This document shows positions 1 through 64,000 of a stretch of 64,000 bases of DNA, piece by piece. The notes beneath the pieces were generated by a model. It was not told the DNA's origin, ran no database searches, and was given only the letters and a program-made list of their open reading frames with translations. The translations under genes were made by a program, and so were the position numbers. Position 1 is the stretch's first letter, and each line of letters starts with the position of its first letter. The stretch is from Nocardioides sp. L-11A (lineage in GTDB: Bacteria > Actinomycetota > Actinomycetes > Propionibacteriales > Nocardioidaceae). The DNA lies in assembly GCA_029961745.1 (NCBI GenBank), contig CP124680.1:4216001-4280000 (forward strand), in the 5' to 3' direction.

Positions 1-824
1 GCCCAGGTGCCGGCGACCATGCCCAGCCCCAGCGCGAGCACGAAGAAGGGCACTGTGCCGCGCTCGAGCCCGCCGACGACGGTGACCGTCTTGGCGATGT
101 AGGAGTAGACCGCGAACATGCCGCCGAAGCCCACGGCGCCGACCGCCATGGTCAGCCAGACCTGGAGGCTGCCGAAGAACTCCCGGGCCTCCTTGCGACC
201 ACTGGCCTCGGAGTCGCCGGGGATGGACGGGACCGCCGCCAGCACCATCGCCGCGGTGGCGAGCGCGAGCAGGCCGCCGAGGAGGTACGTCGAGCGCCAG
301 CCGACCTGCTGGCCGAGGAAGGTGGCCAGAGGGACGCCGACGACATTGGCGACCGAGAGGCCGAGCATCACGCTCGCGACGGCCCGGCCCCGGCGCTCGG
401 GGACGACCAGGCTGGCCGCGACCAGGCTCGCGACGCCGAAGTAGGCGCCGTGCGGCAGGCCGTCGAGGAAGCGCGCGACCGCGAGCACCTCGTAGCTCGG
501 CGCCAGGGCGCTGAGCAGGTTGAACGCGGCGTACGCGGCCATCAGGCCCACGAGCATCCCCCGGCGCGGGAGGGCGGCGCCGAAGAAGGCCAGGATCGGT
601 ACGCCGACCACGACACCGAGCGCGTAGGCCGAGATGACGTGGCCGGCGCTCGGCACCGACACCTCGACGCCATGCGCGATCTCGGGCAGGACGCCCATCG
701 TCATGAACTCGGTGGTGCCGATGGTGAACCCGCCGACCGCGAGCGCCAGGATCGCCAGCGCGGGTCGGTGGTGGGACACCGCCGGGCGCCCCTCGGTCGG
801 GGTCGTCGTCGGCGAGGAGGTCAC
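1..824 (-). CDS. MFS transporter, DHA1-type (3' end outside window)
   Basis: Major facilitator drug/sugar efflux-type permease, inner membrane. The minus-strand reading frame opens with GTG at 824 and stays open to base 1, so about 274 N-terminal residues are present and the C-terminal third is missing. After a short Pro/Thr-rich cytosolic start it shows the family signature TTEFMTMGVLPEIA in TM1 and SAYALGVVVGVPIL in TM2, which are typical of the AraJ/YdhP-like DHA1 group. No strong Shine-Dalgarno precedes the GTG. Substrate cannot be told from the sequence. Upstream (825-993) lies the palindromic element described separately. Confidence 0.85.
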   Translation of the reverse strand, partial: MTSSPTTTPTEGRPAVSHHRPALAILALAVGGFTIGTTEFMTMGVLPEIAHGVEVSVPSAGHVISAYALGVVVGVPILAFFGAALPRRGMLVGLMAAYAAFNLLSALAPSYEVLAVARFLDGLPHGAYFGVASLVAASLVVPERRGRAVASVMLGLSVANVVGVPLATFLGQQVGWRSTYLLGGLLALATAAMVLAAVPSIPGDSEASGRKEAREFFGSLQVWLTMAVGAVGFGGMFAVYSYIAKTVTVVGGLERGTVPFFVLALGLGMVAGTW

Positions 825-904
825 GGGGGATCGTAACCGGGCGGCACCGCGGTCTATTCCAGGACGTCGGATGTCTCTCGCCGGCTCGCGGGGGCCGGTG
901 TCCG

Positions 905-967
905 CGGTTCAACTACCGAGTTCGTCGCTGTCGGCGCCTGTTCACGACAAATTCGGTAGTTGAACCG
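905..967. repeat. 63-bp palindromic intergenic repeat, copy 1
   Basis: Arms at 905-919 and 953-967 are a perfect 15-bp inverted repeat (right arm TCGGTAGTTGAACCG). The pairing continues inward to 927/945 with only two non-pairing positions, leaving a 17-nt loop. The right arm is repeated almost exactly (24 of 25 bases) at 31771-31795. It sits between the start of the MFS gene and the 3' end of the ABC exporter. No U-tract follows on either strand, so it resembles a REP-type dispersed palindrome more than an ordinary terminator, though it could stop transcription. Confidence 0.75.
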
Positions 968-993
968 AAAACAGCGGGTCCGGGGCCCGGGGG

Positions 994-3900
994 TCAGCCC
1001 GCGAGGTGACCCCAGTCGCCGGCGAGGTCCGCCCACGGCCCGACGGCGGCGACCGCGCCATCGACGAGGACGACGACCCGGTCGGCCTGGGCCAGCGCCG
1101 CGCGCTTGGAGGTCGCACCGATCACCGTGGTGTGCCGCTCGCGCAGCGCCGCCCACAACTCGATCTCGGTCGCCGCGTCGAGGGCGCTGGAGACGTCGTC
1201 GGCGAGCAGCAGCTCGGCGTCGGCCGCCAGGGCCCGGGCCAGTGCCAGCCGCTGGACCTGGCCGCCCGACAGGCGCACTCCGCGGTGGCCCACCACGGCG
1301 TCGGGACCGCCGGCGTCGGCGACGTCCTCGGCCATCCGGGCGGTCTCGACCGGTTGGGTGATCTGCCGGTCGTGGCCGAGCAGGATGTTGTCGGCGAAGG
1401 TCCCGGAGAGCACCCGCGGCACCTGCGCGACATGGGCGACCTGCGCGGGCCGCAGGAAGGCCTCCGGGTCGGCGACGTCGTGGCCGTTCCAGCGCAGCGC
1501 GCCGCGGTGGTCGATCAGGCCGGCCAGCGACGACAGCAGGCTGGACTTCCCGGAGCCGACCTGGCCGACCAGCAGGACCAGCTCGCCGCGCTCGACGACG
1601 AGGTCGACACCGGCCGCACCGATGGTGCCGTCGTCGTGGACCGCGGTGTAGCCGGCGAGCTCGAGGCGCTCGAGCGGGACCCGGGTCACCGCGGTGGGCT
1701 CCGGCGCGTCGCCGGTCACCAGGTCGACGCCGGCGGGCAGGGTCATCAGGTCGGTGCCGCCGGCGAACCGCGCGGTGGCCCGCTGCCAAGCGCGGGTGCC
1801 GGGCGCCTCGGTGACCACGGCGCCGGCCACCCGGCCGAACCAGTCGAAGCCGTTGACCGCGGTCGCGACCAGCAGCGCGGTGGCCAGTCCCCAGACGTCC
1901 CACAGGTAGAGCGCCCAGGCGGCGACGACGCCGACCTGCACCATCACGATGGGGACGCCGTCGAGGACCGCCTGCACCCGGTGCTCGAACACCGCCGCCT
2001 CGACCCGGCCGTCGTCCACCCGGCGCAGGTGGGCGTGGATCTGGGGCGTGCGGCCGGCGAGCTTGACCGTGCGGGCCGACTCCACCGCCGACACGACCGC
2101 GCGGCCGAACCGGGCCCGGGCCGCGGAGGAGCGCGCCGCCGAGCGGCCCGCGATCGGACGACCGAGCGAGGAGGCGAGCGCGCTGGTCGCCATCACGATC
2201 AGCAGGATGCCGCCGGCCAGCCAGGTGCCGCCGGCCAGCATGGTGATGGCGGCGATGAGCAGGCCGTTGACGAAGTCGACCCAGCGGTCGGCGTACCGGG
2301 CGTAGCGGTCGGCGTCCATCGAGCGGGCCACGACCTCGCCGGGAGGCGTGCGCGGCAGCCGGTGGCCGCGGATCTGGCCGGCCAGCACCGCCATCCGGAC
2401 CCGGAGCATGACCTCGATCCACCAGCGCGGGTAGCGGCGGAAGGCGTCGGCCAGCAGGAAGGGCGCGATCAGCAGGGTGCCGACCAGCACCGCCATCAGG
2501 GCGGTGACCGACTCCCCCGCGCCGAGCCGTTCGACGACGCGGCCCCACACGAAGCCGGTGATGGCGCCGAGCGGCGCGAAGATCGTGCCGCCGAGGAACA
2601 GGATCACCGACCAGGCGCCCCACCAGGGGCGCACCCAGAAGGCGTTCCAGGTGCCGCGGGCGAGGCTCGAGCCGGCGCCGACCTCGGGACGCTCGGGGGG
2701 CGTGCCGGTGCGGCGGCGACCGCCGACGGCCGTGCCGGTCGCGGCCGCGTCGACCTCGGCGTCGGCGAAGCCGTCGGTGTCGCTGGCGGCGAGCAGCCGA
2801 CGGAACGGCCCGTCGACGCGGGCGAGCTCGTCGCGCGGTCCGTGCTGGATGACCCGGCCGTGGTCGAGCACGGCCACGGCCTCGGCCCGCTCGATCGTGC
2901 TGAGCCGGTGGGCGACCAGGATGCCGGTGCGGCCGCTGATCAGGCGGTCGGCGGCGGCCACGACCCGTGCCTCGGTGACCGGGTCCATCCGCGCGGTGGC
3001 CTCGTCGAGGACGACGACCTGGACGTGGCGGACCAGCAGCCGGGCGAAGGCGACCAGCTGCTCCTCCCCCGCGGACAGCGTCGTGCCGCCGGGGCCGAGG
3101 AGGGTGTCGAGGCCGTCGGGCAGGCCCGCCACCCAGTCGGTGAGGCCGAGCTCCTCGACGGCTGCCTCGACCTCCTCGCGCGGGACGGCGGCGAACAGGG
3201 TGATGTTGTCGGCGAGCGTGCCGGCGAGGATCTCGGTGCGCTGGGTGACGACCCCGACCCGCCGACGCAGCTCGTGGAGGTCGAGCGTCGTGATGTCGGC
3301 ACCGCCGAGGAAGATGGTCCCCGGCGGCGGCTCCTCGGCGCGCGACAGCAGCGACGCCAGCGTGGACTTGCCCGAGCCGGTGCGCCCGACGAGGGCGAGG
3401 GTGTGGCCGGACTCGACGTACAGCGTGACGTCCTCGAGCGCGAACGAGCCCTCGAGGTAGGAGAAGTCGAGGTGGCGGATGCGCAGGTCCAGCGCACCCG
3501 ACGGGACGGACGCGCCGCCCTCGGGCTCCGCCTCGACCGCGAGCAGCTGACGCAGCCGCAGCACCGCGCCGAGCCCCGCCTGGATGTCGGGGAGCTGGTG
3601 GGCCAGGTTGTTGATCTGGCCGACGAAGATCGTGGTGACCAGGAACAGCGTCACCAGGCGCGCCACCCCCAGGTGGTCGCCGCTGACCAGCGCGACGCCG
3701 GAGAGCGCGATGGCGGCCAGCAGGCCGTGGAGCAGCAGGCCGACCTTGATCGCCAGTCGCGCCTCGATCATCAGCACCCGGCGGAACTTCTCGTGGACGT
3801 CGGCCGAGAGGCGTGCCAGGCGGCGCACGGCGAACGCCTGGCCCAGGCTCGTGCGCAGGTCGTCGCGACCGGCGACGCCCTCCTCGAGCGCGGCGGCGTG

Positions 3901-4503
3901 GTCGGTCCAGGCCGCCTCCTCGATCACCTTGCGGCGGGCGATCTCGACCAGCGCCGGACGCATCACCCAGACCGTGATGGCACCGACGACCGGGAACAGC
4001 AGGAAGGCCGGCCACCAGGTGAATCCCGCCACCAGCCACATCGGGATCGACGCGAATCCGGTGCGCATCGCCATCCAGATCTGCTGGCGCAGCAGGGTGC
4101 CGACCTCGTGGGTGTCGTCGTCGACCCGGTCGAGGACCTCGCCGACGGCCTGCTCGGTGAGATGGGCCAGCGGCTGCTGGAGCGCGGCGCTGAGCAGGTC
4201 GCCGCGCAGCCGGCCCTCGGCCCGGTCGACCTGCCCGGCCCACACCACCCGGCCGGCGGTGTCGACCACCGCGGCGCCGACCACGAAGAACGCGAGCCAC
4301 CCGACCAGGGTCTGGGTCGGGTGGTCGGCGATCCGGCCGGCGACGACCGTGCCGAGAGCCTGACCGAGCGCCGCCAGCGCGACCGCTCCCACGGCGAAGC
4401 CCGCGGCCGGGGTGCGCAGGCGGCGCCAGTCGACGCGCCGCGCCGGGTCGCCGCTGACGGTGGGCCGGTCGGTGGTCACGGTGCGGGTCAGCGTGCTGGT
4501 CAT
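994..4503 (-). CDS. Fused double ABC exporter (TMD-NBD-TMD-NBD)
   Basis: Single 1169-residue polypeptide containing two complete half-transporters of the ABCB/lipid-drug exporter type. First NBD: Walker A GRTGSGKS near residue 372, signature LSAGE near 475, Walker B VVVLDEAT and an intact switch His (VAHRLST). Second NBD: Walker A GQVGSGKS near 980, signature LSGGQ near 1076, Walker B LLLADDVSSALD, but the switch-His position reads ATSKRAAL with no His. The protein therefore looks like an asymmetric exporter with one degenerate nucleotide site, as in heterodimeric exporters, fused into one chain. ATG at 4501-4503 chosen because the sequence MTSTLTRTV starts there in frame. Substrate unknown; no linked regulator. 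Confidence 0.88.
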   Translation of the reverse strand: MTSTLTRTVTTDRPTVSGDPARRVDWRRLRTPAAGFAVGAVALAALGQALGTVVAGRIADHPTQTLVGWLAFFVVGAAVVDTAGRVVWAGQVDRAEGRLRGDLLSAALQQPLAHLTEQAVGEVLDRVDDDTHEVGTLLRQQIWMAMRTGFASIPMWLVAGFTWWPAFLLFPVVGAITVWVMRPALVEIARRKVIEEAAWTDHAAALEEGVAGRDDLRTSLGQAFAVRRLARLSADVHEKFRRVLMIEARLAIKVGLLLHGLLAAIALSGVALVSGDHLGVARLVTLFLVTTIFVGQINNLAHQLPDIQAGLGAVLRLRQLLAVEAEPEGGASVPSGALDLRIRHLDFSYLEGSFALEDVTLYVESGHTLALVGRTGSGKSTLASLLSRAEEPPPGTIFLGGADITTLDLHELRRRVGVVTQRTEILAGTLADNITLFAAVPREEVEAAVEELGLTDWVAGLPDGLDTLLGPGGTTLSAGEEQLVAFARLLVRHVQVVVLDEATARMDPVTEARVVAAADRLISGRTGILVAHRLSTIERAEAVAVLDHGRVIQHGPRDELARVDGPFRRLLAASDTDGFADAEVDAAATGTAVGGRRRTGTPPERPEVGAGSSLARGTWNAFWVRPWWGAWSVILFLGGTIFAPLGAITGFVWGRVVERLGAGESVTALMAVLVGTLLIAPFLLADAFRRYPRWWIEVMLRVRMAVLAGQIRGHRLPRTPPGEVVARSMDADRYARYADRWVDFVNGLLIAAITMLAGGTWLAGGILLIVMATSALASSLGRPIAGRSAARSSAARARFGRAVVSAVESARTVKLAGRTPQIHAHLRRVDDGRVEAAVFEHRVQAVLDGVPIVMVQVGVVAAWALYLWDVWGLATALLVATAVNGFDWFGRVAGAVVTEAPGTRAWQRATARFAGGTDLMTLPAGVDLVTGDAPEPTAVTRVPLERLELAGYTAVHDDGTIGAAGVDLVVERGELVLLVGQVGSGKSSLLSSLAGLIDHRGALRWNGHDVADPEAFLRPAQVAHVAQVPRVLSGTFADNILLGHDRQITQPVETARMAEDVADAGGPDAVVGHRGVRLSGGQVQRLALARALAADAELLLADDVSSALDAATEIELWAALRERHTTVIGATSKRAALAQADRVVVLVDGAVAAVGPWADLAGDWGHLAG

Positions 4504-4586
4504 CGTGGACCAGCGTATGTTCCGGCACCGACAGTTCGCCTCTGAATATCTTGCGGTTCGCGGGCCTGCCTGCCCGGAAGATCCGG

Positions 4587-5273
4587 TCAGAGGTGCTTGA
4601 GGGCCTCACGTCGGCTCAGCGGGCTCAGGTCGTGGCCGTCGGCGTAGGCGCGGACCCAGTCCGGGTGCAGCCGGGCCACCTCGCGCAGCGACCAGCCGAT
4701 CGCCTTGCGGATGAAGAAGTCCGGGTCGGCCAGATTCGGCTCGATCAAGGTGGTGAGCAGGTCGCGGTCGACCCGGTCCCTGCGGCCGAGCTGGCTGAGG
4801 ATCGCCAGCCGGCGTACCCACAGGAAGTCGTCGGTCGACCAGCGCAGCACGATCCGGGCGGTCTCCTCGGGGTGGGCGTCGTGCAGGTCCGCGATCCGGT
4901 GCGCCGCCTCGTCGACGTGGTCCCACCAGGCGCCCGTGCGCGCGACGTGCTCGTGGAAGGGCACCAGCGCGAGGTCGCCCTTCAGCGGCCGCAGGCCGAG
5001 CAGCGCAGCCGCGGCGTACCTCTCCTCGCGGTGGGTCGCGTCGTCCCACAGCTCGCGGGCGGCCGTCGTGAGCTCGGCCGGGTCGGCGATCCCGAGGTCA
5101 CGGACCAGCGTGCGGACCAGCCGGCGCACGTCCGGCACCCGCACGCCCAGGAAGGGCATCGCCGACTTCATGTACGCCTGCTGGCCGGGCGCGAGGGAGG
5201 CGTCGGCCGCGGCCCGCAGCGAGGTGCGGACCGCGGCCGGCAGCGGCGACTCATCGACGGGCATCGACCGCAT
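4587..5273 (-). CDS. AlkD-like DNA alkylation repair protein
   Basis: 228-residue all-helical protein of the DNA alkylation repair (AlkC/AlkD, HEAT-like repeat) family, which excises alkylated bases. Supporting motifs are QQAYMKSAMPFLGVRVP near the N terminus, a central RWSTDDFLWVRR, and a C-terminal FFIRKAIGWSLREVARLHPDWV, the hallmark AlkD block with the Trp/Arg surface. Its start lies inside the 3' end of the PIN toxin gene (23-nt overlap with ATG at 5273; 14 nt if the second ATG at 5264 is used), so it is probably translated from the toxin-antitoxin mRNA. Confidence 0.87.
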   Translation of the reverse strand: MRSMPVDESPLPAAVRTSLRAAADASLAPGQQAYMKSAMPFLGVRVPDVRRLVRTLVRDLGIADPAELTTAARELWDDATHREERYAAAALLGLRPLKGDLALVPFHEHVARTGAWWDHVDEAAHRIADLHDAHPEETARIVLRWSTDDFLWVRRLAILSQLGRRDRVDRDLLTTLIEPNLADPDFFIRKAIGWSLREVARLHPDWVRAYADGHDLSPLSRREALKHL

Positions 5274-5634
5274 CGTCCCAGGCGTCGAGGATCTTGGCGT
5301 CGGCCGTGAGCAGGGTCAGCCGCTCGGCCCTGGCCTGGGCGACGAGCATCGTGTCGAACGGATCGCGGTGCGGCATCCCGGCGTGGTCCGCACGCAGTGC
5401 GTGCTCCTGCGTGACCGGCAGGTCGTGGAGCCCCGACGCAGAGACGACCTCGGCGAAGTCGTCGGGGACGGCCAGCTTGCCCAACGAGCTCTTGATCGCG
5501 ACCTCCCAGGCGCTGGCGGCCGAGATGTGCACCCGTCGGGCGTGCTGGATGCGCCTGCGCGCATCAGGTCCGAGCCGCGGACTGTCGTCGAGCAGCCACA
5601 GGACGACGTGGGTGTCGAGCAGGAGGTCGCTCAT
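5251..5634 (-). CDS. PIN-domain ribonuclease toxin (VapC-like)
   Basis: 127-residue PIN-domain endoribonuclease. The expected acidic metal-binding residues are visible: D7 in LLLDTH, E44 in SAWEVAIK, D91/D94 in HRDPFDTML and D112 in LTADAKIL. The ATG overlaps the antitoxin stop by four bases (ATGA), so the two are translationally coupled, antitoxin first. The HRDPFDTMLVAQA motif is characteristic of the PIN toxins partnered with Phd/YefM-type antitoxins. Its last codons overlap the alkD-like gene. RNA target unknown. Confidence 0.9.
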   Translation of the reverse strand: MSDLLLDTHVVLWLLDDSPRLGPDARRRIQHARRVHISAASAWEVAIKSSLGKLAVPDDFAEVVSASGLHDLPVTQEHALRADHAGMPHRDPFDTMLVAQARAERLTLLTADAKILDAWDDAVDARR

Positions 5635-5861
5635 GCGATGTCGAAGAGCGCGGCGACCTCGTCGTCCACGTCGTCGAAGGCAGCGTCGTCGTAGACGAGC
5701 CGACCGGCCAGTGCACCGAAGACGATGTCAGCGCGAACGTGCGGCACGAGGTCGGCGATGGGCTTGCCCGCACGCGCGATGGTGACGACCTCGCCCCGCT
5801 CGACCTGCTCCAACAGGCGCGAGAGATGCGTCTTGGCCTCGTGGATGTTGACGGTGGACAT
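5631..5861 (-). CDS. Phd/YefM-family antitoxin
   Basis: 76-residue type II antitoxin. The N-terminal half (MSTVNIHEAKTHLSRLLEQV, then GEVVTIARAGKPIADLVP) is the Phd/YefM DNA-binding fold. The acidic C terminus (DDAAFDDVDDEVAALFDIA) is the expected toxin-wrapping tail. First gene of the toxin-antitoxin operon; proteins of this family repress their own promoter, and a small inverted repeat lies 20 nt upstream of the ATG. Confidence 0.9.
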   Translation of the reverse strand: MSTVNIHEAKTHLSRLLEQVERGEVVTIARAGKPIADLVPHVRADIVFGALAGRLVYDDAAFDDVDDEVAALFDIA

Positions 5862-5880
5862 GCCTCCACGGTACCGGACT

Positions 5881-5896
5881 TAGTCTGGTCGGACTA
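5881..5896. promoter_or_regulatory. Putative autoregulatory operator of the toxin-antitoxin operon
   Basis: TAGTC and GACTA form a perfect 5-bp inverted repeat separated by six bases, 20 nt upstream of the antitoxin ATG. The same stretch also holds two near-direct copies of CGGACT(T)AG. Inference only: position and symmetry fit a Phd-dimer site, but the repeat is short. Confidence 0.35.
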
Positions 5897-5923
5897 GGCT
5901 CCCGCGCCGCCCCGGGAACGCGA

Positions 5924-5954
5924 CGACCCGCCCGGACGTGAGCCGGACGGGTCG
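5924..5954 (-). terminator. Rho-independent-like hairpin after icd
   Basis: Twelve-base arms 5924-5935 and 5943-5954 (CGACCCGCCCGG against CCGGACGGGTCG) pair with one mismatch around a 7-nt loop, 18 nt past the icd stop. GC-rich stem without a clear U-tract, usual for actinobacterial terminators. Confidence 0.6.
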
Positions 5955-5971
5955 ACGTGCGCAGCGGGCGA

Positions 5972-8170
<2,199 letters not shown>

Positions 8171-8195
8171 TCACTCCTGGGGCCGGTGATGGGAT

Positions 8196-8209
8196 TCTTG
8201 ACGTCAAGA
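8196..8209. promoter_or_regulatory. 14-bp perfect palindrome in icd/aquaporin promoter region
   Basis: TCTTGACGTCAAGA reads identically on both strands, 35 nt upstream of the icd ATG. Perfect symmetry of this size in a divergent promoter suggests a dimeric repressor or activator site; which regulator binds is not evident and none is encoded beside it. Confidence 0.5.
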
Positions 8210-8317
8210 TACCTGATGGTGGGGCTCGGGTCCCTTTCGGTGGCCACAGTAATGACTAGGCTGGCCTGTGTAACCCGGCTGGTTTTCGGGAGTCCTACCG
8301 AGGAGAAGGTCACGTCC

Positions 8318-9421
8318 ATGACTGACACAGCAGTGGAAGCACCCGCACCGTCCACCCTGATCCAGAAGATCGCCGCCGAGGCCCTCGGCACGGCGGTCCT
8401 CGTGTTCATCGGGTGTGGCTCCGTGGTCATCTTCAGCAACGCCGCGAGCGACACGACCGGGCTCTCCGGCCTGTTCGCCATCACCTCCATCGGCCTGTCG
8501 TTCGGCATCGCGATCGTGGCGATGGCCTACACCTTCGGGCGGGTCTCGGGCGGTCACTTCAACCCCGCCGTCTCCGTGGGTGCCGCGCTCGGCGGCCGGA
8601 TCTCGTGGAAGGACGCCGGCCTCTACAGCGTCGCGCAGATCGTCGGCGGCCTCGTCGGCGGCCTGCTGCTCGCGCTGACGGCGGTCTCCAGCGACTTCGG
8701 GTGGGACTTCGGCGAGCCGCTCGGCTCCAACGGCTTCGGCGACCACGGCGGCGTCGAGCTGCTCGGCGCCCTGCTCATCGAGATCATCCTGACCTTCATC
8801 TTCGTCACGGTCATCCTCGGCACGACCGACGAGCGCAACCGCGCGGTCGCGGCCATGGCGCCGCTGACGATCGGCCTGACCCTGGCGGCGATCCACTTCG
8901 TGGCCATCCCCGCGACCGGTACGTCGGTCAACCCGGCCCGGTCCATCGGCGTGGCCTTCTTCTCCGGCAGCGACGCGATCGTCCAGCTCTGGCTCTTCAT
9001 CGTCGCCCCGCTCGTCGGCGGCGCGGTCGCCGGCCTGCTCTACCCGCTGGTCTTCGGCCACGGCGCCGACCCGGTGGCCGGCTCCGGGCTGAACTTCGGC
9101 GCCGGCGGCTCCTCCGACCCGGCCTTCACCCAGCAGTGGAACCAGCAGCAGGGCTTCGGTCAGCAGGGCTACCAGCAGCAGGGCTACGCCCAGCAGCCGC
9201 AGGCCCAGCAGGCACAGCCGATCATCCAGGACGGCTGGCAGTGGGACCCCGCCGCCCAGCAGTGGATCCCGGCCCAGCAGCAGCCGGCCGCCCCGGCCGC
9301 CCCGGCCGCCCCCGCCCCCGATCCGCAGGCGCCCCAGGCCCCGCAGGCGCCCCAGGCGCCCCAGCAGGGCGGGTGGGCTCCCCCGTCGAGCGACCAGACC
9401 CAGGTCCGCCCGCCGCAGTGA
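8318..9421 (+). CDS. MIP/aquaporin-family channel with long Gln/Pro-rich C-terminal tail
   Basis: Six-helix water/glycerol-type channel: both pore boxes are present, HFNPAVS near residue 82 and SVNPARS near 205, and the spacing fits the aquaporin fold. ATG at 8318 follows GAGGAGAAGG. The channel domain ends at about residue 250. It is followed by about 115 residues of low complexity: repeated Q-G-Y-Q-Q blocks, a GWQWDPAAQQW motif, then AP/PQ repeats, so the protein is 367 residues instead of the usual 230-260. The tail is presumably cytosolic and disordered; its role is unknown. Conserved Arg after the second NPA (NPARS) is kept. Confidence 0.9.
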   Translation: MTDTAVEAPAPSTLIQKIAAEALGTAVLVFIGCGSVVIFSNAASDTTGLSGLFAITSIGLSFGIAIVAMAYTFGRVSGGHFNPAVSVGAALGGRISWKDAGLYSVAQIVGGLVGGLLLALTAVSSDFGWDFGEPLGSNGFGDHGGVELLGALLIEIILTFIFVTVILGTTDERNRAVAAMAPLTIGLTLAAIHFVAIPATGTSVNPARSIGVAFFSGSDAIVQLWLFIVAPLVGGAVAGLLYPLVFGHGADPVAGSGLNFGAGGSSDPAFTQQWNQQQGFGQQGYQQQGYAQQPQAQQAQPIIQDGWQWDPAAQQWIPAQQQPAAPAAPAAPAPDPQAPQAPQAPQAPQQGGWAPPSSDQTQVRPPQ

Positions 9422-9425
9422 CGCA

Positions 9426-9532
9426 GTAACACGCCGTCCACCCGACCACCCGGCGGTCGTCAGCGCAGGGAGCCCCGCATCGGGGCGAACTCCGCTGAGA
9501 GCCGGCGACCAGTCGGGTGGACGACGTGTTAC
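9426..9532 (+). other. 107-nt nested hairpin element in the 5' region of the patatin gene
   Basis: Outer arms 9426-9446 and 9512-9532 are 21-nt inverted repeats with one mismatch (GTAACACG... against ...CGTGTTAC). Inside them nest CCGGC 9450-9454 with GCCGG 9501-9505, TCAGCG 9460-9465 with CGCTGA 9493-9498, and a terminal hairpin GCCCCG 9472-9477 with CGGGGC 9481-9486. The element begins 4 nt after the aquaporin stop and ends 23 nt before the patatin ATG. It could be a terminator for the channel gene, a structured leader for the next gene, or a palindromic DNA repeat; the sequence alone does not decide. Confidence 0.7.
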
Positions 9533-9555
9533 CAGGCCGGACAGGGGGACGTCCG

Positions 9556-10381
9556 ATGGCACGCACCGCGTTCGTCCTGGGCGGCGGCGGCCTGCTGGGT
9601 GCCGTCGAGGTGGGGATGCTCCGCGCGCTGTTCGAGCGCGAGATCGTCCCCGACCTCGTGGTGGGCACGTCGGTCGGCGCGCTCAACGGCCTGGTCGTCG
9701 CCGCCGATCCCACGGCAGCGTGCGTCCCCCGGCTGCTGGACCTGTGGCGCGACGTGGCCGAGAGCAACGACGTGTACGCCGACCCGGCGTGGAAACAACT
9801 GGGCCGGGCGGTCCGCACGGGCACCCACCTGCACTCGTCGCGAGCCTTGCGCGACCGGCTGGAGGCACTCTTCGGCGAGCTCACCTTCGCCGACCTGCCG
9901 ATCACCTTCCAGTGCTGCGCGGCCAGTATCGAACGGGCGGCCGAGCACTGGTTCACCCCACGGGCCGGTCGTGCCGGCGGTGATCGCGTCCGCGGCCGTC
10001 CCCGGCCTGCTGCCGCCCGCCGAGATCGACGGTGAGCACTTCCTCGACGGCGGCATCGTCAACTCGGTTCCGGTGGGGCGCGCCGTCGAGCTCGGCGCGG
10101 AGCGGATCTACGTGCTGCAGGTCGGCCGGATCGAGCGTCCCCTGTCGCCGCCGCGCCGCCCGTGGGAGGTTGCTCGGGTGTCCTTCGAGATCGCGCGCCG
10201 ACACCGCTTCCATCGCGAGATGAGCCAGCTCCCGCCCGGCGTACGGGTCCACCTGCTGCCGTCGGCGGTCACCGAGTCCGACGACCGGGTGACGTCCTAC
10301 CGCGACGCCTCGGCCGTGCTCCGCAGGGTCGATGCGGCGTACGCCGCCAGCGCCGCCCATCTCGACGAGCAGTCCCGATGA
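9556..10381 (+). pseudogene. Patatin-like phospholipase, frameshifted by one base
   Basis: Bacterial patatin (lipid acyl hydrolase) with GGGGLLGA oxyanion loop, nucleophile elbow GTSVG (Ser39) and catalytic Asp in FLDGGIVNSVP. The first frame runs from ATG 9556 through SIERAAEHWFT and then degenerates. The remainder (GPVVPAVIASAAVPGLLPP onward) continues in the +1 frame to the stop at 10379-10381. Removing one C from the CCCC run at 9956-9959 restores a single 274-residue protein (825 nt). The stop still overlaps the next ATG (ATGA). Either a recent inactivating insertion or a base-calling error; the rest of the gene is undamaged. Confidence 0.8.
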
Positions 10382-11403
10382 GCCCCACGACCGCGTGGGC
10401 CCTCCAGCGGTTCGTGGTCGCCCCGCTGACCATCCTGCTGGCCCTGTGGCTGTGGGCGACCCTGCCTGTGACGCTGGTCGTGGCCGGGGTGATGTCGGCG
10501 TTCGTCCCCGGCTGGCTGCGACCGGTCCGGCTGCTGTGGATCGCCGTGCTGCACGTGACCCTGGAGTCCCTGGTCCTCGTCGCGGCGTTCGGGCTGTGGG
10601 TCGGGTCGGGCTGCGGGCTCCTGCTGCGCCGGCCGTGGTTCGAGCGCGCCCACTACCGCCTGGTGCGGTGGTACCTCGTGGTGTTCTTCCGGGAGGCCCG
10701 GCGCGTGCTGCGGCTGAAGATCGAGACCGTCGGCCCCACCCCCGACGCGTTCCCCGGCCAGCCCCTGCTCGTGTTCTGCCGGCACGCCGGGGTCGGCGAC
10801 TCGTTCTCGATCATGTACGCGCTCATGCACTGGTACCACCGCGAGCCGAGGATCGTGCTGAAGGCGATGCTGGCCTGGGACCCGGCGCTGGGCGTGATGC
10901 TGTCGCGGCTGCCGAGCACCTTCATCGCCAAGGGCCGGGGACGCGACCTGGTGGCGGAGATCGGCGAGCTCGCCAGCAACCTCGACGAGAACGACGCCTT
11001 CGTGATCTTCCCCGAGGGCGGCAACTTCACCCCGGGCCGCCGCAGCCGCGCGATCGACCGGCTGCGTGGCTCGGGCCGCGAAGCCATGGCGCTGCAGGCC
11101 GAGGCGATGGCCCACGTCCTCGCTCCGCAGCCCGGCGGCGTCCTCGCCGCGCTCGACGCCGCGCCGACCGCCGACGTGCTGCTCGTCGCGCACACCGGCC
11201 TGGACCACTTGGACACCCTCGGCAGCCTGTGGCACGAGCTGCCGATGGACAAACGGCTCCTGATGGGCTGGTGGCGCGTGCCGCGGACCGAGATCCCGGT
11301 CGACCGCGCCGAACGGATCGCGTGGCTGTTCGACTGGTGGGGCCGCATCGACGCCTGGATCGCCGAGAACCAGCCGCAGGACCTGGCCCGGTCGCGGCGC
11401 TAG
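10378..11403 (+). CDS. Membrane 1-acyl-glycerol-3-phosphate acyltransferase-like protein (PlsC family)
   Basis: 341 residues. Two or three N-terminal membrane helices (residues about 10-90) precede a PlsC/LPLAT domain with the catalytic HX4D motif HAGVGD (His136, Asp141) and the FPEGGNFTPGRR motif that binds the acyl-acceptor phosphate. It probably transfers an acyl chain to a lysolipid at the membrane. ATG at 10378 overlaps the patatin stop, so a deacylase and an acyltransferase are translationally coupled, suggesting lipid remodelling. The predicted frame extends upstream but that part is the out-of-frame patatin sequence. Confidence 0.85.
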   Translation: MSPTTAWALQRFVVAPLTILLALWLWATLPVTLVVAGVMSAFVPGWLRPVRLLWIAVLHVTLESLVLVAAFGLWVGSGCGLLLRRPWFERAHYRLVRWYLVVFFREARRVLRLKIETVGPTPDAFPGQPLLVFCRHAGVGDSFSIMYALMHWYHREPRIVLKAMLAWDPALGVMLSRLPSTFIAKGRGRDLVAEIGELASNLDENDAFVIFPEGGNFTPGRRSRAIDRLRGSGREAMALQAEAMAHVLAPQPGGVLAALDAAPTADVLLVAHTGLDHLDTLGSLWHELPMDKRLLMGWWRVPRTEIPVDRAERIAWLFDWWGRIDAWIAENQPQDLARSRR

Positions 11404-12062
11404 CGGGGCTCCTCGACGCCGACCAGCGCCAGCCTGTCCGTCCGGACCAGGCCCACGCCCCGCGCGTAGACCTCGGTGCGGCTCTCCCCCGCGGCGTCCG
11501 CGACCTCGAGCTCGAGGGTGCGGTCGTACGTCGCCAGCGGCACCGTGACCTCCTCGCCCAGCGCCCGGACGGTGGCGACCTCGGACGCGCCGGGCGCGAG
11601 CGCCGTGCGGAAGCCGTCGCCGAAGCGCGGCCGGGCCGGCATGGCCAGGCCCGCCTGCGCACCGGAGACACCGGCCTGCCAGGCGCCGACGCGACCCAGC
11701 CACCACACGTTGCCGGCCCGGTCCTGCGCGTAGTGGTCGCGGACCTCGGCGCCCTCGGCCGGCGTACGGACCAGGGTCGTCGTGGCGATGCCGGCGACCT
11801 CGGGTCCGGCCTCGACGGTCAGGACCAGCGCCGGCTGCCCGGTCGCCTCGTCGGCGTACTCCCAGCGGGTGCCGGGCGCCAGCGGGAGCCAGGGGTTGTC
11901 GATCGCGGCGACGAAGTCGGCCGGCTCGGGGTCCGGCGTCGGGACGACCAGCCCGTCGACACCCGACGGCGGGCTGGGCGCGGACCCGGAGCCGCAGGCG
12001 GTGAGGGCGCCGGTGAGCGCCAGGAGGCCGGCCGCGATCGCGGCGGGGACACGTGTCCGCAT
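11400..12062 (-). CDS. Putative secreted lipoprotein of unknown function
   Basis: 220 residues from ATG 12062. The start [20 protein letters not shown] followed by TACGSG is a textbook lipoprotein signal with a lipobox Cys at about residue 23. The mature part begins with a Pro/Ser-rich linker, then [17 protein letters not shown], a sequence pattern seen in many uncharacterised actinobacterial lipoproteins, and is beta-rich. The stop codon overlaps that of the acyltransferase on the other strand. No function can be assigned. Confidence 0.75.
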
Positions 12063-12156
12063 GGCGCCATCGTCTCGCAGGAGCGCCCGGATGCCCGCGC
12101 CGGGCCGGGCGCTGCTAGCGTCGCGGGAGTCCATCGAGTTCCTTGAAGGAGACCCA

Positions 12157-13143
12157 GTGAGCACCACCCCGCTCAAGGTGGCCGTGACCGGCGCGGCCGG
12201 CCAGATCGGCTACAGCCTGCTCTTCCGCATCGCCAGTGGCGCGATCGCCGGCGACCGTCCCGTCGAGCTGCGCCTGCTCGAGATCGAGCCCGCGCTCAAG
12301 GCGCTCGAGGGCGTCGTCATGGAGCTCGACGACTGCGCGTTCCCGAACCTCGCCGGTGTCGAGATCGGTGCCGACCCGGAGAAGATCTTCGACGGCGTCA
12401 ACCTCGCCCTCCTCGTCGGCGCGCGCCCGCGCGGCCCCGGCATGGAGCGTGGCGACCTGCTCTCCGCCAACGGCGCGATCTTCACCGCCCAGGGCAAGGC
12501 GCTCAACAAGGTGGCCGCCGACGACGTGCGCATCGGCGTGACCGGCAACCCGGCCAACACCAACGCGCTGATCGCCGCGAGCAACGCACCCGACATCCCC
12601 AACGACCGGTTCTCGGCGCTGACCCGCCTCGACCACAACCGGGCGATCTCGCAGCTGGCCGCCAAGACCGGCGCCGCCGTCACCGACATCACGAAGATGA
12701 CGATCTGGGGCAACCACTCGGCCACTCAGTACCCCGACATCTTCCACGCCGAGATCGCCGGCAAGAACGCTGCCGAGGTCGTCGCGGACCAGGCCTGGAT
12801 CGCCGACACCTTCATCCCCACCGTCGCCAAGCGCGGCGCCGCCATCATCGACGCGCGGGGCGCCTCCTCCGCCGCCTCCGCCGCCTCGGCGACCTGCGAC
12901 GCCGCCCGTGACTGGCTGAGCGGCACCCCGGCCGGCGACTGGGTCTCGATGGCGGTCGTCTCCGACGGCTCCTACGGCGTCCCCGAGGGCCTGGTCTCCT
13001 CGTTCCCGGTCACCACCTCGAACGGCGACTGGAGCATCGTCCAGGGCCTCGAGATCGACGACTTCTCGCGCGGCAGGATCGACGCGTCCGTCGCCGAGCT
13101 CGCCGACGAGAAGGCCGCGGTCACCGAGCTGGGCCTCATCTGA
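12157..13143 (+). CDS. mdh: Malate dehydrogenase
   Basis: NAD-dependent malate/oxaloacetate interconversion in the TCA cycle. 328 residues from GTG 12157, preceded by GAAGGAG. The NAD loop is [11 protein letters not shown] (residues 10-20). Substrate-binding Arg residues are in [16 protein letters not shown]; the Asp/His pair is in [10 protein letters not shown] and [12 protein letters not shown]. The proximal Arg/Met pattern is that of cytosolic-type (Group 2) MDH as found in actinobacteria and Thermus. A perfect 20-bp terminator hairpin follows. Confidence 0.96.
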
Positions 13144-13152
13144 CCCACCCGC

Positions 13153-13195
13153 GTACGACGAAGGGCCGGTGCAGCGCACCGGCCCTTCGTCGTAC
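13153..13195. terminator. Bidirectional terminator between mdh and DUF3017 gene
   Basis: Arms 13153-13172 and 13176-13195 are perfectly complementary over 20 bp with a 3-nt AGC loop. It lies 10 nt after the mdh stop and 19 nt after the convergent DUF3017 stop, so it can serve both. Confidence 0.9.
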
Positions 13196-13213
13196 CCGGC
13201 CGGTGCCGGCCGG

Positions 13214-13549
13214 TCAGCTCTGTTCCGGGATCGTCCCGGCAAGCAGGACGAGCACGGCCGCGACGGCCACCAGGATCGCGACGTCGAGGAGCCGGTGGCG
13301 CACCGCCAGCATGCCGGCGTCCCGCTCCGGCAGCACCAGGCGCAGCACGCCGGCCACCGCCAGGCCACCGGAGACGATCCGCAGGCCGACCCGCCAGTCC
13401 GAGGCTGCCGCGACGACCAGCCCGGCACCGACCACGAGCAGCACCGCGATATAGCAGGCGCCCCCGATCGTCGAGGGGTACCGGCGCGGCTCCTGGTCGG
13501 CGGCCTCCGCCGCGTCACGGCTCTCGGTGCTCTCGGTGCTCTCGGGCAC
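13214..13549 (-). CDS. DUF3017 small membrane protein
   Basis: About 111 residues. A charged Glu/Ser-rich cytosolic start is followed by three hydrophobic helices (CYIAVLLVVGAGLVVAAA, IVSGGLAVAGVLRLVL, LLDVAILVAVAAVLVLLAG), the DUF3017 layout. The start is uncertain: GTG at 13549 has a good GAGGAG upstream, while a CTG at 13570 would overlap the folD stop (CTGA) and add seven residues. Next to folD, as is common in Streptomyces and relatives, and probably co-transcribed with it. Function unknown. Confidence 0.8.
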   Translation of the reverse strand: MPESTESTESRDAAEAADQEPRRYPSTIGGACYIAVLLVVGAGLVVAAASDWRVGLRIVSGGLAVAGVLRLVLPERDAGMLAVRHRLLDVAILVAVAAVLVLLAGTIPEQS

Positions 13550-13566
13550 CTCCGGGGTCTCCTCGC

Positions 13567-14454
13567 TCAGCGCGCTGCCTTCCTGGTGAGCGCTTCCCCC
13601 ATGGTCGATGCTGCCTTCTCGGCCATCGACACCACGTTGGCGAGGAGCATCGCGCGGGTCATCGGGCCCACGCCGCCGGGGTTCGGGGACACCCAGCCCG
13701 CGGTCTCCCAAACGTCGGCGGCCACGTCGCCGGCGATCTTGCCGTCGACCCGGCTCACCCCGACGTCGAGGACGGCCGCGCCCGGCTTGACCATGTCGCC
13801 GGTGACGATGCCGGGCACGCCGGCCGCCGCGACGACGATGTCGGCCTTGCGCACATGGGCGGCCAAGTCGACGGTGCCGGTGTGGCACAGCGTGACGGTG
13901 GCGTTCTCGCTGCGCCGGGTGAGCAGCAGCCCGAGCGGGCGGCCGACGGTGATGCCCCGCCCGACCACGACCACCTCGGCCCCCGCGATCGGTACGTCGT
14001 GGCGGCGCAGCAGCTCGACGATGCCGTACGGCGTGCACGGCAGCGGCGCCTCGTTGCCGAGGACCAGCCACCCGAGGTTGGTCGGGTGCAGGCCGTCGGC
14101 GTCCTTGGCCGGGTCGATCAGCCCGAGGACCCGGTTCTCGTCGCGACCGCGCGGCAGCGGGAGCTGGACGATGTAGCCGGTGCAGTCGGGGTCGGCGTTG
14201 AGGCCGGCCACCGCCTCCTCGATCTCCTCCTGGGTGGCGACCTCGGGCAGGTCGACCCGGATCGAGGCGATGCCGACCTCGGCGCAGTCCTTGTGCTTGC
14301 CGTTGACGTACCAGCGCGAGCCGGGGTCGTCGCCCACCAGCACCGTGCCGAGGCCGGGGGTGATCCCCTGCTCACGCAGCTTCTCGATCCGGAGGCGGAG
14401 CTCGTCCTTGATCGCGGCCGCCGTCGCGTTGCCGTCCAGCTTTCGTGCAGTCAC
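13567..14454 (-). CDS. folD: Methylenetetrahydrofolate dehydrogenase / methenyltetrahydrofolate cyclohydrolase
   Basis: Bifunctional cytosolic enzyme producing 10-formyl-THF for purine synthesis. 295 residues. Catalytic Lys53 lies in YVNGKHKDC, Gln97 in VQLPLP, Asp120 in KDADGLHP, and the NADP loop is [12 protein letters not shown]; the C-terminal PGGVGPMT is intact. Start is GTG at 14454 with GGAAGGA seven nt upstream. It lies on the same strand downstream of purH, which consumes the 10-formyl-THF, but separated by about 310 bp of folded non-coding sequence. Confidence 0.96.
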
Positions 14455-14460
14455 GGGATG

Positions 14461-14770
14461 ATCCTTCCAGATGGGGTTTCAGCAGACGCGGGCCGCGGCT
14501 GGCGAGCATGCGTGGCGGTCATCGCGGGAAGCGACGCCGACGGAGCGCACCGGCTGTCGTGGGGAACGCCGAGCGACGGAGCGGAGGGGCGCGACAGTCA
14601 TTCCGCGAGCCGTCTGTCTTGCCGCCACGCACACGTCACCATCCGCCCAAGCCAACCGCGCGCGGCAGCGTGTCGCCCGCGGCGAAGCCGCGTCGGCGAG
14701 GGTCCGCGGGCCGAGCGCAGCGAGCGCCCGTGCGGCTCTCGCCGACAGGCGACACGCTCGCGCCATCGAC
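14461..14770. other. Hairpin-rich intergenic region between purH and folD
   Basis: No convincing gene. Two large imperfect hairpins lie side by side. The first pairs 14509-14518 with 14622-14631 (TGCGTGGCGG, 10 bp perfect) with weaker internal pairing. The second pairs 14667-14677 with 14748-14758 (AGCGTGTCGCC, 11 bp) and 14693-14700 with 14738-14745 (TCGGCGAG, 8 bp), with a small CGCGGC-gaa-GCCGCG hairpin at 14678-14692. On the minus strand this whole stretch would be the folD leader or a purH terminator region. Short open frames in it have no start signals or family resemblance. Confidence 0.6.
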
Positions 14771-16372
14771 TTAGTGGAAGAAGTGGCGGGTGCCGGTGAA
14801 GTACATGGTCACCCCGGCCGCCCGGCAGGCCGCGATGGTCTCCTCGTCGCGCACCGAGCCGCCCGGCTGCACGATCGCCTTCACGCCGGCGTCGATGAGG
14901 ATGCCCGGACCGTCGGCGAACGGGAAGAACGCGTCGGACGCCGCGACCGAGCCGCGGGCCCGCTCCTGCCCCTCGACCAGGGTGTTGGCGCGCTCGACCG
15001 CCAGCCGGCAGGAGTCGACCCGGTTGACCTGGCCCATGCCGATGCCGACCGCGCCGCCGTCCTTGGCCAGCAGGATCGCATTGGACTTGGCCGCGCGGAC
15101 CGAGCGCCAGGCGAAGGCGAGGTCGGCGAGGGTGGCGTCGTCGGCGGCCTCGCCGGTCGCCAGCGTCCAGTTCGCGGGGTCGTCGCCCTCGGCCTGGAAC
15201 CGGTCCGTGTGCTGCATCAGCAGCCCGCCACTGATCGGGCGGGTCTCCACGCCGCCGGGCGCCAGCGGCTCGGCGACCAGGATGCGGATGTTCTTCTTGC
15301 CCTGCAGCACCTCGACCGCGCCGTCGTCGTATCCGGGCGCGACGATGACCTCGGTGAAGATCTCGGCGACCTGGCGGGCCATCTCGACCGAGACGGGGAC
15401 GTTGGTGGCGATCACTCCGCCGAAGGCCGAGACCGGGTCGCACTCGTGGGCACGGCGGTGGGCCCCGGCGACATCGGCGCCGACCGCGATGCCGCAGGGG
15501 TTGGCGTGCTTGATGATCGCCACGGTCGGCAGGTCGCCGTGGTCGTACGCCGCGCGGCGGGCCGCGTCGGTGTCGACGTAGTTGTTGTAGGACATCTCCT
15601 TGCCGTGCAGCTGCTCGGCCGCCGCCAGGCCTCCGTTGCCGGCATCGACGTAGCCGGAGCGGTAGAGCGCGGCGGGCTGGTGCGGGTTCTCGCCGTAGCG
15701 GAGCACGGCCGCCTTGTCCCAGGTGCCGCCGATCCAGGCCGGGAAGCCGGTGCTCGCCCCGTCCTCGACCGAGGAGTCGGTGAGGACCGAGCCCATCCAG
15801 GAGGCGACCTGGACGTCGTAGGTGGCGGTGTGCACGAACGCCTTGGCGGCCAGCGCCTTGCGCTCGTCGTAGGTGAAGCCGCCGGCCTGCGCCGCGGCGA
15901 GGGCCGCGGCGTAGTCGGCGCCGTCGGTGACGATGGCGACGGACGGGTGGTTCTTCGCGGCAGCGCGCACCATCGAGGGGCCGCCGATGTCGATCTTCTC
16001 GATGCAGTCGTCGATGCCGGCGCCGGAGGCGACGGTGGCGGCGAAGGGGTAGAGGTTGACCACGACCAGGTCGAAGGGGGCGACCTCGAGCTCCGCGAGC
16101 TGCGCGACATGGTCGGGCAGGCGCCGGTCGGCGAGGATGCCGGCGTGCACCCGTGGGTGCAGCGTCTTGACCCGGCCGTCGAGGCACTCCGGGAAGCCGG
16201 TCAGGTCCTCGACCCTGGTCACGGACAGGCCGAGCGACTCGATGAGGGCGGCCGAGCCGCCCGTGGACACCAGCTCGACGCCGGCCTCGTGCAGGCCGCG
16301 GACGAGGTCGTCCAGGCCGGTCTTGTCGAAGACGGAGACCAGTGCGCGCTTGATCTGGATCCGGTCGGTCAT
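14771..16372 (-). CDS. purH: Bifunctional AICAR formyltransferase / IMP cyclohydrolase
   Basis: Last two steps of de novo purine synthesis: formylation of AICAR with 10-formyl-THF and ring closure to IMP. 533 residues from ATG 16372, with GAGGAG five to six nt ahead. The N-terminal IMP cyclohydrolase (MGS-like) domain begins [14 protein letters not shown] and has STGGSA and [13 protein letters not shown]. The C-terminal AICARFT domain has [21 protein letters not shown] and ends with GTRHFFH. Downstream of purN in the same direction. Confidence 0.97.
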
Positions 16373-16496
16373 GGTTGTCTCCTCATGGGATCGGTCGGTC
16401 GATCTCGATGAGGGCACCCAGGCGGTCGATGCCGACTCGTCACTCCCTGGTGGTGGCCCACCTGCGCCAGTCGTGTGGCGTCAGTCTAGGTGAGGT

Positions 16497-17111
16497 TCAG
16501 CCTCCCAGCCGAACCCGCCGGCCGTCGACCGTGAACCCCTCCCGGGCCATCCGGCCGACCGACTCGACGAGCATCGCCCGCTCGGCGACCTTGATCCGCT
16601 CGTGCAGGCTCTCGACGTCGTCGTCGTCCTCCACCGGGACGACGGTCTGGGCCACGATCGCGCCGGTGTCGACCCCGGCGTCGACGACGAAGAGCGTCGC
16701 ACCGGTGACCTTCACGCCGTACTCCAGCGCCTCCGCCGGGCCACGCATCCCCGGGAACGACGGCGACAGCGCCGGGTGGGTGTTGACGGTCAGGCCGCCG
16801 AAGCGGTCCAGGAACTTCTCCCCCACCAGCTTCATGAATCCGGCGAGCACGACCAGGTCGGGCTCGAAGGCGGCCACCTTGTCGGCCAGGGCGCGGTCCC
16901 AGTAGCCCCGACTGCTGTAGTCGCCGACCTTCGCGACGAAGGTGGGGATGCCGGCGCGCTCCGCGCGGGCCAGGCCCTCGATGTCCTCGCGGTCGGCGCC
17001 GACCGCGACCACGCGGGCGCCGTACGCCGGGTCGGCACAGGCGTCGATCAGCGCCTGCAGGTTGGTGCCGGAGCCCGACACGAGGACGACGAGACGAGGG
17101 CGAGCGGGCAC
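16497..17111 (-). CDS. purN: Phosphoribosylglycinamide formyltransferase
   Basis: Formylates GAR with 10-formyl-THF, step three of purine synthesis. 204 residues. The phosphate loop is VSGSGTNLQAL, catalytic Asn110/His112 lie in NTHPALSPSFPG, and Asp148 is in DAGVDTG followed by IVAQ. Sits between perM and purH (124-bp gap to purH), matching the perM-purN-purH order of mycobacteria; all three formyl-THF-linked enzymes PurN, PurH and FolD are thus on one strand. Confidence 0.96.
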   Translation of the reverse strand: MPARPRLVVLVSGSGTNLQALIDACADPAYGARVVAVGADREDIEGLARAERAGIPTFVAKVGDYSSRGYWDRALADKVAAFEPDLVVLAGFMKLVGEKFLDRFGGLTVNTHPALSPSFPGMRGPAEALEYGVKVTGATLFVVDAGVDTGAIVAQTVVPVEDDDDVESLHERIKVAERAMLVESVGRMAREGFTVDGRRVRLGG

Positions 17112-17137
17112 GCCGGGATTCTAGGGCGTCCCGGCGC

Positions 17138-18457
17138 TCAGGAACGACGCGGCAGCCGGGCACGGACGGCGCGCAGCGCCCCGCGGACCCGGCCGTCGCT
17201 GTCGCGCTGCCACCAGCACACGACCAGCGCGCCGGCCACCCCGCCGATGCCGAACGACGTGATCGCGTGCAGTAGCACGTCGAAGGTGTAGGGCCCGACG
17301 TCCTGCATCCGGCCGGGGCCGACGGCGCCGCCGGCGAACACGGTCAGGGCCGCGAGCGCCACGCCCGCCGTGATGCCGCCGGCGCAGCCGCGGATCGCGG
17401 CCCGGTCCCAGGCGAGCACGGGTCGGTCTCGCTGCACCTGTCCGGCGACCAGCGCGGCGAGCAGGACGGGCGCGAGCATCAGCCAGTCGGTCCACCACGG
17501 CTGGTTGCCCTGGTCGGGCAGCGCGGCGAGCAGCGGGAACATCGGCAGCGGCCCGAGCACGACCGCGGTCGTCGACACGGTCGTGCCGGTGCCGACGGTG
17601 AAGCCGGGGCCGAGGAGGTAGGCGCTGCCGAAGAGGAGGGCGTTGGGCAGCAGGAGCAGGGTCAGCGCGACCATCAGCAGCACCGCACCGGCGTCGGCGT
17701 GCAGCTGCGAGACGACGTTGGCGGCCGTGGAGAAGTCCAGGACCAGCGCGGCCACGAGGGCGACCAGGCAGATCAGCGCCCAGCGGGTGAGGATCCGGCG
17801 AGCGACGAGGGCGACGTCGCGCACGGCTGGGGGGACGACGGGCAGCCAGATCGCCGCACGCCCCGAGCCGAAGGCGATCGCCGGTCCCCCGACGCCGAGA
17901 CCGAGCAGGACCGACCAGAGCACGACCCGGGCCGGGTCCGGGCCGGACGCCGCGGTGGCCGCGACCGAGGCGGCGAGGACCCCGACGACCGCGTAGGTGA
18001 CGGTGAACAGCCCGGCGGCGTACGGGACGGTGAGGTCGCGCGCGCCGTCGGCGATCCGGTCGGCGTCGGGGCCGTGGCCGGAGACCGACTCGCCGACCCG
18101 GTGGCCGACCCGCCAGACCACCCAGGCGCACAGCAGGGTGAGCCCGAGCGGCATCGCGGTGATCCGGATGCCCTCGACGGCGACCGTCGAGCCGTGGGCC
18201 ATCAGCCAGCCGTGGGCGCCGACCCGCAGCGCGCCGCTCGGGGCGCCCTCCCCGCCGGCGTCGGTGAGGAACCAGCCGACGACGGCCACGGCCATGCAGA
18301 CCAGCAGCGGGGCCCCCGCCGCGATCACGCCGCCGATGCCGGCGGTCGGCACCAGCGGGCGGGTGGTGGCCAGCTGGCGGCGCAGGTCGGCGTCCGAGGC
18401 GGACCCGGAGCGTCCGGGTCCGGTACGGCGTGCCGGTGGGCTCTGCAGCGACGTCAT
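17138..18457 (-). CDS. perM: PerM-like polytopic membrane protein (DUF6350)
   Basis: 439-residue integral membrane protein with about ten hydrophobic helices (for example VCMAVAVVGWFLTDA, LICLVALVAALVLDF, VLLMVALTLLLLPNALLF) and an Arg-rich C-terminal tail. Family membership is inferred from topology, from the DUF6350-like pattern and from its position immediately upstream of purN-purH, the place of perM (Rv0955) in M. tuberculosis, where PerM supports cell division under stress. 26 nt separate it from purN. ATG at 18457. Biochemical role is unknown. Confidence 0.75.
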   Translation of the reverse strand: MTSLQSPPARRTGPGRSGSASDADLRRQLATTRPLVPTAGIGGVIAAGAPLLVCMAVAVVGWFLTDAGGEGAPSGALRVGAHGWLMAHGSTVAVEGIRITAMPLGLTLLCAWVVWRVGHRVGESVSGHGPDADRIADGARDLTVPYAAGLFTVTYAVVGVLAASVAATAASGPDPARVVLWSVLLGLGVGGPAIAFGSGRAAIWLPVVPPAVRDVALVARRILTRWALICLVALVAALVLDFSTAANVVSQLHADAGAVLLMVALTLLLLPNALLFGSAYLLGPGFTVGTGTTVSTTAVVLGPLPMFPLLAALPDQGNQPWWTDWLMLAPVLLAALVAGQVQRDRPVLAWDRAAIRGCAGGITAGVALAALTVFAGGAVGPGRMQDVGPYTFDVLLHAITSFGIGGVAGALVVCWWQRDSDGRVRGALRAVRARLPRRS

Positions 18458-18520
18458 GGTCCGTCCATCTTCACGCGGATGAGCGGCCGGACCGGGCTGC
18501 CACGCCGAGATCCAGGCGTC

Positions 18521-20065
18521 TCAGCGGACCAGCTGCTCGGCGGCGTACAGCTGGTTCGGTGCGCTCGCCCCGCCGCTGGCGCGGTAGCGCGCGTTGAGCG
18601 AGGCGAGCGCGGCGCGCACCGGTGCGTGGGCGGGGTCGTCGGCGAGGTTCTGGATCTCGTAGGGGTCGCGGCTGCGGTCGTAGAGCTCGGCGCCACCGCG
18701 GCGGTATTCGACATAGGTCCAGGTGCCGACGCGGACGCCGGAGTAGACGCGCCGGGCCCGGCGCTCCTCGCCCCGTCCCATCCAGGCGGAGATGGGCACC
18801 ACGCGCACCTGGGGCGGCGCGCCGATCCAGGGCAGCACGTCGACGCCGTCGAGCGGTCGGGGCGGGGTGACGCCGGTCGCCGCGAGGATGGTCGCGGTGA
18901 GGTCGGGCACCGTGACCGCCGTGGGCACCACGACGCCCCGCGGCAGGCCGGGACCGCGCATGTAGAGGGGGACGCGCAGCGACTCGTCGTAGTGGAACCG
19001 CTTGCCGTTCATGTTGTGCGGCCCGATGGCGTAGCCGTTGTCGGAGTGGAACACGACCAGCGTGCGGTCCAGTTGCCCGGTGCGGCGCAGGGTGCGGAAC
19101 AGCTTGGCCATCGCCCGGTCCAGGCCCCGGGCCGCCTCGATCCGCCGCTGGTAGACGATGTTCAGCGCCCGCTTCTGCAGTGCGTCGAACCGGTGGGCGT
19201 TGGCCGGCGCGTGCGCGGGCACGGTCGGGTCGCCGTCGGGGAACGAGCTGGGCACCAGGGGGAGCGGCACCTTGCGGTAGCGGCCGCGGTCCTTCGGGGC
19301 GGGCACCGTCGTCTTGAGCTCGCCGGCCGGCGTGCCGGGGAAGAGCCGCTTCGGGTCGTCCTTGCCGCCGGGGAAGCCGACGTGCGGCGCGACGTAGTTG
19401 ACCCAGGCGAACCAGGGGCGGCCGTCGCGGTCGGCGCTGATCATCTCCTGCGCGTGCGCCGTCATCACATCGGTGGTGTAGCCCTTCGATCTCCCGACGA
19501 CACCGTTGACGTTCATCCGCGGCCCGAAGAAGCGGTACGTCGAGGGGTCGACCGTCGCCCGCCAGTCGGTCCAGCCCTCGGGGACCTCGTGGGCGGTGCC
19601 GTTCTCGCCGTAGCCGTTGATGAACTTGCCGGTGAACAGGGTGTCGTAGCCGGCGCCCTGCAGGGCCGTGGCGAGGGTGTCGTGGTGGGAGAACGCGGAG
19701 TAGCCGCCCTGCAGTCCGCTGACGGTGCGCGCCCCGTGGTTGTGGGCGTACTGACCGCTGAGCAGCGAGGCCCGCGAGGGCGCGCACAGCGGGGTGGGCG
19801 CCAGGGCGTCGGCGAAGGCGACGCCGCCCCGCTCCATCAGCCGGCGGACCCGGGGCAGGTAGGGCATGTCGATCGTGGCCAGGTCGTCCACGGTGACCAG
19901 CAGCACGTTGGGCCGCTCCACCGTGCGGGTGAAGGCCGGCGTGGGGGTCGGGGTCAGCGCCGGGCGCCGCGGCGCGGGCACCGTCGCGGGATCGTCGAGC
20001 CCGGTGAGCGCCCAGTCGCTGAGCGCCAGCGACGCCCGCAGCTCGCCGCTCCTGCCACGCGCCAC
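18521..20065 (-). CDS. Sulfatase (formylglycine-dependent)
   Basis: 514 residues from GTG 20065, chosen because GGAGAGGGG lies six nt upstream; ATG 20092 in the same frame has its purine run touching the codon. Type I sulfatase: metal Asp pair in NVLLVTVDDLATIDMP (D60, D61), and the signature CAPSRASLLSG with Cys94 for conversion to formylglycine, so a formylglycine-generating enzyme must exist elsewhere. Also FTGKFINGYG, YVAPHVGFPGG and the second metal site VVFHSDNGYAIGPHNMNGK. No signal peptide is evident. Substrate (sulfate ester or sulfated glycan) cannot be deduced. Confidence 0.9.
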   Translation of the reverse strand: MARGRSGELRASLALSDWALTGLDDPATVPAPRRPALTPTPTPAFTRTVERPNVLLVTVDDLATIDMPYLPRVRRLMERGGVAFADALAPTPLCAPSRASLLSGQYAHNHGARTVSGLQGGYSAFSHHDTLATALQGAGYDTLFTGKFINGYGENGTAHEVPEGWTDWRATVDPSTYRFFGPRMNVNGVVGRSKGYTTDVMTAHAQEMISADRDGRPWFAWVNYVAPHVGFPGGKDDPKRLFPGTPAGELKTTVPAPKDRGRYRKVPLPLVPSSFPDGDPTVPAHAPANAHRFDALQKRALNIVYQRRIEAARGLDRAMAKLFRTLRRTGQLDRTLVVFHSDNGYAIGPHNMNGKRFHYDESLRVPLYMRGPGLPRGVVVPTAVTVPDLTATILAATGVTPPRPLDGVDVLPWIGAPPQVRVVPISAWMGRGEERRARRVYSGVRVGTWTYVEYRRGGAELYDRSRDPYEIQNLADDPAHAPVRAALASLNARYRASGGASAPNQLYAAEQLVR

Positions 20066-20083
20066 CGCGCACCCCTCTCCGTG

Positions 20084-20105
20084 GATCGACATCTCCCTGT
20101 CGATC
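20084..20105. promoter_or_regulatory. Inverted repeat upstream of the sulfatase gene
   Basis: GATCGAC at 20084-20090 and GTCGATC at 20099-20105 form a perfect 7-bp inverted repeat with an 8-bp spacer, just upstream of the preferred GTG start and in the divergent region with the fused sigma-factor gene. Candidate operator; it would lie inside the coding region if ATG 20092 were the true start. Confidence 0.35.
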
Positions 20106-20206
20106 GATCCAAGTGATGTTACTGGATGCTGATAGTGAAGAATCGGCTGATGCCGGGCCGGGCGGTTTGGGGGCCGGCACCACCCTCGGCGTACGGTGGT
20201 GCGGCC

Positions 20207-22159
20207 ATGACCGCAGAGGACCAGGTGACCCCCAGCACCGAGCCGCACCGGTCCGCCTACGTCAGCAGCGCGGACCTGATGAGCAGCTTCGACTCCTTCT
20301 ACCGCGACGCCCGCGACCGGCTGCTGCTGCAGACCTTCGCCCTCACCGGCGACCTGGCCGTCGCCCGCGGCGCGGTCCGGGAGGCGTTCGTCGTGTCCTG
20401 GCACCACTGGCGCAAGACCGGCCGGCTCGCCGATCCCGAGTCCGCCGTCCGTCCCGATGCCTGGCGCAAGGCGCTGCGGCGCAGCAGCACCCGCCCGTGG
20501 CACCGCAAGAAGGACCTCGACGAGGAGACCCGCCGCACGCTCGACGCGCTCGGCGCGCTGCCGGTGGTCCAGCGCAAGGCGCTGCTGCTGACCCAGCTCG
20601 CCGCGGTCACCATGGAGGAGATGGCCCAGGAGATCGGGCTGCCGGCCGAGGCCGCCGAGCGGGAGCTGCAGCAGGGTGCCGCGCAGTTCGCCACCGCCCT
20701 GGCGATCCCCACCTCCGCGATCCCCCTCGCGCTCAACGCGCTCTCCGACGCGATCCGCTCGGTGACCTGGCCGCGGGTGACGATCATCCGCCGCGCCGGC
20801 GCGGCCCGGCGGCGCGCGCACACCGTGATCGGCGGCGCCGCAGCCGTGGTCGCCCTCGTCGCGGGCGGCGCCGTGGCCACCGACAGCGCCGGCGTCCGGC
20901 CGACCCTCGACCGCGAGGCCCCGCCGGCCGCGACCGGCCCGGCCCCCGCCGGACCGGCGATCAGCACCCTGCCCGACACCACCTTGGTCCCGGTCGACGC
21001 CGTCCAGCAGGCCGTGACCGGTCGCGGCTGGACCCAGGGCACCACCACCGACAACTCCTCCGGCAACGGCCTGGTGCTCCCCTGCCAGCCGACCCGGTAC
21101 GCCGACCCGCAGGGCACCGCCGCCTGGGTCCGCACCTTCCGCGACGGCTCCAAGGCCCAGAGCCCGCGCAGTGTCGTCCAGGTCGCCGAGGCGTCCTCCT
21201 CCGAGGAGCGCGCCGCACGCACCTACCGGCACACCCGGCGCTGGTTCGCGACCTGTCCCTCGCCCGACGAGGACGAGTCCACCGTGCCGCGGGTGCAGCT
21301 GGTCAGCACCGCCGACCTGCCCGGCGTCGGCGACCAGTCCGCGCTGTTCGTGCTCCGCTCCCGCACCGACGCGACGACCCATGTCGTCGGCGTCGCCCGC
21401 ACCGGCCTGCTCACGACGGTGACCGCGCTGAGCACCACCACGCCGCCGGCCAGGGCCAACCGGGCCGGCGTCGCCCGCCTGCTGGCCACCGCGGTCGGCC
21501 GGCTGTGCACGCTGCCCGATGCGGGCGCCTGCGCGGACCCGAACCCGAAGCCGACCCCGCGGGCGGCGTACCCGGCCGGGTCGACGCCGTGGATGCTCTC
21601 GGAGATCGATCTCCCGCCGATCACGCCCGACCCGGGCCCCTGGGTCGGCACCCCGGCGGCCAAGCTGACCGAGGACCGGATCGACGTCGGCGCGATCGGC
21701 TGCGACACGGTGCACCTGTACGGCAAGTTCCGCAACCGGGCCTTCCAGGCCAACGAGTTCCGGACCTTCGTGTTCAGCGGGGCCAAGCTGCCGCCGCAGG
21801 TCGGCCTCACCCAGACCGTCGGCGCCCTGCCCGGTCCGGCGGCCGGCGGCTTCGTCACCCGCTTCCGCGAGCAGATGGCCGCCTGCCCGGACCTCGACGC
21901 CACCGCCGGCACCGAGGTCGAGGAGCTCGTCGCCACCGACCAGGGCAAGCAGGCACTCACCGCCTGGCGGCTCAGCACGGCACTGCCCGGCGACCGGACC
22001 GTCGAGTACGACGTCGCCGTGCTGCGTCAGGGCACGGCCGTCTCGGTCCTGGCCTATGTGGCCTCCCCCAAGGCGCGCATCGCCAACGAGGACTTCGTCG
22101 CCGTGGCCCAGCGCGCCCTCGAACGGCTGGCCCGCGCCGCTCCGTACGATCCGAGCTGA
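20207..22159 (+). CDS. SigE-family sigma-factor-like protein fused to a membrane-anchored extracytoplasmic domain
   Basis: 650 residues from ATG 20207. Residues about 22-75 resemble ECF sigma region 2 (DSFYRDARDRLLLQTFALTG ... REAFVVSWHHWRK). Residues about 111-165 resemble region 4 (LDALGALPVVQRKALLLTQL, then MAQEIGLP). A single membrane helix follows (about 205-225, VIGGAAAVVALVAGGAVA), then about 425 residues predicted outside, Pro-rich at first, with paired Cys and repeated A-A-x-Y-x-W/F...C patterns. ECF groups with C-terminal membrane extensions are known in actinobacteria. The -10/-35-binding residues look diverged, so promoter recognition is uncertain. The adjacent sigma and membrane genes show the same architecture in two pieces. 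Confidence 0.7.
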   Translation: MTAEDQVTPSTEPHRSAYVSSADLMSSFDSFYRDARDRLLLQTFALTGDLAVARGAVREAFVVSWHHWRKTGRLADPESAVRPDAWRKALRRSSTRPWHRKKDLDEETRRTLDALGALPVVQRKALLLTQLAAVTMEEMAQEIGLPAEAAERELQQGAAQFATALAIPTSAIPLALNALSDAIRSVTWPRVTIIRRAGAARRRAHTVIGGAAAVVALVAGGAVATDSAGVRPTLDREAPPAATGPAPAGPAISTLPDTTLVPVDAVQQAVTGRGWTQGTTTDNSSGNGLVLPCQPTRYADPQGTAAWVRTFRDGSKAQSPRSVVQVAEASSSEERAARTYRHTRRWFATCPSPDEDESTVPRVQLVSTADLPGVGDQSALFVLRSRTDATTHVVGVARTGLLTTVTALSTTTPPARANRAGVARLLATAVGRLCTLPDAGACADPNPKPTPRAAYPAGSTPWMLSEIDLPPITPDPGPWVGTPAAKLTEDRIDVGAIGCDTVHLYGKFRNRAFQANEFRTFVFSGAKLPPQVGLTQTVGALPGPAAGGFVTRFREQMAACPDLDATAGTEVEELVATDQGKQALTAWRLSTALPGDRTVEYDVAVLRQGTAVSVLAYVASPKARIANEDFVAVAQRALERLARAAPYDPS

Positions 22160-22188
22160 CGGAAGACAGAACTTCCTCCGGATCCCGT

Positions 22189-22216
22189 GCAACCGGGCAC
22201 GGCCCTCCGGCGTATC
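22189..22216 (+). promoter_or_regulatory. ECF/SigE-type promoter upstream of the sigma gene
   Basis: GCAACC (22189-22194) and CGTATC (22211-22216) are separated by 16 nt, which closely fits the GCAAC-N16-CGTCTA-like consensus described for SigE-type ECF factors of Streptomyces. It lies about 45 nt before the sigma-factor GTG, consistent with autoregulation. Inference from motif and position. Confidence 0.5.
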
Positions 22217-22262
22217 CCCCTCGAGAGTCCGCACGAGCGGAACGACACGAGAGGAGGTCGGC

Positions 22263-22772
22263 GTGGACGCGCACGAGTTCGACGAGTTCTACGCGGCCTC
22301 GTTCCGCCGGGTGGCCGGACAGGTCTACGCGATGATCGGCGACCTGGACGAGGCCACCGACTGCACGCAGGAGGCCTTCGCCCGGGCCTGGGCGCACCGG
22401 CGCCGGCTGAACCGCGCCGACCACCCCGAGGCGTGGGTCCGCACCACCGCCTACCGGCTCGCCGTGAGCCGCTGGCGTCGCCGCAAGCGCGGCGAGCGGT
22501 CCCCCGATCGGGCACTGCAGCACCACGGCGTCGCCGCCGCGGTCGACGAGTCCCACGTGGCGCTCGTCGCCGCGCTGCGCCGGCTGCCCGAGGCCCAGCG
22601 CCAGGCGCTGGTCCTCCACCACATCGCCGATCTCCCGGTCCAGCAGGTCGCGGCCGAGGTCGGCGTACCGGAGGGAACGATCAAGGCCCGGCTGAGCCGG
22701 GGGCGGGCGGCGCTCGCCGCCCTCCTCACCGAGGAGCCCGGCCTCACGGGAGGAGGCGCGACCCATGCCTGA
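22263..22772 (+). CDS. SigE-family ECF RNA polymerase sigma factor
   Basis: 169-residue ECF sigma factor. Region 2 is FDEFYAASFRRVAGQVYAMI then DLDEATDCTQEAFARAWAH. Region 4 is LRRLPEAQRQALVLHHIADL followed by the helix-turn-helix QQVAAEVGVPEGTIKARLSRGRAAL. GTG at 22263 follows GAGAGGAGG. It overlaps the next gene by eight bases, so the pair is translationally coupled and the partner probably controls it. Confidence 0.9.
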   Translation: MDAHEFDEFYAASFRRVAGQVYAMIGDLDEATDCTQEAFARAWAHRRRLNRADHPEAWVRTTAYRLAVSRWRRRKRGERSPDRALQHHGVAAAVDESHVALVAALRRLPEAQRQALVLHHIADLPVQQVAAEVGVPEGTIKARLSRGRAALAALLTEEPGLTGGGATHA

Positions 22773-24186
22773 CCAGTCGGGACACGACCCCATCGACGAC
22801 CTCACGCGGTTCCGGGCCGATCTCGGACGCGCAGGAGGAGACATGCCGCTCGCTGCCGCCGACGTGCGCCGCCGTGGCGACCAGATCCGCCACCGGCGTA
22901 CGGCGCTCGTCATGGGCGGCGCCGCCCTCGCGGTCGCCGCCGTCCTCACCCCGATCCTCGCGCTCGGCGGCGACGGCGGCGACCGGGACCTGGTCACCAG
23001 GGACCCCGCCGCCCCGCTCGGCGAGCACGACCTGCTGACCGACGACGACACCGTCCACAGCGACGGAGCCGACTGGTTCCAGATCGCTCCTGAGGACGGG
23101 ACCGCGGCGTTCCGGTTCTGCGAGCGCAAGAACCTCTCCGACTTCGGCGCGACCTCCACGCGGTGGCGCGACTTCGAGCTCCGCAACACCCTGGAGCCGT
23201 CCATCGCCGTCGAGGGCGACGGCTTCCGCGAGTCGATCGGCCAGTTCCCGGACGTCGCCAGCGCGTCGGCCGCCTACGACGCGATCGCCCGGTTCATCGC
23301 GAACTGCGCCGACCCCGCTCCCGGCTCCGTGCCCCGCGGCTTCGGGCCACGTCCGGTCGACGTCGGCCTGGAGGACAGCGAGGCACAGGTCACCGACATC
23401 CAGGCCGGTCCGGCGGAGGACATCGACCCCAGCGGCCAGGAGGCCTATCTCGGCGAGACCGGCATCGTCCGGGTCGGCAGCCGGATCGCCGTCCTCGACG
23501 CGGTGATCGTCGGCCAGGACTACGACTTCGTCGACGGGACGCCCGTCGAGCGGATGCTGCCGGTGGCGGCCGACCGGCTCCAGCCGGGCTCCGAGGAGCC
23601 CTTCGACCCCACGACGGTGCCCGGCACCAGGATCGCCGACGAGTTCCCGCTGGCCGCGGGCTGGCCGGCGACCGGCAGCGACAGCCAGGAGCCCCTCACC
23701 GGACCCCTGCGCGGGCTCGACCCGATCGTGCTGCCGGCCTGCGGCGTGGTGCCGCCGAGCCCGCCGCGGTCCGACCGGCTCTCCGCCCAGTGGGTCGACG
23801 TCGAGGACGTCCGCAACCGCCAGCTCACGACGTACCCGACCGAGGACGACGCGGTCGACGCCGTCGCGGCGTTCCTCCGGGTCTACCGCAACTGCCCGGA
23901 GGGACCGGTCGAGGAGGACGGCACGACCCAGCGCTGGGAGGTCCGGGAGGTGGCGACGGGCGACGAGGCCCAGGCCGTGCTGGGCTGGCAGCAGACCGCC
24001 GGTGGACCCACTCCCTTCGGCGACACGACGCTCGTCGTCCGGGTCGGGCGGGCGGTGCTCCTCGAGACCCGCGGCGGCCACGCGGGCAACCCCCAGGGCC
24101 GCGAGCAGGAGGTCGTCGACGCGATCACGGCGGACGCCGCGCAGGTCGTCGAGGCGATGTGCGCCTTCGCCGATGCCGGCTGCTGA
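22765..24186 (+). CDS. Membrane-anchored extracytoplasmic protein, putative sigma-factor partner
   Basis: 473 residues: a short cytosolic N terminus (residues 1-44), one membrane helix (about 45-67, ALVMGGAALAVAAVLTPILAL), and a roughly 400-residue outer domain with repeated alpha/beta segments and Cys near ASAAYDAIARFIANC, VLPACG, VYRNC and the final AFADAGC. The overlap with the sigma gene suggests an anti-sigma or sensor role, but no zinc-binding anti-sigma motif (HxxxCxxC) is visible in the N terminus, so regulation would have to use a different mechanism. The outer domain resembles that of the fused protein just upstream. Confidence 0.65.
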   Translation: MPDQSGHDPIDDLTRFRADLGRAGGDMPLAAADVRRRGDQIRHRRTALVMGGAALAVAAVLTPILALGGDGGDRDLVTRDPAAPLGEHDLLTDDDTVHSDGADWFQIAPEDGTAAFRFCERKNLSDFGATSTRWRDFELRNTLEPSIAVEGDGFRESIGQFPDVASASAAYDAIARFIANCADPAPGSVPRGFGPRPVDVGLEDSEAQVTDIQAGPAEDIDPSGQEAYLGETGIVRVGSRIAVLDAVIVGQDYDFVDGTPVERMLPVAADRLQPGSEEPFDPTTVPGTRIADEFPLAAGWPATGSDSQEPLTGPLRGLDPIVLPACGVVPPSPPRSDRLSAQWVDVEDVRNRQLTTYPTEDDAVDAVAAFLRVYRNCPEGPVEEDGTTQRWEVREVATGDEAQAVLGWQQTAGGPTPFGDTTLVVRVGRAVLLETRGGHAGNPQGREQEVVDAITADAAQVVEAMCAFADAGC

Positions 24187-24245
24187 GCCGGCCCGTCTCA
24201 GGAAGAGGCCTTGCCGAAACCTCCGCGGTGGCGCATCATCGGCCC

Positions 24246-24410
24246 ATGACCTGGTTGATCGTGATCGCCGTCGTCGTCGCCGCGGGCGCCCTGTGGACCT
24301 GGGCCAGCCGCCACGGCCGCCAGGCCGCGGCGATCGAGCGCGCCCACCAGGCGACCAAGGCCGAGGTCGAGACCTGGCGCGCGCCCCACTCGACCACACC
24401 GAGGTTCTAG
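24246..24410 (+). CDS. Small single-pass membrane protein
   Basis: 54 residues: MTWLIVIAVVVAAGALWTW membrane helix followed by a basic/polar tail (SRHGRQAAAIERAHQ). No clear ribosome-binding site. It ends just before a strong terminator. Short and without a recognised family; coding nature is supported only by the hydrophobic-then-amphipathic layout and placement. Confidence 0.5.
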   Translation: MTWLIVIAVVVAAGALWTWASRHGRQAAAIERAHQATKAEVETWRAPHSTTPRF

Positions 24411-24431
24411 GGCTGCGACCGCCCACGACGT

Positions 24432-24472
24432 ACGAAGGCCCGCCATCCCTCGGGGGGATGGCGGGCCTTCGT
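24432..24472. terminator. Bidirectional terminator between small membrane gene and sucD
   Basis: Perfect 18-bp arms 24432-24449 and 24455-24472 (ACGAAGGCCCGCCATCCC) with a 5-nt loop. Lies 13 nt before the sucD stop on the other strand and 21 nt after the small gene, so it likely serves both. Confidence 0.9.
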
Positions 24473-24485
24473 GTCGCTCAGCGAC

Positions 24486-25382
24486 TCAGAGCGCCTGGAG
24501 GATCTCCCGGGCCAGCGCGGCGGTCTCGGACGGCGTCTTGCCGACCTTGACGCCGACGGCCTCGAGCGCGTCCTTCTTCGCCTGGGCGGTGCCCGCGGAG
24601 CCGGACACGATGGCGCCGGCGTGACCCATGGTCTTACCCTCGGGGGCGGTGAAGCCCGCGACGTAGCCGACGACCGGCTTGGTGATGTTGGCCTTGATGT
24701 AGTCGGCAGCCCGCTCCTCGGCGTCGCCGCCGATCTCGCCGATCATCACGATCACCTTGGTCTCCGGGTCCTCCTCGAAGGCCTGGAGCGCGTCGATGTG
24801 CGTCGTGCCGACGATCGGGTCGCCGCCGATGCCGATGGCGGTCGAGAAGCCGAAGTCACGCAGCTCGTACATCATCTGGTAGGTCAGCGTGCCCGACTTC
24901 GACACGAGACCGACCGGGCCCTTGCCCGCGATGGTGTGCGGCGTGATGCCGGCCAGCGACTCGCCCGGCGTGATGATGCCGGGGCAGTTCGGGCCGATCA
25001 TCCGCGTGGACTTACCCTGCAGGTAGGACCAGACCTCGGCCGTGTCCTGGACCGGGACGCCCTCGGTGATGACCACGATCAGCGGCATCTCCGCGTCGAT
25101 GGCCTCGATCGCGGCGTCCTTGGTGAACGCCGGCGGGACGAAGAGCACCGACACGTTGGCGCCGGTCTCCTTCATCGCCTCCGCGACGGTACCGAAGACG
25201 GGCAGCTCCACGTCGGCGCCGCTGGCGTCCTTGTGGGTGACCGTGGTGCCGGCCTTGCGCGAGTTGACGCCGCCGACGATGGTCGCGCCGGAGTCGAGCA
25301 TCAGGGCGGTGTGCTTGGCACCCATGCCGCCGGTGATGCCCTGGACGATGATCCTGCTGTCCTTGTTGAGGTAGATGCTCAT
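24486..25382 (-). CDS. sucD: Succinyl-CoA synthetase alpha subunit
   Basis: 298 residues. Substrate-level phosphorylation step of the TCA cycle with SucC. CoA-binding Rossmann start ([13 protein letters not shown]), [13 protein letters not shown], and the phosphorylated His in [14 protein letters not shown]. Follows sucC by 17 nt on the same strand, one transcript. Confidence 0.97.
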
Positions 25383-25399
25383 GTTCTCTGCTCTCTATC

Positions 25400-26581
25400 T
25401 CAGGCGACCGTGCCGCTGGTGTGGGCAAGCTCGGCGGCCTTGTCGGCCGCGCCGTCCATGGTGTCGACCTGGGTCACGAGCGGGTGGTTCAGCTCGTTGA
25501 GGATCGCGCGACCCTGCTCGACATTGTTGCCGTCGAGGCGGACGACCAGCGGCTTGGTGGCCTTGTCGCCGAGGAGCTCGAGGGCGCCCTTGATCCCGTT
25601 GGCGACCTCGTCGCATGCGGTGATGCCGCCGAAGACGTTGACGAAGACCGACTTGACCTGCTCGTCGTTGAGGATCACGTCGAGGCCGTTGGCCATGACC
25701 TGCGCGTTGGCGCCGCCACCAATGTCGAGGAAGTTGGCGGGCTTGACGCCGCCGTGGTTCTCGCCGGCGTACGCGACGACGTCGAGGGTGCTCATCACGA
25801 GACCCGCGCCGTTGCCGATGATGCCGACCTGGCCGTCGAGCTTGACGTAGTTGAGACCGAGGTCCTTGGCCTTCGCCTCGAGCGGGTCGGCCTCCTCGCG
25901 GATCTCGAACTCCTCGTGGTCGGGGTGGCGGACCTCGGAGGCGTTGTCGTCGAGCGACACCTTGCCGTCGAGCGCCTCGAGCTTGTCGCCGGCGAGGCGG
26001 GCGAGCGGGTTGACCTCGACGAGGGTGGCGTCCTCTTCGACGAAGACCTTGTAGAGGTCCTCGATCATCTTCACGGCCTGCTCGAAGACGGGCTCGGGGA
26101 ACTTCGCCTCGGTGGCGATCTCGCGAGCCTTGGCCGCGTCGACGCCCTGGCCCGGGTCGATGCCGATCTTCTTGACGGCGTCGGGGTTGGTCTTCGCGAC
26201 CTCCTCGATCTCGACACCACCCTCGACCGACGCGATGCAGAGGTACTGGCGGTTGGACCGGTCCAGCAGGAACGAGAAGTAGTACTCCTCCTCCGGCGGG
26301 GTGGCCGGGGTGACCAGGACGCGGTTGACCGTCAGGCCCTTGATCTCCATGCCGAGGATGTTGGAGGCGTGCTCGAAGGCCTCGTCGGCCGTCTTGGCGA
26401 GCTTGACGCCGCCGGCCTTGCCGCGACCGCCGGCCTTGACCTGCGCCTTGATGACGGTCACCCCGCCGATCTGCTCCGCCGCCGCCCGCGCCTCCTCGGC
26501 GGTCTCGACGACCGTGCCGAGGGTGGTGGCCACGCCGTGCTTAGCGAAGAGCTCCTTCGCTTGGTACTCCATCAGGTCCAC
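25400..26581 (-). CDS. sucC: Succinyl-CoA synthetase beta subunit (ADP/GDP-forming)
   Basis: 393 residues, ATP-grasp fold: [17 protein letters not shown] start, nucleotide-binding [20 protein letters not shown], and CoA/phosphate-relay segments [12 protein letters not shown] and [11 protein letters not shown] at 26581 is chosen because GAGGA lies seven nt upstream and the MDL start matches the mycobacterial protein; an internal ATG at 26572 would remove three residues. First gene of sucCD. Confidence 0.97.
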
Positions 26582-26957
26582 TGATACGTCCTCACGTCTT
26601 GGTCAGAGGTTCGGTGCGCACAGCGGCACACCCCCGGGCACGATAGTCCTGACCCACGAGTAGGACGAGTCCGCGAGCCGCTCACGGGTCCCGACGTGAC
26701 CGGGCTCACGCGCTCGCCGTGGCATGTCCGGAGAGGGCGTCGCGGCGGTGGACACCGGTTGCGGCGTTCTCCTGCGTATCCCCAGGGGCGGGACGTACGA
26801 TTTCGAGGCCGTGCCGGCATCGGCTATCGTCGGCACGCACGTTTCACCCGGCTGTCACCCGACAGCCACCTCGGCCGGGGTCTGCTCGGGGCGTCGCCGG
26901 CCGGACACCAAGGTGAGATGCGCCTGCACGAACGTCCCCCCAAGGAGTCAGCAGTCG
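26582..26957. promoter_or_regulatory. Divergent promoter region of sucC and the M23 peptidase gene
   Basis: 376 bp without a supported gene. On the plus side there are two modest hairpins in what would be the peptidase leader: GTGCCG (about 26813) with CGGCAC (about 26838), and GGCTGTC 26850-26856 with GACAGCC 26861-26867. A search by eye for the conserved GGGGGACCC/TGGGGTGAA blocks of the c-di-AMP (ydaO) riboswitch, frequent before actinobacterial wall hydrolases, found nothing convincing. Confidence 0.45.
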
Positions 26958-28124
26958 ATGGGTAACCACCGAGCGGACCACACCGCGCCGCGCCCGGAAA
27001 CGACCCTCGGCTCCCCCTCCCCCAGCTCTCCCGGCTACGTCGGCAAGCGCGCCGCGCGCCGCGTCACCGAGGAGACCCCCTCGACGTACGTCGGCAAGCG
27101 GGTCGCCCGGGTTGCCGAGCCGGCTGCGACACCCGCCCCGGTCCTGCCGGCCGCCACGATCGCGCCCGTCGTCCCCGTCGCCCGTCCGGTCGTCGAGCCG
27201 GCGGCCACGATCAGCGAGCCGACCCTGGCTGTCGAGGCGGTGACCCCCGCACGCACCCTCGACCGGATGCCCACCGTCGAGCTCCCCGCGCTGCGCGACA
27301 TCCCGCTGGCCGACGGCCTGTCCGACTCCTCGACGACGCTGCGCGCGATCCAGCCCGCCGGCAAGCGTCGCGCCGTCCGGCACGCCGGTGCCCGCGGCCC
27401 GCTGTTCCGCGGCCTGCCCACACTGCCCGTCGCCGTCGGGGTCGCCACGATCGCGGTCGCGGTCGGCGGCGTCGTCGCCTCGGCCGACCCGCAGCTGGCC
27501 TCCGCGACCGACCGCCTCACCTCCCCCAACGCCCTCACCGGCTCCTTCGGCAGCGCCGCGGTCGGCGACCGCGCGCAGACCGTGAGCCGCGACTCCGATC
27601 GCGACGCGATCGCCCAGGCCGCCGGCTCCGACATCGTCGCCGAGGCGGAGCGCTCCGCCGCCAAGCGGAACACCGCTCTCACCAGCCTGGCCGCCGACGC
27701 CGAGAAGATGTCCGCCGAGATCGTGCTGAACAAGTGGATGCTGCCACTCGCCAGCTACCGCCTGACCGCCACCTTCGGCGAGTACGGCCTGTGGTCCAGC
27801 TACCACACCGGCCTCGACTTCGCCGCCCCCAGCGGCACCCCGATCCGCGCCATCACCAACGGCACGGTCACCTCCGCCGGCTACGACGGCGCCTACGGCA
27901 ACAAGACGGTGCTCACCCTCGAGGACGGCACCGAGCTCTGGTTCTGCCACCAGAGCGCCTTCAACGTCTCCGCCGGCGACACCGTCCGCACCGGCGACCT
28001 GCTCGGGTACGTCGGCAGCACCGGCAACGTCACCGGCCCGCACCTCCACCTGGAGGTCCGCCCCGGCGGTGGCGACCCGGTCGACCCCGACGCCGCGCTG
28101 CGCCAGCACGGCATCACGCCGTAG
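26958..28124 (+). CDS. M23-family cell-wall peptidase, membrane-anchored
   Basis: 388 residues. A long Pro/Ala/Val-rich cytosolic region (1-150) contains two YVGKR(A/V)AR repeats. A membrane helix follows near 155-175 (LPVAVGVATIAVAVGGVVASA), then a short helical stalk and a C-terminal LytM/M23 Zn endopeptidase: SSYHTGLDFAAPSGTPIRA (His, Asp ligands), AYGNKTVLTLEDG, and GPHLHLEVRPGG (HxH ligand). Active residues are complete, so it likely cuts peptidoglycan cross-links outside the membrane. AAGGAG ten nt before ATG 26958. Syntenic with Rv0950c next to sucCD in mycobacteria. Confidence 0.9.
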   Translation: MGNHRADHTAPRPETTLGSPSPSSPGYVGKRAARRVTEETPSTYVGKRVARVAEPAATPAPVLPAATIAPVVPVARPVVEPAATISEPTLAVEAVTPARTLDRMPTVELPALRDIPLADGLSDSSTTLRAIQPAGKRRAVRHAGARGPLFRGLPTLPVAVGVATIAVAVGGVVASADPQLASATDRLTSPNALTGSFGSAAVGDRAQTVSRDSDRDAIAQAAGSDIVAEAERSAAKRNTALTSLAADAEKMSAEIVLNKWMLPLASYRLTATFGEYGLWSSYHTGLDFAAPSGTPIRAITNGTVTSAGYDGAYGNKTVLTLEDGTELWFCHQSAFNVSAGDTVRTGDLLGYVGSTGNVTGPHLHLEVRPGGGDPVDPDAALRQHGITP

Positions 28125-28178
28125 CTTCAGCATCATCGTTCTCCAGCGCCGTCCGAGGCGCTCGGCGAGGATGACCGG

Positions 28179-29228
28179 GTGACCGACGCAGGGCCATTGA
28201 CCGACGCCGACCTCGTCGAGTTGGACCGCGCTCTGAAGCGCCGGTGGGCGGCGACGTGGGTCGCCGTCATCGGCACACCCATGATTGCCTGCCTAGTGGC
28301 GTTCCTCATCTCGTCGGTGCGCTATGTGTGGTTGCTGGACGAGGATGCGCGCGCCGACCGCACGATGTTCTCCTATTCGTCCGAAGACGTCCCCGCGTGG
28401 TCTCTTTCATCGACGGCGACCATCGCGATCGCCCTCGGGACATCGGCCGCTCTGATCACCCTGTTCGTCGCGACCGTGCTGACCGCCATGGAGAGGGACC
28501 GGGCGCGCGGCCCGGCGATCGTCAACCGGCTGATGCTTGATGGCCTTGCACTGGCCGCCTGCCTGGTCGGATCGATCGCGTGTTGGCTGGCCGCCTTCGC
28601 ATCAGACTGGAGCACTGCCGACGGCGTGGCCGGCGCAGCGACGGCTGCACTATCTGGCCTCCTGCTCGCCGGCCTGGCCGCATCCGCCGAGGAGCGGATC
28701 GAGGCATCGCAACACCGGGCTTGGCGGACCCATCTAGGGACCGAGCGGGTACGTCAGGCCTGGTACGACAGCATCGACCGGACTGCACGGTATCCACCCA
28801 ACCGTCGTCGCACCTTTCCTTGGCGGATCGGTCTACTCGCGGCACCCGTCGTTCTCCTCCCCATGGTCGCGGCCGACCTGGTTGCGGGCGTGGACCATTG
28901 GGATCGATGGGTCGGCAATCTCGCTGTCGTCGACGCCATCCTCACCGCGCTCATCCTCGCCACGTGGAGTTGGCGGGTCAGGCGCAAGGTGGAGCAGGTC
29001 AGGGTCGGTCGCCGGGTCTCGGGTTTGAGCGTCGGCATCGTCCTGCTCTTCGTTCCCCTCTGGGCCTTGGCCCTGATTGCCACAGCGACGACCAACTACA
29101 CCTCGATCTGGGTCACAGTGACCCTGGCCGCGGCGCTGGCGTTCGGTCCACGGCTGGAGGATCACTTGAACTCCGCTTACGCGCACCAACTCCAGCGACG
29201 CGTCAGGTCACTCGAGAAGATCGGCTGA
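28179..29228 (+). CDS. Uncharacterised polytopic membrane protein
   Basis: 349 residues from GTG 28179 (GAGGA seven nt upstream; the nearby ATG 28171 hits an immediate stop). About eight hydrophobic helices in pairs, for example WVAVIGTPMIACLVAFLIS, LITLFVATVLTAM, IGLLAAPVVLLPMVAADL and IVLLFVPLWALALIATAT, with charged loops (EERIEASQHRAWRTH). No family recognised. Codon choice includes more A/T-ending and TTG/TCT codons than the flanking sucCD and pcrA genes, and it interrupts a conserved block, so it may be acquired. It ends two bases before the convergent pcrA stop. Confidence 0.65.
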   Translation: MTDAGPLTDADLVELDRALKRRWAATWVAVIGTPMIACLVAFLISSVRYVWLLDEDARADRTMFSYSSEDVPAWSLSSTATIAIALGTSAALITLFVATVLTAMERDRARGPAIVNRLMLDGLALAACLVGSIACWLAAFASDWSTADGVAGAATAALSGLLLAGLAASAEERIEASQHRAWRTHLGTERVRQAWYDSIDRTARYPPNRRRTFPWRIGLLAAPVVLLPMVAADLVAGVDHWDRWVGNLAVVDAILTALILATWSWRVRRKVEQVRVGRRVSGLSVGIVLLFVPLWALALIATATTNYTSIWVTVTLAAALAFGPRLEDHLNSAYAHQLQRRVRSLEKIG

Positions 29229-29229
29229 C

Positions 29230-31686
29230 CTACAGCTTCTCCACCGGCGCGTAGCGGAGCAGCAGCCGCTTGACGCCGTCGGAGCCGAAGTCGATCGACG
29301 CGACGGACTTCTCCGCGGCGCCCTCGACCGAGACGACGGTGCCGAGGCCGAACGAGTCGTGGGTGACCTTGTCACCGGGGGCGAGGACGGGGATGGGGCG
29401 CGACGGCTTGGACTTGGAGGCGGCGTCGGCGCGGGCGGCGGCGGAGCTGAAGTTGCGACGACCGGCGGCGGTCGGCTGGCCGAAGCGGTTGCCGGCGTAG
29501 TCGCCCGCACCCCCGGGGCCGCCCGAGCGCCCGGAGTCGTACGACGGCCGCGACCAGCGGGTCTGGTCGGCCTCGGTGCGGCGCCAGTCGACGAGGTCGA
29601 CGGGGAGCTCGCCGAGGAAGCGGGAGCCGGGATTCATGGCGGGGGCGCCCCAGGCGGAGCGGACCATGGCGCGCGAGACGTAGAGCCGCTGGCGGGCGCG
29701 GGTGATGCCGACGTACGCCAGCCGTCGCTCCTCCTCGAGCTCCGGGCGGTCGCCGAGGGCGCGCGAGTGCGGGAACACGCCGTCCTCCATGCCGGTGAGG
29801 AAGACGACCGGGAACTCCAGGCCCTTGGCGGTGTGGAGGGTCATCAACGTGACGACGCCCTGGTCCTCGGGGGCGTCCGGGTCGTCGTCCGGCGCATCGG
29901 GGATCTGGTCGGCGTCGGCGACGAGGGCGACCCGCTCGAGGAAGTCGGCGAGACCGGGCTCGAGGATGCCGGCGTCGACGTCGGAGGGGTCGGCCGACGG
30001 GCCGGCGACCGGGTCCTCGGCGAACTCGCGGGCCACGGCGACGAGCTCGGCGAGGTACTCCAGCCGGGTCTCGTCCTGCATGTCGTCGGAGTTCTCGAGG
30101 GTGACGAGGTAGCCGGATCGGTCGAGCACGGTCTCGAGGATCACGTCGGGCCGCTCGCGGGCCTCGACCATCTGCTGCAGCTCCTGCAGCAGCTTCACGA
30201 ACGACTCGATGCTGGTCTGGCTGCGCGTGGCCAGGCCGGGAGCCTCTCCGGCGCGCTGGAGCGCCTCCCAGTAGGTGATCCGCTCCCGCTCGGCGAAGGC
30301 CCCGATGGCGGCCTCGGCCCGCTGGCCGATCCCGCGGCGCGGGGTGTTGACGATGCGGCGCAGGGAGACCTGGTCGTCGGGGTTGACCAGCACCCGCAGG
30401 TAGGCCAGCGCGTCGCGGATCTCCTTGCGGTCGTAGAAGCGGGTCCCGCCGACGACCTTGTAGGGCATGCCGGTGCGGACGAAGATCTCCTCGAACACCC
30501 GGGACTGGGCGTTGGTGCGGTAGAACACCGCCACGTCGGAGGGGCGCAGGCCCAGCTGTCGGTCGTCGGTGAGCCTGTCGATCTCCCCGGAGACGAACCG
30601 CGCCTCGTCGTGCTCGTCGTCGGCGACGTACCCGACGATCTTCTCGCCGTCGCCGGCGTCGGACCACAGCCGCTTGGGCTTGCGGCTCTCGTTGCGCTCG
30701 ATGACCGCGTTGGCCGCGGTGAGGATGGTCTGCGTGGAGCGGTAGTTCTGCTCGAGCAGGACGGTGCGCGCGTCCGGGAAGTCCTTCTCGAAGTCCATGA
30801 TGTTGCGGATGTCGGCGCCCCGGAAGGCGTAGATCGACTGGTCCGCGTCGCCGACGACCATCAGCTCGGCTGGCGGCACCCGGTGGGCGGGCAGCCCGTC
30901 GAGGGTGGTCGGGTCGTGCTCCTCGAGGTCCTGGCCGCAGAGCTGGTGGATGAGGGCGTACTGCGCGTGGTTGGTGTCCTGGTACTCGTCGACCAGGAGG
31001 TGCCGGAACCGCCGCCGGTAGGTCTCGCGGACCTCCGGCTTGAGCTGGAACAGTCGGACCGTCTCCATGATCAGGTCGTCGAAGTCCATCGCGTTGGCCT
31101 CGCGCAGCCGTCGCTGATAGGAGGTGTACGCCGCGGCGTACGTCTCGTCGATCGAGTTCTTGGCCTCGGCCGCGACCTCGTCGGGCTCGCGCAGCTCGTT
31201 CTTCTGGTTGCTGATCCAGTGCAGCACCGGCCCCGGCTGGAACTTGCGGGGGTCGAGGTCGAGGTCGCTGCAGACCAGCTGGATCAGGCGCTTCTGATCA
31301 GCGGTGTCGTAGATCGAGAAGTTCGACTTGAGCCGCTCGTAGCCGAGGTGCTCGACCTCCTTGCGCAAGATCCGCACGCACGCGGAGTGGAACGTGCTCA
31401 CCCACATGATCCGGGCGCGGTTGCCGATCAGCTCGGCCACCCGCTCCTTCATCTCTGCGGCGGCCTTGTTGGTGAAGGTGATCGCCAGGATCGAGCCGGG
31501 GTGCGCCTTGCGCACGGCGATGGTCCACGCGATCCGCCGGGTCAGCACCCGGGTCTTGCCCGAGCCCGCACCGGCGACGACGAGCAGCGGCGCGCCCTCG
31601 TGTCGCACGGCCTCGCGCTGGGGGTCGTTGAGTCCCTCGAGGAGGGCTTCTGCGGTGAGGGCCGGAGGCGTTGCGGAGTCGATCAT
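29230..31686 (-). CDS. pcrA: ATP-dependent DNA helicase PcrA/UvrD1
   Basis: 818-residue superfamily 1A 3'-to-5' helicase for nucleotide excision repair and replication restart. Motifs in order: Q motif LNDPQREAV, Walker A AGAGSGKT (38-45), TFTNKAAAEMKERV, Walker B DEYQDTN, GDADQSIYAFRGAD, QNYRST, TLHTAKGLEFPVVFL and VGITRARQRLYV. The C terminus has a disordered Gly/Ser linker and the Tudor-like GDKVTHDSFGLGTVVSVEG module that contacts RNA polymerase in PcrA. Orthologue of mycobacterial uvrD1, in the same neighbourhood. Confidence 0.96.
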   Translation of the reverse strand: MIDSATPPALTAEALLEGLNDPQREAVRHEGAPLLVVAGAGSGKTRVLTRRIAWTIAVRKAHPGSILAITFTNKAAAEMKERVAELIGNRARIMWVSTFHSACVRILRKEVEHLGYERLKSNFSIYDTADQKRLIQLVCSDLDLDPRKFQPGPVLHWISNQKNELREPDEVAAEAKNSIDETYAAAYTSYQRRLREANAMDFDDLIMETVRLFQLKPEVRETYRRRFRHLLVDEYQDTNHAQYALIHQLCGQDLEEHDPTTLDGLPAHRVPPAELMVVGDADQSIYAFRGADIRNIMDFEKDFPDARTVLLEQNYRSTQTILTAANAVIERNESRKPKRLWSDAGDGEKIVGYVADDEHDEARFVSGEIDRLTDDRQLGLRPSDVAVFYRTNAQSRVFEEIFVRTGMPYKVVGGTRFYDRKEIRDALAYLRVLVNPDDQVSLRRIVNTPRRGIGQRAEAAIGAFAERERITYWEALQRAGEAPGLATRSQTSIESFVKLLQELQQMVEARERPDVILETVLDRSGYLVTLENSDDMQDETRLEYLAELVAVAREFAEDPVAGPSADPSDVDAGILEPGLADFLERVALVADADQIPDAPDDDPDAPEDQGVVTLMTLHTAKGLEFPVVFLTGMEDGVFPHSRALGDRPELEEERRLAYVGITRARQRLYVSRAMVRSAWGAPAMNPGSRFLGELPVDLVDWRRTEADQTRWSRPSYDSGRSGGPGGAGDYAGNRFGQPTAAGRRNFSSAAARADAASKSKPSRPIPVLAPGDKVTHDSFGLGTVVSVEGAAEKSVASIDFGSDGVKRLLLRYAPVEKL

Positions 31687-31740
31687 GCTCCGGCCAGCCT
31701 ACGGCTCCGCTCCGACGGCGTGGCTGGTGGCGTCACGCAC

Positions 31741-31795
31741 CTACCAGAATTGTCGTGAAACGCCGCCGTGCACGACGAATTCGGTAGTTGAACCG
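31741..31795. repeat. Palindromic intergenic repeat, copy 2
   Basis: Right arm 31771-31795 matches the right arm of the element at 905-967 in 24 of 25 bases (shared TTCGGTAGTTGAACCG). The left arm 31741-31757 (CTACCAGAATTGTCGTG) is degenerate, pairing after one-base indels. As in copy 1, it lies between the start of an upstream minus-strand gene (pcrA) and the 3' end of another minus-strand gene (here 12 nt away). Confidence 0.7.
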
Positions 31796-31807
31796 CCGAC
31801 CCCGCGA

Positions 31808-32167
31808 TCAGCTGCTGTGGACCGGCGACCAGAGCACGGCGATGCAGACCTCGGCGATCGCGAGGACCAGCAGACCGGCCCACAGGCCGTTGGGGATCCT
31901 CGCCTTGCGCATGTTGGCCATCACCAGGACCAGGAGCACCAGGCCGATGGCGAGCTTGACGCCCACCTTCGCGTGGTTGACCGGGTCGTCGCCGCCCTCG
32001 AGCACGCCCACGAGCAGCAGCCCGGCGAGGAACGCCGTACCGACGCCGTCGCGCATGACCCCGGTGACCTTCTTGTCGCCGGGGCCGGCCTGCGCCAGCA
32101 GTCCACCGATCAGGGCCGCGAAGCCGAGGATGTGGAGGATGAGCAGGATCAGGCGCAGGGTCTCCAT
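31808..32167 (-). CDS. Small four-helix membrane protein
   Basis: 119 residues, almost entirely hydrophobic: LRLILLILHILGFAALIGGL, FLAGLLLVGVLEG, VGVKLAIGLVLLVLVMANM and GLWAGLLVLAIAEVCIAVLW. The His in the first helix (LHILG) and the conserved K (HAKVGVKL) in helix three resemble small actinobacterial membrane proteins of unknown role. ATG 32167. Separate from the next gene by 30 nt. Confidence 0.7.
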   Translation of the reverse strand: METLRLILLILHILGFAALIGGLLAQAGPGDKKVTGVMRDGVGTAFLAGLLLVGVLEGGDDPVNHAKVGVKLAIGLVLLVLVMANMRKARIPNGLWAGLLVLAIAEVCIAVLWSPVHSS

Positions 32168-32197
32168 GCGCGCACTCTATGCGGTGCGCCCGGCCTT

Positions 32198-33052
32198 TCA
32201 GCGACCGGTCGCCGAGAAGTGCTGATAGTCCTTCAGCGAGCTCCACGACCCGCCCCAGCTCCAGCCGATCCGGGCGAACTCCCGGACCACCAGGTCGCCG
32301 GCGTGGATGATGCCGGGCTGGGTCCGGGCTCGGTCGAGGTACGCCGACGCGCGCTCGGGCAGCACGACGTCGCCCTTGTGGTACGGGTTGAGGAACGGGT
32401 TGACGTCGATCGCCAGGCCGTAGGCGTGGGCCGACCACGAGGTCTGGCCGCGGGCGGCCCGGCAGACCAGCGCGGCGGTGTCGTTGCCGTCGCCGGTCGG
32501 CTCGGCCTCCAGGTCGGCGGTGGTCGGCAGCCGCATCTCCTCGATCGGGTAGCCGGCGGCGAACAGCGCCCGGAACACCGAGACCACGTCGTCGGCCTCC
32601 GCCGCCGCGAGCACCAGCTCGCCGGTGTGCGCCGCGCCGTCGAAGCCGCGGAAGGTGACGGTGACATACGCCAGGTCGGCCAGCCCCACCGGGCATGCCG
32701 GCGACCAGGTCTCCCCCATCCGCTCCCGGATCGCCTCGGTGACCGGGCCGACGTCCGCGTGGAACTCGCCGTCGACGGGCGGCGGCAGCAGGTCCGTCGT
32801 CGGGAACAGCCGGTGCCGCAGCGGCTTCGGGGTCGGCCGGATCTCGCCGTACCCGTCGGGGGTGCGGGGCAGGACGTGGACGCCGAGCTCCCACTCGGAG
32901 TACGCCGGACCGGGGTCGCTCGGGGTGGGCCGCGGACCCGCCGACGGGGGGCTCGACGGGGCGGACGGGTCCGCCGGAGGCTCGGCCGTCGGCCCTTCGG
33001 CGCACCCGGCGAGCAGCAGCGTCGCCGCGAGGAGGGCGGCGACCCGCCTCAC
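32198..33052 (-). CDS. M15-type D-alanyl-D-alanine carboxypeptidase-like lipoprotein
   Basis: 284 residues from GTG 33052, which overlaps the response-regulator stop (GTGA) and gives a clean lipoprotein signal MRRVAALLAATLLLAGC with Cys17. A Pro/Ser linker (about 20-55) leads to a VanY/M15 Zn peptidase domain with SWSAHAYGLAIDVNP (His/Asp ligands) and the terminal DYQHFS His ligand. Expected to trim peptidoglycan stem peptides outside the membrane. Translationally coupled to the two-component system, implying that envelope signals induce it. A GTG at 33076 is possible but spoils the signal peptide. Confidence 0.85.
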   Translation of the reverse strand: MRRVAALLAATLLLAGCAEGPTAEPPADPSAPSSPPSAGPRPTPSDPGPAYSEWELGVHVLPRTPDGYGEIRPTPKPLRHRLFPTTDLLPPPVDGEFHADVGPVTEAIRERMGETWSPACPVGLADLAYVTVTFRGFDGAAHTGELVLAAAEADDVVSVFRALFAAGYPIEEMRLPTTADLEAEPTGDGNDTAALVCRAARGQTSWSAHAYGLAIDVNPFLNPYHKGDVVLPERASAYLDRARTQPGIIHAGDLVVREFARIGWSWGGSWSSLKDYQHFSATGR

Positions 33053-33708
33053 AGCAGCCGGCGGTCCGATGCCCACCGCGTCAGCTCGTGCCGCGAGGAC
33101 AGTTGGAGCTTGCGCAGCACCGAGGACATGTGGGTCTCGACGGTCTTGATGGAGATGAACAGCTCCTTGGCGACCTCCTTGTAGGAGTAGCCGCGGGCGA
33201 TCAGTCGCATCACCTCCCGCTCCCGCTCGGTCAGCCGGTCGAGGTCCTCGTCGACGCTCGCGAGGTCGGCGGAGAGACCCGCGCCGGCGAAGGCGTCGAG
33301 CACGAAGCCGGCCAGCCGCGGCGAGAAGACGGCATCCCCGTCGGCCACCCGTGCGATCGCGTCGACCAGCTCGGGACCGGTGATGGTCTTGGTGACATAG
33401 CCGCGGGCGCCCCCGCGAACCGTGCCGATGACGTCCTCGGCAGCGTCGGAGACCGACAGCGCGAGGAAGCGCACATCGCCGTCCTTGACCCGGCGGATCA
33501 CCTCGACACCGCCCCCGCCGGGCAGGTGCACGTCGAGCAGGACGACGTCGGGCCGGTGCTCCTGCACCGCCGCGACGGCCTCGTCGACGTCGGCGGCCTC
33601 GGCCACGACCTCGACCCGGCCGGCGCCCGTGGCACCGAGCTCGGCACTGACACCGCGGCGGAACATGGCGTGGTCGTCGACGACCACCACGCGCACCGGG
33701 TCACTCAT
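33049..33708 (-). CDS. NarL/LuxR-family response regulator
   Basis: 219 residues. Receiver domain: DDHAMFRRGV, phospho-acceptor Asp59 in VVLLDVHLPGGGG, switch Ser in LALSVSD and Lys in GYVTKTI. Output: C-terminal LuxR helix-turn-helix LTEREREVMRLIARG, then YKEVAKELFISIKTVETHMSS. ATG overlaps the kinase stop by eight bases. Together with the PspC-kinase it resembles LiaRS-type cell-envelope stress systems. Confidence 0.92.
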   Translation of the reverse strand: MSDPVRVVVVDDHAMFRRGVSAELGATGAGRVEVVAEAADVDEAVAAVQEHRPDVVLLDVHLPGGGGVEVIRRVKDGDVRFLALSVSDAAEDVIGTVRGGARGYVTKTITGPELVDAIARVADGDAVFSPRLAGFVLDAFAGAGLSADLASVDEDLDRLTEREREVMRLIARGYSYKEVAKELFISIKTVETHMSSVLRKLQLSSRHELTRWASDRRLL

Positions 33709-35029
33709 GGGTCTCCTTGGTCTTCGACGGGTCGGGAGTGTGGTCGAGGTGCAGCCGGATCTCCGTGCCCTCGCCGGGAGCGGACCGGACCTCGGCCCGG
33801 CCGCCGTGGCGCTCCATGCGGTCGATGATGCTGCGTCGTACGCCGAGCCGGTCCTCCGGGGTGGCGTCCGGGTCGAAGCCGGCGCCGCGGTCGCGCACGA
33901 AGACGTCGATCCCGGCCGCGGTGATCTCGGCGTACACATCGACGCGCGGGACCCCAGCGTGCTTGGCGGCGTTGGTGGTCGCCTCCCGCGCGGCCTGCAC
34001 GATCGGGCGGGCGGACTCGTCGTAGTCGCAGTCGCCGACCGCGACCACGTCGACGGTGATGCCGTAGGCGTCCTCGATCTCGGCGGCGGCGGCCCGCAGC
34101 GCACTGGCCACCGTGGCCTCGTCCATCGACTCGCCGGCGTAGAGCCAGGCCCTCAGGTCGCGCTCCTGGGCGCGCGCGAGGCGGGTGGCGTCGGCGGGAT
34201 TCTTCTGGATCAGGGCCAGGGTCTGCAGCACCGAGTCGTGGAGGTGGGCGGCCACGTCGGCGCGCTCCTGGGTGCGGACCCGCTCCGCCCGCTCGTCACT
34301 GAGCTCGGTGAGCAGCCGGTAGACCAGCGGCCCGAGCACGATCACGAGTCCGCCGAGGGCCAGCAGTACGGCGATGACGGCGTCGCGGGCCACGCTCAGC
34401 GAGCCGTCGCGCAGGGTGAAGAGGACGAGCGCGACCACGACCAGGCCGACGCCGGCCGCGATCCGGGCCCAGGCGGCCCAGCCGCCCCCGCCGAGGAACA
34501 CCCGCACCGGGTCGACCCGGTCGGTCGCGTCGAGCCAGCGCTCGCGCTGCGCCTCGTCGGCCTGCCGCCACAGCAGGGCGACGCCGACCACGGCGATGCC
34601 CAGGGGCCAGACCCACCAGCCGGTGCCGAGGACGGCCTCGGTGGCGAAGATCGCGCCCACGCCGAGGACGGCGAGCGTGACGATCGGGCCGATGTCGGAG
34701 AAGCGCCGGGAGCGGCCGGGGCGGCGGCCGTCGCGCGACGCGCTCGCGAGGCCGGGCGCCAGCAGCTCGGGCGGCGGGCCGGCGGGCAGCAGCGCCCACA
34801 GGGCGGCGTAGGTGAGGACACCGAAGCCGCCGATGACCGTGGTGATGACGAAGGCCGCCCGGACGATCCGGACCGACACACCGAGGTGCGCGGCCAGCCC
34901 GGCGGCGACGCCGCCGATCATCGGGTCGCGCAGGTCGCGCCAGGCCCGCCGGACGTCCCTGGCCGTGCCCGCGTCCTGGGGCGCGGGTGCGCCGGGCGGC
35001 GGCAGCGGAGTGGTCGCGGCGGTGCTCAT
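33701..35029 (-). CDS. PspC-domain sensor histidine kinase
   Basis: 442 residues from ATG 35029 (GGAG five nt upstream). N-terminal PspC domain (about 36-90, DPMIGGVAAGLAAHLGV then ITTVIGGFGVLTYAALWALL), two further pairs of membrane helices, a HisKA_3 dimerisation domain with phospho-acceptor His in ERADVAAHLHDSVLQTLALI (about residue 260), and an HATPase with N-box REATTNAAKHAG and DRGAGFDP. NarL-partner type kinase; it likely senses membrane or wall stress. Divergent from another PspC gene, so the module is self-contained. Confidence 0.9.
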   Translation of the reverse strand: MSTAATTPLPPPGAPAPQDAGTARDVRRAWRDLRDPMIGGVAAGLAAHLGVSVRIVRAAFVITTVIGGFGVLTYAALWALLPAGPPPELLAPGLASASRDGRRPGRSRRFSDIGPIVTLAVLGVGAIFATEAVLGTGWWVWPLGIAVVGVALLWRQADEAQRERWLDATDRVDPVRVFLGGGGWAAWARIAAGVGLVVVALVLFTLRDGSLSVARDAVIAVLLALGGLVIVLGPLVYRLLTELSDERAERVRTQERADVAAHLHDSVLQTLALIQKNPADATRLARAQERDLRAWLYAGESMDEATVASALRAAAAEIEDAYGITVDVVAVGDCDYDESARPIVQAAREATTNAAKHAGVPRVDVYAEITAAGIDVFVRDRGAGFDPDATPEDRLGVRRSIIDRMERHGGRAEVRSAPGEGTEIRLHLDHTPDPSKTKETHE

Positions 35030-35161
35030 GATGGCTCCATCGTCACACAGCGCGAGGCACGCGAGCAGGGGGAAGCACCCTGAGCTGACCCTGATGCCCC
35101 ACCCCGGGGCGGCGGCACGGATCAGGGCTGTCCCCGATGGTCCGGGCCCGGTTGTGCCACC

Positions 35162-36370
35162 ATGCTGGATCACATGAACGCACCGACCGACAGCGAGCGT
35201 CCGGGCCGGGATCCGGAACCGGGCGACCACGGCCCCCGCGTGACCCGCGACGAGGTCCGCGACCTGGCCCGGATCCGCCGCAGCCGCGACGACCGGAAGG
35301 TCGCCGGCGTGGCGGCCGGTGTCGCGCGGCACCTCGACATCGACCCGCTCCTCGTGCGGATCGCCTTCGTGGTGCTCACCTTCTTCGGCGGCGGCGGCCT
35401 CATCCTGTACGGCGTGTGCTGGCTGTTCGTGCCCGAGGAGGGCACCGAGGACACGGTGATCCGCGTCGACGAGGGCGTGCGCACGGCAGCCCTCATCGTC
35501 GGCGGGATCATCACCGTCGCGTCGGTGGTCGGCGACACCGTCGGCGGCCCGGACTTCCCGTGGCCGCTGCTCCTCGCCGGACTCGTGCTGATCGTGGTGC
35601 TGGGCGGCAAGCAGGCGATCAAGCCGAGCGGCCCGACCCATCCCTGGCTACGGGGCGGACCGCCCGTCCCGCCGCCGGACGGCCCTGCCGCGGGCGGCAC
35701 CGGCCACCCGGGGTACTCGGGCTACCCGGGGTACCGCCCCGGTCCCCCGCCCGCGCCGCGCCGGCCGCGCGACCCGCGGCGCCGTGGCCCGCTGCTCTTC
35801 CCGTTCACGCTGGGGCTCGCGGCCCTCGGCGTGGGCATCCTGGTCACCCTCCGCCTCGCGGGCGTCGACATCGAGCCCTCGGCATACCCCGCCACGGTGC
35901 TGGGCGTGACCGGCCTGATGCTCCTCGTCGGCGCGTTCTACGGCCGGGCCGGGGGGCTGATCCTGGTCGGCCTGATCGCCGCGGCCGCCACGGCGGTGAC
36001 GTCGGTGACCGGCAACCTGGCGATGGGGCAGGTCAAGCCGGTGCTGCAGCAGGCCGCCGACCTCGACCGCTCCTACGACCTCGGGGTCGGCGAGATCCTC
36101 ATCGACCTGCGCGACATCCGCGACCTGGATCAGCTCGACGACCAGACCCTCAGCCTCGAGCTCGGTGTCGGCCACATCCTGGTCCTGGTGCCCGAGAACG
36201 GTCTCAACGTCGAGGCCAGGGCGACCATCGACGCCGGCGAGGTCTCCATGTTCGGCAAGACGACGAGCGACGACTTCCGCGGTGACAACGGCACCGTCGC
36301 CGGCGACCCCACCCTGACCATCGACGCCGACCTCGACCTCGGCCAGATCGAGTTCCGGAGCGCAGCATGA
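35162..36370 (+). CDS. PspC-domain membrane protein with LiaF-like C terminus
   Basis: 402 residues. PspC domain at about 38-95 (RSRDDRKVAGVAAGVARHLD, then LLVRIAFVVLTFFGGGG), a second helix pair, a Gly/Pro/Tyr-rich linker (about 165-200), three more helices, and a C-terminal soluble region with VGEILIDLRDIRD and ELGVGHILVLVPENGLNVEARATIDAGEVSMFG, the beta-helix pattern of LiaF/YvqF-type regulators. Likely modulates the neighbouring kinase. No Shine-Dalgarno before ATG 35162 (or 35174): possibly leaderless. Confidence 0.85.
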   Translation: MLDHMNAPTDSERPGRDPEPGDHGPRVTRDEVRDLARIRRSRDDRKVAGVAAGVARHLDIDPLLVRIAFVVLTFFGGGGLILYGVCWLFVPEEGTEDTVIRVDEGVRTAALIVGGIITVASVVGDTVGGPDFPWPLLLAGLVLIVVLGGKQAIKPSGPTHPWLRGGPPVPPPDGPAAGGTGHPGYSGYPGYRPGPPPAPRRPRDPRRRGPLLFPFTLGLAALGVGILVTLRLAGVDIEPSAYPATVLGVTGLMLLVGAFYGRAGGLILVGLIAAAATAVTSVTGNLAMGQVKPVLQQAADLDRSYDLGVGEILIDLRDIRDLDQLDDQTLSLELGVGHILVLVPENGLNVEARATIDAGEVSMFGKTTSDDFRGDNGTVAGDPTLTIDADLDLGQIEFRSAA

Positions 36371-36699
36371 GCCACCCGACGAACGACCACGACGACCCCA
36401 TCGCCGAGTACCCCCGCGAGCAGCCCGCCGCGGACGGCGCCCGCGAGCGCCGTACCGGCTGGCACACGGTCAACACCGGTCATCTGGTCATGGGCGTCGC
36501 CTTCACGGGCCTGGTGGTCGTGTGGGCGCTGGTCACCAGCGACACCGTGGAGCTGGAGGAGGCCGGCTGGCTGATGGGCCTGCCGTGGCTGGTCGCCGGT
36601 GCCGCCGGCCTGCTCGCTTCGGTGCTGCGCGGCCGGCGCCGCGACGACGACGCGGACCAGACCGGCTGGGACGGGCACCAGCTGCGAGGCTGGCAGTGA
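36367..36699 (+). CDS. Small two-helix membrane protein of the PspC operon
   Basis: 110 residues. Acidic N terminus, two hydrophobic helices (about 39-58, HLVMGVAFTGLVVVWALV; about 68-88, WLMGLPWLVAGAAGLLASVL) and a charged Arg/Asp tail. ATG overlaps the PspC stop (ATGA). No family identified; its coupling suggests a part in the same envelope function. Confidence 0.75.
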   Translation: MSHPTNDHDDPIAEYPREQPAADGARERRTGWHTVNTGHLVMGVAFTGLVVVWALVTSDTVELEEAGWLMGLPWLVAGAAGLLASVLRGRRRDDDADQTGWDGHQLRGWQ

Positions 36700-37247
36700 C
36701 GCTGCCCGGCATCCCCAGCCTGACCGGGCTGACCTCACTGGTCGCCCTCGACCACCCGCACCTGGTGGCCCCTCCGGTCGCGGCCGCCCTGGGTGCCTGG
36801 CCGGGCGCGGAGCGGATCGCCGTCGTCGAGATCGATCCCGAGCTGGCCGACACGGCCGCGATGAGCGCGGCGTACGACGTGCCGATGGCCGCCGGCGCCA
36901 ACTGCGTCCTGGTCGCGGGCAAGCGGGAGGGCGAGGAGCGGATCGCCGCGTGCCTGGTGCGCGCCGACACCCGCGCCGACGTCAACCACACCGTGAAACG
37001 ACTCCTCGACGTCCGCAAGCCGTCGTTCCTCCCGCTCGACCGGGCAGTGGCCGAGTCCGGGATGGAGTACGGCGGCATCACGCCGGTCGGGCTGCCTGCC
37101 GGCTGGCGGCTGCTGGTCGATGCGCGGGTCCCGGAGATGGGGTTCGCCGTGATCGGCTCGGGGCTGCGCCGCTCGAAGCTCCTCGTCCCCGGCGACCTGT
37201 TCCCGAGGCTCCCCGGGGCCGAGATCGTGGCGGGCCTGGCCGGCTGA
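36696..37247 (+). CDS. YbaK/EbsC-family protein (aminoacyl-tRNA deacylase-like)
   Basis: 183 residues from GTG 36696, overlapping the previous stop (GTGA). Pattern LDHPHLVAPPV, then VVEIDPELADTAAMSAAYDV, ANCVLVAG and VKRLLDVRKPSFLP (the Lys that in YbaK/ProX folds guides tRNA editing), plus YGGITPVGLPAGWRLLVD, all consistent with the YbaK/aminoacyl-tRNA-synthetase-associated domain. Would hydrolyse mischarged tRNA or a related ester; which amino acid is unknown. Third gene of an overlapping three-gene operon. Confidence 0.75.
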   Translation: MTLPGIPSLTGLTSLVALDHPHLVAPPVAAALGAWPGAERIAVVEIDPELADTAAMSAAYDVPMAAGANCVLVAGKREGEERIAACLVRADTRADVNHTVKRLLDVRKPSFLPLDRAVAESGMEYGGITPVGLPAGWRLLVDARVPEMGFAVIGSGLRRSKLLVPGDLFPRLPGAEIVAGLAG

Positions 37248-37258
37248 CGCCGCCCGTT

Positions 37259-37488
37259 CTTGTAACTAAGGGTTACAGCACGATTTCGGGTGCAACAACG
37301 CCAAGGTAGTAGCAACAACGCCCGGGTAGATGCGCCCGGCGGGCCGGACCCGTCACACGGCCAACGGAATCGGCCACGCCACCTCATGGGCGACCACAGG
37401 GCCCGCGGCCCGGACATCTACCAGGGCGCTGTTGCTACTACCCGGGCGTTGTTGCAGCGAAATTCGCGCTGTAACCCTTAGTTACAAG
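37259..37488. repeat. 230-bp element with 74-bp imperfect inverted terminal arms
   Basis: Arms 37259-37332 and 37415-37488 are reverse complements at 65 of 74 positions; the outermost 20 bases (CTTGTAACTAAGGGTTACAG) are identical. The tip is itself a small palindrome (GTAAC...GTTAC). Each arm contains two tandem 20/21-bp units beginning GCAACAACGCC and ending GGTAG (37292-37311, 37312-37332 and their mirror copies), so four copies in all. The 82-bp centre is GC-rich with further partial pairing. No coding potential, no transposase and no evident target-site duplication. It lies between two convergent genes. Candidate MITE-like or very large folded DNA/RNA element. Confidence 0.85.
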
Positions 37489-37503
37489 CGGCCCGCGCAC
37501 CCC

Positions 37504-38208
37504 TTAGTGGTCGAGACCGGTGACCCGGATGCCCGAATGGGTCTTGTACTTCCGGTTGATCGAGATCAGCACGGCGGTGAAGGGCTCGAGGACGCGGGCG
37601 AGGCGGAGCTTGCCGCCGTCGACGCCGGGCCGGCCGGTCACGGAGGCGGCGAGATCGATGGCGACCTGCTTGCCCTCGACGGAGTCGCCCACGACGATGA
37701 CGTCCTCGTCGAGGAACTCGTCCTCGCCCCACAGGGCGGGGGCGGCGACGTTGTGGAAGGCGCCGACCACGGTCGCCTCGGGGGCGATCCGCGCCGCGGA
37801 CTCGGCAGCCGAACCCTCGCCGCCGTCGATGACCTGGCCGTGGGCGCCGCGCTTGTCGAAGGCGAGCGGGTTGACGCAGGAGATGACGGTCTTGCCGTCG
37901 AGTGCGCCGTCGGCCGCGAGGGCGGCGACGAGTTCGTCATGGCCGTCGTAGGGGACGGCGAGGAGGACGACGTCCGCAGCGGCGATGGCGTCGGCGTTGG
38001 CCGCGCCCCGGGCGGTGCCCGCACCGGCCACCTCGGCCAGGCGCGAGGTCACCTCGGCGGCGACCGCCTCGGCCTTCTCGGCTGCGCGCGAGCCGAGGAC
38101 GATGTCGTGGCCGTGGCGGGCGAAACGGTAGCCCAGGCCCTTGCCCTGCGGTCCGGTGCCGCCGATGACGGCGACGGTGTAGCGGTCGGGGGTGTCTGAA
38201 GAAGTCAC
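37504..38208 (-). CDS. npdG: NADPH:coenzyme F420 oxidoreductase-like protein
   Basis: 234 residues from GTG 38208 with GGAGGG four to nine nt upstream. Rossmann start YTVAVIGGTGPQGKGLGYRFARHGHDIVLGSR, then DVVLLAVPYDGHDELV, VISCVNPLAFD, VVGAFHNVAAPALW and a C-terminal SINRKYKTHSGIRVTGLD, all typical of the F420-dependent NADP reductase (NpdG) family. It moves hydride between NADPH and F420, supplying reduced F420. Divergent from an F420-type oxidoreductase, with which it shares an operator. Confidence 0.88.
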   Translation of the reverse strand: MTSSDTPDRYTVAVIGGTGPQGKGLGYRFARHGHDIVLGSRAAEKAEAVAAEVTSRLAEVAGAGTARGAANADAIAAADVVLLAVPYDGHDELVAALAADGALDGKTVISCVNPLAFDKRGAHGQVIDGGEGSAAESAARIAPEATVVGAFHNVAAPALWGEDEFLDEDVIVVGDSVEGKQVAIDLAASVTGRPGVDGGKLRLARVLEPFTAVLISINRKYKTHSGIRVTGLDH

Positions 38209-38271
38209 GCTCCCTCCTATCACGGCGGCGAACCCCGCCGGGCCGGGTCTCATCGCCGCGGCCATGGACAT

Positions 38272-38292
38272 TGTGACAGTATTACTGTCACA
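38272..38292. promoter_or_regulatory. 21-bp perfect operator palindrome between npdG and the F420 oxidoreductase
   Basis: Arms TGTGACAGTA and TACTGTCACA around a single central T are perfectly complementary, in the 149-bp divergent region. The AT-rich centre and TGACAGT...ACTGTCA symmetry are typical of TetR-family operators controlling acyl-CoA dehydrogenase genes in actinobacteria. No TetR gene is adjacent, so the regulator would act from elsewhere. Site visible; regulator family inferred. Confidence 0.75.
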
Positions 38293-38357
38293 GTTGTGCT
38301 GTCGGCGATGCGCCGCCGATGCACGTCACCGTGGCCGGGAGGCCGGAAGGGACTTTC

Positions 38358-39395
38358 ATGAAGCTGTCGATGCCCCTCGTCTACGCGGGCAACCCGCGCG
38401 CCTCGGCCGACCAGGTCGTCGCCCTGGAGAAGGCCGGACTCGACACCATCTGGGTCGCGGAGCCCTACGGTTTCGACGCCCCCACCCTGATGGGCTACCT
38501 CGCCGCGAAGACCGAGACCGTCGAGATCGGCGCCGGCATCCTCAACGTCTACTCCCGGACCCCGGGCGCCCTGCTGCAGACCGCGGCCGGCCTCGACAAC
38601 GTGTCCGGCGGTCGCGCGGTCATCGGTCTCGGCGCCTCCGGCCCGCAGGTGATCGAGGGCTTCCACGGCCTGCCGTACGACCGCCCGCTGACCCGCACCC
38701 GCGAGGTGATCGAGGTGCTCCGCGCCGGCCTGCGCGGCGAGCGCCTCGACTACCAGGGCAAGACCGTCCAGGTGCCCCTCCCGGAGGGCCAGGGCCTCGG
38801 CCTCGGCAAGCCGCTCAAGCTGCTCAACCGCCCCGAGCGCGCCGACCTGCCGCTGTGGGTGGCGGCGCTGGGCGACAAGAACGTCGCGATGACCGCCGAG
38901 GTCGCCGACGGCTGGCTGCCCTTCCTCTACTACCCCGAGAAGGCCCAGGGCGTCTGGGGCGAGGCGCTGGCCCGCGGCGCCGCGAAGCGCTCGGCAGACC
39001 TCGGCCCGCTGCAGATCTCCGCGGGTGGCATGGTCGCCATCGGCGAGGGGCCCGAGACCAAGGCACTGCTCGACTTCATGCGCCCGCTCTACGCCCTTTA
39101 CGTCGGCGGCATGGGCGCGCGCGACAAGAACTTCTACAACCAGCTGGCCTGCGAGTACGGCTTCGAGAAGGAGGCCAAGGAGATCCAGGACCTCTACCTC
39201 TCGGGCAAGAAGAAGGAGGCCGAAGCCCTCGTGCCCCTCGAGTGGCTCGAGGCCGGCAACCTGGTCGGCCCCGCGTCGTACGTCCAGGAGCGGATCGCCG
39301 CGTTCCGCGAGTCCGGCGTCACCAATCTGTCCGTGTCGCCCGCGAGCGACGACCCCGCCGCGACCATCGCACAGATCAAGGAGTGGGTGAGCTGA
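38358..39395 (+). CDS. LLM-class (luciferase-like) F420-dependent oxidoreductase
   Basis: 345 residues from ATG 38358, with GGAAGGGA five nt ahead. TIM-barrel luciferase-like fold: SMPLVYAGNPRASADQVV, then GLDTIWVAEPYGFDAPTLMGYLA, IGAGILNVYSRTPGALLQTA, VIGLGASGPQVIEGFHG and LPLWVAALGDKNVAMTAEVADGWLP match the F420-binding branch (MSMEG/Rv-type). Overlaps the acyl-CoA dehydrogenase start (TGATG), so the two act together, likely in oxidation of an acyl-CoA or lipid-derived substrate, with F420 recycled by the divergent npdG. Confidence 0.88.
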   Translation: MKLSMPLVYAGNPRASADQVVALEKAGLDTIWVAEPYGFDAPTLMGYLAAKTETVEIGAGILNVYSRTPGALLQTAAGLDNVSGGRAVIGLGASGPQVIEGFHGLPYDRPLTRTREVIEVLRAGLRGERLDYQGKTVQVPLPEGQGLGLGKPLKLLNRPERADLPLWVAALGDKNVAMTAEVADGWLPFLYYPEKAQGVWGEALARGAAKRSADLGPLQISAGGMVAIGEGPETKALLDFMRPLYALYVGGMGARDKNFYNQLACEYGFEKEAKEIQDLYLSGKKKEAEALVPLEWLEAGNLVGPASYVQERIAAFRESGVTNLSVSPASDDPAATIAQIKEWVS

Positions 39396-40543
39396 TGCCC
39401 GAGCGTCCCAGCATCTACGAGACCGAGCACGAGGACTTCCGCGCGACCGTCCGCGCCTTCATGGAGCGCGAGGTCGTCCCCCACCACGCGCAGTGGGAGA
39501 AGGACGGCGTCGTCAGCCGCGAGGTGTGGCGCAAGGCCGGCGAGGCCGGCATCCTCAGCTTCGAGGTGCCCGAGGAGTACGGCGGCCTCGGCATCAAGGA
39601 CTTCCGCTACAACGCGATCGTCGCCGAGGAGTGCGCCCGGGTCGGTGCCAGCGGCCCCGGGTTCGCGGTCCACACCGACATCATCGTCCCGTACCTCATC
39701 GCCATCGGGAACGACGAGCAGAAGGCGCGCTGGCTGCCCGGCACCGTCACCGGCGAGACGATCACCGCCATCGCGATGACCGAGCCCGGCGCGGGGTCGG
39801 ATCTCCAGGGCATCCGCACCACGGCCGTCGACAAGGGCGACCACTACGTCCTCAACGGGTCGAAGACGTTCATCAGCAACGGCATCCTGTCCGACCTCGT
39901 CATCGTCGTGGCGAAGACCAACCCGGAGGCCGGCGCCCACGGGATCAGCCTGCTCGTGGTCGAGGAGGGCATGGCCGGGTTCACCCGCGGCACCAACCTC
40001 GACAAGCTGGGCCTCAAGGCGCAGGACACCGCCGAGCTCAGCTTCGACAACGTCATGGTGCCGAAGACCAACCTGCTGGGCGAGGAGGGCCAAGGCTTCA
40101 TCTACCTGATGCAGAACCTCCCGCAGGAGCGGGTCTCGATCGCCTGCATCGCGATCGCCGCCATCGAGCACGTCCTCGACCTCACCCTCGACTACGTGAA
40201 GAGCCGGGAGGCGTTCGGCAAGCCGATCGGGAAGTTCCAGAACACCCGGTTCACGCTCGCCGAGATGGCGACCGAGGCCTATATCGCCCGGGTGTTCGTC
40301 AACCACTGCATCGAGCAGCTCAACAAGGGCGAGGTCGACACCGCGCTGGCGTCGATGGCGAAATGGTGGACCACCGAGCTGCAGAAGAAGATCGTCGACC
40401 AGGGCGTGCAGATGCACGGCGGCTACGGCTACATGTTGGAGTACCCCATCGCGCGGGCCTACGCCGACACCCGCATCCAGACGATCTACGGCGGCACGAC
40501 CGAGATCCAGAAGGAGATCATCGGGCGGTTCCTCGGCCTCTGA
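39395..40543 (+). CDS. Acyl-CoA dehydrogenase
   Basis: 382-residue FAD-dependent acyl-CoA dehydrogenase introducing an alpha-beta double bond. Signatures: VPEEYGGLGIKDFRYNAIVA, AIAMTEPGAGSDLQGI, NGSKTFISNG, LGEEGQGFIYLM, REAFGKPIGKFQ, QMHGGYGYMLEYPIAR, and the C-terminal TIYGGTTEIQKEIIGR carrying the presumed catalytic Glu. Long-chain/short-chain preference cannot be read directly. Downstream partner of the F420 oxidoreductase and followed by a strong terminator. Confidence 0.95.
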   Translation: MPERPSIYETEHEDFRATVRAFMEREVVPHHAQWEKDGVVSREVWRKAGEAGILSFEVPEEYGGLGIKDFRYNAIVAEECARVGASGPGFAVHTDIIVPYLIAIGNDEQKARWLPGTVTGETITAIAMTEPGAGSDLQGIRTTAVDKGDHYVLNGSKTFISNGILSDLVIVVAKTNPEAGAHGISLLVVEEGMAGFTRGTNLDKLGLKAQDTAELSFDNVMVPKTNLLGEEGQGFIYLMQNLPQERVSIACIAIAAIEHVLDLTLDYVKSREAFGKPIGKFQNTRFTLAEMATEAYIARVFVNHCIEQLNKGEVDTALASMAKWWTTELQKKIVDQGVQMHGGYGYMLEYPIARAYADTRIQTIYGGTTEIQKEIIGRFLGL

Positions 40544-40553
40544 CGTCCTGTTC

Positions 40554-40592
40554 CACGACGACCCCGAAATGTCACATTTCGGGGTCGTCGTG
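40554..40592 (+). terminator. Terminator after the acyl-CoA dehydrogenase
   Basis: Perfect 18-bp arms 40554-40571 and 40575-40592 (CACGACGACCCCGAAATG) with a TCA loop, 11 nt past the stop. Confidence 0.9.
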
Positions 40593-40717
40593 TGTCTGGT
40601 GGTCGGCGCAGACTTCCGATGACGGCAAAGAGTTCCCGCTCCACGATGAATCAGGGGCGATCTCAGGGTCAGACCCGGAGGAATCCCGATGCCGTCCCTC
40701 CCACCCACCGGAGAAGT

Positions 40718-42859
40718 GTGACCACCATGCACCGTCAGATCGCCGGCACGCTGACCGGCCCCGTCACGAAGTGGATCGTGCTCATCGCGGTCGTCCTGAT
40801 CGCCGGCGGCCTCGGCTCGTTCGCCGGGAAGCTGATCGACGTCCAGAACAACGAGACCGAGTCCTGGCTGCCCGAGAGCGCCGAGTCGACCCGGGCCTTC
40901 GAGAAGCTCGAGGCCTTCCAGGACCCGTACGACGTCGGCACGACGGTCGTCTACTACCGCGCGGCCGGGCTCACCGACTCCGACCTCGCCGCCATCGAGG
41001 AGGACGCCGTCGAGATCGCGAAGATCGACGGCGTCAGCGACGTGATCACGCCCGCAGGGGCGGCGGCGGCCGGCGTACCGGTGCCCTTCGTCTCCGCCGA
41101 CGGGCAGGTGGCCAAGCTCGAGTTCACTCTCAACTTCGGCGACGAGCTGTGGGAGGAGCTCCCCGATCTCAAGCCCGAGATCGACAAGATCATCGCGATC
41201 GACGGCGTCGAGTCCTATCTCGCCGGCGCCGGCGGTCAGAGCGCCGACGCCGCGACGATCTTCTCCTCGGGTGACAGCAACCTGCTGATGATCACCCTGG
41301 GTGTGGTCATCCTGATCCTGCTGGTGACCTACCGCAGCCCGGTGCTGTGGCTGCTGCCGATCATCAGCGCGGTGGTCGGACTCGGCGCGTCCATGGGCCT
41401 GCTCTACTTCCTCGCCAAGCACACCGGTCTCACCGTCAACGGGCAGACCCAGTTCATCCTGACCGTGCTGGTGATCGGCGCGGGGACCGACTACGCGCTA
41501 CTCCTCGTCGCCCGCTACCGGGAGGAGCTGCGCCGCCACCAGGACCGCCACGAGGCGATGGCGTTCGCCCTGCACCGCGCCGCACCGGCGATCCTGGCCA
41601 GCGCCGCGACGGTCGTCGTCGGCCTGCTGTGCCTGATGTTCGCCGACCTCAACTCGACCGCCGGCATGGGTCCCGCCAACGCGGTGGGCATCGCGGTCAC
41701 CTTCGTCGTCATGGTGACCCTGCTCCCGGCGCTGCTGGTGATCTGCGGACGCTGGGTGTTCTGGCCGTTCGTGCCCCACTTCGGCACCGCCGAGCCGACC
41801 GCGTCAGGCCTGTGGGCGAAGGTCGGGCGGGGCATCGCCCCGCGTCCGCGGATCGTCTGGGTCGGCACCGCCGCCGCGCTCGCCGTCCTCTGCCTCGGGT
41901 TCCTGCGTCTCGACACCGGCGGCATCCCGAGCGACGAGCAGTACACCCAGGACCAGGACTCGGTCACGGGCCAGACGATCCTGGTCGACCACGGCCTGGT
42001 CGATGCGAGTACGCCGATCCAGGTCGTGGCGAAGGCGGACCGGGCCGACCGGGTGATCACGGCGATGTCCCGCGTCGAGGGCATCGCGACGCCGGTCCAG
42101 GTCGCCAGTCTGGACGGCACCGCGCTCATCGTCGCGGACCTTCGCAGCGATCCCTACTCCGACGCCGCCTTCGACGCGGTCCACGACGTGCGGGAGGCGG
42201 TCCACGGCGTACCGGACGCCGAGGCGCTGACCACCGGCATGTCGGCGGTGACCGTCGATGTCATGGAGGCGTCGGCCCGGGACAACAAGGTGATCATCCC
42301 GATCGTGCTGGGCGCGGTGCTGCTGATCCTGATCGGGCTGCTCCGCTCGGTGCTCTCCCCGGTCATCCTGGTCGGCACCGTGATCCTGTCCTTCGGCGCC
42401 GCCCTCGGCATCTCCGGTCTGGTCTTCGACCTGCTCTACGGCCGTGAGCACACCGATCCGGGCTTCCCCCTGTTCGCCTTCGTGTTCCTGGTCGCCCTCG
42501 GCATCGACTACAACATCTTCCTGATGACCCGGGTCCGGGAGGAGGCCGCGATCCGCGGCACCCGCAGGGGATCGCTGATCGCGTTGTCCTCGACAGGGGG
42601 CGTGATCACCTCGGCCGGACTGGTGCTGGCGGCGACCTTCGCGATGCTCGGCACCATGCCGATGACCTTCACCCTCCAACTCGGTACGACGGTCGCGCTG
42701 GGCGTGCTGCTCGACACCATGATCGTCCGCTCGGTCCTGGTGACGGCGATCAACCTCGACCTGGGCGGGCGGATCTGGTGGCCGAGCAGGCTGGACCGCG
42801 GGGGCACGACGGTCGGCGAGCCACCGAGCGCCGAGGAGGCGAAGGTGCCGGCCCTGTAA
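40718..42859 (+). CDS. MMPL/RND-family transporter
   Basis: 713 residues from GTG 40718 (GGAG just upstream; ATG 40727 is an alternative). Two repeats of one helix, a large outside loop and five helices: first loop about residues 40-190, second about 380-530. MMPL motifs are DALLLVARYREELR-type GAGTDYALLLVARYREE in the first half and ALGIDYNIFLMTRVREEAAI in the second, with the transmembrane Asp-Tyr pairs that carry the proton relay. Exports lipids, siderophores or drugs in related bacteria; cargo here unknown. Preceded by a terminator, so separately transcribed. Confidence 0.9.
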   Translation: MTTMHRQIAGTLTGPVTKWIVLIAVVLIAGGLGSFAGKLIDVQNNETESWLPESAESTRAFEKLEAFQDPYDVGTTVVYYRAAGLTDSDLAAIEEDAVEIAKIDGVSDVITPAGAAAAGVPVPFVSADGQVAKLEFTLNFGDELWEELPDLKPEIDKIIAIDGVESYLAGAGGQSADAATIFSSGDSNLLMITLGVVILILLVTYRSPVLWLLPIISAVVGLGASMGLLYFLAKHTGLTVNGQTQFILTVLVIGAGTDYALLLVARYREELRRHQDRHEAMAFALHRAAPAILASAATVVVGLLCLMFADLNSTAGMGPANAVGIAVTFVVMVTLLPALLVICGRWVFWPFVPHFGTAEPTASGLWAKVGRGIAPRPRIVWVGTAAALAVLCLGFLRLDTGGIPSDEQYTQDQDSVTGQTILVDHGLVDASTPIQVVAKADRADRVITAMSRVEGIATPVQVASLDGTALIVADLRSDPYSDAAFDAVHDVREAVHGVPDAEALTTGMSAVTVDVMEASARDNKVIIPIVLGAVLLILIGLLRSVLSPVILVGTVILSFGAALGISGLVFDLLYGREHTDPGFPLFAFVFLVALGIDYNIFLMTRVREEAAIRGTRRGSLIALSSTGGVITSAGLVLAATFAMLGTMPMTFTLQLGTTVALGVLLDTMIVRSVLVTAINLDLGGRIWWPSRLDRGGTTVGEPPSAEEAKVPAL

Positions 42860-42870
42860 CCCGGAACGTC

Positions 42871-42898
42871 GACCCGGCGCGTTCAAACGCGCCGGGTC
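42871..42898. terminator. Bidirectional terminator between MMPL and amidohydrolase genes
   Basis: Arms GACCCGGCGCG (42871-42881) and CGCGCCGGGTC (42888-42898) pair perfectly around TTCAAA, 11 nt after the MMPL stop. The right half has been duplicated in the tandem repeat that follows. Confidence 0.85.
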
Positions 42899-42963
42899 GG
42901 CGCTTCTCAGATGTTCAGATGCGCCGGGTCGGCGCTTCTCAGACGTTCAGATGCGCCGGGTCG
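42880..42963. repeat. 32-bp tandem repeat, 2.6 copies
   Basis: Units begin at 42880, 42912 and 42944. Units one and two share CGCCGGGTCGG followed by CGCTTCTCAGA; the third breaks off after CGCCGGGTCG. Units two and three carry GTTCAGATG where unit one has GTTCAAACG, so the outer terminator stem is only intact in unit one. A slippage-type expansion of a terminator arm. Confidence 0.85.
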
Positions 42964-42979
42964 ATGGGGCCGATCCCGC

Positions 42980-44230
42980 TCAGAAGGAGTTGGGGTCCGC
43001 GATCACGGACTCCGGCACGGGGTGCCGGTAGAGCCGTGAGGCGTTCTCCCAGGTCACCTTGCGGATCTGCTCGGCGGGCAGTCCGCCGACGGAGTCGGCC
43101 ACGACCGCCTGCGTCCGGGGCCACAGCGAGTCGGAGTGGGGGTAGTCCTCCTCCACCATGACGTGGTCGACGCCGATCCGGTCGATGAGGGCGAAGGACG
43201 ACGGGTCCTCGACCGCGCAGAAGTAGAAGTTGCGCTGGAGCACCTCGGCGGGCGTCAGCTCGATGCCGTCCCAGGTGCCGTACATCTCGTGGTACGTCGA
43301 CATGTGGTCGAGTCGGTCGAGCAGGGCCGGCACCCAGCCGATGCCGCCCTCGGACATGCAGATCTTGAGGTCGGGGAAGCGGACCGGCAGGCGGGAGTAG
43401 AGCCAGTCGACGGTGGCGTGGATCGCGTAGGCGAAGAACAGCACGCCGACCACGTCCGGCGGGGCGTCCGCCGACGTCGAGGGCGAGGTGCCCGAGGAGC
43501 CGATGTGCAGGTTGACGACGGTCCCGGTCTCCGCGCAGGCCCGCATGATCGGGTCCCAGTGTCCGCTGTGCATCGACGGGAACCCCTGCAGGTGCGGGGC
43601 CTCGGAGAAGGTGACGGCCTTGAAGCCGCGCTCGGCGTTCTTGTAGATCTCCTGGGCGCCGACCTCGGGGTCGAGCATGAAGGGCAGCTGGCACGGGATC
43701 ATCCGGTCCGGGTACGCGCCCGACCAGGCCTCGATGTTCCACTGGTTCCAGGCACGCACCGCCGCCAGCGCGAGCTCCGGGTCCTTGGTCGTCTGCTGCA
43801 GGCGGACCCCGCCGAAGCCGGCGAGGAACGAGGGGAAGCACAGCGACGCGTAGACACCGGACAGGTCCATGTCCTTGATCCGGTGGTCGATGTCCCAAGC
43901 ACCCCGTCGCATGTCGGTGAAGCGGGCGGGCTCGAAGCTCCACTCGTCGATCGGCCGGCCCACCACGGCGTTGAAGCCGACATTGGGCAGCTCCTTGCCG
44001 TCGTACACCCAGACGTCGGCGCCGTCCTTGTCGACCACGCGGGGGGCCTGCTCGGCGAACTTGGCCGGCATCCTGCCCTCGAAGGTGTCGGGCGGCTCGA
44101 CCATGTGGTCGTCGACCGAGATCATCGGGAACCCGCGGTCGGCCTTGTCCGGCTCCGGCAGGAAGGTGACCTTGCCCTTCACCGCGTTGGTGAAGCTCGT
44201 GTCCTTCGTGAGCTCTTCGATGCTTGCCAT
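42980..44230 (-). CDS. Amidohydrolase_2 (ACMSD-like) metal-dependent hydrolase
   Basis: 416 residues, TIM-barrel amidohydrolase of the 2-amino-3-carboxymuconate-semialdehyde-decarboxylase-related group. Visible elements: metal-site start ISVDDHMVEPPDTF (D41, H42, E45), SLCFPSFLAGFGG, VTFSEAPHLQGFPSMHSGHWDPI, VVNLHIGSSGTSPS, FPDLKICMSEGGIGW and the terminal MVEEDYPHSDSLWP with the metal-binding Asp. Members decarboxylate or hydrolyse ring-derived acids in degradation pathways. First enzyme of the putative catabolic island, transcribed toward the MMPL terminator, 67 nt from the upstream alpha/beta hydrolase. Confidence 0.88.
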   Translation of the reverse strand: MASIEELTKDTSFTNAVKGKVTFLPEPDKADRGFPMISVDDHMVEPPDTFEGRMPAKFAEQAPRVVDKDGADVWVYDGKELPNVGFNAVVGRPIDEWSFEPARFTDMRRGAWDIDHRIKDMDLSGVYASLCFPSFLAGFGGVRLQQTTKDPELALAAVRAWNQWNIEAWSGAYPDRMIPCQLPFMLDPEVGAQEIYKNAERGFKAVTFSEAPHLQGFPSMHSGHWDPIMRACAETGTVVNLHIGSSGTSPSTSADAPPDVVGVLFFAYAIHATVDWLYSRLPVRFPDLKICMSEGGIGWVPALLDRLDHMSTYHEMYGTWDGIELTPAEVLQRNFYFCAVEDPSSFALIDRIGVDHVMVEEDYPHSDSLWPRTQAVVADSVGGLPAEQIRKVTWENASRLYRHPVPESVIADPNSF

Positions 44231-44297
44231 GCCTGACCTCTCTGGTTGATCGGGTCGATCGGGTTGATCGCGTGGGGTGCGGGGCGGCGCCCCGACG

Positions 44298-45140
44298 TCA
44301 GCTGGCCAGGAACTGGCCGACCAGCTGGTTGAACCTGTCGGGGTCCTCCTGGTGGGCGCGCTGCGCGCAGCCCGCCATCACGTGCAGGTCGCCGTGGGGC
44401 ACGCGCCGGGCGCCGTGCAGGATGCTGTCGAGTGGGAAGTCCGCGTTCTCGCGTCCCCACAGCAGCAGCGCTCGCTGGCGGACCCGGCGCGACTGGCTCC
44501 ACAGCGGTGGGTCGCTCTCGGCCGCCTCGAAGCTGCGCCGCACCGCACGCAGGCGTGCGATCGCTCCCGGCTGCACCGCGCGGGCGAGCTCGCTCTCGAC
44601 CAGCGCGTCGGTGATCGCCCCGGAGTCCGCGAACTGCGTCTCCAGCCACTCCAGCATGGTCATCGCCGTCGGCCGGGCCAGGAAGGCGGACAGCTTGCGG
44701 ACACCCTCGCTGTCGCGGAGACCGTCGTCGCCGACGACGAGCGTGCCCGGCGCCGCCAGGACCAGCCGGTCGACGAGCTCAGGGGCGTCGAGGGCGGCGC
44801 GCAGCGCGACCCAGCCACCCAGCGAGTGGCCGAGGACGTCGGCACGGTCGACGCCGAGCGAGCGGAGGGTGAGGCCGAGGCGCTGGACGGCATCGCCGGT
44901 GTAGTCGTCGGCGATCGGGACCTCCGCCGAGGCGCCGAACCCGGGCAGGTCCAGCAGGAGCACTCGCCGGCCGCGGGCGAACGCCTCGACCTGACCGGTG
45001 AACTCGCTGCGCCCGTCGGCGCCGGGGGCGAAGCCGTGCAGCAGCACGAGGGCCGGGCCCTGCCCCGCCTCCCACCCCCCGAGACCGCCGAAGGCGGCGC
45101 GGATCTCCGCGAGCGGACCGCTCGCGACCTCGCTCTTCAC
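44298..45140 (-). CDS. Alpha/beta hydrolase resembling meta-cleavage-product hydrolases, catalytic His replaced
   Basis: 280 residues from GTG 45140 (GGAG seven nt upstream; a GTG at 45194 is in frame but lacks this). Oxyanion LVLLHGFAPGADG, nucleophile Ser106 in VLGHSLGGW, and acidic segment LLLWGRENADFPLD match BphD/HsaD-type C-C hydrolases. At the end, where relatives have the catalytic His in a C-G-H-W block, this protein reads MAGCAQRAHQEDPDRFN: Gln at the usual position and a His three residues on. Either the nearby His substitutes or activity is lost. Same strand as the amidohydrolase, 67 nt apart. Confidence 0.83.
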   Translation of the reverse strand: MKSEVASGPLAEIRAAFGGLGGWEAGQGPALVLLHGFAPGADGRSEFTGQVEAFARGRRVLLLDLPGFGASAEVPIADDYTGDAVQRLGLTLRSLGVDRADVLGHSLGGWVALRAALDAPELVDRLVLAAPGTLVVGDDGLRDSEGVRKLSAFLARPTAMTMLEWLETQFADSGAITDALVESELARAVQPGAIARLRAVRRSFEAAESDPPLWSQSRRVRQRALLLWGRENADFPLDSILHGARRVPHGDLHVMAGCAQRAHQEDPDRFNQLVGQFLAS

Positions 45141-45224
45141 GTTCCTGCTCCGTCTCCGCGGGACCTGCCCGCACCTCGTCGTGGCGACAGACACAACTTA
45201 GAGAGCCGCAGCGCGTAGATCAAG

Positions 45225-45238
45225 ATCTTTATGAAGAT
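45225..45238. promoter_or_regulatory. AT-rich inverted repeat in the divergent promoter region
   Basis: ATCTT and AAGAT separated by TATG, in an AT-rich stretch that stands out from the GC-rich surroundings, between the alpha/beta hydrolase and the 45348 gene. Candidate GntR/FCD site; related AT-rich palindromes occur before the acyl-CoA ligase and luciferase-like genes. Confidence 0.4.
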
Positions 45239-45347
45239 TATTCGACCCTCCCTTCGTCAGCCGCCGCGGCACCTGCACCGCGGCCTTGCCAGGAGCCACC
45301 CAACTCATGTAGATCTTCCATAACATTGGACGTCGAGAAGGGGCTAG

Positions 45348-46154
45348 ATGCTTCCCGCACCGCAGATCGCCTTCCTCAGCCTGTCCCGGGCCCGCTCGCC
45401 GGTGCTGCACCGGGCGGTCAACGAGTGGCACCAGTTGGACCACCTGCCCGAGAACCGCGCGCTGCGGGGCGTGGCCTGGGGCGAGCGCTTCGTGCTGCCG
45501 CCGGCGGCCGCACACCAGGCGGTACGCCGGGGCGAGTTCGCCGACTTCCACTACGCCACGCTCTACTGGTTCGACGAGCCGCACGGCCCGGCCATCGGCA
45601 CCTGGGCCGACTTCGCCGAGCAGTCCTTCCGTGAGGGCCGGCGGCCGGACGTGGCCCTCGTCGACCGCGCGTACATGGACTTCTTCCGGCTCGTCGGGGC
45701 CGCGGCGCCATCGGGCGTCCGGATGAACGAGCGCGGGCTGGTCCACCGCCCCGGCACCGGGCTGGTGCTGATCGCGACGTCCCTGCCCGCGGGCCGGTCC
45801 CGCACGGACCTGCACCCGCGCTTCGCCTGGGAGCTGGACGAGCTGGTGCCGGCGCTCGCCGCCGTGCCCGGCGTGGGCGGGGTCTGGTGCCTGCAGAGCG
45901 ACGCGTCGCTGGCGCCGGCGACCTGGGCTTCGCGCGAGGCGGCACAGGGCACCGCCGAGGACCGGACCATCCGCCTGATCGTGGCCCGGACCGAGGTCGA
46001 CCCGCCCGCGGTCGTCCTCGACCGGATCCGCTCCGGGGAGCATGCCCCGCGCCTGCGGCCGCCGCTCTCGCTGCCGGGCCAGGTCGCCTTCCACGGCTTC
46101 CTGGAGACCATCGTCCCCTGGCAGTGGGACTGGTTCGACGAGGCGACGTCGTGA
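45348..46154 (+). CDS. Uncharacterised protein, possible tandem dimeric alpha-beta barrel
   Basis: 268 residues, soluble, no signal peptide. N-terminal half AVNEWHQLDHLPENRALRGV then WGERFVLPP resembles EthD/dabb-type folds (His-rich first strand-helix, W/F at the strand ends). The second half (VLIATSLPAGRSRT ... FHGFLETIVPWQWDWF) repeats a similar alpha-beta layout. Such proteins often assist or catalyse steps on unstable catabolic intermediates. GTGA overlap with the GntR regulator gene. Family assignment is tentative. Confidence 0.6.
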   Translation: MLPAPQIAFLSLSRARSPVLHRAVNEWHQLDHLPENRALRGVAWGERFVLPPAAAHQAVRRGEFADFHYATLYWFDEPHGPAIGTWADFAEQSFREGRRPDVALVDRAYMDFFRLVGAAAPSGVRMNERGLVHRPGTGLVLIATSLPAGRSRTDLHPRFAWELDELVPALAAVPGVGGVWCLQSDASLAPATWASREAAQGTAEDRTIRLIVARTEVDPPAVVLDRIRSGEHAPRLRPPLSLPGQVAFHGFLETIVPWQWDWFDEATS

Positions 46155-46963
46155 GCCCGGCCGGCCCCGGCGGCGCGCGTCCCGGCGGCGGCGTCCGCTT
46201 CGCCCGCCTGGCCGAGCAGATCGCCGACGACCTCCGGACCCGGCTGCTGGTCGGCGACCTGTCCGACGCCACCGAGCTGCCGGTCGAGGAGACCCTGCGC
46301 CTGCACTACGGCGTCAGCAAGCCCACCTTCCGCGAGGCGGTGCGCGTGCTGGAGGCCGAAGGGCTCATCACGGTGCGCCGCGGGGCGATCGGGGGAGCCG
46401 TGGTCCACCGGCCCGACGCCGAGCACGTCGCCTACAGCCTCGGGCTGGTGCTGTCCGGCCGTCGCGTCGACGTGACCGACGTCGCCGCCGCCATCCGGGC
46501 CGTCGAGCCTGCGTGCGCGGAGGCGTGCGCCCTGCGCGAGGACCGCGACCGCGAGGTCGTGCCGGTACTGCTGCGCCTGCACGAGCGCAGCGTCAAGGTC
46601 GTGGACAACCTCGTCGAGGTCACCGCGCTGTCCCGCCTGTTCCACGAGGCCATCGTCGACCTGTGCGGCAACCACTCGCTCTCGGTCCTGGCGGGCGCAC
46701 TGGAGTCCCTGTGGAGCTCGCACGAGTCGGCCTGGGCGAGCCGTGACGGGGACACCTCCACGATCCCCCGCGACCAGCGCATGCACGCGCTCGAGGAGCA
46801 CCGCGTCCTGATCGACCAGATCGCCGCCGGCGACGCGGCCGGCGCCCGGGCGACGTCCCTGCGGCACCTCGAGGTGTCGCAGAACTACCCGAGCCCCCAG
46901 GACGGGGAGATCCTCGTCTCCCCCGCCTCCGTGCGCTCCCGCTTCATCGCCGCGTCCTCGTGA
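46151..46963 (+). CDS. GntR/FCD-family transcriptional regulator, paralogue A
   Basis: 270 residues from GTG 46151, overlapping the upstream stop. Winged helix-turn-helix: FARLAEQIADDLRTRLLVGD, then HYGVSKPTFREAVRVLEAEG and ITVRRGAIGGAVVHRP. FCD effector domain with presumed metal ligands in SRLFHEAIVDLCGN, LEEHRVLIDQIAAGD and LRHLEV. Proteins of this group bind organic acids and repress degradation operons. Very similar along its full length to the regulator at 58412-59215. A GC hairpin terminator follows. Confidence 0.92.
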   Translation: MSPAGPGGARPGGGVRFARLAEQIADDLRTRLLVGDLSDATELPVEETLRLHYGVSKPTFREAVRVLEAEGLITVRRGAIGGAVVHRPDAEHVAYSLGLVLSGRRVDVTDVAAAIRAVEPACAEACALREDRDREVVPVLLRLHERSVKVVDNLVEVTALSRLFHEAIVDLCGNHSLSVLAGALESLWSSHESAWASRDGDTSTIPRDQRMHALEEHRVLIDQIAAGDAAGARATSLRHLEVSQNYPSPQDGEILVSPASVRSRFIAASS

Positions 46964-47006
46964 GTCCCGGGCTCCCTCGGCGCGGCGGTGCCGCGGGGCC
47001 CGGGAC
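46964..47006. terminator. Bidirectional terminator between GntR A and HD-domain gene
   Basis: Arms 46964-46975 and 46995-47006 (GTCCCGGGCTCC with GGGGCCCGGGAC, one mismatch) enclose a second perfect hairpin GCGGC-ggt-GCCGC at 46982-46994. Located between two convergent stops. Confidence 0.75.
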
Positions 47007-47015
47007 CGCGGCCCC

Positions 47016-47615
47016 TCAATCGGCGGGGCCGTTCCCCTCGATCGCCGGGTCCCCCCAGGCGTGGGGCTCTCGGGAGAAGACCTCCTGCAGCATCGGGAGG
47101 AAGAAGCTCAGCGGCAGGGTGTCGTAGTCGGGGTCGAAGGAGGGCGCGTCCCAGGCCGCGCAGAAGTGCGCGCAGGTGTCGAAGTACGGCGAGTCGCGGT
47201 AGCGCTCGCGGCTGTCGGTCGGGATCCCCATCGCCGCGCCGTAGTGGTAGGTCTGGAAGACGCCGTGGTGCTTGACGACCCACACGGACTCCTCGTCGAG
47301 GAAGGGCCGCAGGATGGCGGCCGCGACCTCGCTGTGGTTGTCGGGCGACAGGTCGTCGCCGATGTCGTGCAGCAACGCCGCGACGACCAGGTCGATCCGC
47401 GCCCCTTCCCGATGCGCCCGCGTGGCGCTCTGCAGCGAGTGGGTGTAGCGATCGACGCGATAGCCGTAGGTGTGACCCTGCATCGCCTCGAGCTGCCTCA
47501 CCAGGTTGGGCACCAGGTTCTCCGTCCGGTGCCGCGCCGCCTCGCGGGCGATCAGCTTGATCTCCTCGGGGGTCGCGTCGTCCATCGTGGTGAAGCTGAC
47601 CACGTCCATCGTCAT
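47016..47615 (-). CDS. HD-domain protein, PhnZ/TmpB-like residue pattern (possible diiron oxygenase)
   Basis: 199 residues from ATG 47615 with AAGGAG five nt ahead. HD core: H59 in DRYTHSLQSAT, H83-D84 in ALLHDIGDD, H94 in PDNHSEVAA, H116/H117 in VVKHHGVFQTYHYG, and an acidic motif WDAPSFDPDYD (D156, D161). The combination of an N-terminal GYRVDRYTHSLQ, a DNHSE His and SFDPxYD is what distinguishes the small HD mixed-valent diiron oxygenases (PhnZ, TmpB) from phosphohydrolases. Last gene of the importer operon, 37 nt after the second ATPase. Family of oxygenase is inferred; substrate unknown. Confidence 0.75.
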   Translation of the reverse strand: MTMDVVSFTTMDDATPEEIKLIAREAARHRTENLVPNLVRQLEAMQGHTYGYRVDRYTHSLQSATRAHREGARIDLVVAALLHDIGDDLSPDNHSEVAAAILRPFLDEESVWVVKHHGVFQTYHYGAAMGIPTDSRERYRDSPYFDTCAHFCAAWDAPSFDPDYDTLPLSFFLPMLQEVFSREPHAWGDPAIEGNGPAD

Positions 47616-47652
47616 GTCGACTCCTTCGCTCGTCTCTTCGGTGGGTGATCGG

Positions 47653-48459
47653 TCATCCGCGCAGCGCCCGGGGCACCGGTGTCGGTACGGCGGCCAACAG
47701 GTCGCGGGTGTAGGTCTCGGCAGGATCGCGCAGCACCTGCGCCACGGGCCCCTGCTCCACGACGCGACCGCTCCTCATCACGAGGACGTCGTCCGCGATC
47801 ACCTCCACGAGCGCGAGGTGATGGGTGATGAAGAGCAGGGCCAGCCCGAGCTCGCGTTGCATCGACGCGAGGAGCTCCAGCACCTGGGCCTGGACGGAGA
47901 CGTCGAGCGCGGCGGTCGGCTCGTCGCAGACCACGAAGTCCGGCTCGACGATCAGCGCGCGTGCGATGGCGACCCGCTGCAGCTGCCCGCCCGAGAGCTC
48001 GGCGGGGTGCCGTCGCCCGAAGCGGGCGGTCAGCCCGACCCGGTCCAGCATCTCGGCGGCCCGACGCGTGCGCTCCTCGGCGGAGCCGAGCTCGTGGACG
48101 ACCAGCGGCTCGGCGACCGAGTCGGCGATGGTCATCCGGGGGTTGAGGCAGCTGTAGGGATCCTGGAACACCATCTGCATACGCCGCCGCAGCTCGCGCA
48201 TCCGCGCCGCGGACTGGCGGCGCAGGTCGATCCCGTCGAACGTGATCGAGCCCCGGTCCGGCTCGATCAGCCGGAGCACCAGGCGCCCGACAGTGGACTT
48301 GCCGGCACCCGACTCGCCCACCACGGCGATCGAGCGGCCCTGGGCCACCGTGAAGGAGACCCCGTCGACGGCCGGCTGGACGGGTGCCGGGCGGCCGATC
48401 AGCCGACGGTTGCGGGAGAAGGTCTTGCCGAGGTCCCGTACCTCGAGCAGCGTCGTCAT
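47653..48459 (-). CDS. Oligopeptide/nickel-type ABC importer, ATPase 2 (DppF-like)
   Basis: 268 residues from ATG 48459 (overlaps the upstream ATPase stop, ATGA). Walker A GESGAGKST, QMVFQDPYSCLNPRMTI, signature LSGGQLQRVAIARAL, Walker B VVCDEPTAALD, switch His in FITHHLALV. Second nucleotide-binding subunit of the importer; no C-terminal iron-sulfur Cys motif is seen here, as is usual for DppF partners lacking it. Confidence 0.93.
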   Translation of the reverse strand: MTTLLEVRDLGKTFSRNRRLIGRPAPVQPAVDGVSFTVAQGRSIAVVGESGAGKSTVGRLVLRLIEPDRGSITFDGIDLRRQSAARMRELRRRMQMVFQDPYSCLNPRMTIADSVAEPLVVHELGSAEERTRRAAEMLDRVGLTARFGRRHPAELSGGQLQRVAIARALIVEPDFVVCDEPTAALDVSVQAQVLELLASMQRELGLALLFITHHLALVEVIADDVLVMRSGRVVEQGPVAQVLRDPAETYTRDLLAAVPTPVPRALRG

Positions 48460-49469
48460 CGCGCGATCCCCTCCAGCTGCAGGTCCGTGGCCCGGTGGCA
48501 CCGGACGTCTCGCCCCGCGCCGGCCACCGACAGACCGGGATGGCCGACGGCGCAGGCGACCGGCTGCGCGTGCGCGCACCGCGGCGCGAAGCGGCACTCC
48601 TCGCCGTGCGACCCGGCGGGCGGGATGGTGCCCGGGATCGACCGCAGCGGCTCACCGCTCCCCAGGACGGGGATGGAGCCCAGCAGTCCCTCGGTGTAGG
48701 GATGGCGCGGCACGAGGAAGAGCTCCTCGATCGCGCCGTGCTCGACGACCTCGCCGGCGTACATCACGGCGACGCGGTCCGCGACCTCAGCGACGACGCC
48801 GAGGTCGTGACTGATGAACAGCACCGCGAGCTCGGTCTCCCGCTGGATGTCGCGCAGCAGCTCCAGGACCCGGGCCTGCACCGTGACGTCGAGGGCGGTC
48901 GTGGGCTCGTCGGCGATGAGCAGTGAGGGACTGCTGCACAGCGCCGCGGCGATGGCCAGCCGCTGCGCCATCCCACCGCTGAACTGGTGCGGGTAGTCCC
49001 GGCTGCGGCGCTCCGGCTCGGGGATGCCGACGGCGTCGAGCATCTCGACCGCCTTGTCCCAGGCGGCCCGGCGGCCCAGGCCGAGGTGCACCCGGGCCAC
49101 CTCCGCGACCTGCTCGCCGGCGGTGTAGGCCGGGTTGAGGCTGCGCATGGGGTTCTGGAAGATCATCGCGACCTCACGGCCGCGCAGCCGCCGCAGCTCG
49201 CGCTCGGGCAGGCCGACCAGCTCGCGCCCCCGGAACCGGATCGAGCCCTCGGCGATCCGGCCGCCCTTGCGACCGGCGAGACCCAGGACAGCGGTGGCGG
49301 AGACGGTCTTGCCCGAGCCCGACTCCCCCACGAGGGCGAGGGTCTCACCACGGTCCAGGGTGAAGCTGACGTCCTCGACGACCCGCGTCCAAGACCTCCC
49401 GGTGCGGTACTCCACGGTGAGGCCCTCCACCTCGAGCAGGGGCGGGGAGGGCTGGGTCGGGTCACTCAT
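48456..49469 (-). CDS. Oligopeptide/nickel-type ABC importer, ATPase 1 (DppD-like)
   Basis: 337 residues from ATG 49469. Walker A GESGSGKTV, AMIFQNPMRSLNPAYTAG, signature FSGGMAQRLAIAAAL, Walker B LIADEPTTALD, switch His in FISHDLGVV. The C terminus carries the oligo_HPY extension with Cys residues (ECRFAPRCAHAQPVACAVGHPG ... VRCHRA pattern) that bind a 4Fe-4S cluster in DppD-type proteins. Overlaps the permease stop by eight bases. Confidence 0.93.
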   Translation of the reverse strand: MSDPTQPSPPLLEVEGLTVEYRTGRSWTRVVEDVSFTLDRGETLALVGESGSGKTVSATAVLGLAGRKGGRIAEGSIRFRGRELVGLPERELRRLRGREVAMIFQNPMRSLNPAYTAGEQVAEVARVHLGLGRRAAWDKAVEMLDAVGIPEPERRSRDYPHQFSGGMAQRLAIAAALCSSPSLLIADEPTTALDVTVQARVLELLRDIQRETELAVLFISHDLGVVAEVADRVAVMYAGEVVEHGAIEELFLVPRHPYTEGLLGSIPVLGSGEPLRSIPGTIPPAGSHGEECRFAPRCAHAQPVACAVGHPGLSVAGAGRDVRCHRATDLQLEGIAR

Positions 49470-50346
49470 CGACGACCTTCCTTCCGGTCGCGGCCAGCGA
49501 CCTGCGGATCCCCTCACCCACGAGGGTGAAGGACAAGACGACGGTGAAGATGAGGAGCCCCGGCAGCCAGACCAGGTTGGGCGCCAACGTCATCGTCTGG
49601 GCGGCCGTGCTCAGCATCGACCCCCAGCTCGCCGTGGGCGCCTCAACGCCGAGGCCCAGGAAGCTCAGACTGGCCTCCGCGCTGACCGCGACGCCGAGTG
49701 CGACCGAGACCTGGACCAGGATCGCCGGGACCACGTTGGGCAGCACATGCCGCAGCACCACCCGGGCCGGCGGGCAGCCGATGGCGATCGACGACTCGAT
49801 ATAGGTCTCGCCCATGACCTCGTGGGTCGCCGCGCGCGTCACCCGGAAGAACTGCGGCGCGAAGATCAGGCCCACTGCGGTCATCGCCTTGGTGAGGCCC
49901 GGCCCCAGGACGGCGACGATGGTGAGCGCGAGGATCAGCCCGGGGATGCTCATCAGGCCGTCGAACACGCGCGACAGCGCGGCGTCGAGAAGACCGCGGC
50001 GGAACCCGGCCAGCAGGCCCGCCGGGACGCCGATCAGCACGCTCACCCCGACCGCCACCAGGGCGGCCTGGAGGGTGACCCGCGAGCCGTAGACGAGCCG
50101 GCTGAACACGTCCCGGCCGTAGTCGTCGGTGCCGAACCAGTGCTCGCCCGACCACGGCTGGAAGCGCTGCATCAGCTGCTGGGCGTCGGGGTCGTGCGTC
50201 GCAAGCACCGGGGCGAGCACGGCACCCAGGACGATCAGGACCAGGTAGAGGAGGGCGACCGTCGCCAACGGCTCCCTGCGGGCGGCCGCGGCCGCCCGGC
50301 CCATCCTCCCGGGTCGCGGGCGCGACGGCGCTGACGTCTGGCTCAT
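49462..50346 (-). CDS. Oligopeptide/nickel-type ABC importer permease (DppC-like)
   Basis: 294 residues, six membrane helices. N-terminal OppC extension (ARREPLATVALLYLVLIVLG), HWFGTDDYGRDVFSRLVYGSR, and the EAA cytosolic loop THEVMGETYIESSIAIGCPPARVVLRHVLP that docks the ATPase (split here as THEVMGETYIESS and GCPPARVVLRHVLP). ATG 50346 overlaps the DppB-like stop by four bases. Confidence 0.93.
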   Translation of the reverse strand: MSQTSAPSRPRPGRMGRAAAAARREPLATVALLYLVLIVLGAVLAPVLATHDPDAQQLMQRFQPWSGEHWFGTDDYGRDVFSRLVYGSRVTLQAALVAVGVSVLIGVPAGLLAGFRRGLLDAALSRVFDGLMSIPGLILALTIVAVLGPGLTKAMTAVGLIFAPQFFRVTRAATHEVMGETYIESSIAIGCPPARVVLRHVLPNVVPAILVQVSVALGVAVSAEASLSFLGLGVEAPTASWGSMLSTAAQTMTLAPNLVWLPGLLIFTVVLSFTLVGEGIRRSLAATGRKVVDE

Positions 50347-51284
50347 GTGCGGACCTTGGGGTTGAAGTAGCCGTAGGAGATGTCGACCAGCAGGTTGATG
50401 ACCAGGACGATCAGTGTGGTGAAGGCGACCAGCCCCAGCAGGACCGGGATGTCGCGGTTGAGCACGCTGGTCACGGCGAGCCGGCCGATGCCCGGGAGGT
50501 CGAAGACGCTCTCGATCGCCACGGTCCCGCCGAGCACCTGGGCGAATCGGTAGGCGAAGACGGTCGTGACCGGGACGGCGGCGTTCTTCGCGGCGTGCTT
50601 GCCGAGCACCCGAGGCCGGGTCAGACCGCGCGCCTCGGCATTGGTGATGTAGTCCTGCCGCAGCACCGTGACCATCGCCTGGCGGAACTGCAGGGCGACC
50701 TCGGCCATCGGCAGCAGCGACAGCGCCGTCGCCGGCAGGATCAGATGGGACAGCCAGGGCCACAGGCCTGCCGAGAGCGGCTGGTAGCCGATGGCGGGCA
50801 GCCACCGCGCCTGCACCGAGAACAGCATGACCAGCACCAGCGCCACCCAGAACGGTGGGAGCGCGATGGCCGCCGACGCGACCGCCGTGATCGCGCGGTC
50901 GATCATCCGGCCGTGCCGGAGGGCGGCGGCCAGGCCGGCCGCCAGTCCGAGGAGCAGGGTGATGAGCATGGCGACGACGACGAGGGAGAGCGTCGCCGGC
51001 AGGCGGTCACCGATGGCATCGGTGACCGCCTGTCCGTTCGCCAGGGACGACCCCAGATTGGCCTGGAGTGCGTCGAGCAGCCATGAGCCGTACCTCTGGA
51101 GCAGGGGCTCGTCGAGGCCGAGACTCGCCCGGATCTCGGCGATCCGCTCCGCCGTGGGGTGCTCGCCGGCGATCGCCGCCGCGGGGTCACCGGGCGCGAG
51201 GTCGACGAGCACGAACACACAGAAGGTGACCGCCACCAGGATCGGCAGCGCGACGGCGAGTCGGCGCAGGGCATAACGGGTCAT
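50343..51284 (-). CDS. Oligopeptide/nickel-type ABC importer permease (DppB-like)
   Basis: 313 residues. Classic MTRYALRRLAVALPILVAVT start with periplasm-side GDPAAAI, six helices, EAA loop MVTVLRQDYITNAEARGL, and the C-terminal ESVFDLPGIGRLAVTSVLNRD motif. Forms the channel with the DppC-like subunit. 30 nt after the binding-protein gene. Confidence 0.94.
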   Translation of the reverse strand: MTRYALRRLAVALPILVAVTFCVFVLVDLAPGDPAAAIAGEHPTAERIAEIRASLGLDEPLLQRYGSWLLDALQANLGSSLANGQAVTDAIGDRLPATLSLVVVAMLITLLLGLAAGLAAALRHGRMIDRAITAVASAAIALPPFWVALVLVMLFSVQARWLPAIGYQPLSAGLWPWLSHLILPATALSLLPMAEVALQFRQAMVTVLRQDYITNAEARGLTRPRVLGKHAAKNAAVPVTTVFAYRFAQVLGGTVAIESVFDLPGIGRLAVTSVLNRDIPVLLGLVAFTTLIVLVINLLVDISYGYFNPKVRT

Positions 51285-51314
51285 CGGGGACTCAGCTCCT
51301 CGGCACGAGCCCGA

Positions 51315-52922
51315 TCACTTGACCATCGCGACGTTGCGGTAGCTGGGGAAGCCACTGCGCACCCAGGGCAGGTTCGGGACGTTGGCGATCTTCTCCGAGC
51401 GGACCCAGACCTGCTCGCCGCGCACGATCGGCGTCCACATGTCGTTGTCCGCCATCACCTTCCAGATCTCCCGGTACTTCGCGGCGCGCTCGTCGAGAGA
51501 CTTCGTCGGGTCGGCGGCCTCGGCCGGCAGGGTGCCGAGGACGTCACCGAAACCACGCGCCGCGGCGAAGCCGTCGGTCACGTAGTAGGAGAGGGTCGAG
51601 GCGGGGTCGGGGGCCGGCGAGGCGTTGATGACCTGGGCGTCGAGCTCGCCGCGCCGGTACATCTCGTCGATCTGCGCGAACGGGATGGACTGCAGGTCGA
51701 CCTCGATCCCGACCGCTCCGAGCTGGGTCTGCAGCGCCTGGGCCACCGGCTCGGCGGTGCTCCCGGTGGCCGCTGCGATGCTGATCTCGGCGCCACCGGC
51801 CTTCTCGACGAGCGCCTTGGCGGCCTCGAGATCGGGCTCCGGAGCGGCGAGATCGGGATCGGCGGCCCAGTAGTCCTCGGGATAGAACTGGGTCGCGGGG
51901 CTCGCGTTGCCCGAGAACAGGCCTTCGACGATCTCGGTGCGGTTGACGGCGAGCCCGATGGCCTCACGCACCTCGGGCTTGGCCAGGTCACCGCGCTCGG
52001 CGTTGACCATCAGGATCACCGGGGTGATCTGGGCGATCTTGTCGCCCTGCACAGCTCCCCGCTCCACGAGGGCGAGCGCCTCCTGGACCGGCGCCGAGCC
52101 GGAGATCTGGGCCACGTCGAGGGCGCCGGTCTGCACGCCGTTGAGGCGCGCCGCCTGATCGGCCACGGTGCGCACGACCAGCGTCGCGGCGTACGCCGTG
52201 TCCTCGTTCCAGTAGTCGTCGCTGCGCTCGAAGGTCACCTGCTCACCGGTCTTGACCTCGACCGGCACGTAGGGACCGGAGCCGGCGGTACCGGGGTCGA
52301 GGGCGAGCTCGTCGGCGCGCTCGGCGAGGGCCTTGGGGCTGACCATCATCCCGGCGTTGAGGGCGAAGGTGGCCGGCAGGTCGGCGCCCAGTCCGGGCAC
52401 CAGGTCGAGCCGGACGGTGTACGGGTCCTCGACCACGACCCGGTCGATCGGCGCCAGGGCCGCGACCAGGCTGCTGCCCTCCATCGTCTTGCCGCGCTCG
52501 ATGTTGGTCTTGACGACCTCGGCGTCGAACGCCGCGCCGTCGTTGAAGGTGACGTCGTCGCGGAGCTTCAGGGTGAGGCTGGACCCGTCCGCGGCGAACT
52601 CCCAGGAGGTGGCGAGCATCGGCTGCACCTGGTAGTCCGCGTCCATCTGGGTCAGGGTGTCGTAGATCAGGAAGGTGTAGGTGTTCTCGCCGATGTTGGC
52701 CTGCTTGGCCGGGTCGAGGGCGGAGAACGGGGACGGCGTGCCGACCCTGATGGTCGCGGTCCGGTCGTAGGTCGAGGGGTCCGCACTCGGGCCGCCGCCG
52801 TTGCCACCGGCGTCCTTCGACGAGCCCGAGCCGCACGCGGCCAGCGGCACCAGGAGCCCGACGGCGGCGACCGCCATCGCCGCCCGCCTCGTCACCCGGC
52901 TCACTCCAAGTCTGCGCGTCAC
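51315..52922 (-). CDS. ABC importer substrate-binding lipoprotein (SBP_bac_5)
   Basis: 535 residues from GTG 52922. Lipoprotein signal AAMAVAAVGLLVPLAACGSG, then a Gly/Ser linker and a cluster C (peptide/nickel/opine-type) binding fold: ALDPAKQANIGENTYTFLIY, LATSWEFAADGSSLTLKLRD, DVTFNDGAAFDAEVVKTNIER, YRNVAMVK C terminus. It captures the substrate outside and hands it to the DppBC-like channel. Ligand specificity unknown; the enzymes around suggest a catabolised small acid, amide or opine rather than peptides. Confidence 0.93.
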   Translation of the reverse strand: MTRRLGVSRVTRRAAMAVAAVGLLVPLAACGSGSSKDAGGNGGGPSADPSTYDRTATIRVGTPSPFSALDPAKQANIGENTYTFLIYDTLTQMDADYQVQPMLATSWEFAADGSSLTLKLRDDVTFNDGAAFDAEVVKTNIERGKTMEGSSLVAALAPIDRVVVEDPYTVRLDLVPGLGADLPATFALNAGMMVSPKALAERADELALDPGTAGSGPYVPVEVKTGEQVTFERSDDYWNEDTAYAATLVVRTVADQAARLNGVQTGALDVAQISGSAPVQEALALVERGAVQGDKIAQITPVILMVNAERGDLAKPEVREAIGLAVNRTEIVEGLFSGNASPATQFYPEDYWAADPDLAAPEPDLEAAKALVEKAGGAEISIAAATGSTAEPVAQALQTQLGAVGIEVDLQSIPFAQIDEMYRRGELDAQVINASPAPDPASTLSYYVTDGFAAARGFGDVLGTLPAEAADPTKSLDERAAKYREIWKVMADNDMWTPIVRGEQVWVRSEKIANVPNLPWVRSGFPSYRNVAMVK

Positions 52923-53161
52923 GTCTCCACCCTTCTGTGTGTCCTGCGCCGCGGCGCAGTGCTCGTCGATGACCGGCCCGGAATGGTCGCGGGCCCGGCC
53001 GACGCCCCGTCAACCTGTGACGGGCGCCACGTCCCGAGAGTAGGACTTTGCGATTCTCGAAAGCAACAGATCCCATGGATCTTTTAAAGGTTTTTCCGCC
53101 TCCGAACGGTCGTTTCGAACACTAGAGGCCCAAAATTTCTATCTAAAGTTCCAAAAGAAAA
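52923..53161 (-). promoter_or_regulatory. AT-rich leader of the binding-protein gene
   Basis: 239 bp without a gene between the binding-protein gene and the preceding 172-residue ORF. The stretch 53070-53160 is strikingly AT-rich for this genome and contains GGATCTTTTAAAGG and TTTCTATCTAAAG. This could house an internal promoter and GntR sites, so the importer and the enzyme genes may be separate transcripts of one regulon. No terminator hairpin was seen. Confidence 0.45.
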
Positions 53162-53680
53162 TCATGAGGCACCCAGCCGGTCCAGCACGCTCGCCACCTC
53201 GTCGACCGCACCGGTGAGGTCGGCAGCGGCCACGGCGTCCGCGAGGTCGCCCGCCCCGGCGTAGCGCAGCATCGCGGGCAGCCGGGTGCGCAGGCGCTCG
53301 AGGGTCCACGCCTGGGGGTCGCCCTCGGCGAACTGGTCGAACCGGACCACCTGGTTGGCCTGCTCCCCGTGACGCACGTAGTGGTAGTGGGGCTCGTTGT
53401 CGAAGCAGTCGAAGCGCAGCCACTCCAACCCGTCGGCCGTGCCGACGACGTGGATGCAGGCGCCGCCGTCGTCTATCCCGGTGTCCACCGTCTGGTCCGG
53501 CCGCCCGCGGTCGAGGGCGTTCGCGTTGATCGCCTCGTCGGACAGGTTGCGGGACTCCACGATGAAGGTGAGGGCGCCCGCAGGCACCTCGACGCAGCGA
53601 TCGGGCACCATCGGGATCGGCATCACCTCGTAGGTCCGGCCGAGCCGGTAGGCCTCCACACCGCTGGGGGACGTCGTCAT
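53162..53680 (-). CDS. Uncharacterised His-rich protein of the catabolic operon
   Basis: 172 residues from ATG 53680, overlapping the dehydrogenase stop (ATGA). Soluble; beta-rich N terminus (VPAGALTFIVESRNLSDEAI), a central NEPHYHYVRHGEQANQVVRFDQ with a cluster of His/Tyr, and an Ala/Asp-rich helical C terminus. Conserved histidines could bind metal, but no family is recognised. Coupled to ring/acid-processing enzymes, so an auxiliary or lyase role is plausible. Confidence 0.6.
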   Translation of the reverse strand: MTTSPSGVEAYRLGRTYEVMPIPMVPDRCVEVPAGALTFIVESRNLSDEAINANALDRGRPDQTVDTGIDDGGACIHVVGTADGLEWLRFDCFDNEPHYHYVRHGEQANQVVRFDQFAEGDPQAWTLERLRTRLPAMLRYAGAGDLADAVAAADLTGAVDEVASVLDRLGAS

Positions 53681-54648
53681 GCGAACTCCTTGACCGCGCC
53701 GGTGGGACCGGCGACCTGGTTGATGAGGGGGACGCCGTCGCGGAGACGGCACAGGTTCGTGGCGAACAGGTCGCCGGCCCGCGCGAGGGCCCGCGCCGGG
53801 ACGCTGGCGCAGTGGGCGGAGATCGCGATGCCCGGCGTACTCCACAGCGGACTCGACGGCGGCAGCGGCTCGACGGTCGCGACGTCGAGGGCCGCCCGGA
53901 TCCGGCCCGACGCGCAGGCCTCGGCCAGCGCGCTCTCGTCGAGCACGCTGCCCCGCCCGACGTTGACCAGCAGCGCGCCGTCGGGAAGCGCGTCGATCAT
54001 CGCGGCGTCCAGCAGGTGCGTGGTGCCCGGTACGTCGGGCAGCGCACAGACGACGTAGCGGGCACCGGCCAGCAGGCCCGCCAGCTCCCCCAGGCCACGC
54101 TGGTCGGCCACCCCGGGCAGCGGGTCCGCCGCCGGCGTGCGGCGGGCCACCCGGACCGTCATCCCGAAGGCGCCCGCCAGGTCGGCGACCGCCCGGTTGA
54201 TCGCACCGAACCCGACCAGCAGCAGCTCGGCGCCGCGCAGACCCTCGCCGTAGACCGGACGCCAGGTCCGCTCGGCCTGCGCGTCCCGCGCCTGTGCCAG
54301 CCGTTTGGCGTCGGCCAGGATCCGGGCCAGCACGAACTCGGCGATCTCGCCGGCCGCGGTGCCCGCAGCATTGCAGACCCGGACACCGGCCGCCGCGAGC
54401 TCCGCGACCGGCAGGTGCTCGACCCCCGTGCTGACCGCCTGGACGTACCGCAGACCGCTCAGCCGGCGCAGGTCGACCGCCGGCAGGGTCAGGCAGCTCA
54501 GCGCCCGGACGTCCGGCCAGGGGTACGCCGTATCGCTGGCGAGCGCCTCCGCGTCGTCCACCTGCCAGCCCGGCAGCTGCCGGCACAGGCGGTCGAGCTG
54601 GGCCGCGCGGACGCCCGGCCCGAGCAGGCCCGGATCCTCGGCCACCAC
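53677..54648 (-). CDS. D-2-hydroxyacid dehydrogenase (NAD(P)-dependent)
   Basis: 323 residues from GTG 54648; the start is uncertain because the frame is open upstream to a CTG touching the aldolase stop. Nucleotide-binding LLLVGFGAINRAVADLA, catalytic Arg in NVGRGSVLDESAL, Glu in ALDVATVEPLPP and His in AISAHCASVP. Interconverts a 2-oxo acid and a D-2-hydroxy acid. Lies between class II aldolase and the 172-residue protein in one operon, a natural pairing when the aldolase releases a 2-oxo or hydroxy acid. Confidence 0.88.
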   Translation of the reverse strand: MVAEDPGLLGPGVRAAQLDRLCRQLPGWQVDDAEALASDTAYPWPDVRALSCLTLPAVDLRRLSGLRYVQAVSTGVEHLPVAELAAAGVRVCNAAGTAAGEIAEFVLARILADAKRLAQARDAQAERTWRPVYGEGLRGAELLLVGFGAINRAVADLAGAFGMTVRVARRTPAADPLPGVADQRGLGELAGLLAGARYVVCALPDVPGTTHLLDAAMIDALPDGALLVNVGRGSVLDESALAEACASGRIRAALDVATVEPLPPSSPLWSTPGIAISAHCASVPARALARAGDLFATNLCRLRDGVPLINQVAGPTGAVKEFA

Positions 54649-54668
54649 GACCCGGCGAGGCGCGGCGC

Positions 54669-55472
54669 TCAGGCCAGCACCTCCGGCTCGGCCCGCAGCA
54701 GGCTGCGTACGGCACCGCCCCAGTAGACCTCGGCGGCCCGCTCCAGGAGCGAGGCCTTCATGCCGATCATGGCCGAGCGCGGCAGCTCCAGCGGGGTGCC
54801 CCCGGTGATCAGGACGTCGTACGCCAGGCGACAGGCCCGCTCGAAGGAGGCGGCGCGGTAGGTCGCCTCCACCGGGTCGGCGCCGGTGACGATCACGCCG
54901 TGGCTGGCGAGCACCGCGACCTTGGCGTCACCGATCTGCTCGGCGAGCTCCTGGGCACGCAGCGGGGTATCGATCTCGCCGCCGTACTCCTCCACGAGGA
55001 CCATGTCGTCGAGGTACATCGAGCCGGTCTGGTGGACCAGCTCGGGCAACCGGCCGAGGGCGGCCAGCACGCAGACGTGGTACGGGTGGTTGTGGACCAC
55101 GACCCGGGCGTCCTGCCGGGCGCGGTGCAGCTCGGTGTGGATGTGGATCGCCGGGGTGACGTCCCACCGGCCCCGCACCACGCGGGCGTCCTCGTCGACG
55201 GCGCAGATGTCGGAGGCGCTCACCTCGTCCCACCACAGGCCCCAGGGGTTGACCAGCATCTCGGTCTCCCCCGGGCGTTGCCAGGTGATGTGTCCCGCCA
55301 TGTTCTCCGAGAACCCCTCGCGGGCCAGGACCCGGAAGGCTGCCGCGAGGGTCTGCTCGTCGGTGAGCGGACCGCGACTGACGGGTGGCATCACCGACGG
55401 GGCCCACACCTCGAGGCCGCCCTGGCGCGGCGCTTGCGGGTCGTCATGGCTCTCGACGACGGCAGCGGACAT
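54669..55472 (-). CDS. Class II aldolase/adducin-family protein
   Basis: 267 residues from ATG 55472, with AGGAGG about eight nt upstream. Zn site: HTELHRARQDARVVVHNHPYH (Glu114, His116, His127, His129 region) and ASHGVIVTGADPVEATYRA. Related to fuculose-phosphate and ribulose-5-phosphate aldolases and to several decarboxylases, so cleavage of a C-C bond next to a hydroxyl or carboxyl is expected. Follows the acyl-CoA ligase by 36 nt. Confidence 0.9.
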   Translation of the reverse strand: MSAAVVESHDDPQAPRQGGLEVWAPSVMPPVSRGPLTDEQTLAAAFRVLAREGFSENMAGHITWQRPGETEMLVNPWGLWWDEVSASDICAVDEDARVVRGRWDVTPAIHIHTELHRARQDARVVVHNHPYHVCVLAALGRLPELVHQTGSMYLDDMVLVEEYGGEIDTPLRAQELAEQIGDAKVAVLASHGVIVTGADPVEATYRAASFERACRLAYDVLITGGTPLELPRSAMIGMKASLLERAAEVYWGGAVRSLLRAEPEVLA

Positions 55473-55507
55473 CGTTGTTCCTCCTGTTTGGGGCATGGAC
55501 GGCGAAC

Positions 55508-57133
55508 TCATCGGGGAGCCGGCTCCCGCTCGCGGATCTCCGCGATCCGGCGGCGCAGCTCGCCCTTGGCGACCTTCGCGCCGCTGGAGCGCGGCAGCTC
55601 CGGCACGATCTCGAGGCGCTCCGGGAACAGCTCTCGCGACACCCCCTGGCGCGCCAGGTGGTCGACGAGTCCGTCGAGCCCGAGCTCGTGGCCGGGGTGC
55701 AGCTCGGCGAAGAGGCAGACCCGCTCCCCCAGCACCGGGTCGGGCATCGGCACCGCGGCGGCATGGCGGATCGCGGGATGGCCGAGCGCATCGCTCTCGA
55801 CGACCGCCAGCGGGATGTTCTTGCCACCCCGGACGACGAACTCGGAGATCCGGCCGACGACGCTGAGGTAGCCCTCCTCGTCGACCTCGCAGATGTCGCC
55901 CATGAGCATCCAGCCGTCCGGGGTGAACAGCGCGGCGTTCGCCTCCGCGTCGCCGAGGTAGCCCAGCGAGAGGGCCGGGCCGCGGCAGGCGGGCTGCCCG
56001 CGTCCCGAGGAGGTCACCTCCGTCGTACCGTCGTAGAGCCGCACGTTCATCTCCGGGACGATCCGGCCCGCGGTACGCAGCCGCTTGCGCAGGGGGTCCG
56101 CGGTCGTCGTACCGCTCAGCAGCCCGGTCTCGTTGGAGCCGTAGAACTGCAGGATCCGGGCACCGGTGCGCTCCTCGAACTCACGGGCCTTCGCCTCCGG
56201 CACCGCCTCGCCACCGGTGAAGACGACCCGCAGGGAGCTGAGGTCGAAGTCGTCGAGGGCCGCCTCGGCCAGCATCATGATGAACTGGGTGCTCACGCAG
56301 CACAGCACCGTGACCCGGTGCTCCTGGATCGCCCGGGCGGCGGCGAGCGCACTGAACCGGGGCAGCACCACCGTGTGCGCGCCGAGCTTGGCCGGCGTGA
56401 CGTGGGAGGTCCACAGCCCGAAGCCGAAGGGCGCCGGGACGATCGACAGCATCACCTCGCCCTCCCGGAGCTCGCCATGGGCGACCGCGCGGGTGTGGAA
56501 GTAGTGCCAGCGGTTCTGGGTGTGCAGCACGGCCTTCGGCAGCCCGGTCGTGCCCGAGGTGGAGTTGATCAGGTAGAGCCCGTCGGGGTCCGCGACGACG
56601 TCGGGCAGTCGCTCGACCGGCCGGACCGGCTCCGGCGCACCCGGGGAGCGGGTCGCGATCCGGCCGTCCTCCAGCTCGACCGTGAGGTGCCGGGGCGCGA
56701 TCCCCCGGTCCGCGAGCTCCGCGACGAGGTCGGCGGCGGGGCGGGCGTCGTACCCGGGCGGCGTGAGCAGCACCTCACAGTCACTGCGGCCCAGCAGGTG
56801 GGCGATCTCGCGGACCCCGGCCTTGCCGCCGAGGCCGACGACGGTCGCACCGAGCCGCTCGACAGCGACGAAGGCGAGGTGGATCTCGATCCCGTCGGGC
56901 ATGCAGACCGCCACCCGGTCGCCCGCGCCGACCCCGGCGCCGGCGAGGACCCGGGCGAGCGCGGTCGCCTCGGCGTCGAAGCGCGCCCAGGACAGCGACG
57001 CGTCCCCGCTGGTCCACGCGGGCCGCTCCGGCCACCGGGCGGCGTTGCGGGCGACCGCCGCGCCGACGGTGTCGTCGCTCCACCAGCCCCGGCGGCGGTA
57101 CTCCGCGGCGAGCTGCGGGTCGATCAGACTCAT
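55508..57133 (-). CDS. Acyl/aryl-CoA synthetase (AMP-binding enzyme)
   Basis: 541 residues. AMP-binding P-loop STSGTTGLPKAVLHTQ, LQFYGSNETGLLSGTT, hinge GWMLMGDICEVDEEGYLSVVGR, catalytic Lys near GAKVAKGELRRRI. It adenylates a carboxylic acid and forms its CoA thioester. First gene of the minus-strand operon; the ATG sits inside a TCATATGA palindrome. Resembles acetate/benzoate/crotonobetaine-type ligases; acid unknown. Confidence 0.92.
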   Translation of the reverse strand: MSLIDPQLAAEYRRRGWWSDDTVGAAVARNAARWPERPAWTSGDASLSWARFDAEATALARVLAGAGVGAGDRVAVCMPDGIEIHLAFVAVERLGATVVGLGGKAGVREIAHLLGRSDCEVLLTPPGYDARPAADLVAELADRGIAPRHLTVELEDGRIATRSPGAPEPVRPVERLPDVVADPDGLYLINSTSGTTGLPKAVLHTQNRWHYFHTRAVAHGELREGEVMLSIVPAPFGFGLWTSHVTPAKLGAHTVVLPRFSALAAARAIQEHRVTVLCCVSTQFIMMLAEAALDDFDLSSLRVVFTGGEAVPEAKAREFEERTGARILQFYGSNETGLLSGTTTADPLRKRLRTAGRIVPEMNVRLYDGTTEVTSSGRGQPACRGPALSLGYLGDAEANAALFTPDGWMLMGDICEVDEEGYLSVVGRISEFVVRGGKNIPLAVVESDALGHPAIRHAAAVPMPDPVLGERVCLFAELHPGHELGLDGLVDHLARQGVSRELFPERLEIVPELPRSSGAKVAKGELRRRIAEIREREPAPR

Positions 57134-57265
57134 ATGAATATTCTAGATCTTCTAGTGACCTCGGTCAATCGCGAATCCGACGATAGGCCCCAGAACGCGC
57201 TCCGGTCGGGCCATCCGGACAGAAGCGAGCGGGGAGGGGGCTTCCTGGAGGCTGTCGCTCGCAGG

Positions 57266-57283
57266 GAATCTTTCATATGATTC
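57266..57283 (+). promoter_or_regulatory. AT-rich inverted repeat before the luciferase-like gene
   Basis: GAATC and GATTC flank TTTCATAT; the TCATATGA core recurs at the acyl-CoA ligase start (about 57130-57137). Located in the divergent region controlled presumably by one of the GntR regulators. Confidence 0.4.
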
Positions 57284-57333
57284 AGTGGTGCCCCGGCGGG
57301 ACGCCCGCTCCCGCCGGCCGAGAAGGAGCCCGC

Positions 57334-58317
57334 ATGAGCCGCGCGAGGATCGGCCTGCTCTTCGACGTCCGCAACCCGGTGCCCTGGGCGCGTCCCTGGC
57401 CCGAGCTGCTCGCCGGGACGCTCGACCTCGTCGTCGAGGCCGAGCGCCAGGGCGCCGACGCGATCTGGGCGACCGAGCACCACGGCTTCGAGGACGGCTA
57501 CCTGAGCCAGCCGCTGACCTTCCTGGCGGCGGCCGCCGCCCGGACCAGCCGCGTGCGCCTGGGCACCGGCGTCCTGCTGGCCGCGCTGCGTCACCCCCGC
57601 CACGTGAGCGAGCAGGCCGCGCTCGTCGACAACCTCAGCGACGGGCGGCTCGAGCTCGGCGTCGGCGCCGGCTACGCCCCCACGGAGTTCGCGACCTTCG
57701 GTCGCGACCTCGGACGCCGGATGTCCTTGGCCGACCAGAGCATCCGCGACCTGCGGTCGGACCTGTGGGACGGCCGCCTCCGGCCGCCGCCGGTCCAGGC
57801 CAGGGTCCCGCTGTGGCTCGGGTACCAGGGGCCGCAGGGAGCGCGGCGCGCCGGCCGACTCGGCGTCGGACTGCTCTCCCCCGACCCGCGGCTGCTGGCG
57901 CCGTACCGTGAGGGCCTGGCCGAAGGCGGGCACCCGGCCGACACGGCGGCGATGGGTGGCCTGGTGCCGCTCGTGCTGAGCAGCGACCCGGAGCGCACCG
58001 CCCGCCGCCTGGCACCGCACTACGCGCACCAGACGCGCACCTACGCCGGCGCCCGGCATTCCGGCGGCGAGCCCGTCCCGCCGGCGAGCCCGGAGGACCT
58101 CGACGCGCTCGTCACCACGATGCTGGACCCGTCCGGCCGGGGCCTGCGGGTCGTCACGGTGGACGCGGCCGTGCGGGAGCTGGGAGCCGTCCTCGACGCC
58201 GCTCCCATCCGCCACCTCTACTTCTGGGCCACCGTGGCCGCCATGCCCGAGGACCTGGTCCACGAGCACCTCGCCCTCACCCTCGGCCGGCTGGCTCCCC
58301 GACTTCGGGCACGATGA
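57334..58317 (+). CDS. LLM-class flavin-dependent oxidoreductase (luciferase-like monooxygenase)
   Basis: 327 residues from ATG 57334, preceded by GAAGGAG. Luciferase-like barrel: IGLLFDVRNPVPWARPW, then DAIWATEHHGFEDGYL, RVRLGTGVLLAALRHPRHVSEQ, DNLSDGRLELGVGAGYAPTEFATFG. The HHGFEDGY segment and lack of F420-specific start suggest an FMN-type monooxygenase, but F420 use is not excluded. Divergent from the acyl-CoA ligase and upstream of GntR B, so part of the catabolic island. Confidence 0.85.
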   Translation: MSRARIGLLFDVRNPVPWARPWPELLAGTLDLVVEAERQGADAIWATEHHGFEDGYLSQPLTFLAAAAARTSRVRLGTGVLLAALRHPRHVSEQAALVDNLSDGRLELGVGAGYAPTEFATFGRDLGRRMSLADQSIRDLRSDLWDGRLRPPPVQARVPLWLGYQGPQGARRAGRLGVGLLSPDPRLLAPYREGLAEGGHPADTAAMGGLVPLVLSSDPERTARRLAPHYAHQTRTYAGARHSGGEPVPPASPEDLDALVTTMLDPSGRGLRVVTVDAAVRELGAVLDAAPIRHLYFWATVAAMPEDLVHEHLALTLGRLAPRLRAR

Positions 58318-58411
58318 CCCCGACAATGCATGCGCAGCACCACGTGTCGTCGTACCGTCAGCCGGTACGAGGCTCGGGTCGACCACCAGGGCGACCCCCA
58401 GAGAGGAAGCC

Positions 58412-59215
58412 ATGACCCCTCCAGGCAATCCGGCACCCGCCGGCGGCGTGCGTTTCGCGCGCCTTGCCGAGCAGATCGCCGACGACCTGCGGACCCGGCT
58501 CCTCGTGGGCGACCTCGCCGAGGCCACCGAGCTCGCTGTCGAGGAGTCGCTGCGTGGTCATTACGCGGTCAGCAAGCCGACCTTCCGCGAGGCGATGCGC
58601 GTGCTCGAGGCGGAGGGACTGATCACCGTCCGGCGCGGCGCCATCGGCGGGGCCGTCGTCCACCGCCCCGACGCCGAGCACGTCGCCTACAGCCTCGGCA
58701 TGGCCCTCGCCGGCAAGGGGGTCAGCATCACCGACGTCGCCCAGGCGCTGCGCGAGGTCGAGCCCGCCTGCGCCGCTGCCTGCGCCGGCCGCGCGGACCG
58801 GATGCAGGAGATCGTCCCCATCCTCTCCCGTCTCCACGAGCGCTCGGTCAAGGTCGTCGACAACCTCGTCGAGGTGACCGCGCTCTCCCGGATGTTCCAC
58901 GAGACCCTGGTCGATCTGTGCGGCAACCAGTCGCTGGTGATGCTGGCCGGGGCCCTGGAGTCGCTGTGGAGCTCCCACGAGGCTGCCTGGGCCCACCGCT
59001 CCGCCGACACCGTGGACATCCCCCGCGCGGAGCGCCTCGAGGCCCTCGACGAGCACCGCGAGCTGATCGACGCGATCGCCGACGGCGACCCCGAGGCGGC
59101 ACGCAAGATCGCCCTGCGGCACCTGCTCGTCGCCCAGATCTACCCCGGCGACCAGATCGACGTCCTGATCTCGCCGACGTCGGTCCGCAAGCGCTTCACC
59201 GACTCCTCCGGCTGA
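58412..59215 (+). CDS. GntR/FCD-family transcriptional regulator, paralogue B
   Basis: 267 residues. N-terminal wHTH FARLAEQIADDLRTRLLVGDL, then HYAVSKPTFREAMRVLEAEG and ITVRRGAIGGAVVHRP; FCD with SRMFHETLVDLCGNQ and DEHRELIDAIADGD, LRHLLV. Nearly the same sequence, block by block, as paralogue A at 46151-46963, with divergent N-terminal and C-terminal tips. The pair probably arose by duplication and may sense the same or successive intermediates. Confidence 0.92.
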   Translation: MTPPGNPAPAGGVRFARLAEQIADDLRTRLLVGDLAEATELAVEESLRGHYAVSKPTFREAMRVLEAEGLITVRRGAIGGAVVHRPDAEHVAYSLGMALAGKGVSITDVAQALREVEPACAAACAGRADRMQEIVPILSRLHERSVKVVDNLVEVTALSRMFHETLVDLCGNQSLVMLAGALESLWSSHEAAWAHRSADTVDIPRAERLEALDEHRELIDAIADGDPEAARKIALRHLLVAQIYPGDQIDVLISPTSVRKRFTDSSG

Positions 59216-59310
59216 GCCCCGACGCCGTGTCGCGCACGGCCGACGACGCCCGGCCGATCGCTGCGTAGGACGCAGCCTGCGGCGGAACCCCACCCGTTAG
59301 TCTCGTCGGG

Positions 59311-61911
59311 ATGTCCGAGGTACCGACCCCCCAGGCCCCGACCCCCCAGCAGGTTCGTCGTGCGTTGGCGCGGGTGGAGCGTGGTGCTGTTCTGGATGTG
59401 GGTGAGGCGGCGGTGTTGTTGGCCGCGGTCGGTGGTGATCTGGATCGGTTGTGTGTTGCGGCGGGTCGGGTGCGGGATGCGGGTCTGGTCGCTGCTGGCC
59501 GTCCTGGTGTGGTGACGTTCTCGCCGAAGGTGTTCGTCCCGATCACCCGGTTGTGTCGGGATCGGTGTCATTACTGCACGTTCGTGGAGACTCCGACCCA
59601 GGGGGTCCGGGAGGGGCGGGCGCCGTATCTGTCGCCGGACGAGATCCTCGACATCGCCCGCCAGGGCGCGTCGTTGGGGTGTCTGGAGGCGTTGTTCACG
59701 TTGGGTGATCGGCCGGAGGACCGGTGGCCGCAGGCGCGGGCGTGGTTGGACGAGCAGGGCTATGACTCCACGATCGCGTATGTGCGGGCGATGGCGATCC
59801 GGGTCCTCGAGGAGACCGGTCTGCTGCCGCACCTGAACCCGGGTGTGATGTCGTGGGAGGAGTTGAATCGGCTCAAGGCGGTGTCGCCGTCGATGGGGAT
59901 GATGCTGGAGACCACCTCGTCCCGGTTGTACGAGACGAAGGGTCTGGCTCATTACGGGTCGCCGGACAAGGACCCCGCTACCCGGTTGCGGGTTCTGGAG
60001 GACGCGGGCCGGTTGGGGATCCCGTTCACGACGGGTCTGTTGGTCGGGATCGGGGAGACCCTGGCCGAGCGGGCGGAGACGATCTTCGCGCTCCGGAGGG
60101 TCTCCCGCGCCTATGGGGCGGTCCAGGAGGTGATCGTGCAGAACTTCCGCGCGAAGCCCGACACCGTGATGCGTCATGTCGACGATCTGGACCTGAGCGA
60201 GTATCGGGCGGCGATCGCGGTGACCCGGATCGTGCTCGGTCCCAAGGCGCGGATCCAGGCACCCCCGAACCTGGTCGACCTGAATGAATGCCGTGCGTTG
60301 CTGGATGCGGGGGTCGATGACTGGGGTGGGGTGTCGCCGTTGACGCCGGATCATGTGAACCCCGAACGGCCGTGGCCCTCGCTGGAGCGGCTGCGGTCGA
60401 TCACCGAGCAGTGTGGGTTCGACCTCAAGGCCCGCCTGACGGTGCATCCGGAGTACGTCACCGGTGCGTTGGGTCGGGGTGAGGCGTGGATCGACCCGCG
60501 GCTGCATGCCCACGTCGCCGCGCTCGCGGGCCCGGACGGGCTGGCGGTCCCCGACGTCCGCCCGGTCGGGCTGGCGTGGCAGGAGCCCGACGGCGGATTC
60601 GACGCCGACCACGGACGCGGCCGCACGAACCTCCACGAAGCAGTGGACAGCGAAGGCCGTAGCGAGGACCGGCGTTCCGATTTCGCCTCGGTGTACGGCG
60701 ACTGGGCCACCGTCGGCGAGGCCGCCGCGATCACCAGCCGGCTCGACGGGCTGATCGATGGCACCCCGGCCGTGCTGCACGCGGAGGGTGGTGACGCGCT
60801 GCGGGCCGCGGAGGCGGCCGCCTCCGCGGGTCTGGTGGACCTGTCCGATGAGCACGCGCTCACCCTGATGACCGCGGAAGGGGACCTGCTCCGTCAGGTC
60901 ATCGGGTTGGCCGACGACCTCCGCAAACAGGTCGTCGGTGACACGGTGACGTATGTGGTGAACCGGAACATCAACTTCACCAACGTCTGCTACGTCGGGT
61001 GCCGGTTCTGTGCGTTCGCGCAACGCCGCACCGACGCCGACGCCTACTCCCTGTCCTATGCCGAGGTCGCTGATCGGGCCCAGGAGGCCTGGGACCTCGG
61101 CGCTACCGAGGTGTGTATGCAGGGCGGGATCGACCCCGAACTCCCCGCCAGCGCCTATTTCGACATCGCCGCCGCGGTCAAACAACGCGTGCCCGACATG
61201 CATGTCCATGCGTTCTCACCGATGGAGGTCGTCAACGGCACCGCCCGCACCGGCCTGAGTATCGAGGACTTCCTCATCAAAGCCCGTGAATCAGGGCTCG
61301 GCTCCCTGCCAGGGACCGCGGCGGAGATCCTCGACGACGAGGTCCGCTGGGTCCTGACCAAGGGCAAGCTGCCCACCTCGACCTGGATCGAGATCGTCAC
61401 GACCGCCCACCGCATCGGACTCCCGACCACGTCCACGATGATGTACGGCCACGTCGACAACCCCCGCCATTGGGTCACCCATCTCAATGTCTTGAAGGGC
61501 ATCCAAGACACCGCGGTCGCCAACGGCAGCAGTGGGTTCACCGAGTTCGTACCCCTGCCGTTCGTCCACACCTCCGCGCCGATCTACCTCGCGGGCGTGG
61601 CCCGGCCCGGACCGACCCTGCGGGACAACCTCGCCGTGCACGCGATGGCGAGGATCCTGCTCCACGGCCGGATCTCCAACATCCAGACCTCCTGGGTCAA
61701 ACTCGGCATCGAGGGCACCCGAGCCATGCTCCAAGCCGGCGCCAACGACCTCGGCGGGACCCTCATGGAAGAGACCATCTCCCGCATGGCCGGCTCCCAA
61801 CACGGCTCCGCCAAAACCATCGAAGAACTCACCCACATCGCCCACGGCATCAACCGCCCCGTCCACGAACGCACCACCCTCTACGACCACCCGGTGCGTC
61901 AGGCCGGCTGA
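59311..61911 (+). CDS. fbiC: FO synthase (CofG-CofH fusion) for coenzyme F420
   Basis: 866 residues, radical SAM enzyme making the 7,8-didemethyl-8-hydroxy-5-deazariboflavin core of F420. CofG half: 4Fe-4S Cys82/86/89 in [12 protein letters not shown]. CofH half: Cys560/564/567 in [40 protein letters not shown] and the C-terminal [17 protein letters not shown]. Both SAM domains intact. The cofactor it supplies is needed by npdG and the F420 oxidoreductases in the window. The 5' half uses many G/T-ending codons and the 3' half C/A-ending ones. Its end overlaps the convergent DUF4126 stop. Confidence 0.96.
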
Positions 61912-62513
61912 TCCCGCGACCGGCCGGGACCGCTCCGGCGCTCCCGCCAGGCGCGGAACCGTGCCCAACCGCGCCGCACGGTGCGCCAGGCCAGCCAGAG
62001 CAGCACCAGGCCCGCGACCAGCAGGACCGCGGCGATCGCCGCGGCGGCGTACGGGTGCTCGATCGCGAACCACACCACGGCGAGCACGGCGACGTCCTCG
62101 CCGACGCTGATGCCGATATTGCTGAACGGCTCGGGCACCGTGTTGACCGCCATCCGGGTGCCCGTCTTGACCGAGTGCGACGCGAGCGCGCTGCCGCCGC
62201 CCACGACGCCGCCGAGCAACTCGTTCAGCGACGCCGAGTCACCGGCGATGAGCACGCCCACGACGCCGCCCACCAGGGGGCGGATCGCGGTGGAGACGAC
62301 GTCCCACGCGGAGTCGACGTACGGGATCTTGTCGGCGACGAACTCGAAGACGTACATCAGCGCGGCGACCGTGAGCACCTCCCAGCGGCCGAGCACGTCG
62401 GGGATCGAGGCGAAGGTGCCGACCCGGTCGGCCAGGCCGAGGACGAGCACGACCAGGTAGCTGTTGATCCCGCTGGCCCAGCCCGAGGAGAACGCCAGGG
62501 CGAGTGATTCCAC
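61899..62513 (-). CDS. DUF4126 membrane protein
   Basis: 204 residues from GTG 62513 (weak ribosome site). About five helices: [23 protein letters not shown], then [61 protein letters not shown] and [27 protein letters not shown]. Matches the DUF4126 family; function unknown. Its last 13 nt overlap the end of fbiC on the other strand. Divergent from the DUF5709 gene. Confidence 0.82.
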
Positions 62514-62557
62514 ATCGCCAGCGTAGGTCCCCGCGACCTCCGGGTACCGGACCTCAC

Positions 62558-62992
62558 ATGAGCACCAACGATCCCGAGCAGTACGAGGGCTACAGCGTCG
62601 ACGACGAGGACCAGCTCCAGCCCGAGGACACCCTGGCCGACGGAGACGTCGAGGACGAGCTCGACCGCGGCTACTCGCCGCCGGAGCGGTACTCCGCCGC
62701 CCAGCGCTACGGCAACACGCCGTGGGAGCAAGCACATGACCGGCCGCTCGACGACCGGCTGGCCGAGGAGGAGCCGGAACCCGACCCGGACGCGGAGCGG
62801 TCGGCGACCGCGGACCCGGAGGATCCCGACGCCGAGGTGGGCGACCTGCGCGCCGGCCGGCTGGTCGAGCCCGACGAGGGTGCCGGCGACGACGTCGAGA
62901 AGGACCTGGTCGCCGAGGACGTCGGCATCGACGGGGCAGGCGCCAGCGCCGAGGAGGCGGCCGTGCACGTCATCCCCGACGACGAGGAGTGA
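62558..62992 (+). CDS. DUF5709 acidic protein
   Basis: 144 residues, strongly acidic, low complexity (YEGYSVDDEDQLQPEDTL, EEEPEPDPDAE, DVGIDGAGASAEEAAVHVIPDDE). The YSPPER and EVGDLRAGRLV segments are the DUF5709 pattern of actinobacteria. No signal or membrane helix; likely disordered. ATG 62558 is the clear first Met in the family frame. Confidence 0.85.
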   Translation: MSTNDPEQYEGYSVDDEDQLQPEDTLADGDVEDELDRGYSPPERYSAAQRYGNTPWEQAHDRPLDDRLAEEEPEPDPDAERSATADPEDPDAEVGDLRAGRLVEPDEGAGDDVEKDLVAEDVGIDGAGASAEEAAVHVIPDDEE

Positions 62993-63063
62993 GACCGGTC
63001 TGCGCGGCGCGGACCGGGGTACCTCAGGTCAGGGCCGAGCGGCCCCCGACGAAGGAGGGAACA

Positions 63064-63207
63064 GTGGCACTCATCTTGTGGATCCTGGCCGTGATCCTCG
63101 TGGTCTCCGGCATCTTCAGCCTCTTCCGGGGCGAGCTGCTCTGGGGGATCGTGCTGATCGTCGTTGGCCTGCTGGTCGGTCCTGGAGGCGTCAGCCTCTT
63201 CACCTGA
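63064..63207 (+). CDS. GPGG-motif small membrane protein
   Basis: 47 residues from GTG 63064 with a strong GAAGGAGGG nine nt upstream. Two hydrophobic segments (LILWILAVILVVSGIFSLF; LLWGIVLIVVGLLVG) followed by GPGGVSLF at the end, matching the small actinobacterial GPGG-motif membrane proteins. Function unknown; it is followed by a strong bidirectional terminator. Confidence 0.8.
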   Translation: MALILWILAVILVVSGIFSLFRGELLWGIVLIVVGLLVGPGGVSLFT

Positions 63208-63232
63208 CCACTCCCCTCGCGAGCGCGACCCA

Positions 63233-63265
63233 GCTGAGCCCGGACCGCCCTGGTCCGGGCTCAGC
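63233..63265. terminator. Bidirectional terminator after the GPGG small protein
   Basis: Arms GCTGAGCCCGGACC (63233-63246) and GGTCCGGGCTCAGC (63252-63265) are perfectly complementary over 14 bp with a GCCCT loop, 25 nt past the small gene's stop and 6 nt before the convergent oxidoreductase stop. Confidence 0.9.
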
Positions 63266-63271
63266 GCATGC

Positions 63272-64000
63272 TCAGGGCAGCCGCACCCCGCGGTAGATGC
63301 CGCGACGTACGACCCACGGCTGGAGCACCCGGTGGACGGACCACGCCGGGATCCGGAACGGGTGACCCGACGGCGCGAACACGCGCAACCCGTCCGTCTC
63401 GGGACCGAGCACCGAGCCCCAGCGCCGCCGCGGTGGCTGGAAGGCCCGCAGGGAGCGCCCGGCGAGGTGGGCCCGGATGTTGGCGGCCAGCAGCTTGTCG
63501 GCCCGGTTGCGAGCCGACGAACGGAGGGGGTCGGTGGCGGCGACGTCGCCGACCGCGAACGCCCCCGGCGCTCCCGGCACCCGCAGCGTCGGCTCGACCC
63601 GGACGAAGCCGTCCTCGTCGAGCAGACCGGCCGGTAGCCACGCCGTGTTCGGCCGCACCCGGCCGATCGCCCACACGACCGCGTCGGCAGGCGTCGCCGC
63701 CTGGCCGGTGGCCCAGGCCACCGGGCCCGACGTGATCTCGTCGGCGGCGAAGCCCACCGGCACGTCGGCCCGGTGTCCCGGCAGCAGTTCGACGCCCGCG
63801 GCGTCGAGCCGTCGGCGCACGACGTCCCACACCCGGGGATGGTGCCGTGGCAGGGCCCGCTCACCGGGGAAGGCCAGCCGCACCGTCGTACCGGGCCACC
63901 GGGTCGCGGCCTGGAGCGCCGTGCTGACCGCCGCGGCGCCGCCGCCGACCACGAGCACGGCCGCCGCGGCCGCGAGCCGCCGGTGCGCCTGCTCGACGGC
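63272..64000 (-). CDS. FAD-dependent pyridine-nucleotide oxidoreductase, AIF/FSP1-like (5' end outside window)
   Basis: 242 C-terminal residues; frame is open to base 64000. Second dinucleotide fold AAAVLVVGGGAAAVSTALQAA, VRRRLDAAGVELLPG, AVVWAIGRVRPNTAWLPAGLL, and the FAD-binding GAPGAFAVGDVAATDPLRSSARNRAD match AIF/FSP1 and NDH-2-like NAD(P)H dehydrogenases. The N-terminal FAD motif lies upstream of the window. Role unknown (quinone or ferredoxin reduction). Confidence 0.83.
   Translation of the reverse strand, partial: AVEQAHRRLAAAAAVLVVGGGAAAVSTALQAATRWPGTTVRLAFPGERALPRHHPRVWDVVRRRLDAAGVELLPGHRADVPVGFAADEITSGPVAWATGQAATPADAVVWAIGRVRPNTAWLPAGLLDEDGFVRVEPTLRVPGAPGAFAVGDVAATDPLRSSARNRADKLLAANIRAHLAGRSLRAFQPPRRRWGSVLGPETDGLRVFAPSGHPFRIPAWSVHRVLQPWVVRRGIYRGVRLP

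Follow-up and report, generated by a model that had tools for sequence, protein, structure and literature searches.

A Nocardioides gene block with predicted non-heme-iron oxygenases as a putative catabolic regulon for an imported organic acid

THE ISLAND AND ITS CHROMOSOMAL SETTING

Which pathway is encoded by a 16-kb gene block in the chromosome of a soil-type Nocardioides (in the GTDB sense) that occupies positions 42980–59215 of the 64-kb window, i.e. of the whole stretch of DNA analysed? The initial annotation had described a catabolic block devoted to one route and probably under common regulation, which brings its own importer, includes CoA ligation and fits no recognised pathway; this part was borne out: searches of the open-licence literature for DUF7700, DitZ, TqaM/NovR and the gene set found no such operon already assigned to a known pathway.

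The 16 island genes were named from Pfam and NCBIfam profile matches, which supported the earlier family names with corrections. Ten minus-strand genes (57133 to 47016) lie in a row as first described, with adjacent genes overlapping or less than 40 bp apart and a 239-bp gap before SBP as the sole exception. These are ACS (55508–57133; PF00501, 226 bits), an acyl/aryl-CoA ligase that matches aryl-AMP ligases in the PDB; ALD (54669–55511; PF00596), with a class II aldolase/adducin fold; HADH (53677–54648; PF02826, 133 bits), a D-2-hydroxyacid dehydrogenase; a protein formerly listed as unknown and His-rich, whose family can now be named DUF7700 (53162–53674; PF24777, 117.7 bits); SBP (51315–52922; PF00496, 222 bits), a family-5 solute-binding protein whose sequence has an LAAC motif close to the N-terminus, probably the lipobox of a lipoprotein; the dppB-like (50343–51284; PF00528 and PF19300) and dppC-like (49462–50346; PF00528 and PF12911) permeases; the dppD-like (48456–49469; PF00005 and PF08352) and dppF-like (47653–48459; PF00005) ATPases; and HD (47016–47615), an HD-domain oxygenase-like protein. 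The predicted model of the DUF7700 protein (pLDDT 87.7) gave no confident structural match in the PDB. The NCBIfam models nearest to SBP were NikA, GsiB and CntA, all below their cut-offs, and beyond this general Nik/Dpp/Cnt family nothing was found that pointed to the amide or opine substrate suggested earlier.

Also on the minus strand are amidoH (42980–44230; PF04909) and an MCP-type α/β hydrolase gene (44298–45140, with a start at 45140 or 45194) whose product is HsaD/BphD-like (191.5 bits against the HsaD model, cut-off 400). The plus strand carries an accessory ‘dabb-like’ gene (45348–46154), gntR1 (46190–46963, start uncertain), the accessory luciferase-like oxidoreductase gene LLM (57334–58317; PF00296, 143 bits) and gntR2 (58412–59215). 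The dabb-like protein had no Pfam or NCBIfam match at an E-value of 0.001, leaving the ‘dabb’ label unconfirmed; a 70% match is present in genome G584 and none was found in G014, whose island also gave no LLM. Cofactor models for LLM tied at 106.3 bits (TIGR04027, FMN; TIGR03619, F420). Both regulators are of the FCD-type GntR family (PF00392 and PF07729) and 74% identical to each other; gntR2 is in all three Nocardioides copies of the block and gntR1 is an extra copy. The bracketing by paralogous regulators proposed earlier applies to the putative ten-gene operon and LLM, but not to amidoH, the MCP-type hydrolase and the dabb-like gene, which are on the far side of gntR1.

The island is inserted with an MMPL gene on one side and fbiC on the other, two genes that are direct neighbours in several relatives lacking it: among the 16 genus genomes searched, the two matches were approximately 20–105 bp apart in five (the empty site) and 1.8–4.3 kb apart in three. 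No tRNA was found in the 64-kb window, none of the island genes matched an integrase family in Pfam, and the island borders share no exact repeat of at least 11 bp. We give an even chance to the view that the island was acquired horizontally and is a catabolic regulon, controlled by GntR, for a single organic acid taken up from outside.

A SHARED OPERATOR-LIKE SITE

A palindrome, RAYCWT-N4-AWGATY, is common to the divergent MCP/dabb promoter (45224–45239 and 45312–45327), the importer promoter upstream of SBP (53078–53093) and the divergent ACS/LLM promoter (57267–57282), and is also present at related loci of four other genomes. A weaker operator-like site beside the ACS start (57137–57152) scored 14.7, which is within the range of simulated sequences. 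With a matrix built from the sites of G584 and G431, the five best hits in the window all fell within the island's 981 intergenic bases and four of them outscored every one of 20 simulated sequences, a statistic that is partly circular since the sites were chosen by eye before the matrices were built. The reverse matrix found sites in G014, G584, G431 and G107. With two mismatches allowed, the pattern gave 62 strand matches in the window compared with 10.9 expected, many of them outside the island, and is not specific; the exact pattern occurs at 17 places in the whole genome, 15 of them outside the island. No operator-like site was seen upstream of gntR2 itself.

Because the palindrome marks its promoters and recurs at related loci, the island looks like one GntR-type regulon at the sequence level. 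The 239-bp gap before SBP holds its own operator-like site, so the putative ten-gene operon may have an internal promoter. LLM probably starts at the ATG at 57334 and not at 57277, since the latter falls within the site at 57267–57282.

DISTRIBUTION AND CONSERVED CORE

The search for the same gene set in other actinobacteria, as proposed in the initial annotation, found the block in three Nocardioides, the present one counted, and its core in further genomes. The marker DUF7700 was detected in four of the 215 genomes of the genus, and the block is carried by three. It recurs in N. carbamazepini CBZ_1 at 86–98% identity, without LLM and the dabb-like gene, and in G584 at 69–94% identity, without gntR1; this recurrence, together with the core elsewhere, suggests that the gene block is more than chance. 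The sister strain CBZ_1 is reported to degrade ibuprofen (PMC10076411). No link between the island and ibuprofen degradation was found here.

All ten clusters seen have ACS, ALD and amidoH in common, which we take as the core; HD, HADH and DUF7700 accompany it in four of the ten. The importer and the two regulators, named earlier as parts of the route, are present in the island, but the importer type and the second GntR lie outside the conserved core, as do LLM and the dabb-like gene, all of which vary; in relatives the solute-binding importer is replaced by other carriers. Of the 20 amidoH-centred loci fetched, 15 have ALD next to amidoH, in one case with a single gene in between, and the other five have no ALD nearby. 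The pairing was complete (11/11) at an identity of at least 59% and absent (0/14) from HD-centred loci without a close amidoH. Plasmid pRWAY01 has a 53% amidoH copy with no annotated ALD beside it. In the phylum sample, 19 of 396 genomes, our own included, contain a close amidoH relative.

Five g12 loci (L121 and L123–L126), perhaps of mycobacteria at a guess, have the core alone, without HD, importer or the island's operator: their best operator scores were 12.4–15.7, none above the maximum of 16.5 in ten control loci. A matrix hit of 17.0 at L022:18931, above that control maximum, lies outside the gene cluster.

amidoH AS A PREDICTED DIIRON OXYGENASE

The solved relatives nearest to amidoH are DitZ (244.6 bits, the best PDB sequence match) and PtmU3 (125.9 bits), with AibH matching more weakly. 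Its six metal ligands, Asp40, His42, His242, Glu294, Asp362 and His365 (D-x-H, H, E and D-x-x-H), were found in 34 of 35 aligned segments, the remaining one not covering the first two positions; the alignment was given 30 loci, of which L020 yielded no segment. Asp367, two residues after the last histidine, is acidic in 34 of 35 segments, and all seven residues are present in 33 of 35. An acidic residue at this place marks binuclear members (PMC7782822), and PtmU3 hydroxylates a diterpenoid-CoA (PMC10127204). We conclude that amidoH looks like a diiron oxygenase with the PtmU3/AibH2 ligand set, although metal ligands do not prove oxygenation. The label ‘amidohydrolase’ in the sense of an amide hydrolase did not hold up, amide hydrolysis being disfavoured by the ligand set.

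It could still be argued that the family names are right and that an ordinary acid or amide degradation operon here encodes a metal hydrolase, a sugar-type aldolase, an HD phosphohydrolase and an MCP hydrolase. The Pfam names agree with this, ALD retains its metal-binding histidines, and other actinomycete proteins of the amidohydrolase superfamily are hydrolases, such as the piperine hydrolase PipM (PMC12753220). We consider such an operon rather unlikely.

ALD AND THE HD PROTEIN

The case for ALD is weaker than those for amidoH and HD. Its nearest solved relatives include the class II aldolase-fold proteins TqaM (77 bits) and NovR (58 bits), modest scores with the metal histidines kept. In fuculose-type class II aldolases the catalytic residue, acting with the metal His triad, is Glu73 of FucA; counting back from the HxH motif would, if this FucA numbering applies, put alanine or glycine at this place. 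NovR and TqaM catalyse O2-dependent decarboxylations in the making of natural products. ALD may use O2 too, and its role is the least certain part of the route proposed below.

HD has the ligand series H...HD...H...H...D (His59, His83, Asp84, His94, His117 and Asp156), invariant in the 17 sequences aligned (two of 18 relatives were left out), and its predicted fold is closer to PhnZ, TmpB and MIOX than to other HD proteins. By fold and ligands, HD is a predicted PhnZ/TmpB/MIOX-type oxygenase. This raises the idea of a phosphonate pathway in the manner of PhnY/PhnZ or TmpA/TmpB, in which HD would be the C–P bond oxygenase, since PhnZ and TmpB are the best matches to its fold and ligands and NCBIfam gives weak matches, far below the cut-offs, to Phn-HD and TmpB. 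However, the YxxE loop before the first ligand histidine is absent from all 17 aligned sequences (the position of PhnZ Glu27 is Tyr52 in HD), Pfam recognized no 2OG-oxygenase family in any of the island's 16 genes (the dabb-like protein having no family at all), and the TmpB model gave 29.6 bits, with a cut-off of 300. In addition, the importer's best models are non-phosphonate and the route has no place for the CoA ligase and amidoH core. A phosphonate route is thus very improbable and, with the loop and partner missing, is rejected as the main explanation; the earlier hint of a phosphonate-like substrate was a weak one. HD is unlike PhnZ and TmpB in these respects and in being set among CoA-ester enzymes.

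A tailoring cassette of a small biosynthetic cluster would fit the occupations of NovR and TqaM, and PtmU3 and LynB7 likewise make natural products. No PKS, NRPS or terpene synthase family is present among the 16 genes, however, a solute-binding importer lies inside the operon and is swapped for other carriers in relatives, and related amidoH–ALD pairs lie beside catabolic-type genes on Rhodococcus megaplasmids. We regard a biosynthetic role as improbable.

PROPOSED PATHWAY

The best reading of the island is that an acid is imported and activated with CoA, after which non-heme-iron enzymes hydroxylate and cleave it, with substrate, step order and all activities inferred. The acid would enter through the Dpp/Nik-type importer (another carrier in relatives) and be turned into its CoA ester by ACS. 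amidoH, as a PtmU3-like diiron enzyme, would hydroxylate the acyl chain, probably at the β-carbon, where branching or a ring may block ordinary β-oxidation. ALD would then break the adjacent C–C bond, either by a retro-aldol reaction or by O2-dependent decarboxylation as in NovR and TqaM; HD, with O2, could cleave a C–C bond next to a hydroxyl; and HADH would interconvert a 2-oxo acid and its 2-hydroxy counterpart. The route may be widened by the MCP-type hydrolase and LLM, and induction is probably by the acid itself or by its CoA ester.

A narrower form would have an isoprenoid or alicyclic acid, such as a terpene or steroid fragment, as substrate and the MCP-type hydrolase as a ring-cleavage partner. 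PtmU3 is from a diterpenoid system, and DitZ, going by its name, is perhaps from one as well. The MCP-type hydrolase is closest to HsaD. Genes named by eye as HsaA-like, extradiol-dioxygenase-like and MCP-like lie close to the G107 locus, and others resembling a flavin reductase and acyl-CoA dehydrogenases lie close to that of G584. Against this, the island lacks a ring-cleaving dioxygenase, a Dpp/Nik-type importer would be unusual for hydrophobic acids and the G431 locus has no MCP match. This narrower form appears unlikely.

Returning to the general acid route, we tentatively suggest, as a possibility, a new aerobic strategy for blocked acids: β-hydroxylation of the CoA ester by an amidohydrolase-fold diiron enzyme instead of acyl-CoA dehydrogenase plus hydratase, a C–C break by an aldolase-fold enzyme, and removal of the next carbon by a non-phosphonate HD oxygenase with a different substrate gate, assisted by DUF7700, with all three of these oxygen- or metal-dependent enzymes masked by hydrolase or aldolase names across various actinobacteria. 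If true, the proposed acid route would give the amidohydrolase-fold diiron oxygenases a catabolic member acting on CoA esters and the HD oxygenases a branch outside phosphonate metabolism. Annotations in other genomes would then need correction, among them those of the close amidoH relatives in the phylum sample. For an operon without an assignment there is now a proposal open to testing, in which the core, a regulator site and the metal chemistry are defined. Because both proteins have oxygenase-type metal ligands, together with the predicted fold in the case of HD, two labels should be changed: ‘amidohydrolase’ to diiron oxygenase-like, and the HD protein to PhnZ/TmpB/MIOX-type oxygenase-like.

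COMPARISON WITH KNOWN SYSTEMS

PtmU3, AibH1H2 and LynB7/BarH are non-heme diiron oxygenases of the amidohydrolase superfamily with the same ligand set as amidoH, and PtmU3 acts on CoA esters, as the ACS partner would require of amidoH. amidoH differs from PtmU3, AibH1H2 and LynB7 in lying in a catabolic-type regulon with ALD, PtmU3 and LynB7 being biosynthetic and not catabolic, and is longer (416 residues) than the PtmU3 chain in the PDB (356 residues). AibH2 relies on a ferredoxin plus a reductase, whereas no family of either kind (AibGF-like redox partners) was recognized by Pfam among the 16 island genes. Such partners are a defining feature of the Aib system in particular.

The aib cluster of Rhodococcus wratislaviensis C31-06, for 2-aminoisobutyrate catabolism, resembles the island in being actinobacterial and catabolic and in starting with an amidohydrolase-fold diiron hydroxylase. 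Unlike the island, it has an amino acid permease, a LysR regulator, and a ferredoxin and reductase, and the accessible part of its description mentions no CoA ligase, aldolase-fold or HD gene. The amidoH–ALD modules on the megaplasmids of Rhodococcus DMU1, MSA14, DSM 44186 and ZPP have amidoH (48–49%) directly before an aldolase-fold gene together with an importer, as in the present island. They differ from it in that the importer is of the branched-chain type, no HD or DUF7700 gene is annotated or matched, and the neighbouring genes encode a 2-oxoacid:ferredoxin oxidoreductase in two of the four cases and a P450 module in two.

Gene content and insertion of the island

Gene finding together with Pfam and NCBIfam scans bore out the gene set that the initial annotation had read from a 64-kb window of the 5.68 Mb single-contig genome of Nocardioides sp. 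L-11A (G000), with ten minus-strand genes and their flanking genes at 42980..59215. These include an acyl/aryl-CoA ligase (ACS), a class II aldolase-fold protein (ALD), a D-2-hydroxyacid dehydrogenase (HADH), an HD-domain oxygenase-like protein (HD) and an amidohydrolase-fold protein (amidoH). The Pfam scan assigned the unknown His-rich protein to DUF7700; the 'dabb-like' label of another gene stays unconfirmed by either scan. The family-5 solute-binding protein carries a lipobox-like LAAC motif, read directly off the sequence, and in a tree the regulator gntR1 branches next to the gntR2 clade.

A nearly identical block was found in Nocardioides carbamazepini CBZ_1 (G014), of the same genus. 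With the own genome included, DUF7700 occurred in 4/215 genus genomes, 2/58 near relatives and 7/396 phylum genomes. Three of the four genus genomes contained the block (G000, G014 without the luciferase-like and dabb-like genes, and G584 without gntR1), and the fourth (G495) had a distant DUF7700 only (30%). Both flanking genes, MMPL and fbiC, were searched in 16 genus genomes. Their spacing was ~20–105 bp in five (G004, G008, G009, G010 and G013, the last with an MMPL match only 43% identical) and 14.7 and 16.5 kb in the two island-bearing genomes. The block is thus an inserted island. In three further genomes (G001, G005 and G011) the spacing was 1.8–4.3 kb, and this site may be prone to insertions. 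The flanks were far apart in G003 and G007 and on separate contigs in G015, and no fbiC match was present at the limit used in G002, G006 and G012. Neither flank turned up in the 29 kb covered at the G584 block. Searches for a tRNA in the window, for an integrase family among the genes of the island and for exact repeats at its borders were all negative.

A second fbiC copy (G000:C1:384871-387441) was 95% identical to the island-side copy (window 59311-61911), nearer than the copy of the sister species (89%), suggesting recent duplication or gene conversion. Elsewhere in the window, a ZMP/ZTP riboswitch (16409-16484, minus strand) scored 47.2 bits, above the gathering score.

A conserved core with interchangeable importers

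AmidoH was detected at E <= 1e-100 in 19/396 phylum genomes. ALD lay beside it in 15 of 20 loci, a count that covers 20 of the 33 listed amidoH places (three others were already covered and ten were left out) and in which several loci share a genome, four coming from G341. The pairing held in 11/11 loci at an amidoH identity of 59% or more and in 4/9 at 47–52%; in four of the 15 (L119 and L127–L129) ALD was only 24–29% identical, and in L127 a second amidohydrolase-fold gene sits between the two. Five of these loci, all of one genus (g12), also have ACS (54–57%), two of them with a GntR gene at 51–52%.

Two other clusters, in G431 and G107, both comprised GntR, ACS, ALD, amidoH and HD. G431 adds a branched-chain-type importer, HADH and DUF7700; G107 adds an MFS-type carrier, and neither HADH nor DUF7700 was matched there. 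Carriers outside the query set were identified by eye. Altogether, ten ACS+ALD+amidoH clusters were found (G000, G014, G584, G431, G107 and the five of g12), with HD in five and DUF7700 in four. All HD proteins found at 58% or more (G000, G014, G584, G431 and G107) sit in such clusters, and ALD was found in none of 14 HD-centred loci without a close amidoH (L066–L079, 6–20 kb each). In a proteobacterium, Cupriavidus sp. KK10, an aldolase-fold gene adjoins an HD gene on plasmid p1 (L085, 9893-11495), with no amidoH match in the surrounding 20 kb.

In four Rhodococcus megaplasmid versions, amidoH–ALD adjoins CoA enzymes and an importer of the branched-chain type; on pRWAY01 no annotated ALD lay next to the 53% amidoH copy. 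The interchangeable importers (Dpp, branched-chain and MFS type) suggest one acid class with different entry routes.

A shared operator-like site

Promoter comparison of G000, G014, G584 and G431 yielded an AT-rich palindrome, RAYCWT-N4-AWGATY. The exact pattern occurred in the 64-kb window at two sites, 45224 and 57267, on both strands each, and in none of 100 shuffles of the window; genome-wide it occurred at 17 places (21 strand matches, compared with 11 for a reversed control). Allowing two mismatches gave 62 strand matches in the window against 10.9 expected, mostly outside the island. With a matrix built on four sites, three of them in G584 and one in G431, the five top window scores all fell within the 981 intergenic bases of the island. 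Four of them, 26.1 (57267), 22.7 (45312), 22.1 (45224) and 18.9 (53078), lay above 18.5, the highest score that 20 simulated first-order sequences reached, and 57137 scored below it (14.7). A reverse matrix built from four window sites detected sites in G014, G584, G431 (25.0, between gntR and ACS) and G107 (upstream of ALD and gntR, with scores of 18.3 and 17.5). Among ten control loci, the top score was 16.5. Since the sites were picked by eye, the figures are supportive rather than independent. Gene content and the common site were established computationally, and the island looks like one regulon.

Identity of the enzymes

The best solved relatives of amidoH were DitZ (244.6 bits), PtmU3 (125.9), the unassigned protein 4dzi (66.0), 8sm7 (63.5) and the AibH subunits (32–37). 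In PMC10127204, PtmU3 is described as a diiron monooxygenase that acts on diterpenoid-CoA, and oxidative decarboxylation is ascribed to LynB7. For AibH2, metal ligands are described, together with an extra acidic residue conserved only in binuclear members (PMC7782822). The island amidoH has all seven residues. Among 35 aligned segments, drawn from 29 of the 30 loci supplied (L020 gave none), 33 have them too, and the other two are distant ones at 28–29%.

The predicted HD structure was confident (pLDDT 91) and matched PhnZ, TmpB and MIOX far better than every other structure compared, with only 24 bits to PhnZ by sequence alone. The six HD ligands were invariant in 17/17 sequences, an alignment leaving out 2/18 relatives for internal stops, and the YxxE loop described in PMC8177086 was missing from all 17. 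Two more HD relatives lie outside the island in the own genome (G000:C1:723805-724341 and 5284019-5284468; 40% and 42%). A 52% relative (L067 in G356, 10027-11876) adjoins a BBOX/TmpA-type 2OG oxygenase-like gene, named by eye, possibly forming a TmpA/TmpB-like pair; another (52%; L086, 8001-10483), on Phaeobacter inhibens plasmid pDOK1-1-2, occurs with sterol desaturase-family and PanB-like genes.

Against solved structures, ALD scored highest with TqaM (77 bits) and reached 58 bits with NovR, several aldolase-named proteins scoring between. TqaM and NovR perform O2 chemistry. ALD retains the metal histidines and, going by a residue count based on the FucA numbering, may lack the Glu required by fuculose aldolase. 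DUF7700 gave a good predicted structure with no confident structural match. At L023 (G351, 9880-11267) and L021 (G249, 2482-3375), distant DUF7700 proteins were found next to a TfdA/TauD-like oxygenase gene and amidohydrolase-like genes, named by eye, as well as in the form of two domains in one frame, which suggests that DUF7700 may link to oxygenase genes elsewhere too.

A proposed route

The initial annotation had the outline of a catabolic route right and some enzyme roles wrong. In the most economical reading, ACS would activate an acid to its CoA ester, amidoH would hydroxylate the acyl chain by analogy with PtmU3, ALD would cleave a C–C bond, HD would cleave oxidatively beside a hydroxyl, and HADH would act on a 2-oxo/2-hydroxy acid; here we infer every catalytic step, the step order and the substrate. 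A 2-oxoacid:ferredoxin oxidoreductase near amidoH–ALD in two of the four Rhodococcus megaplasmid versions fits a 2-oxo acid intermediate. Among the open-licence papers listed, this combination of enzymes was not found; as a kind of system, regulons for acid catabolism that include CoA ligation are already known.
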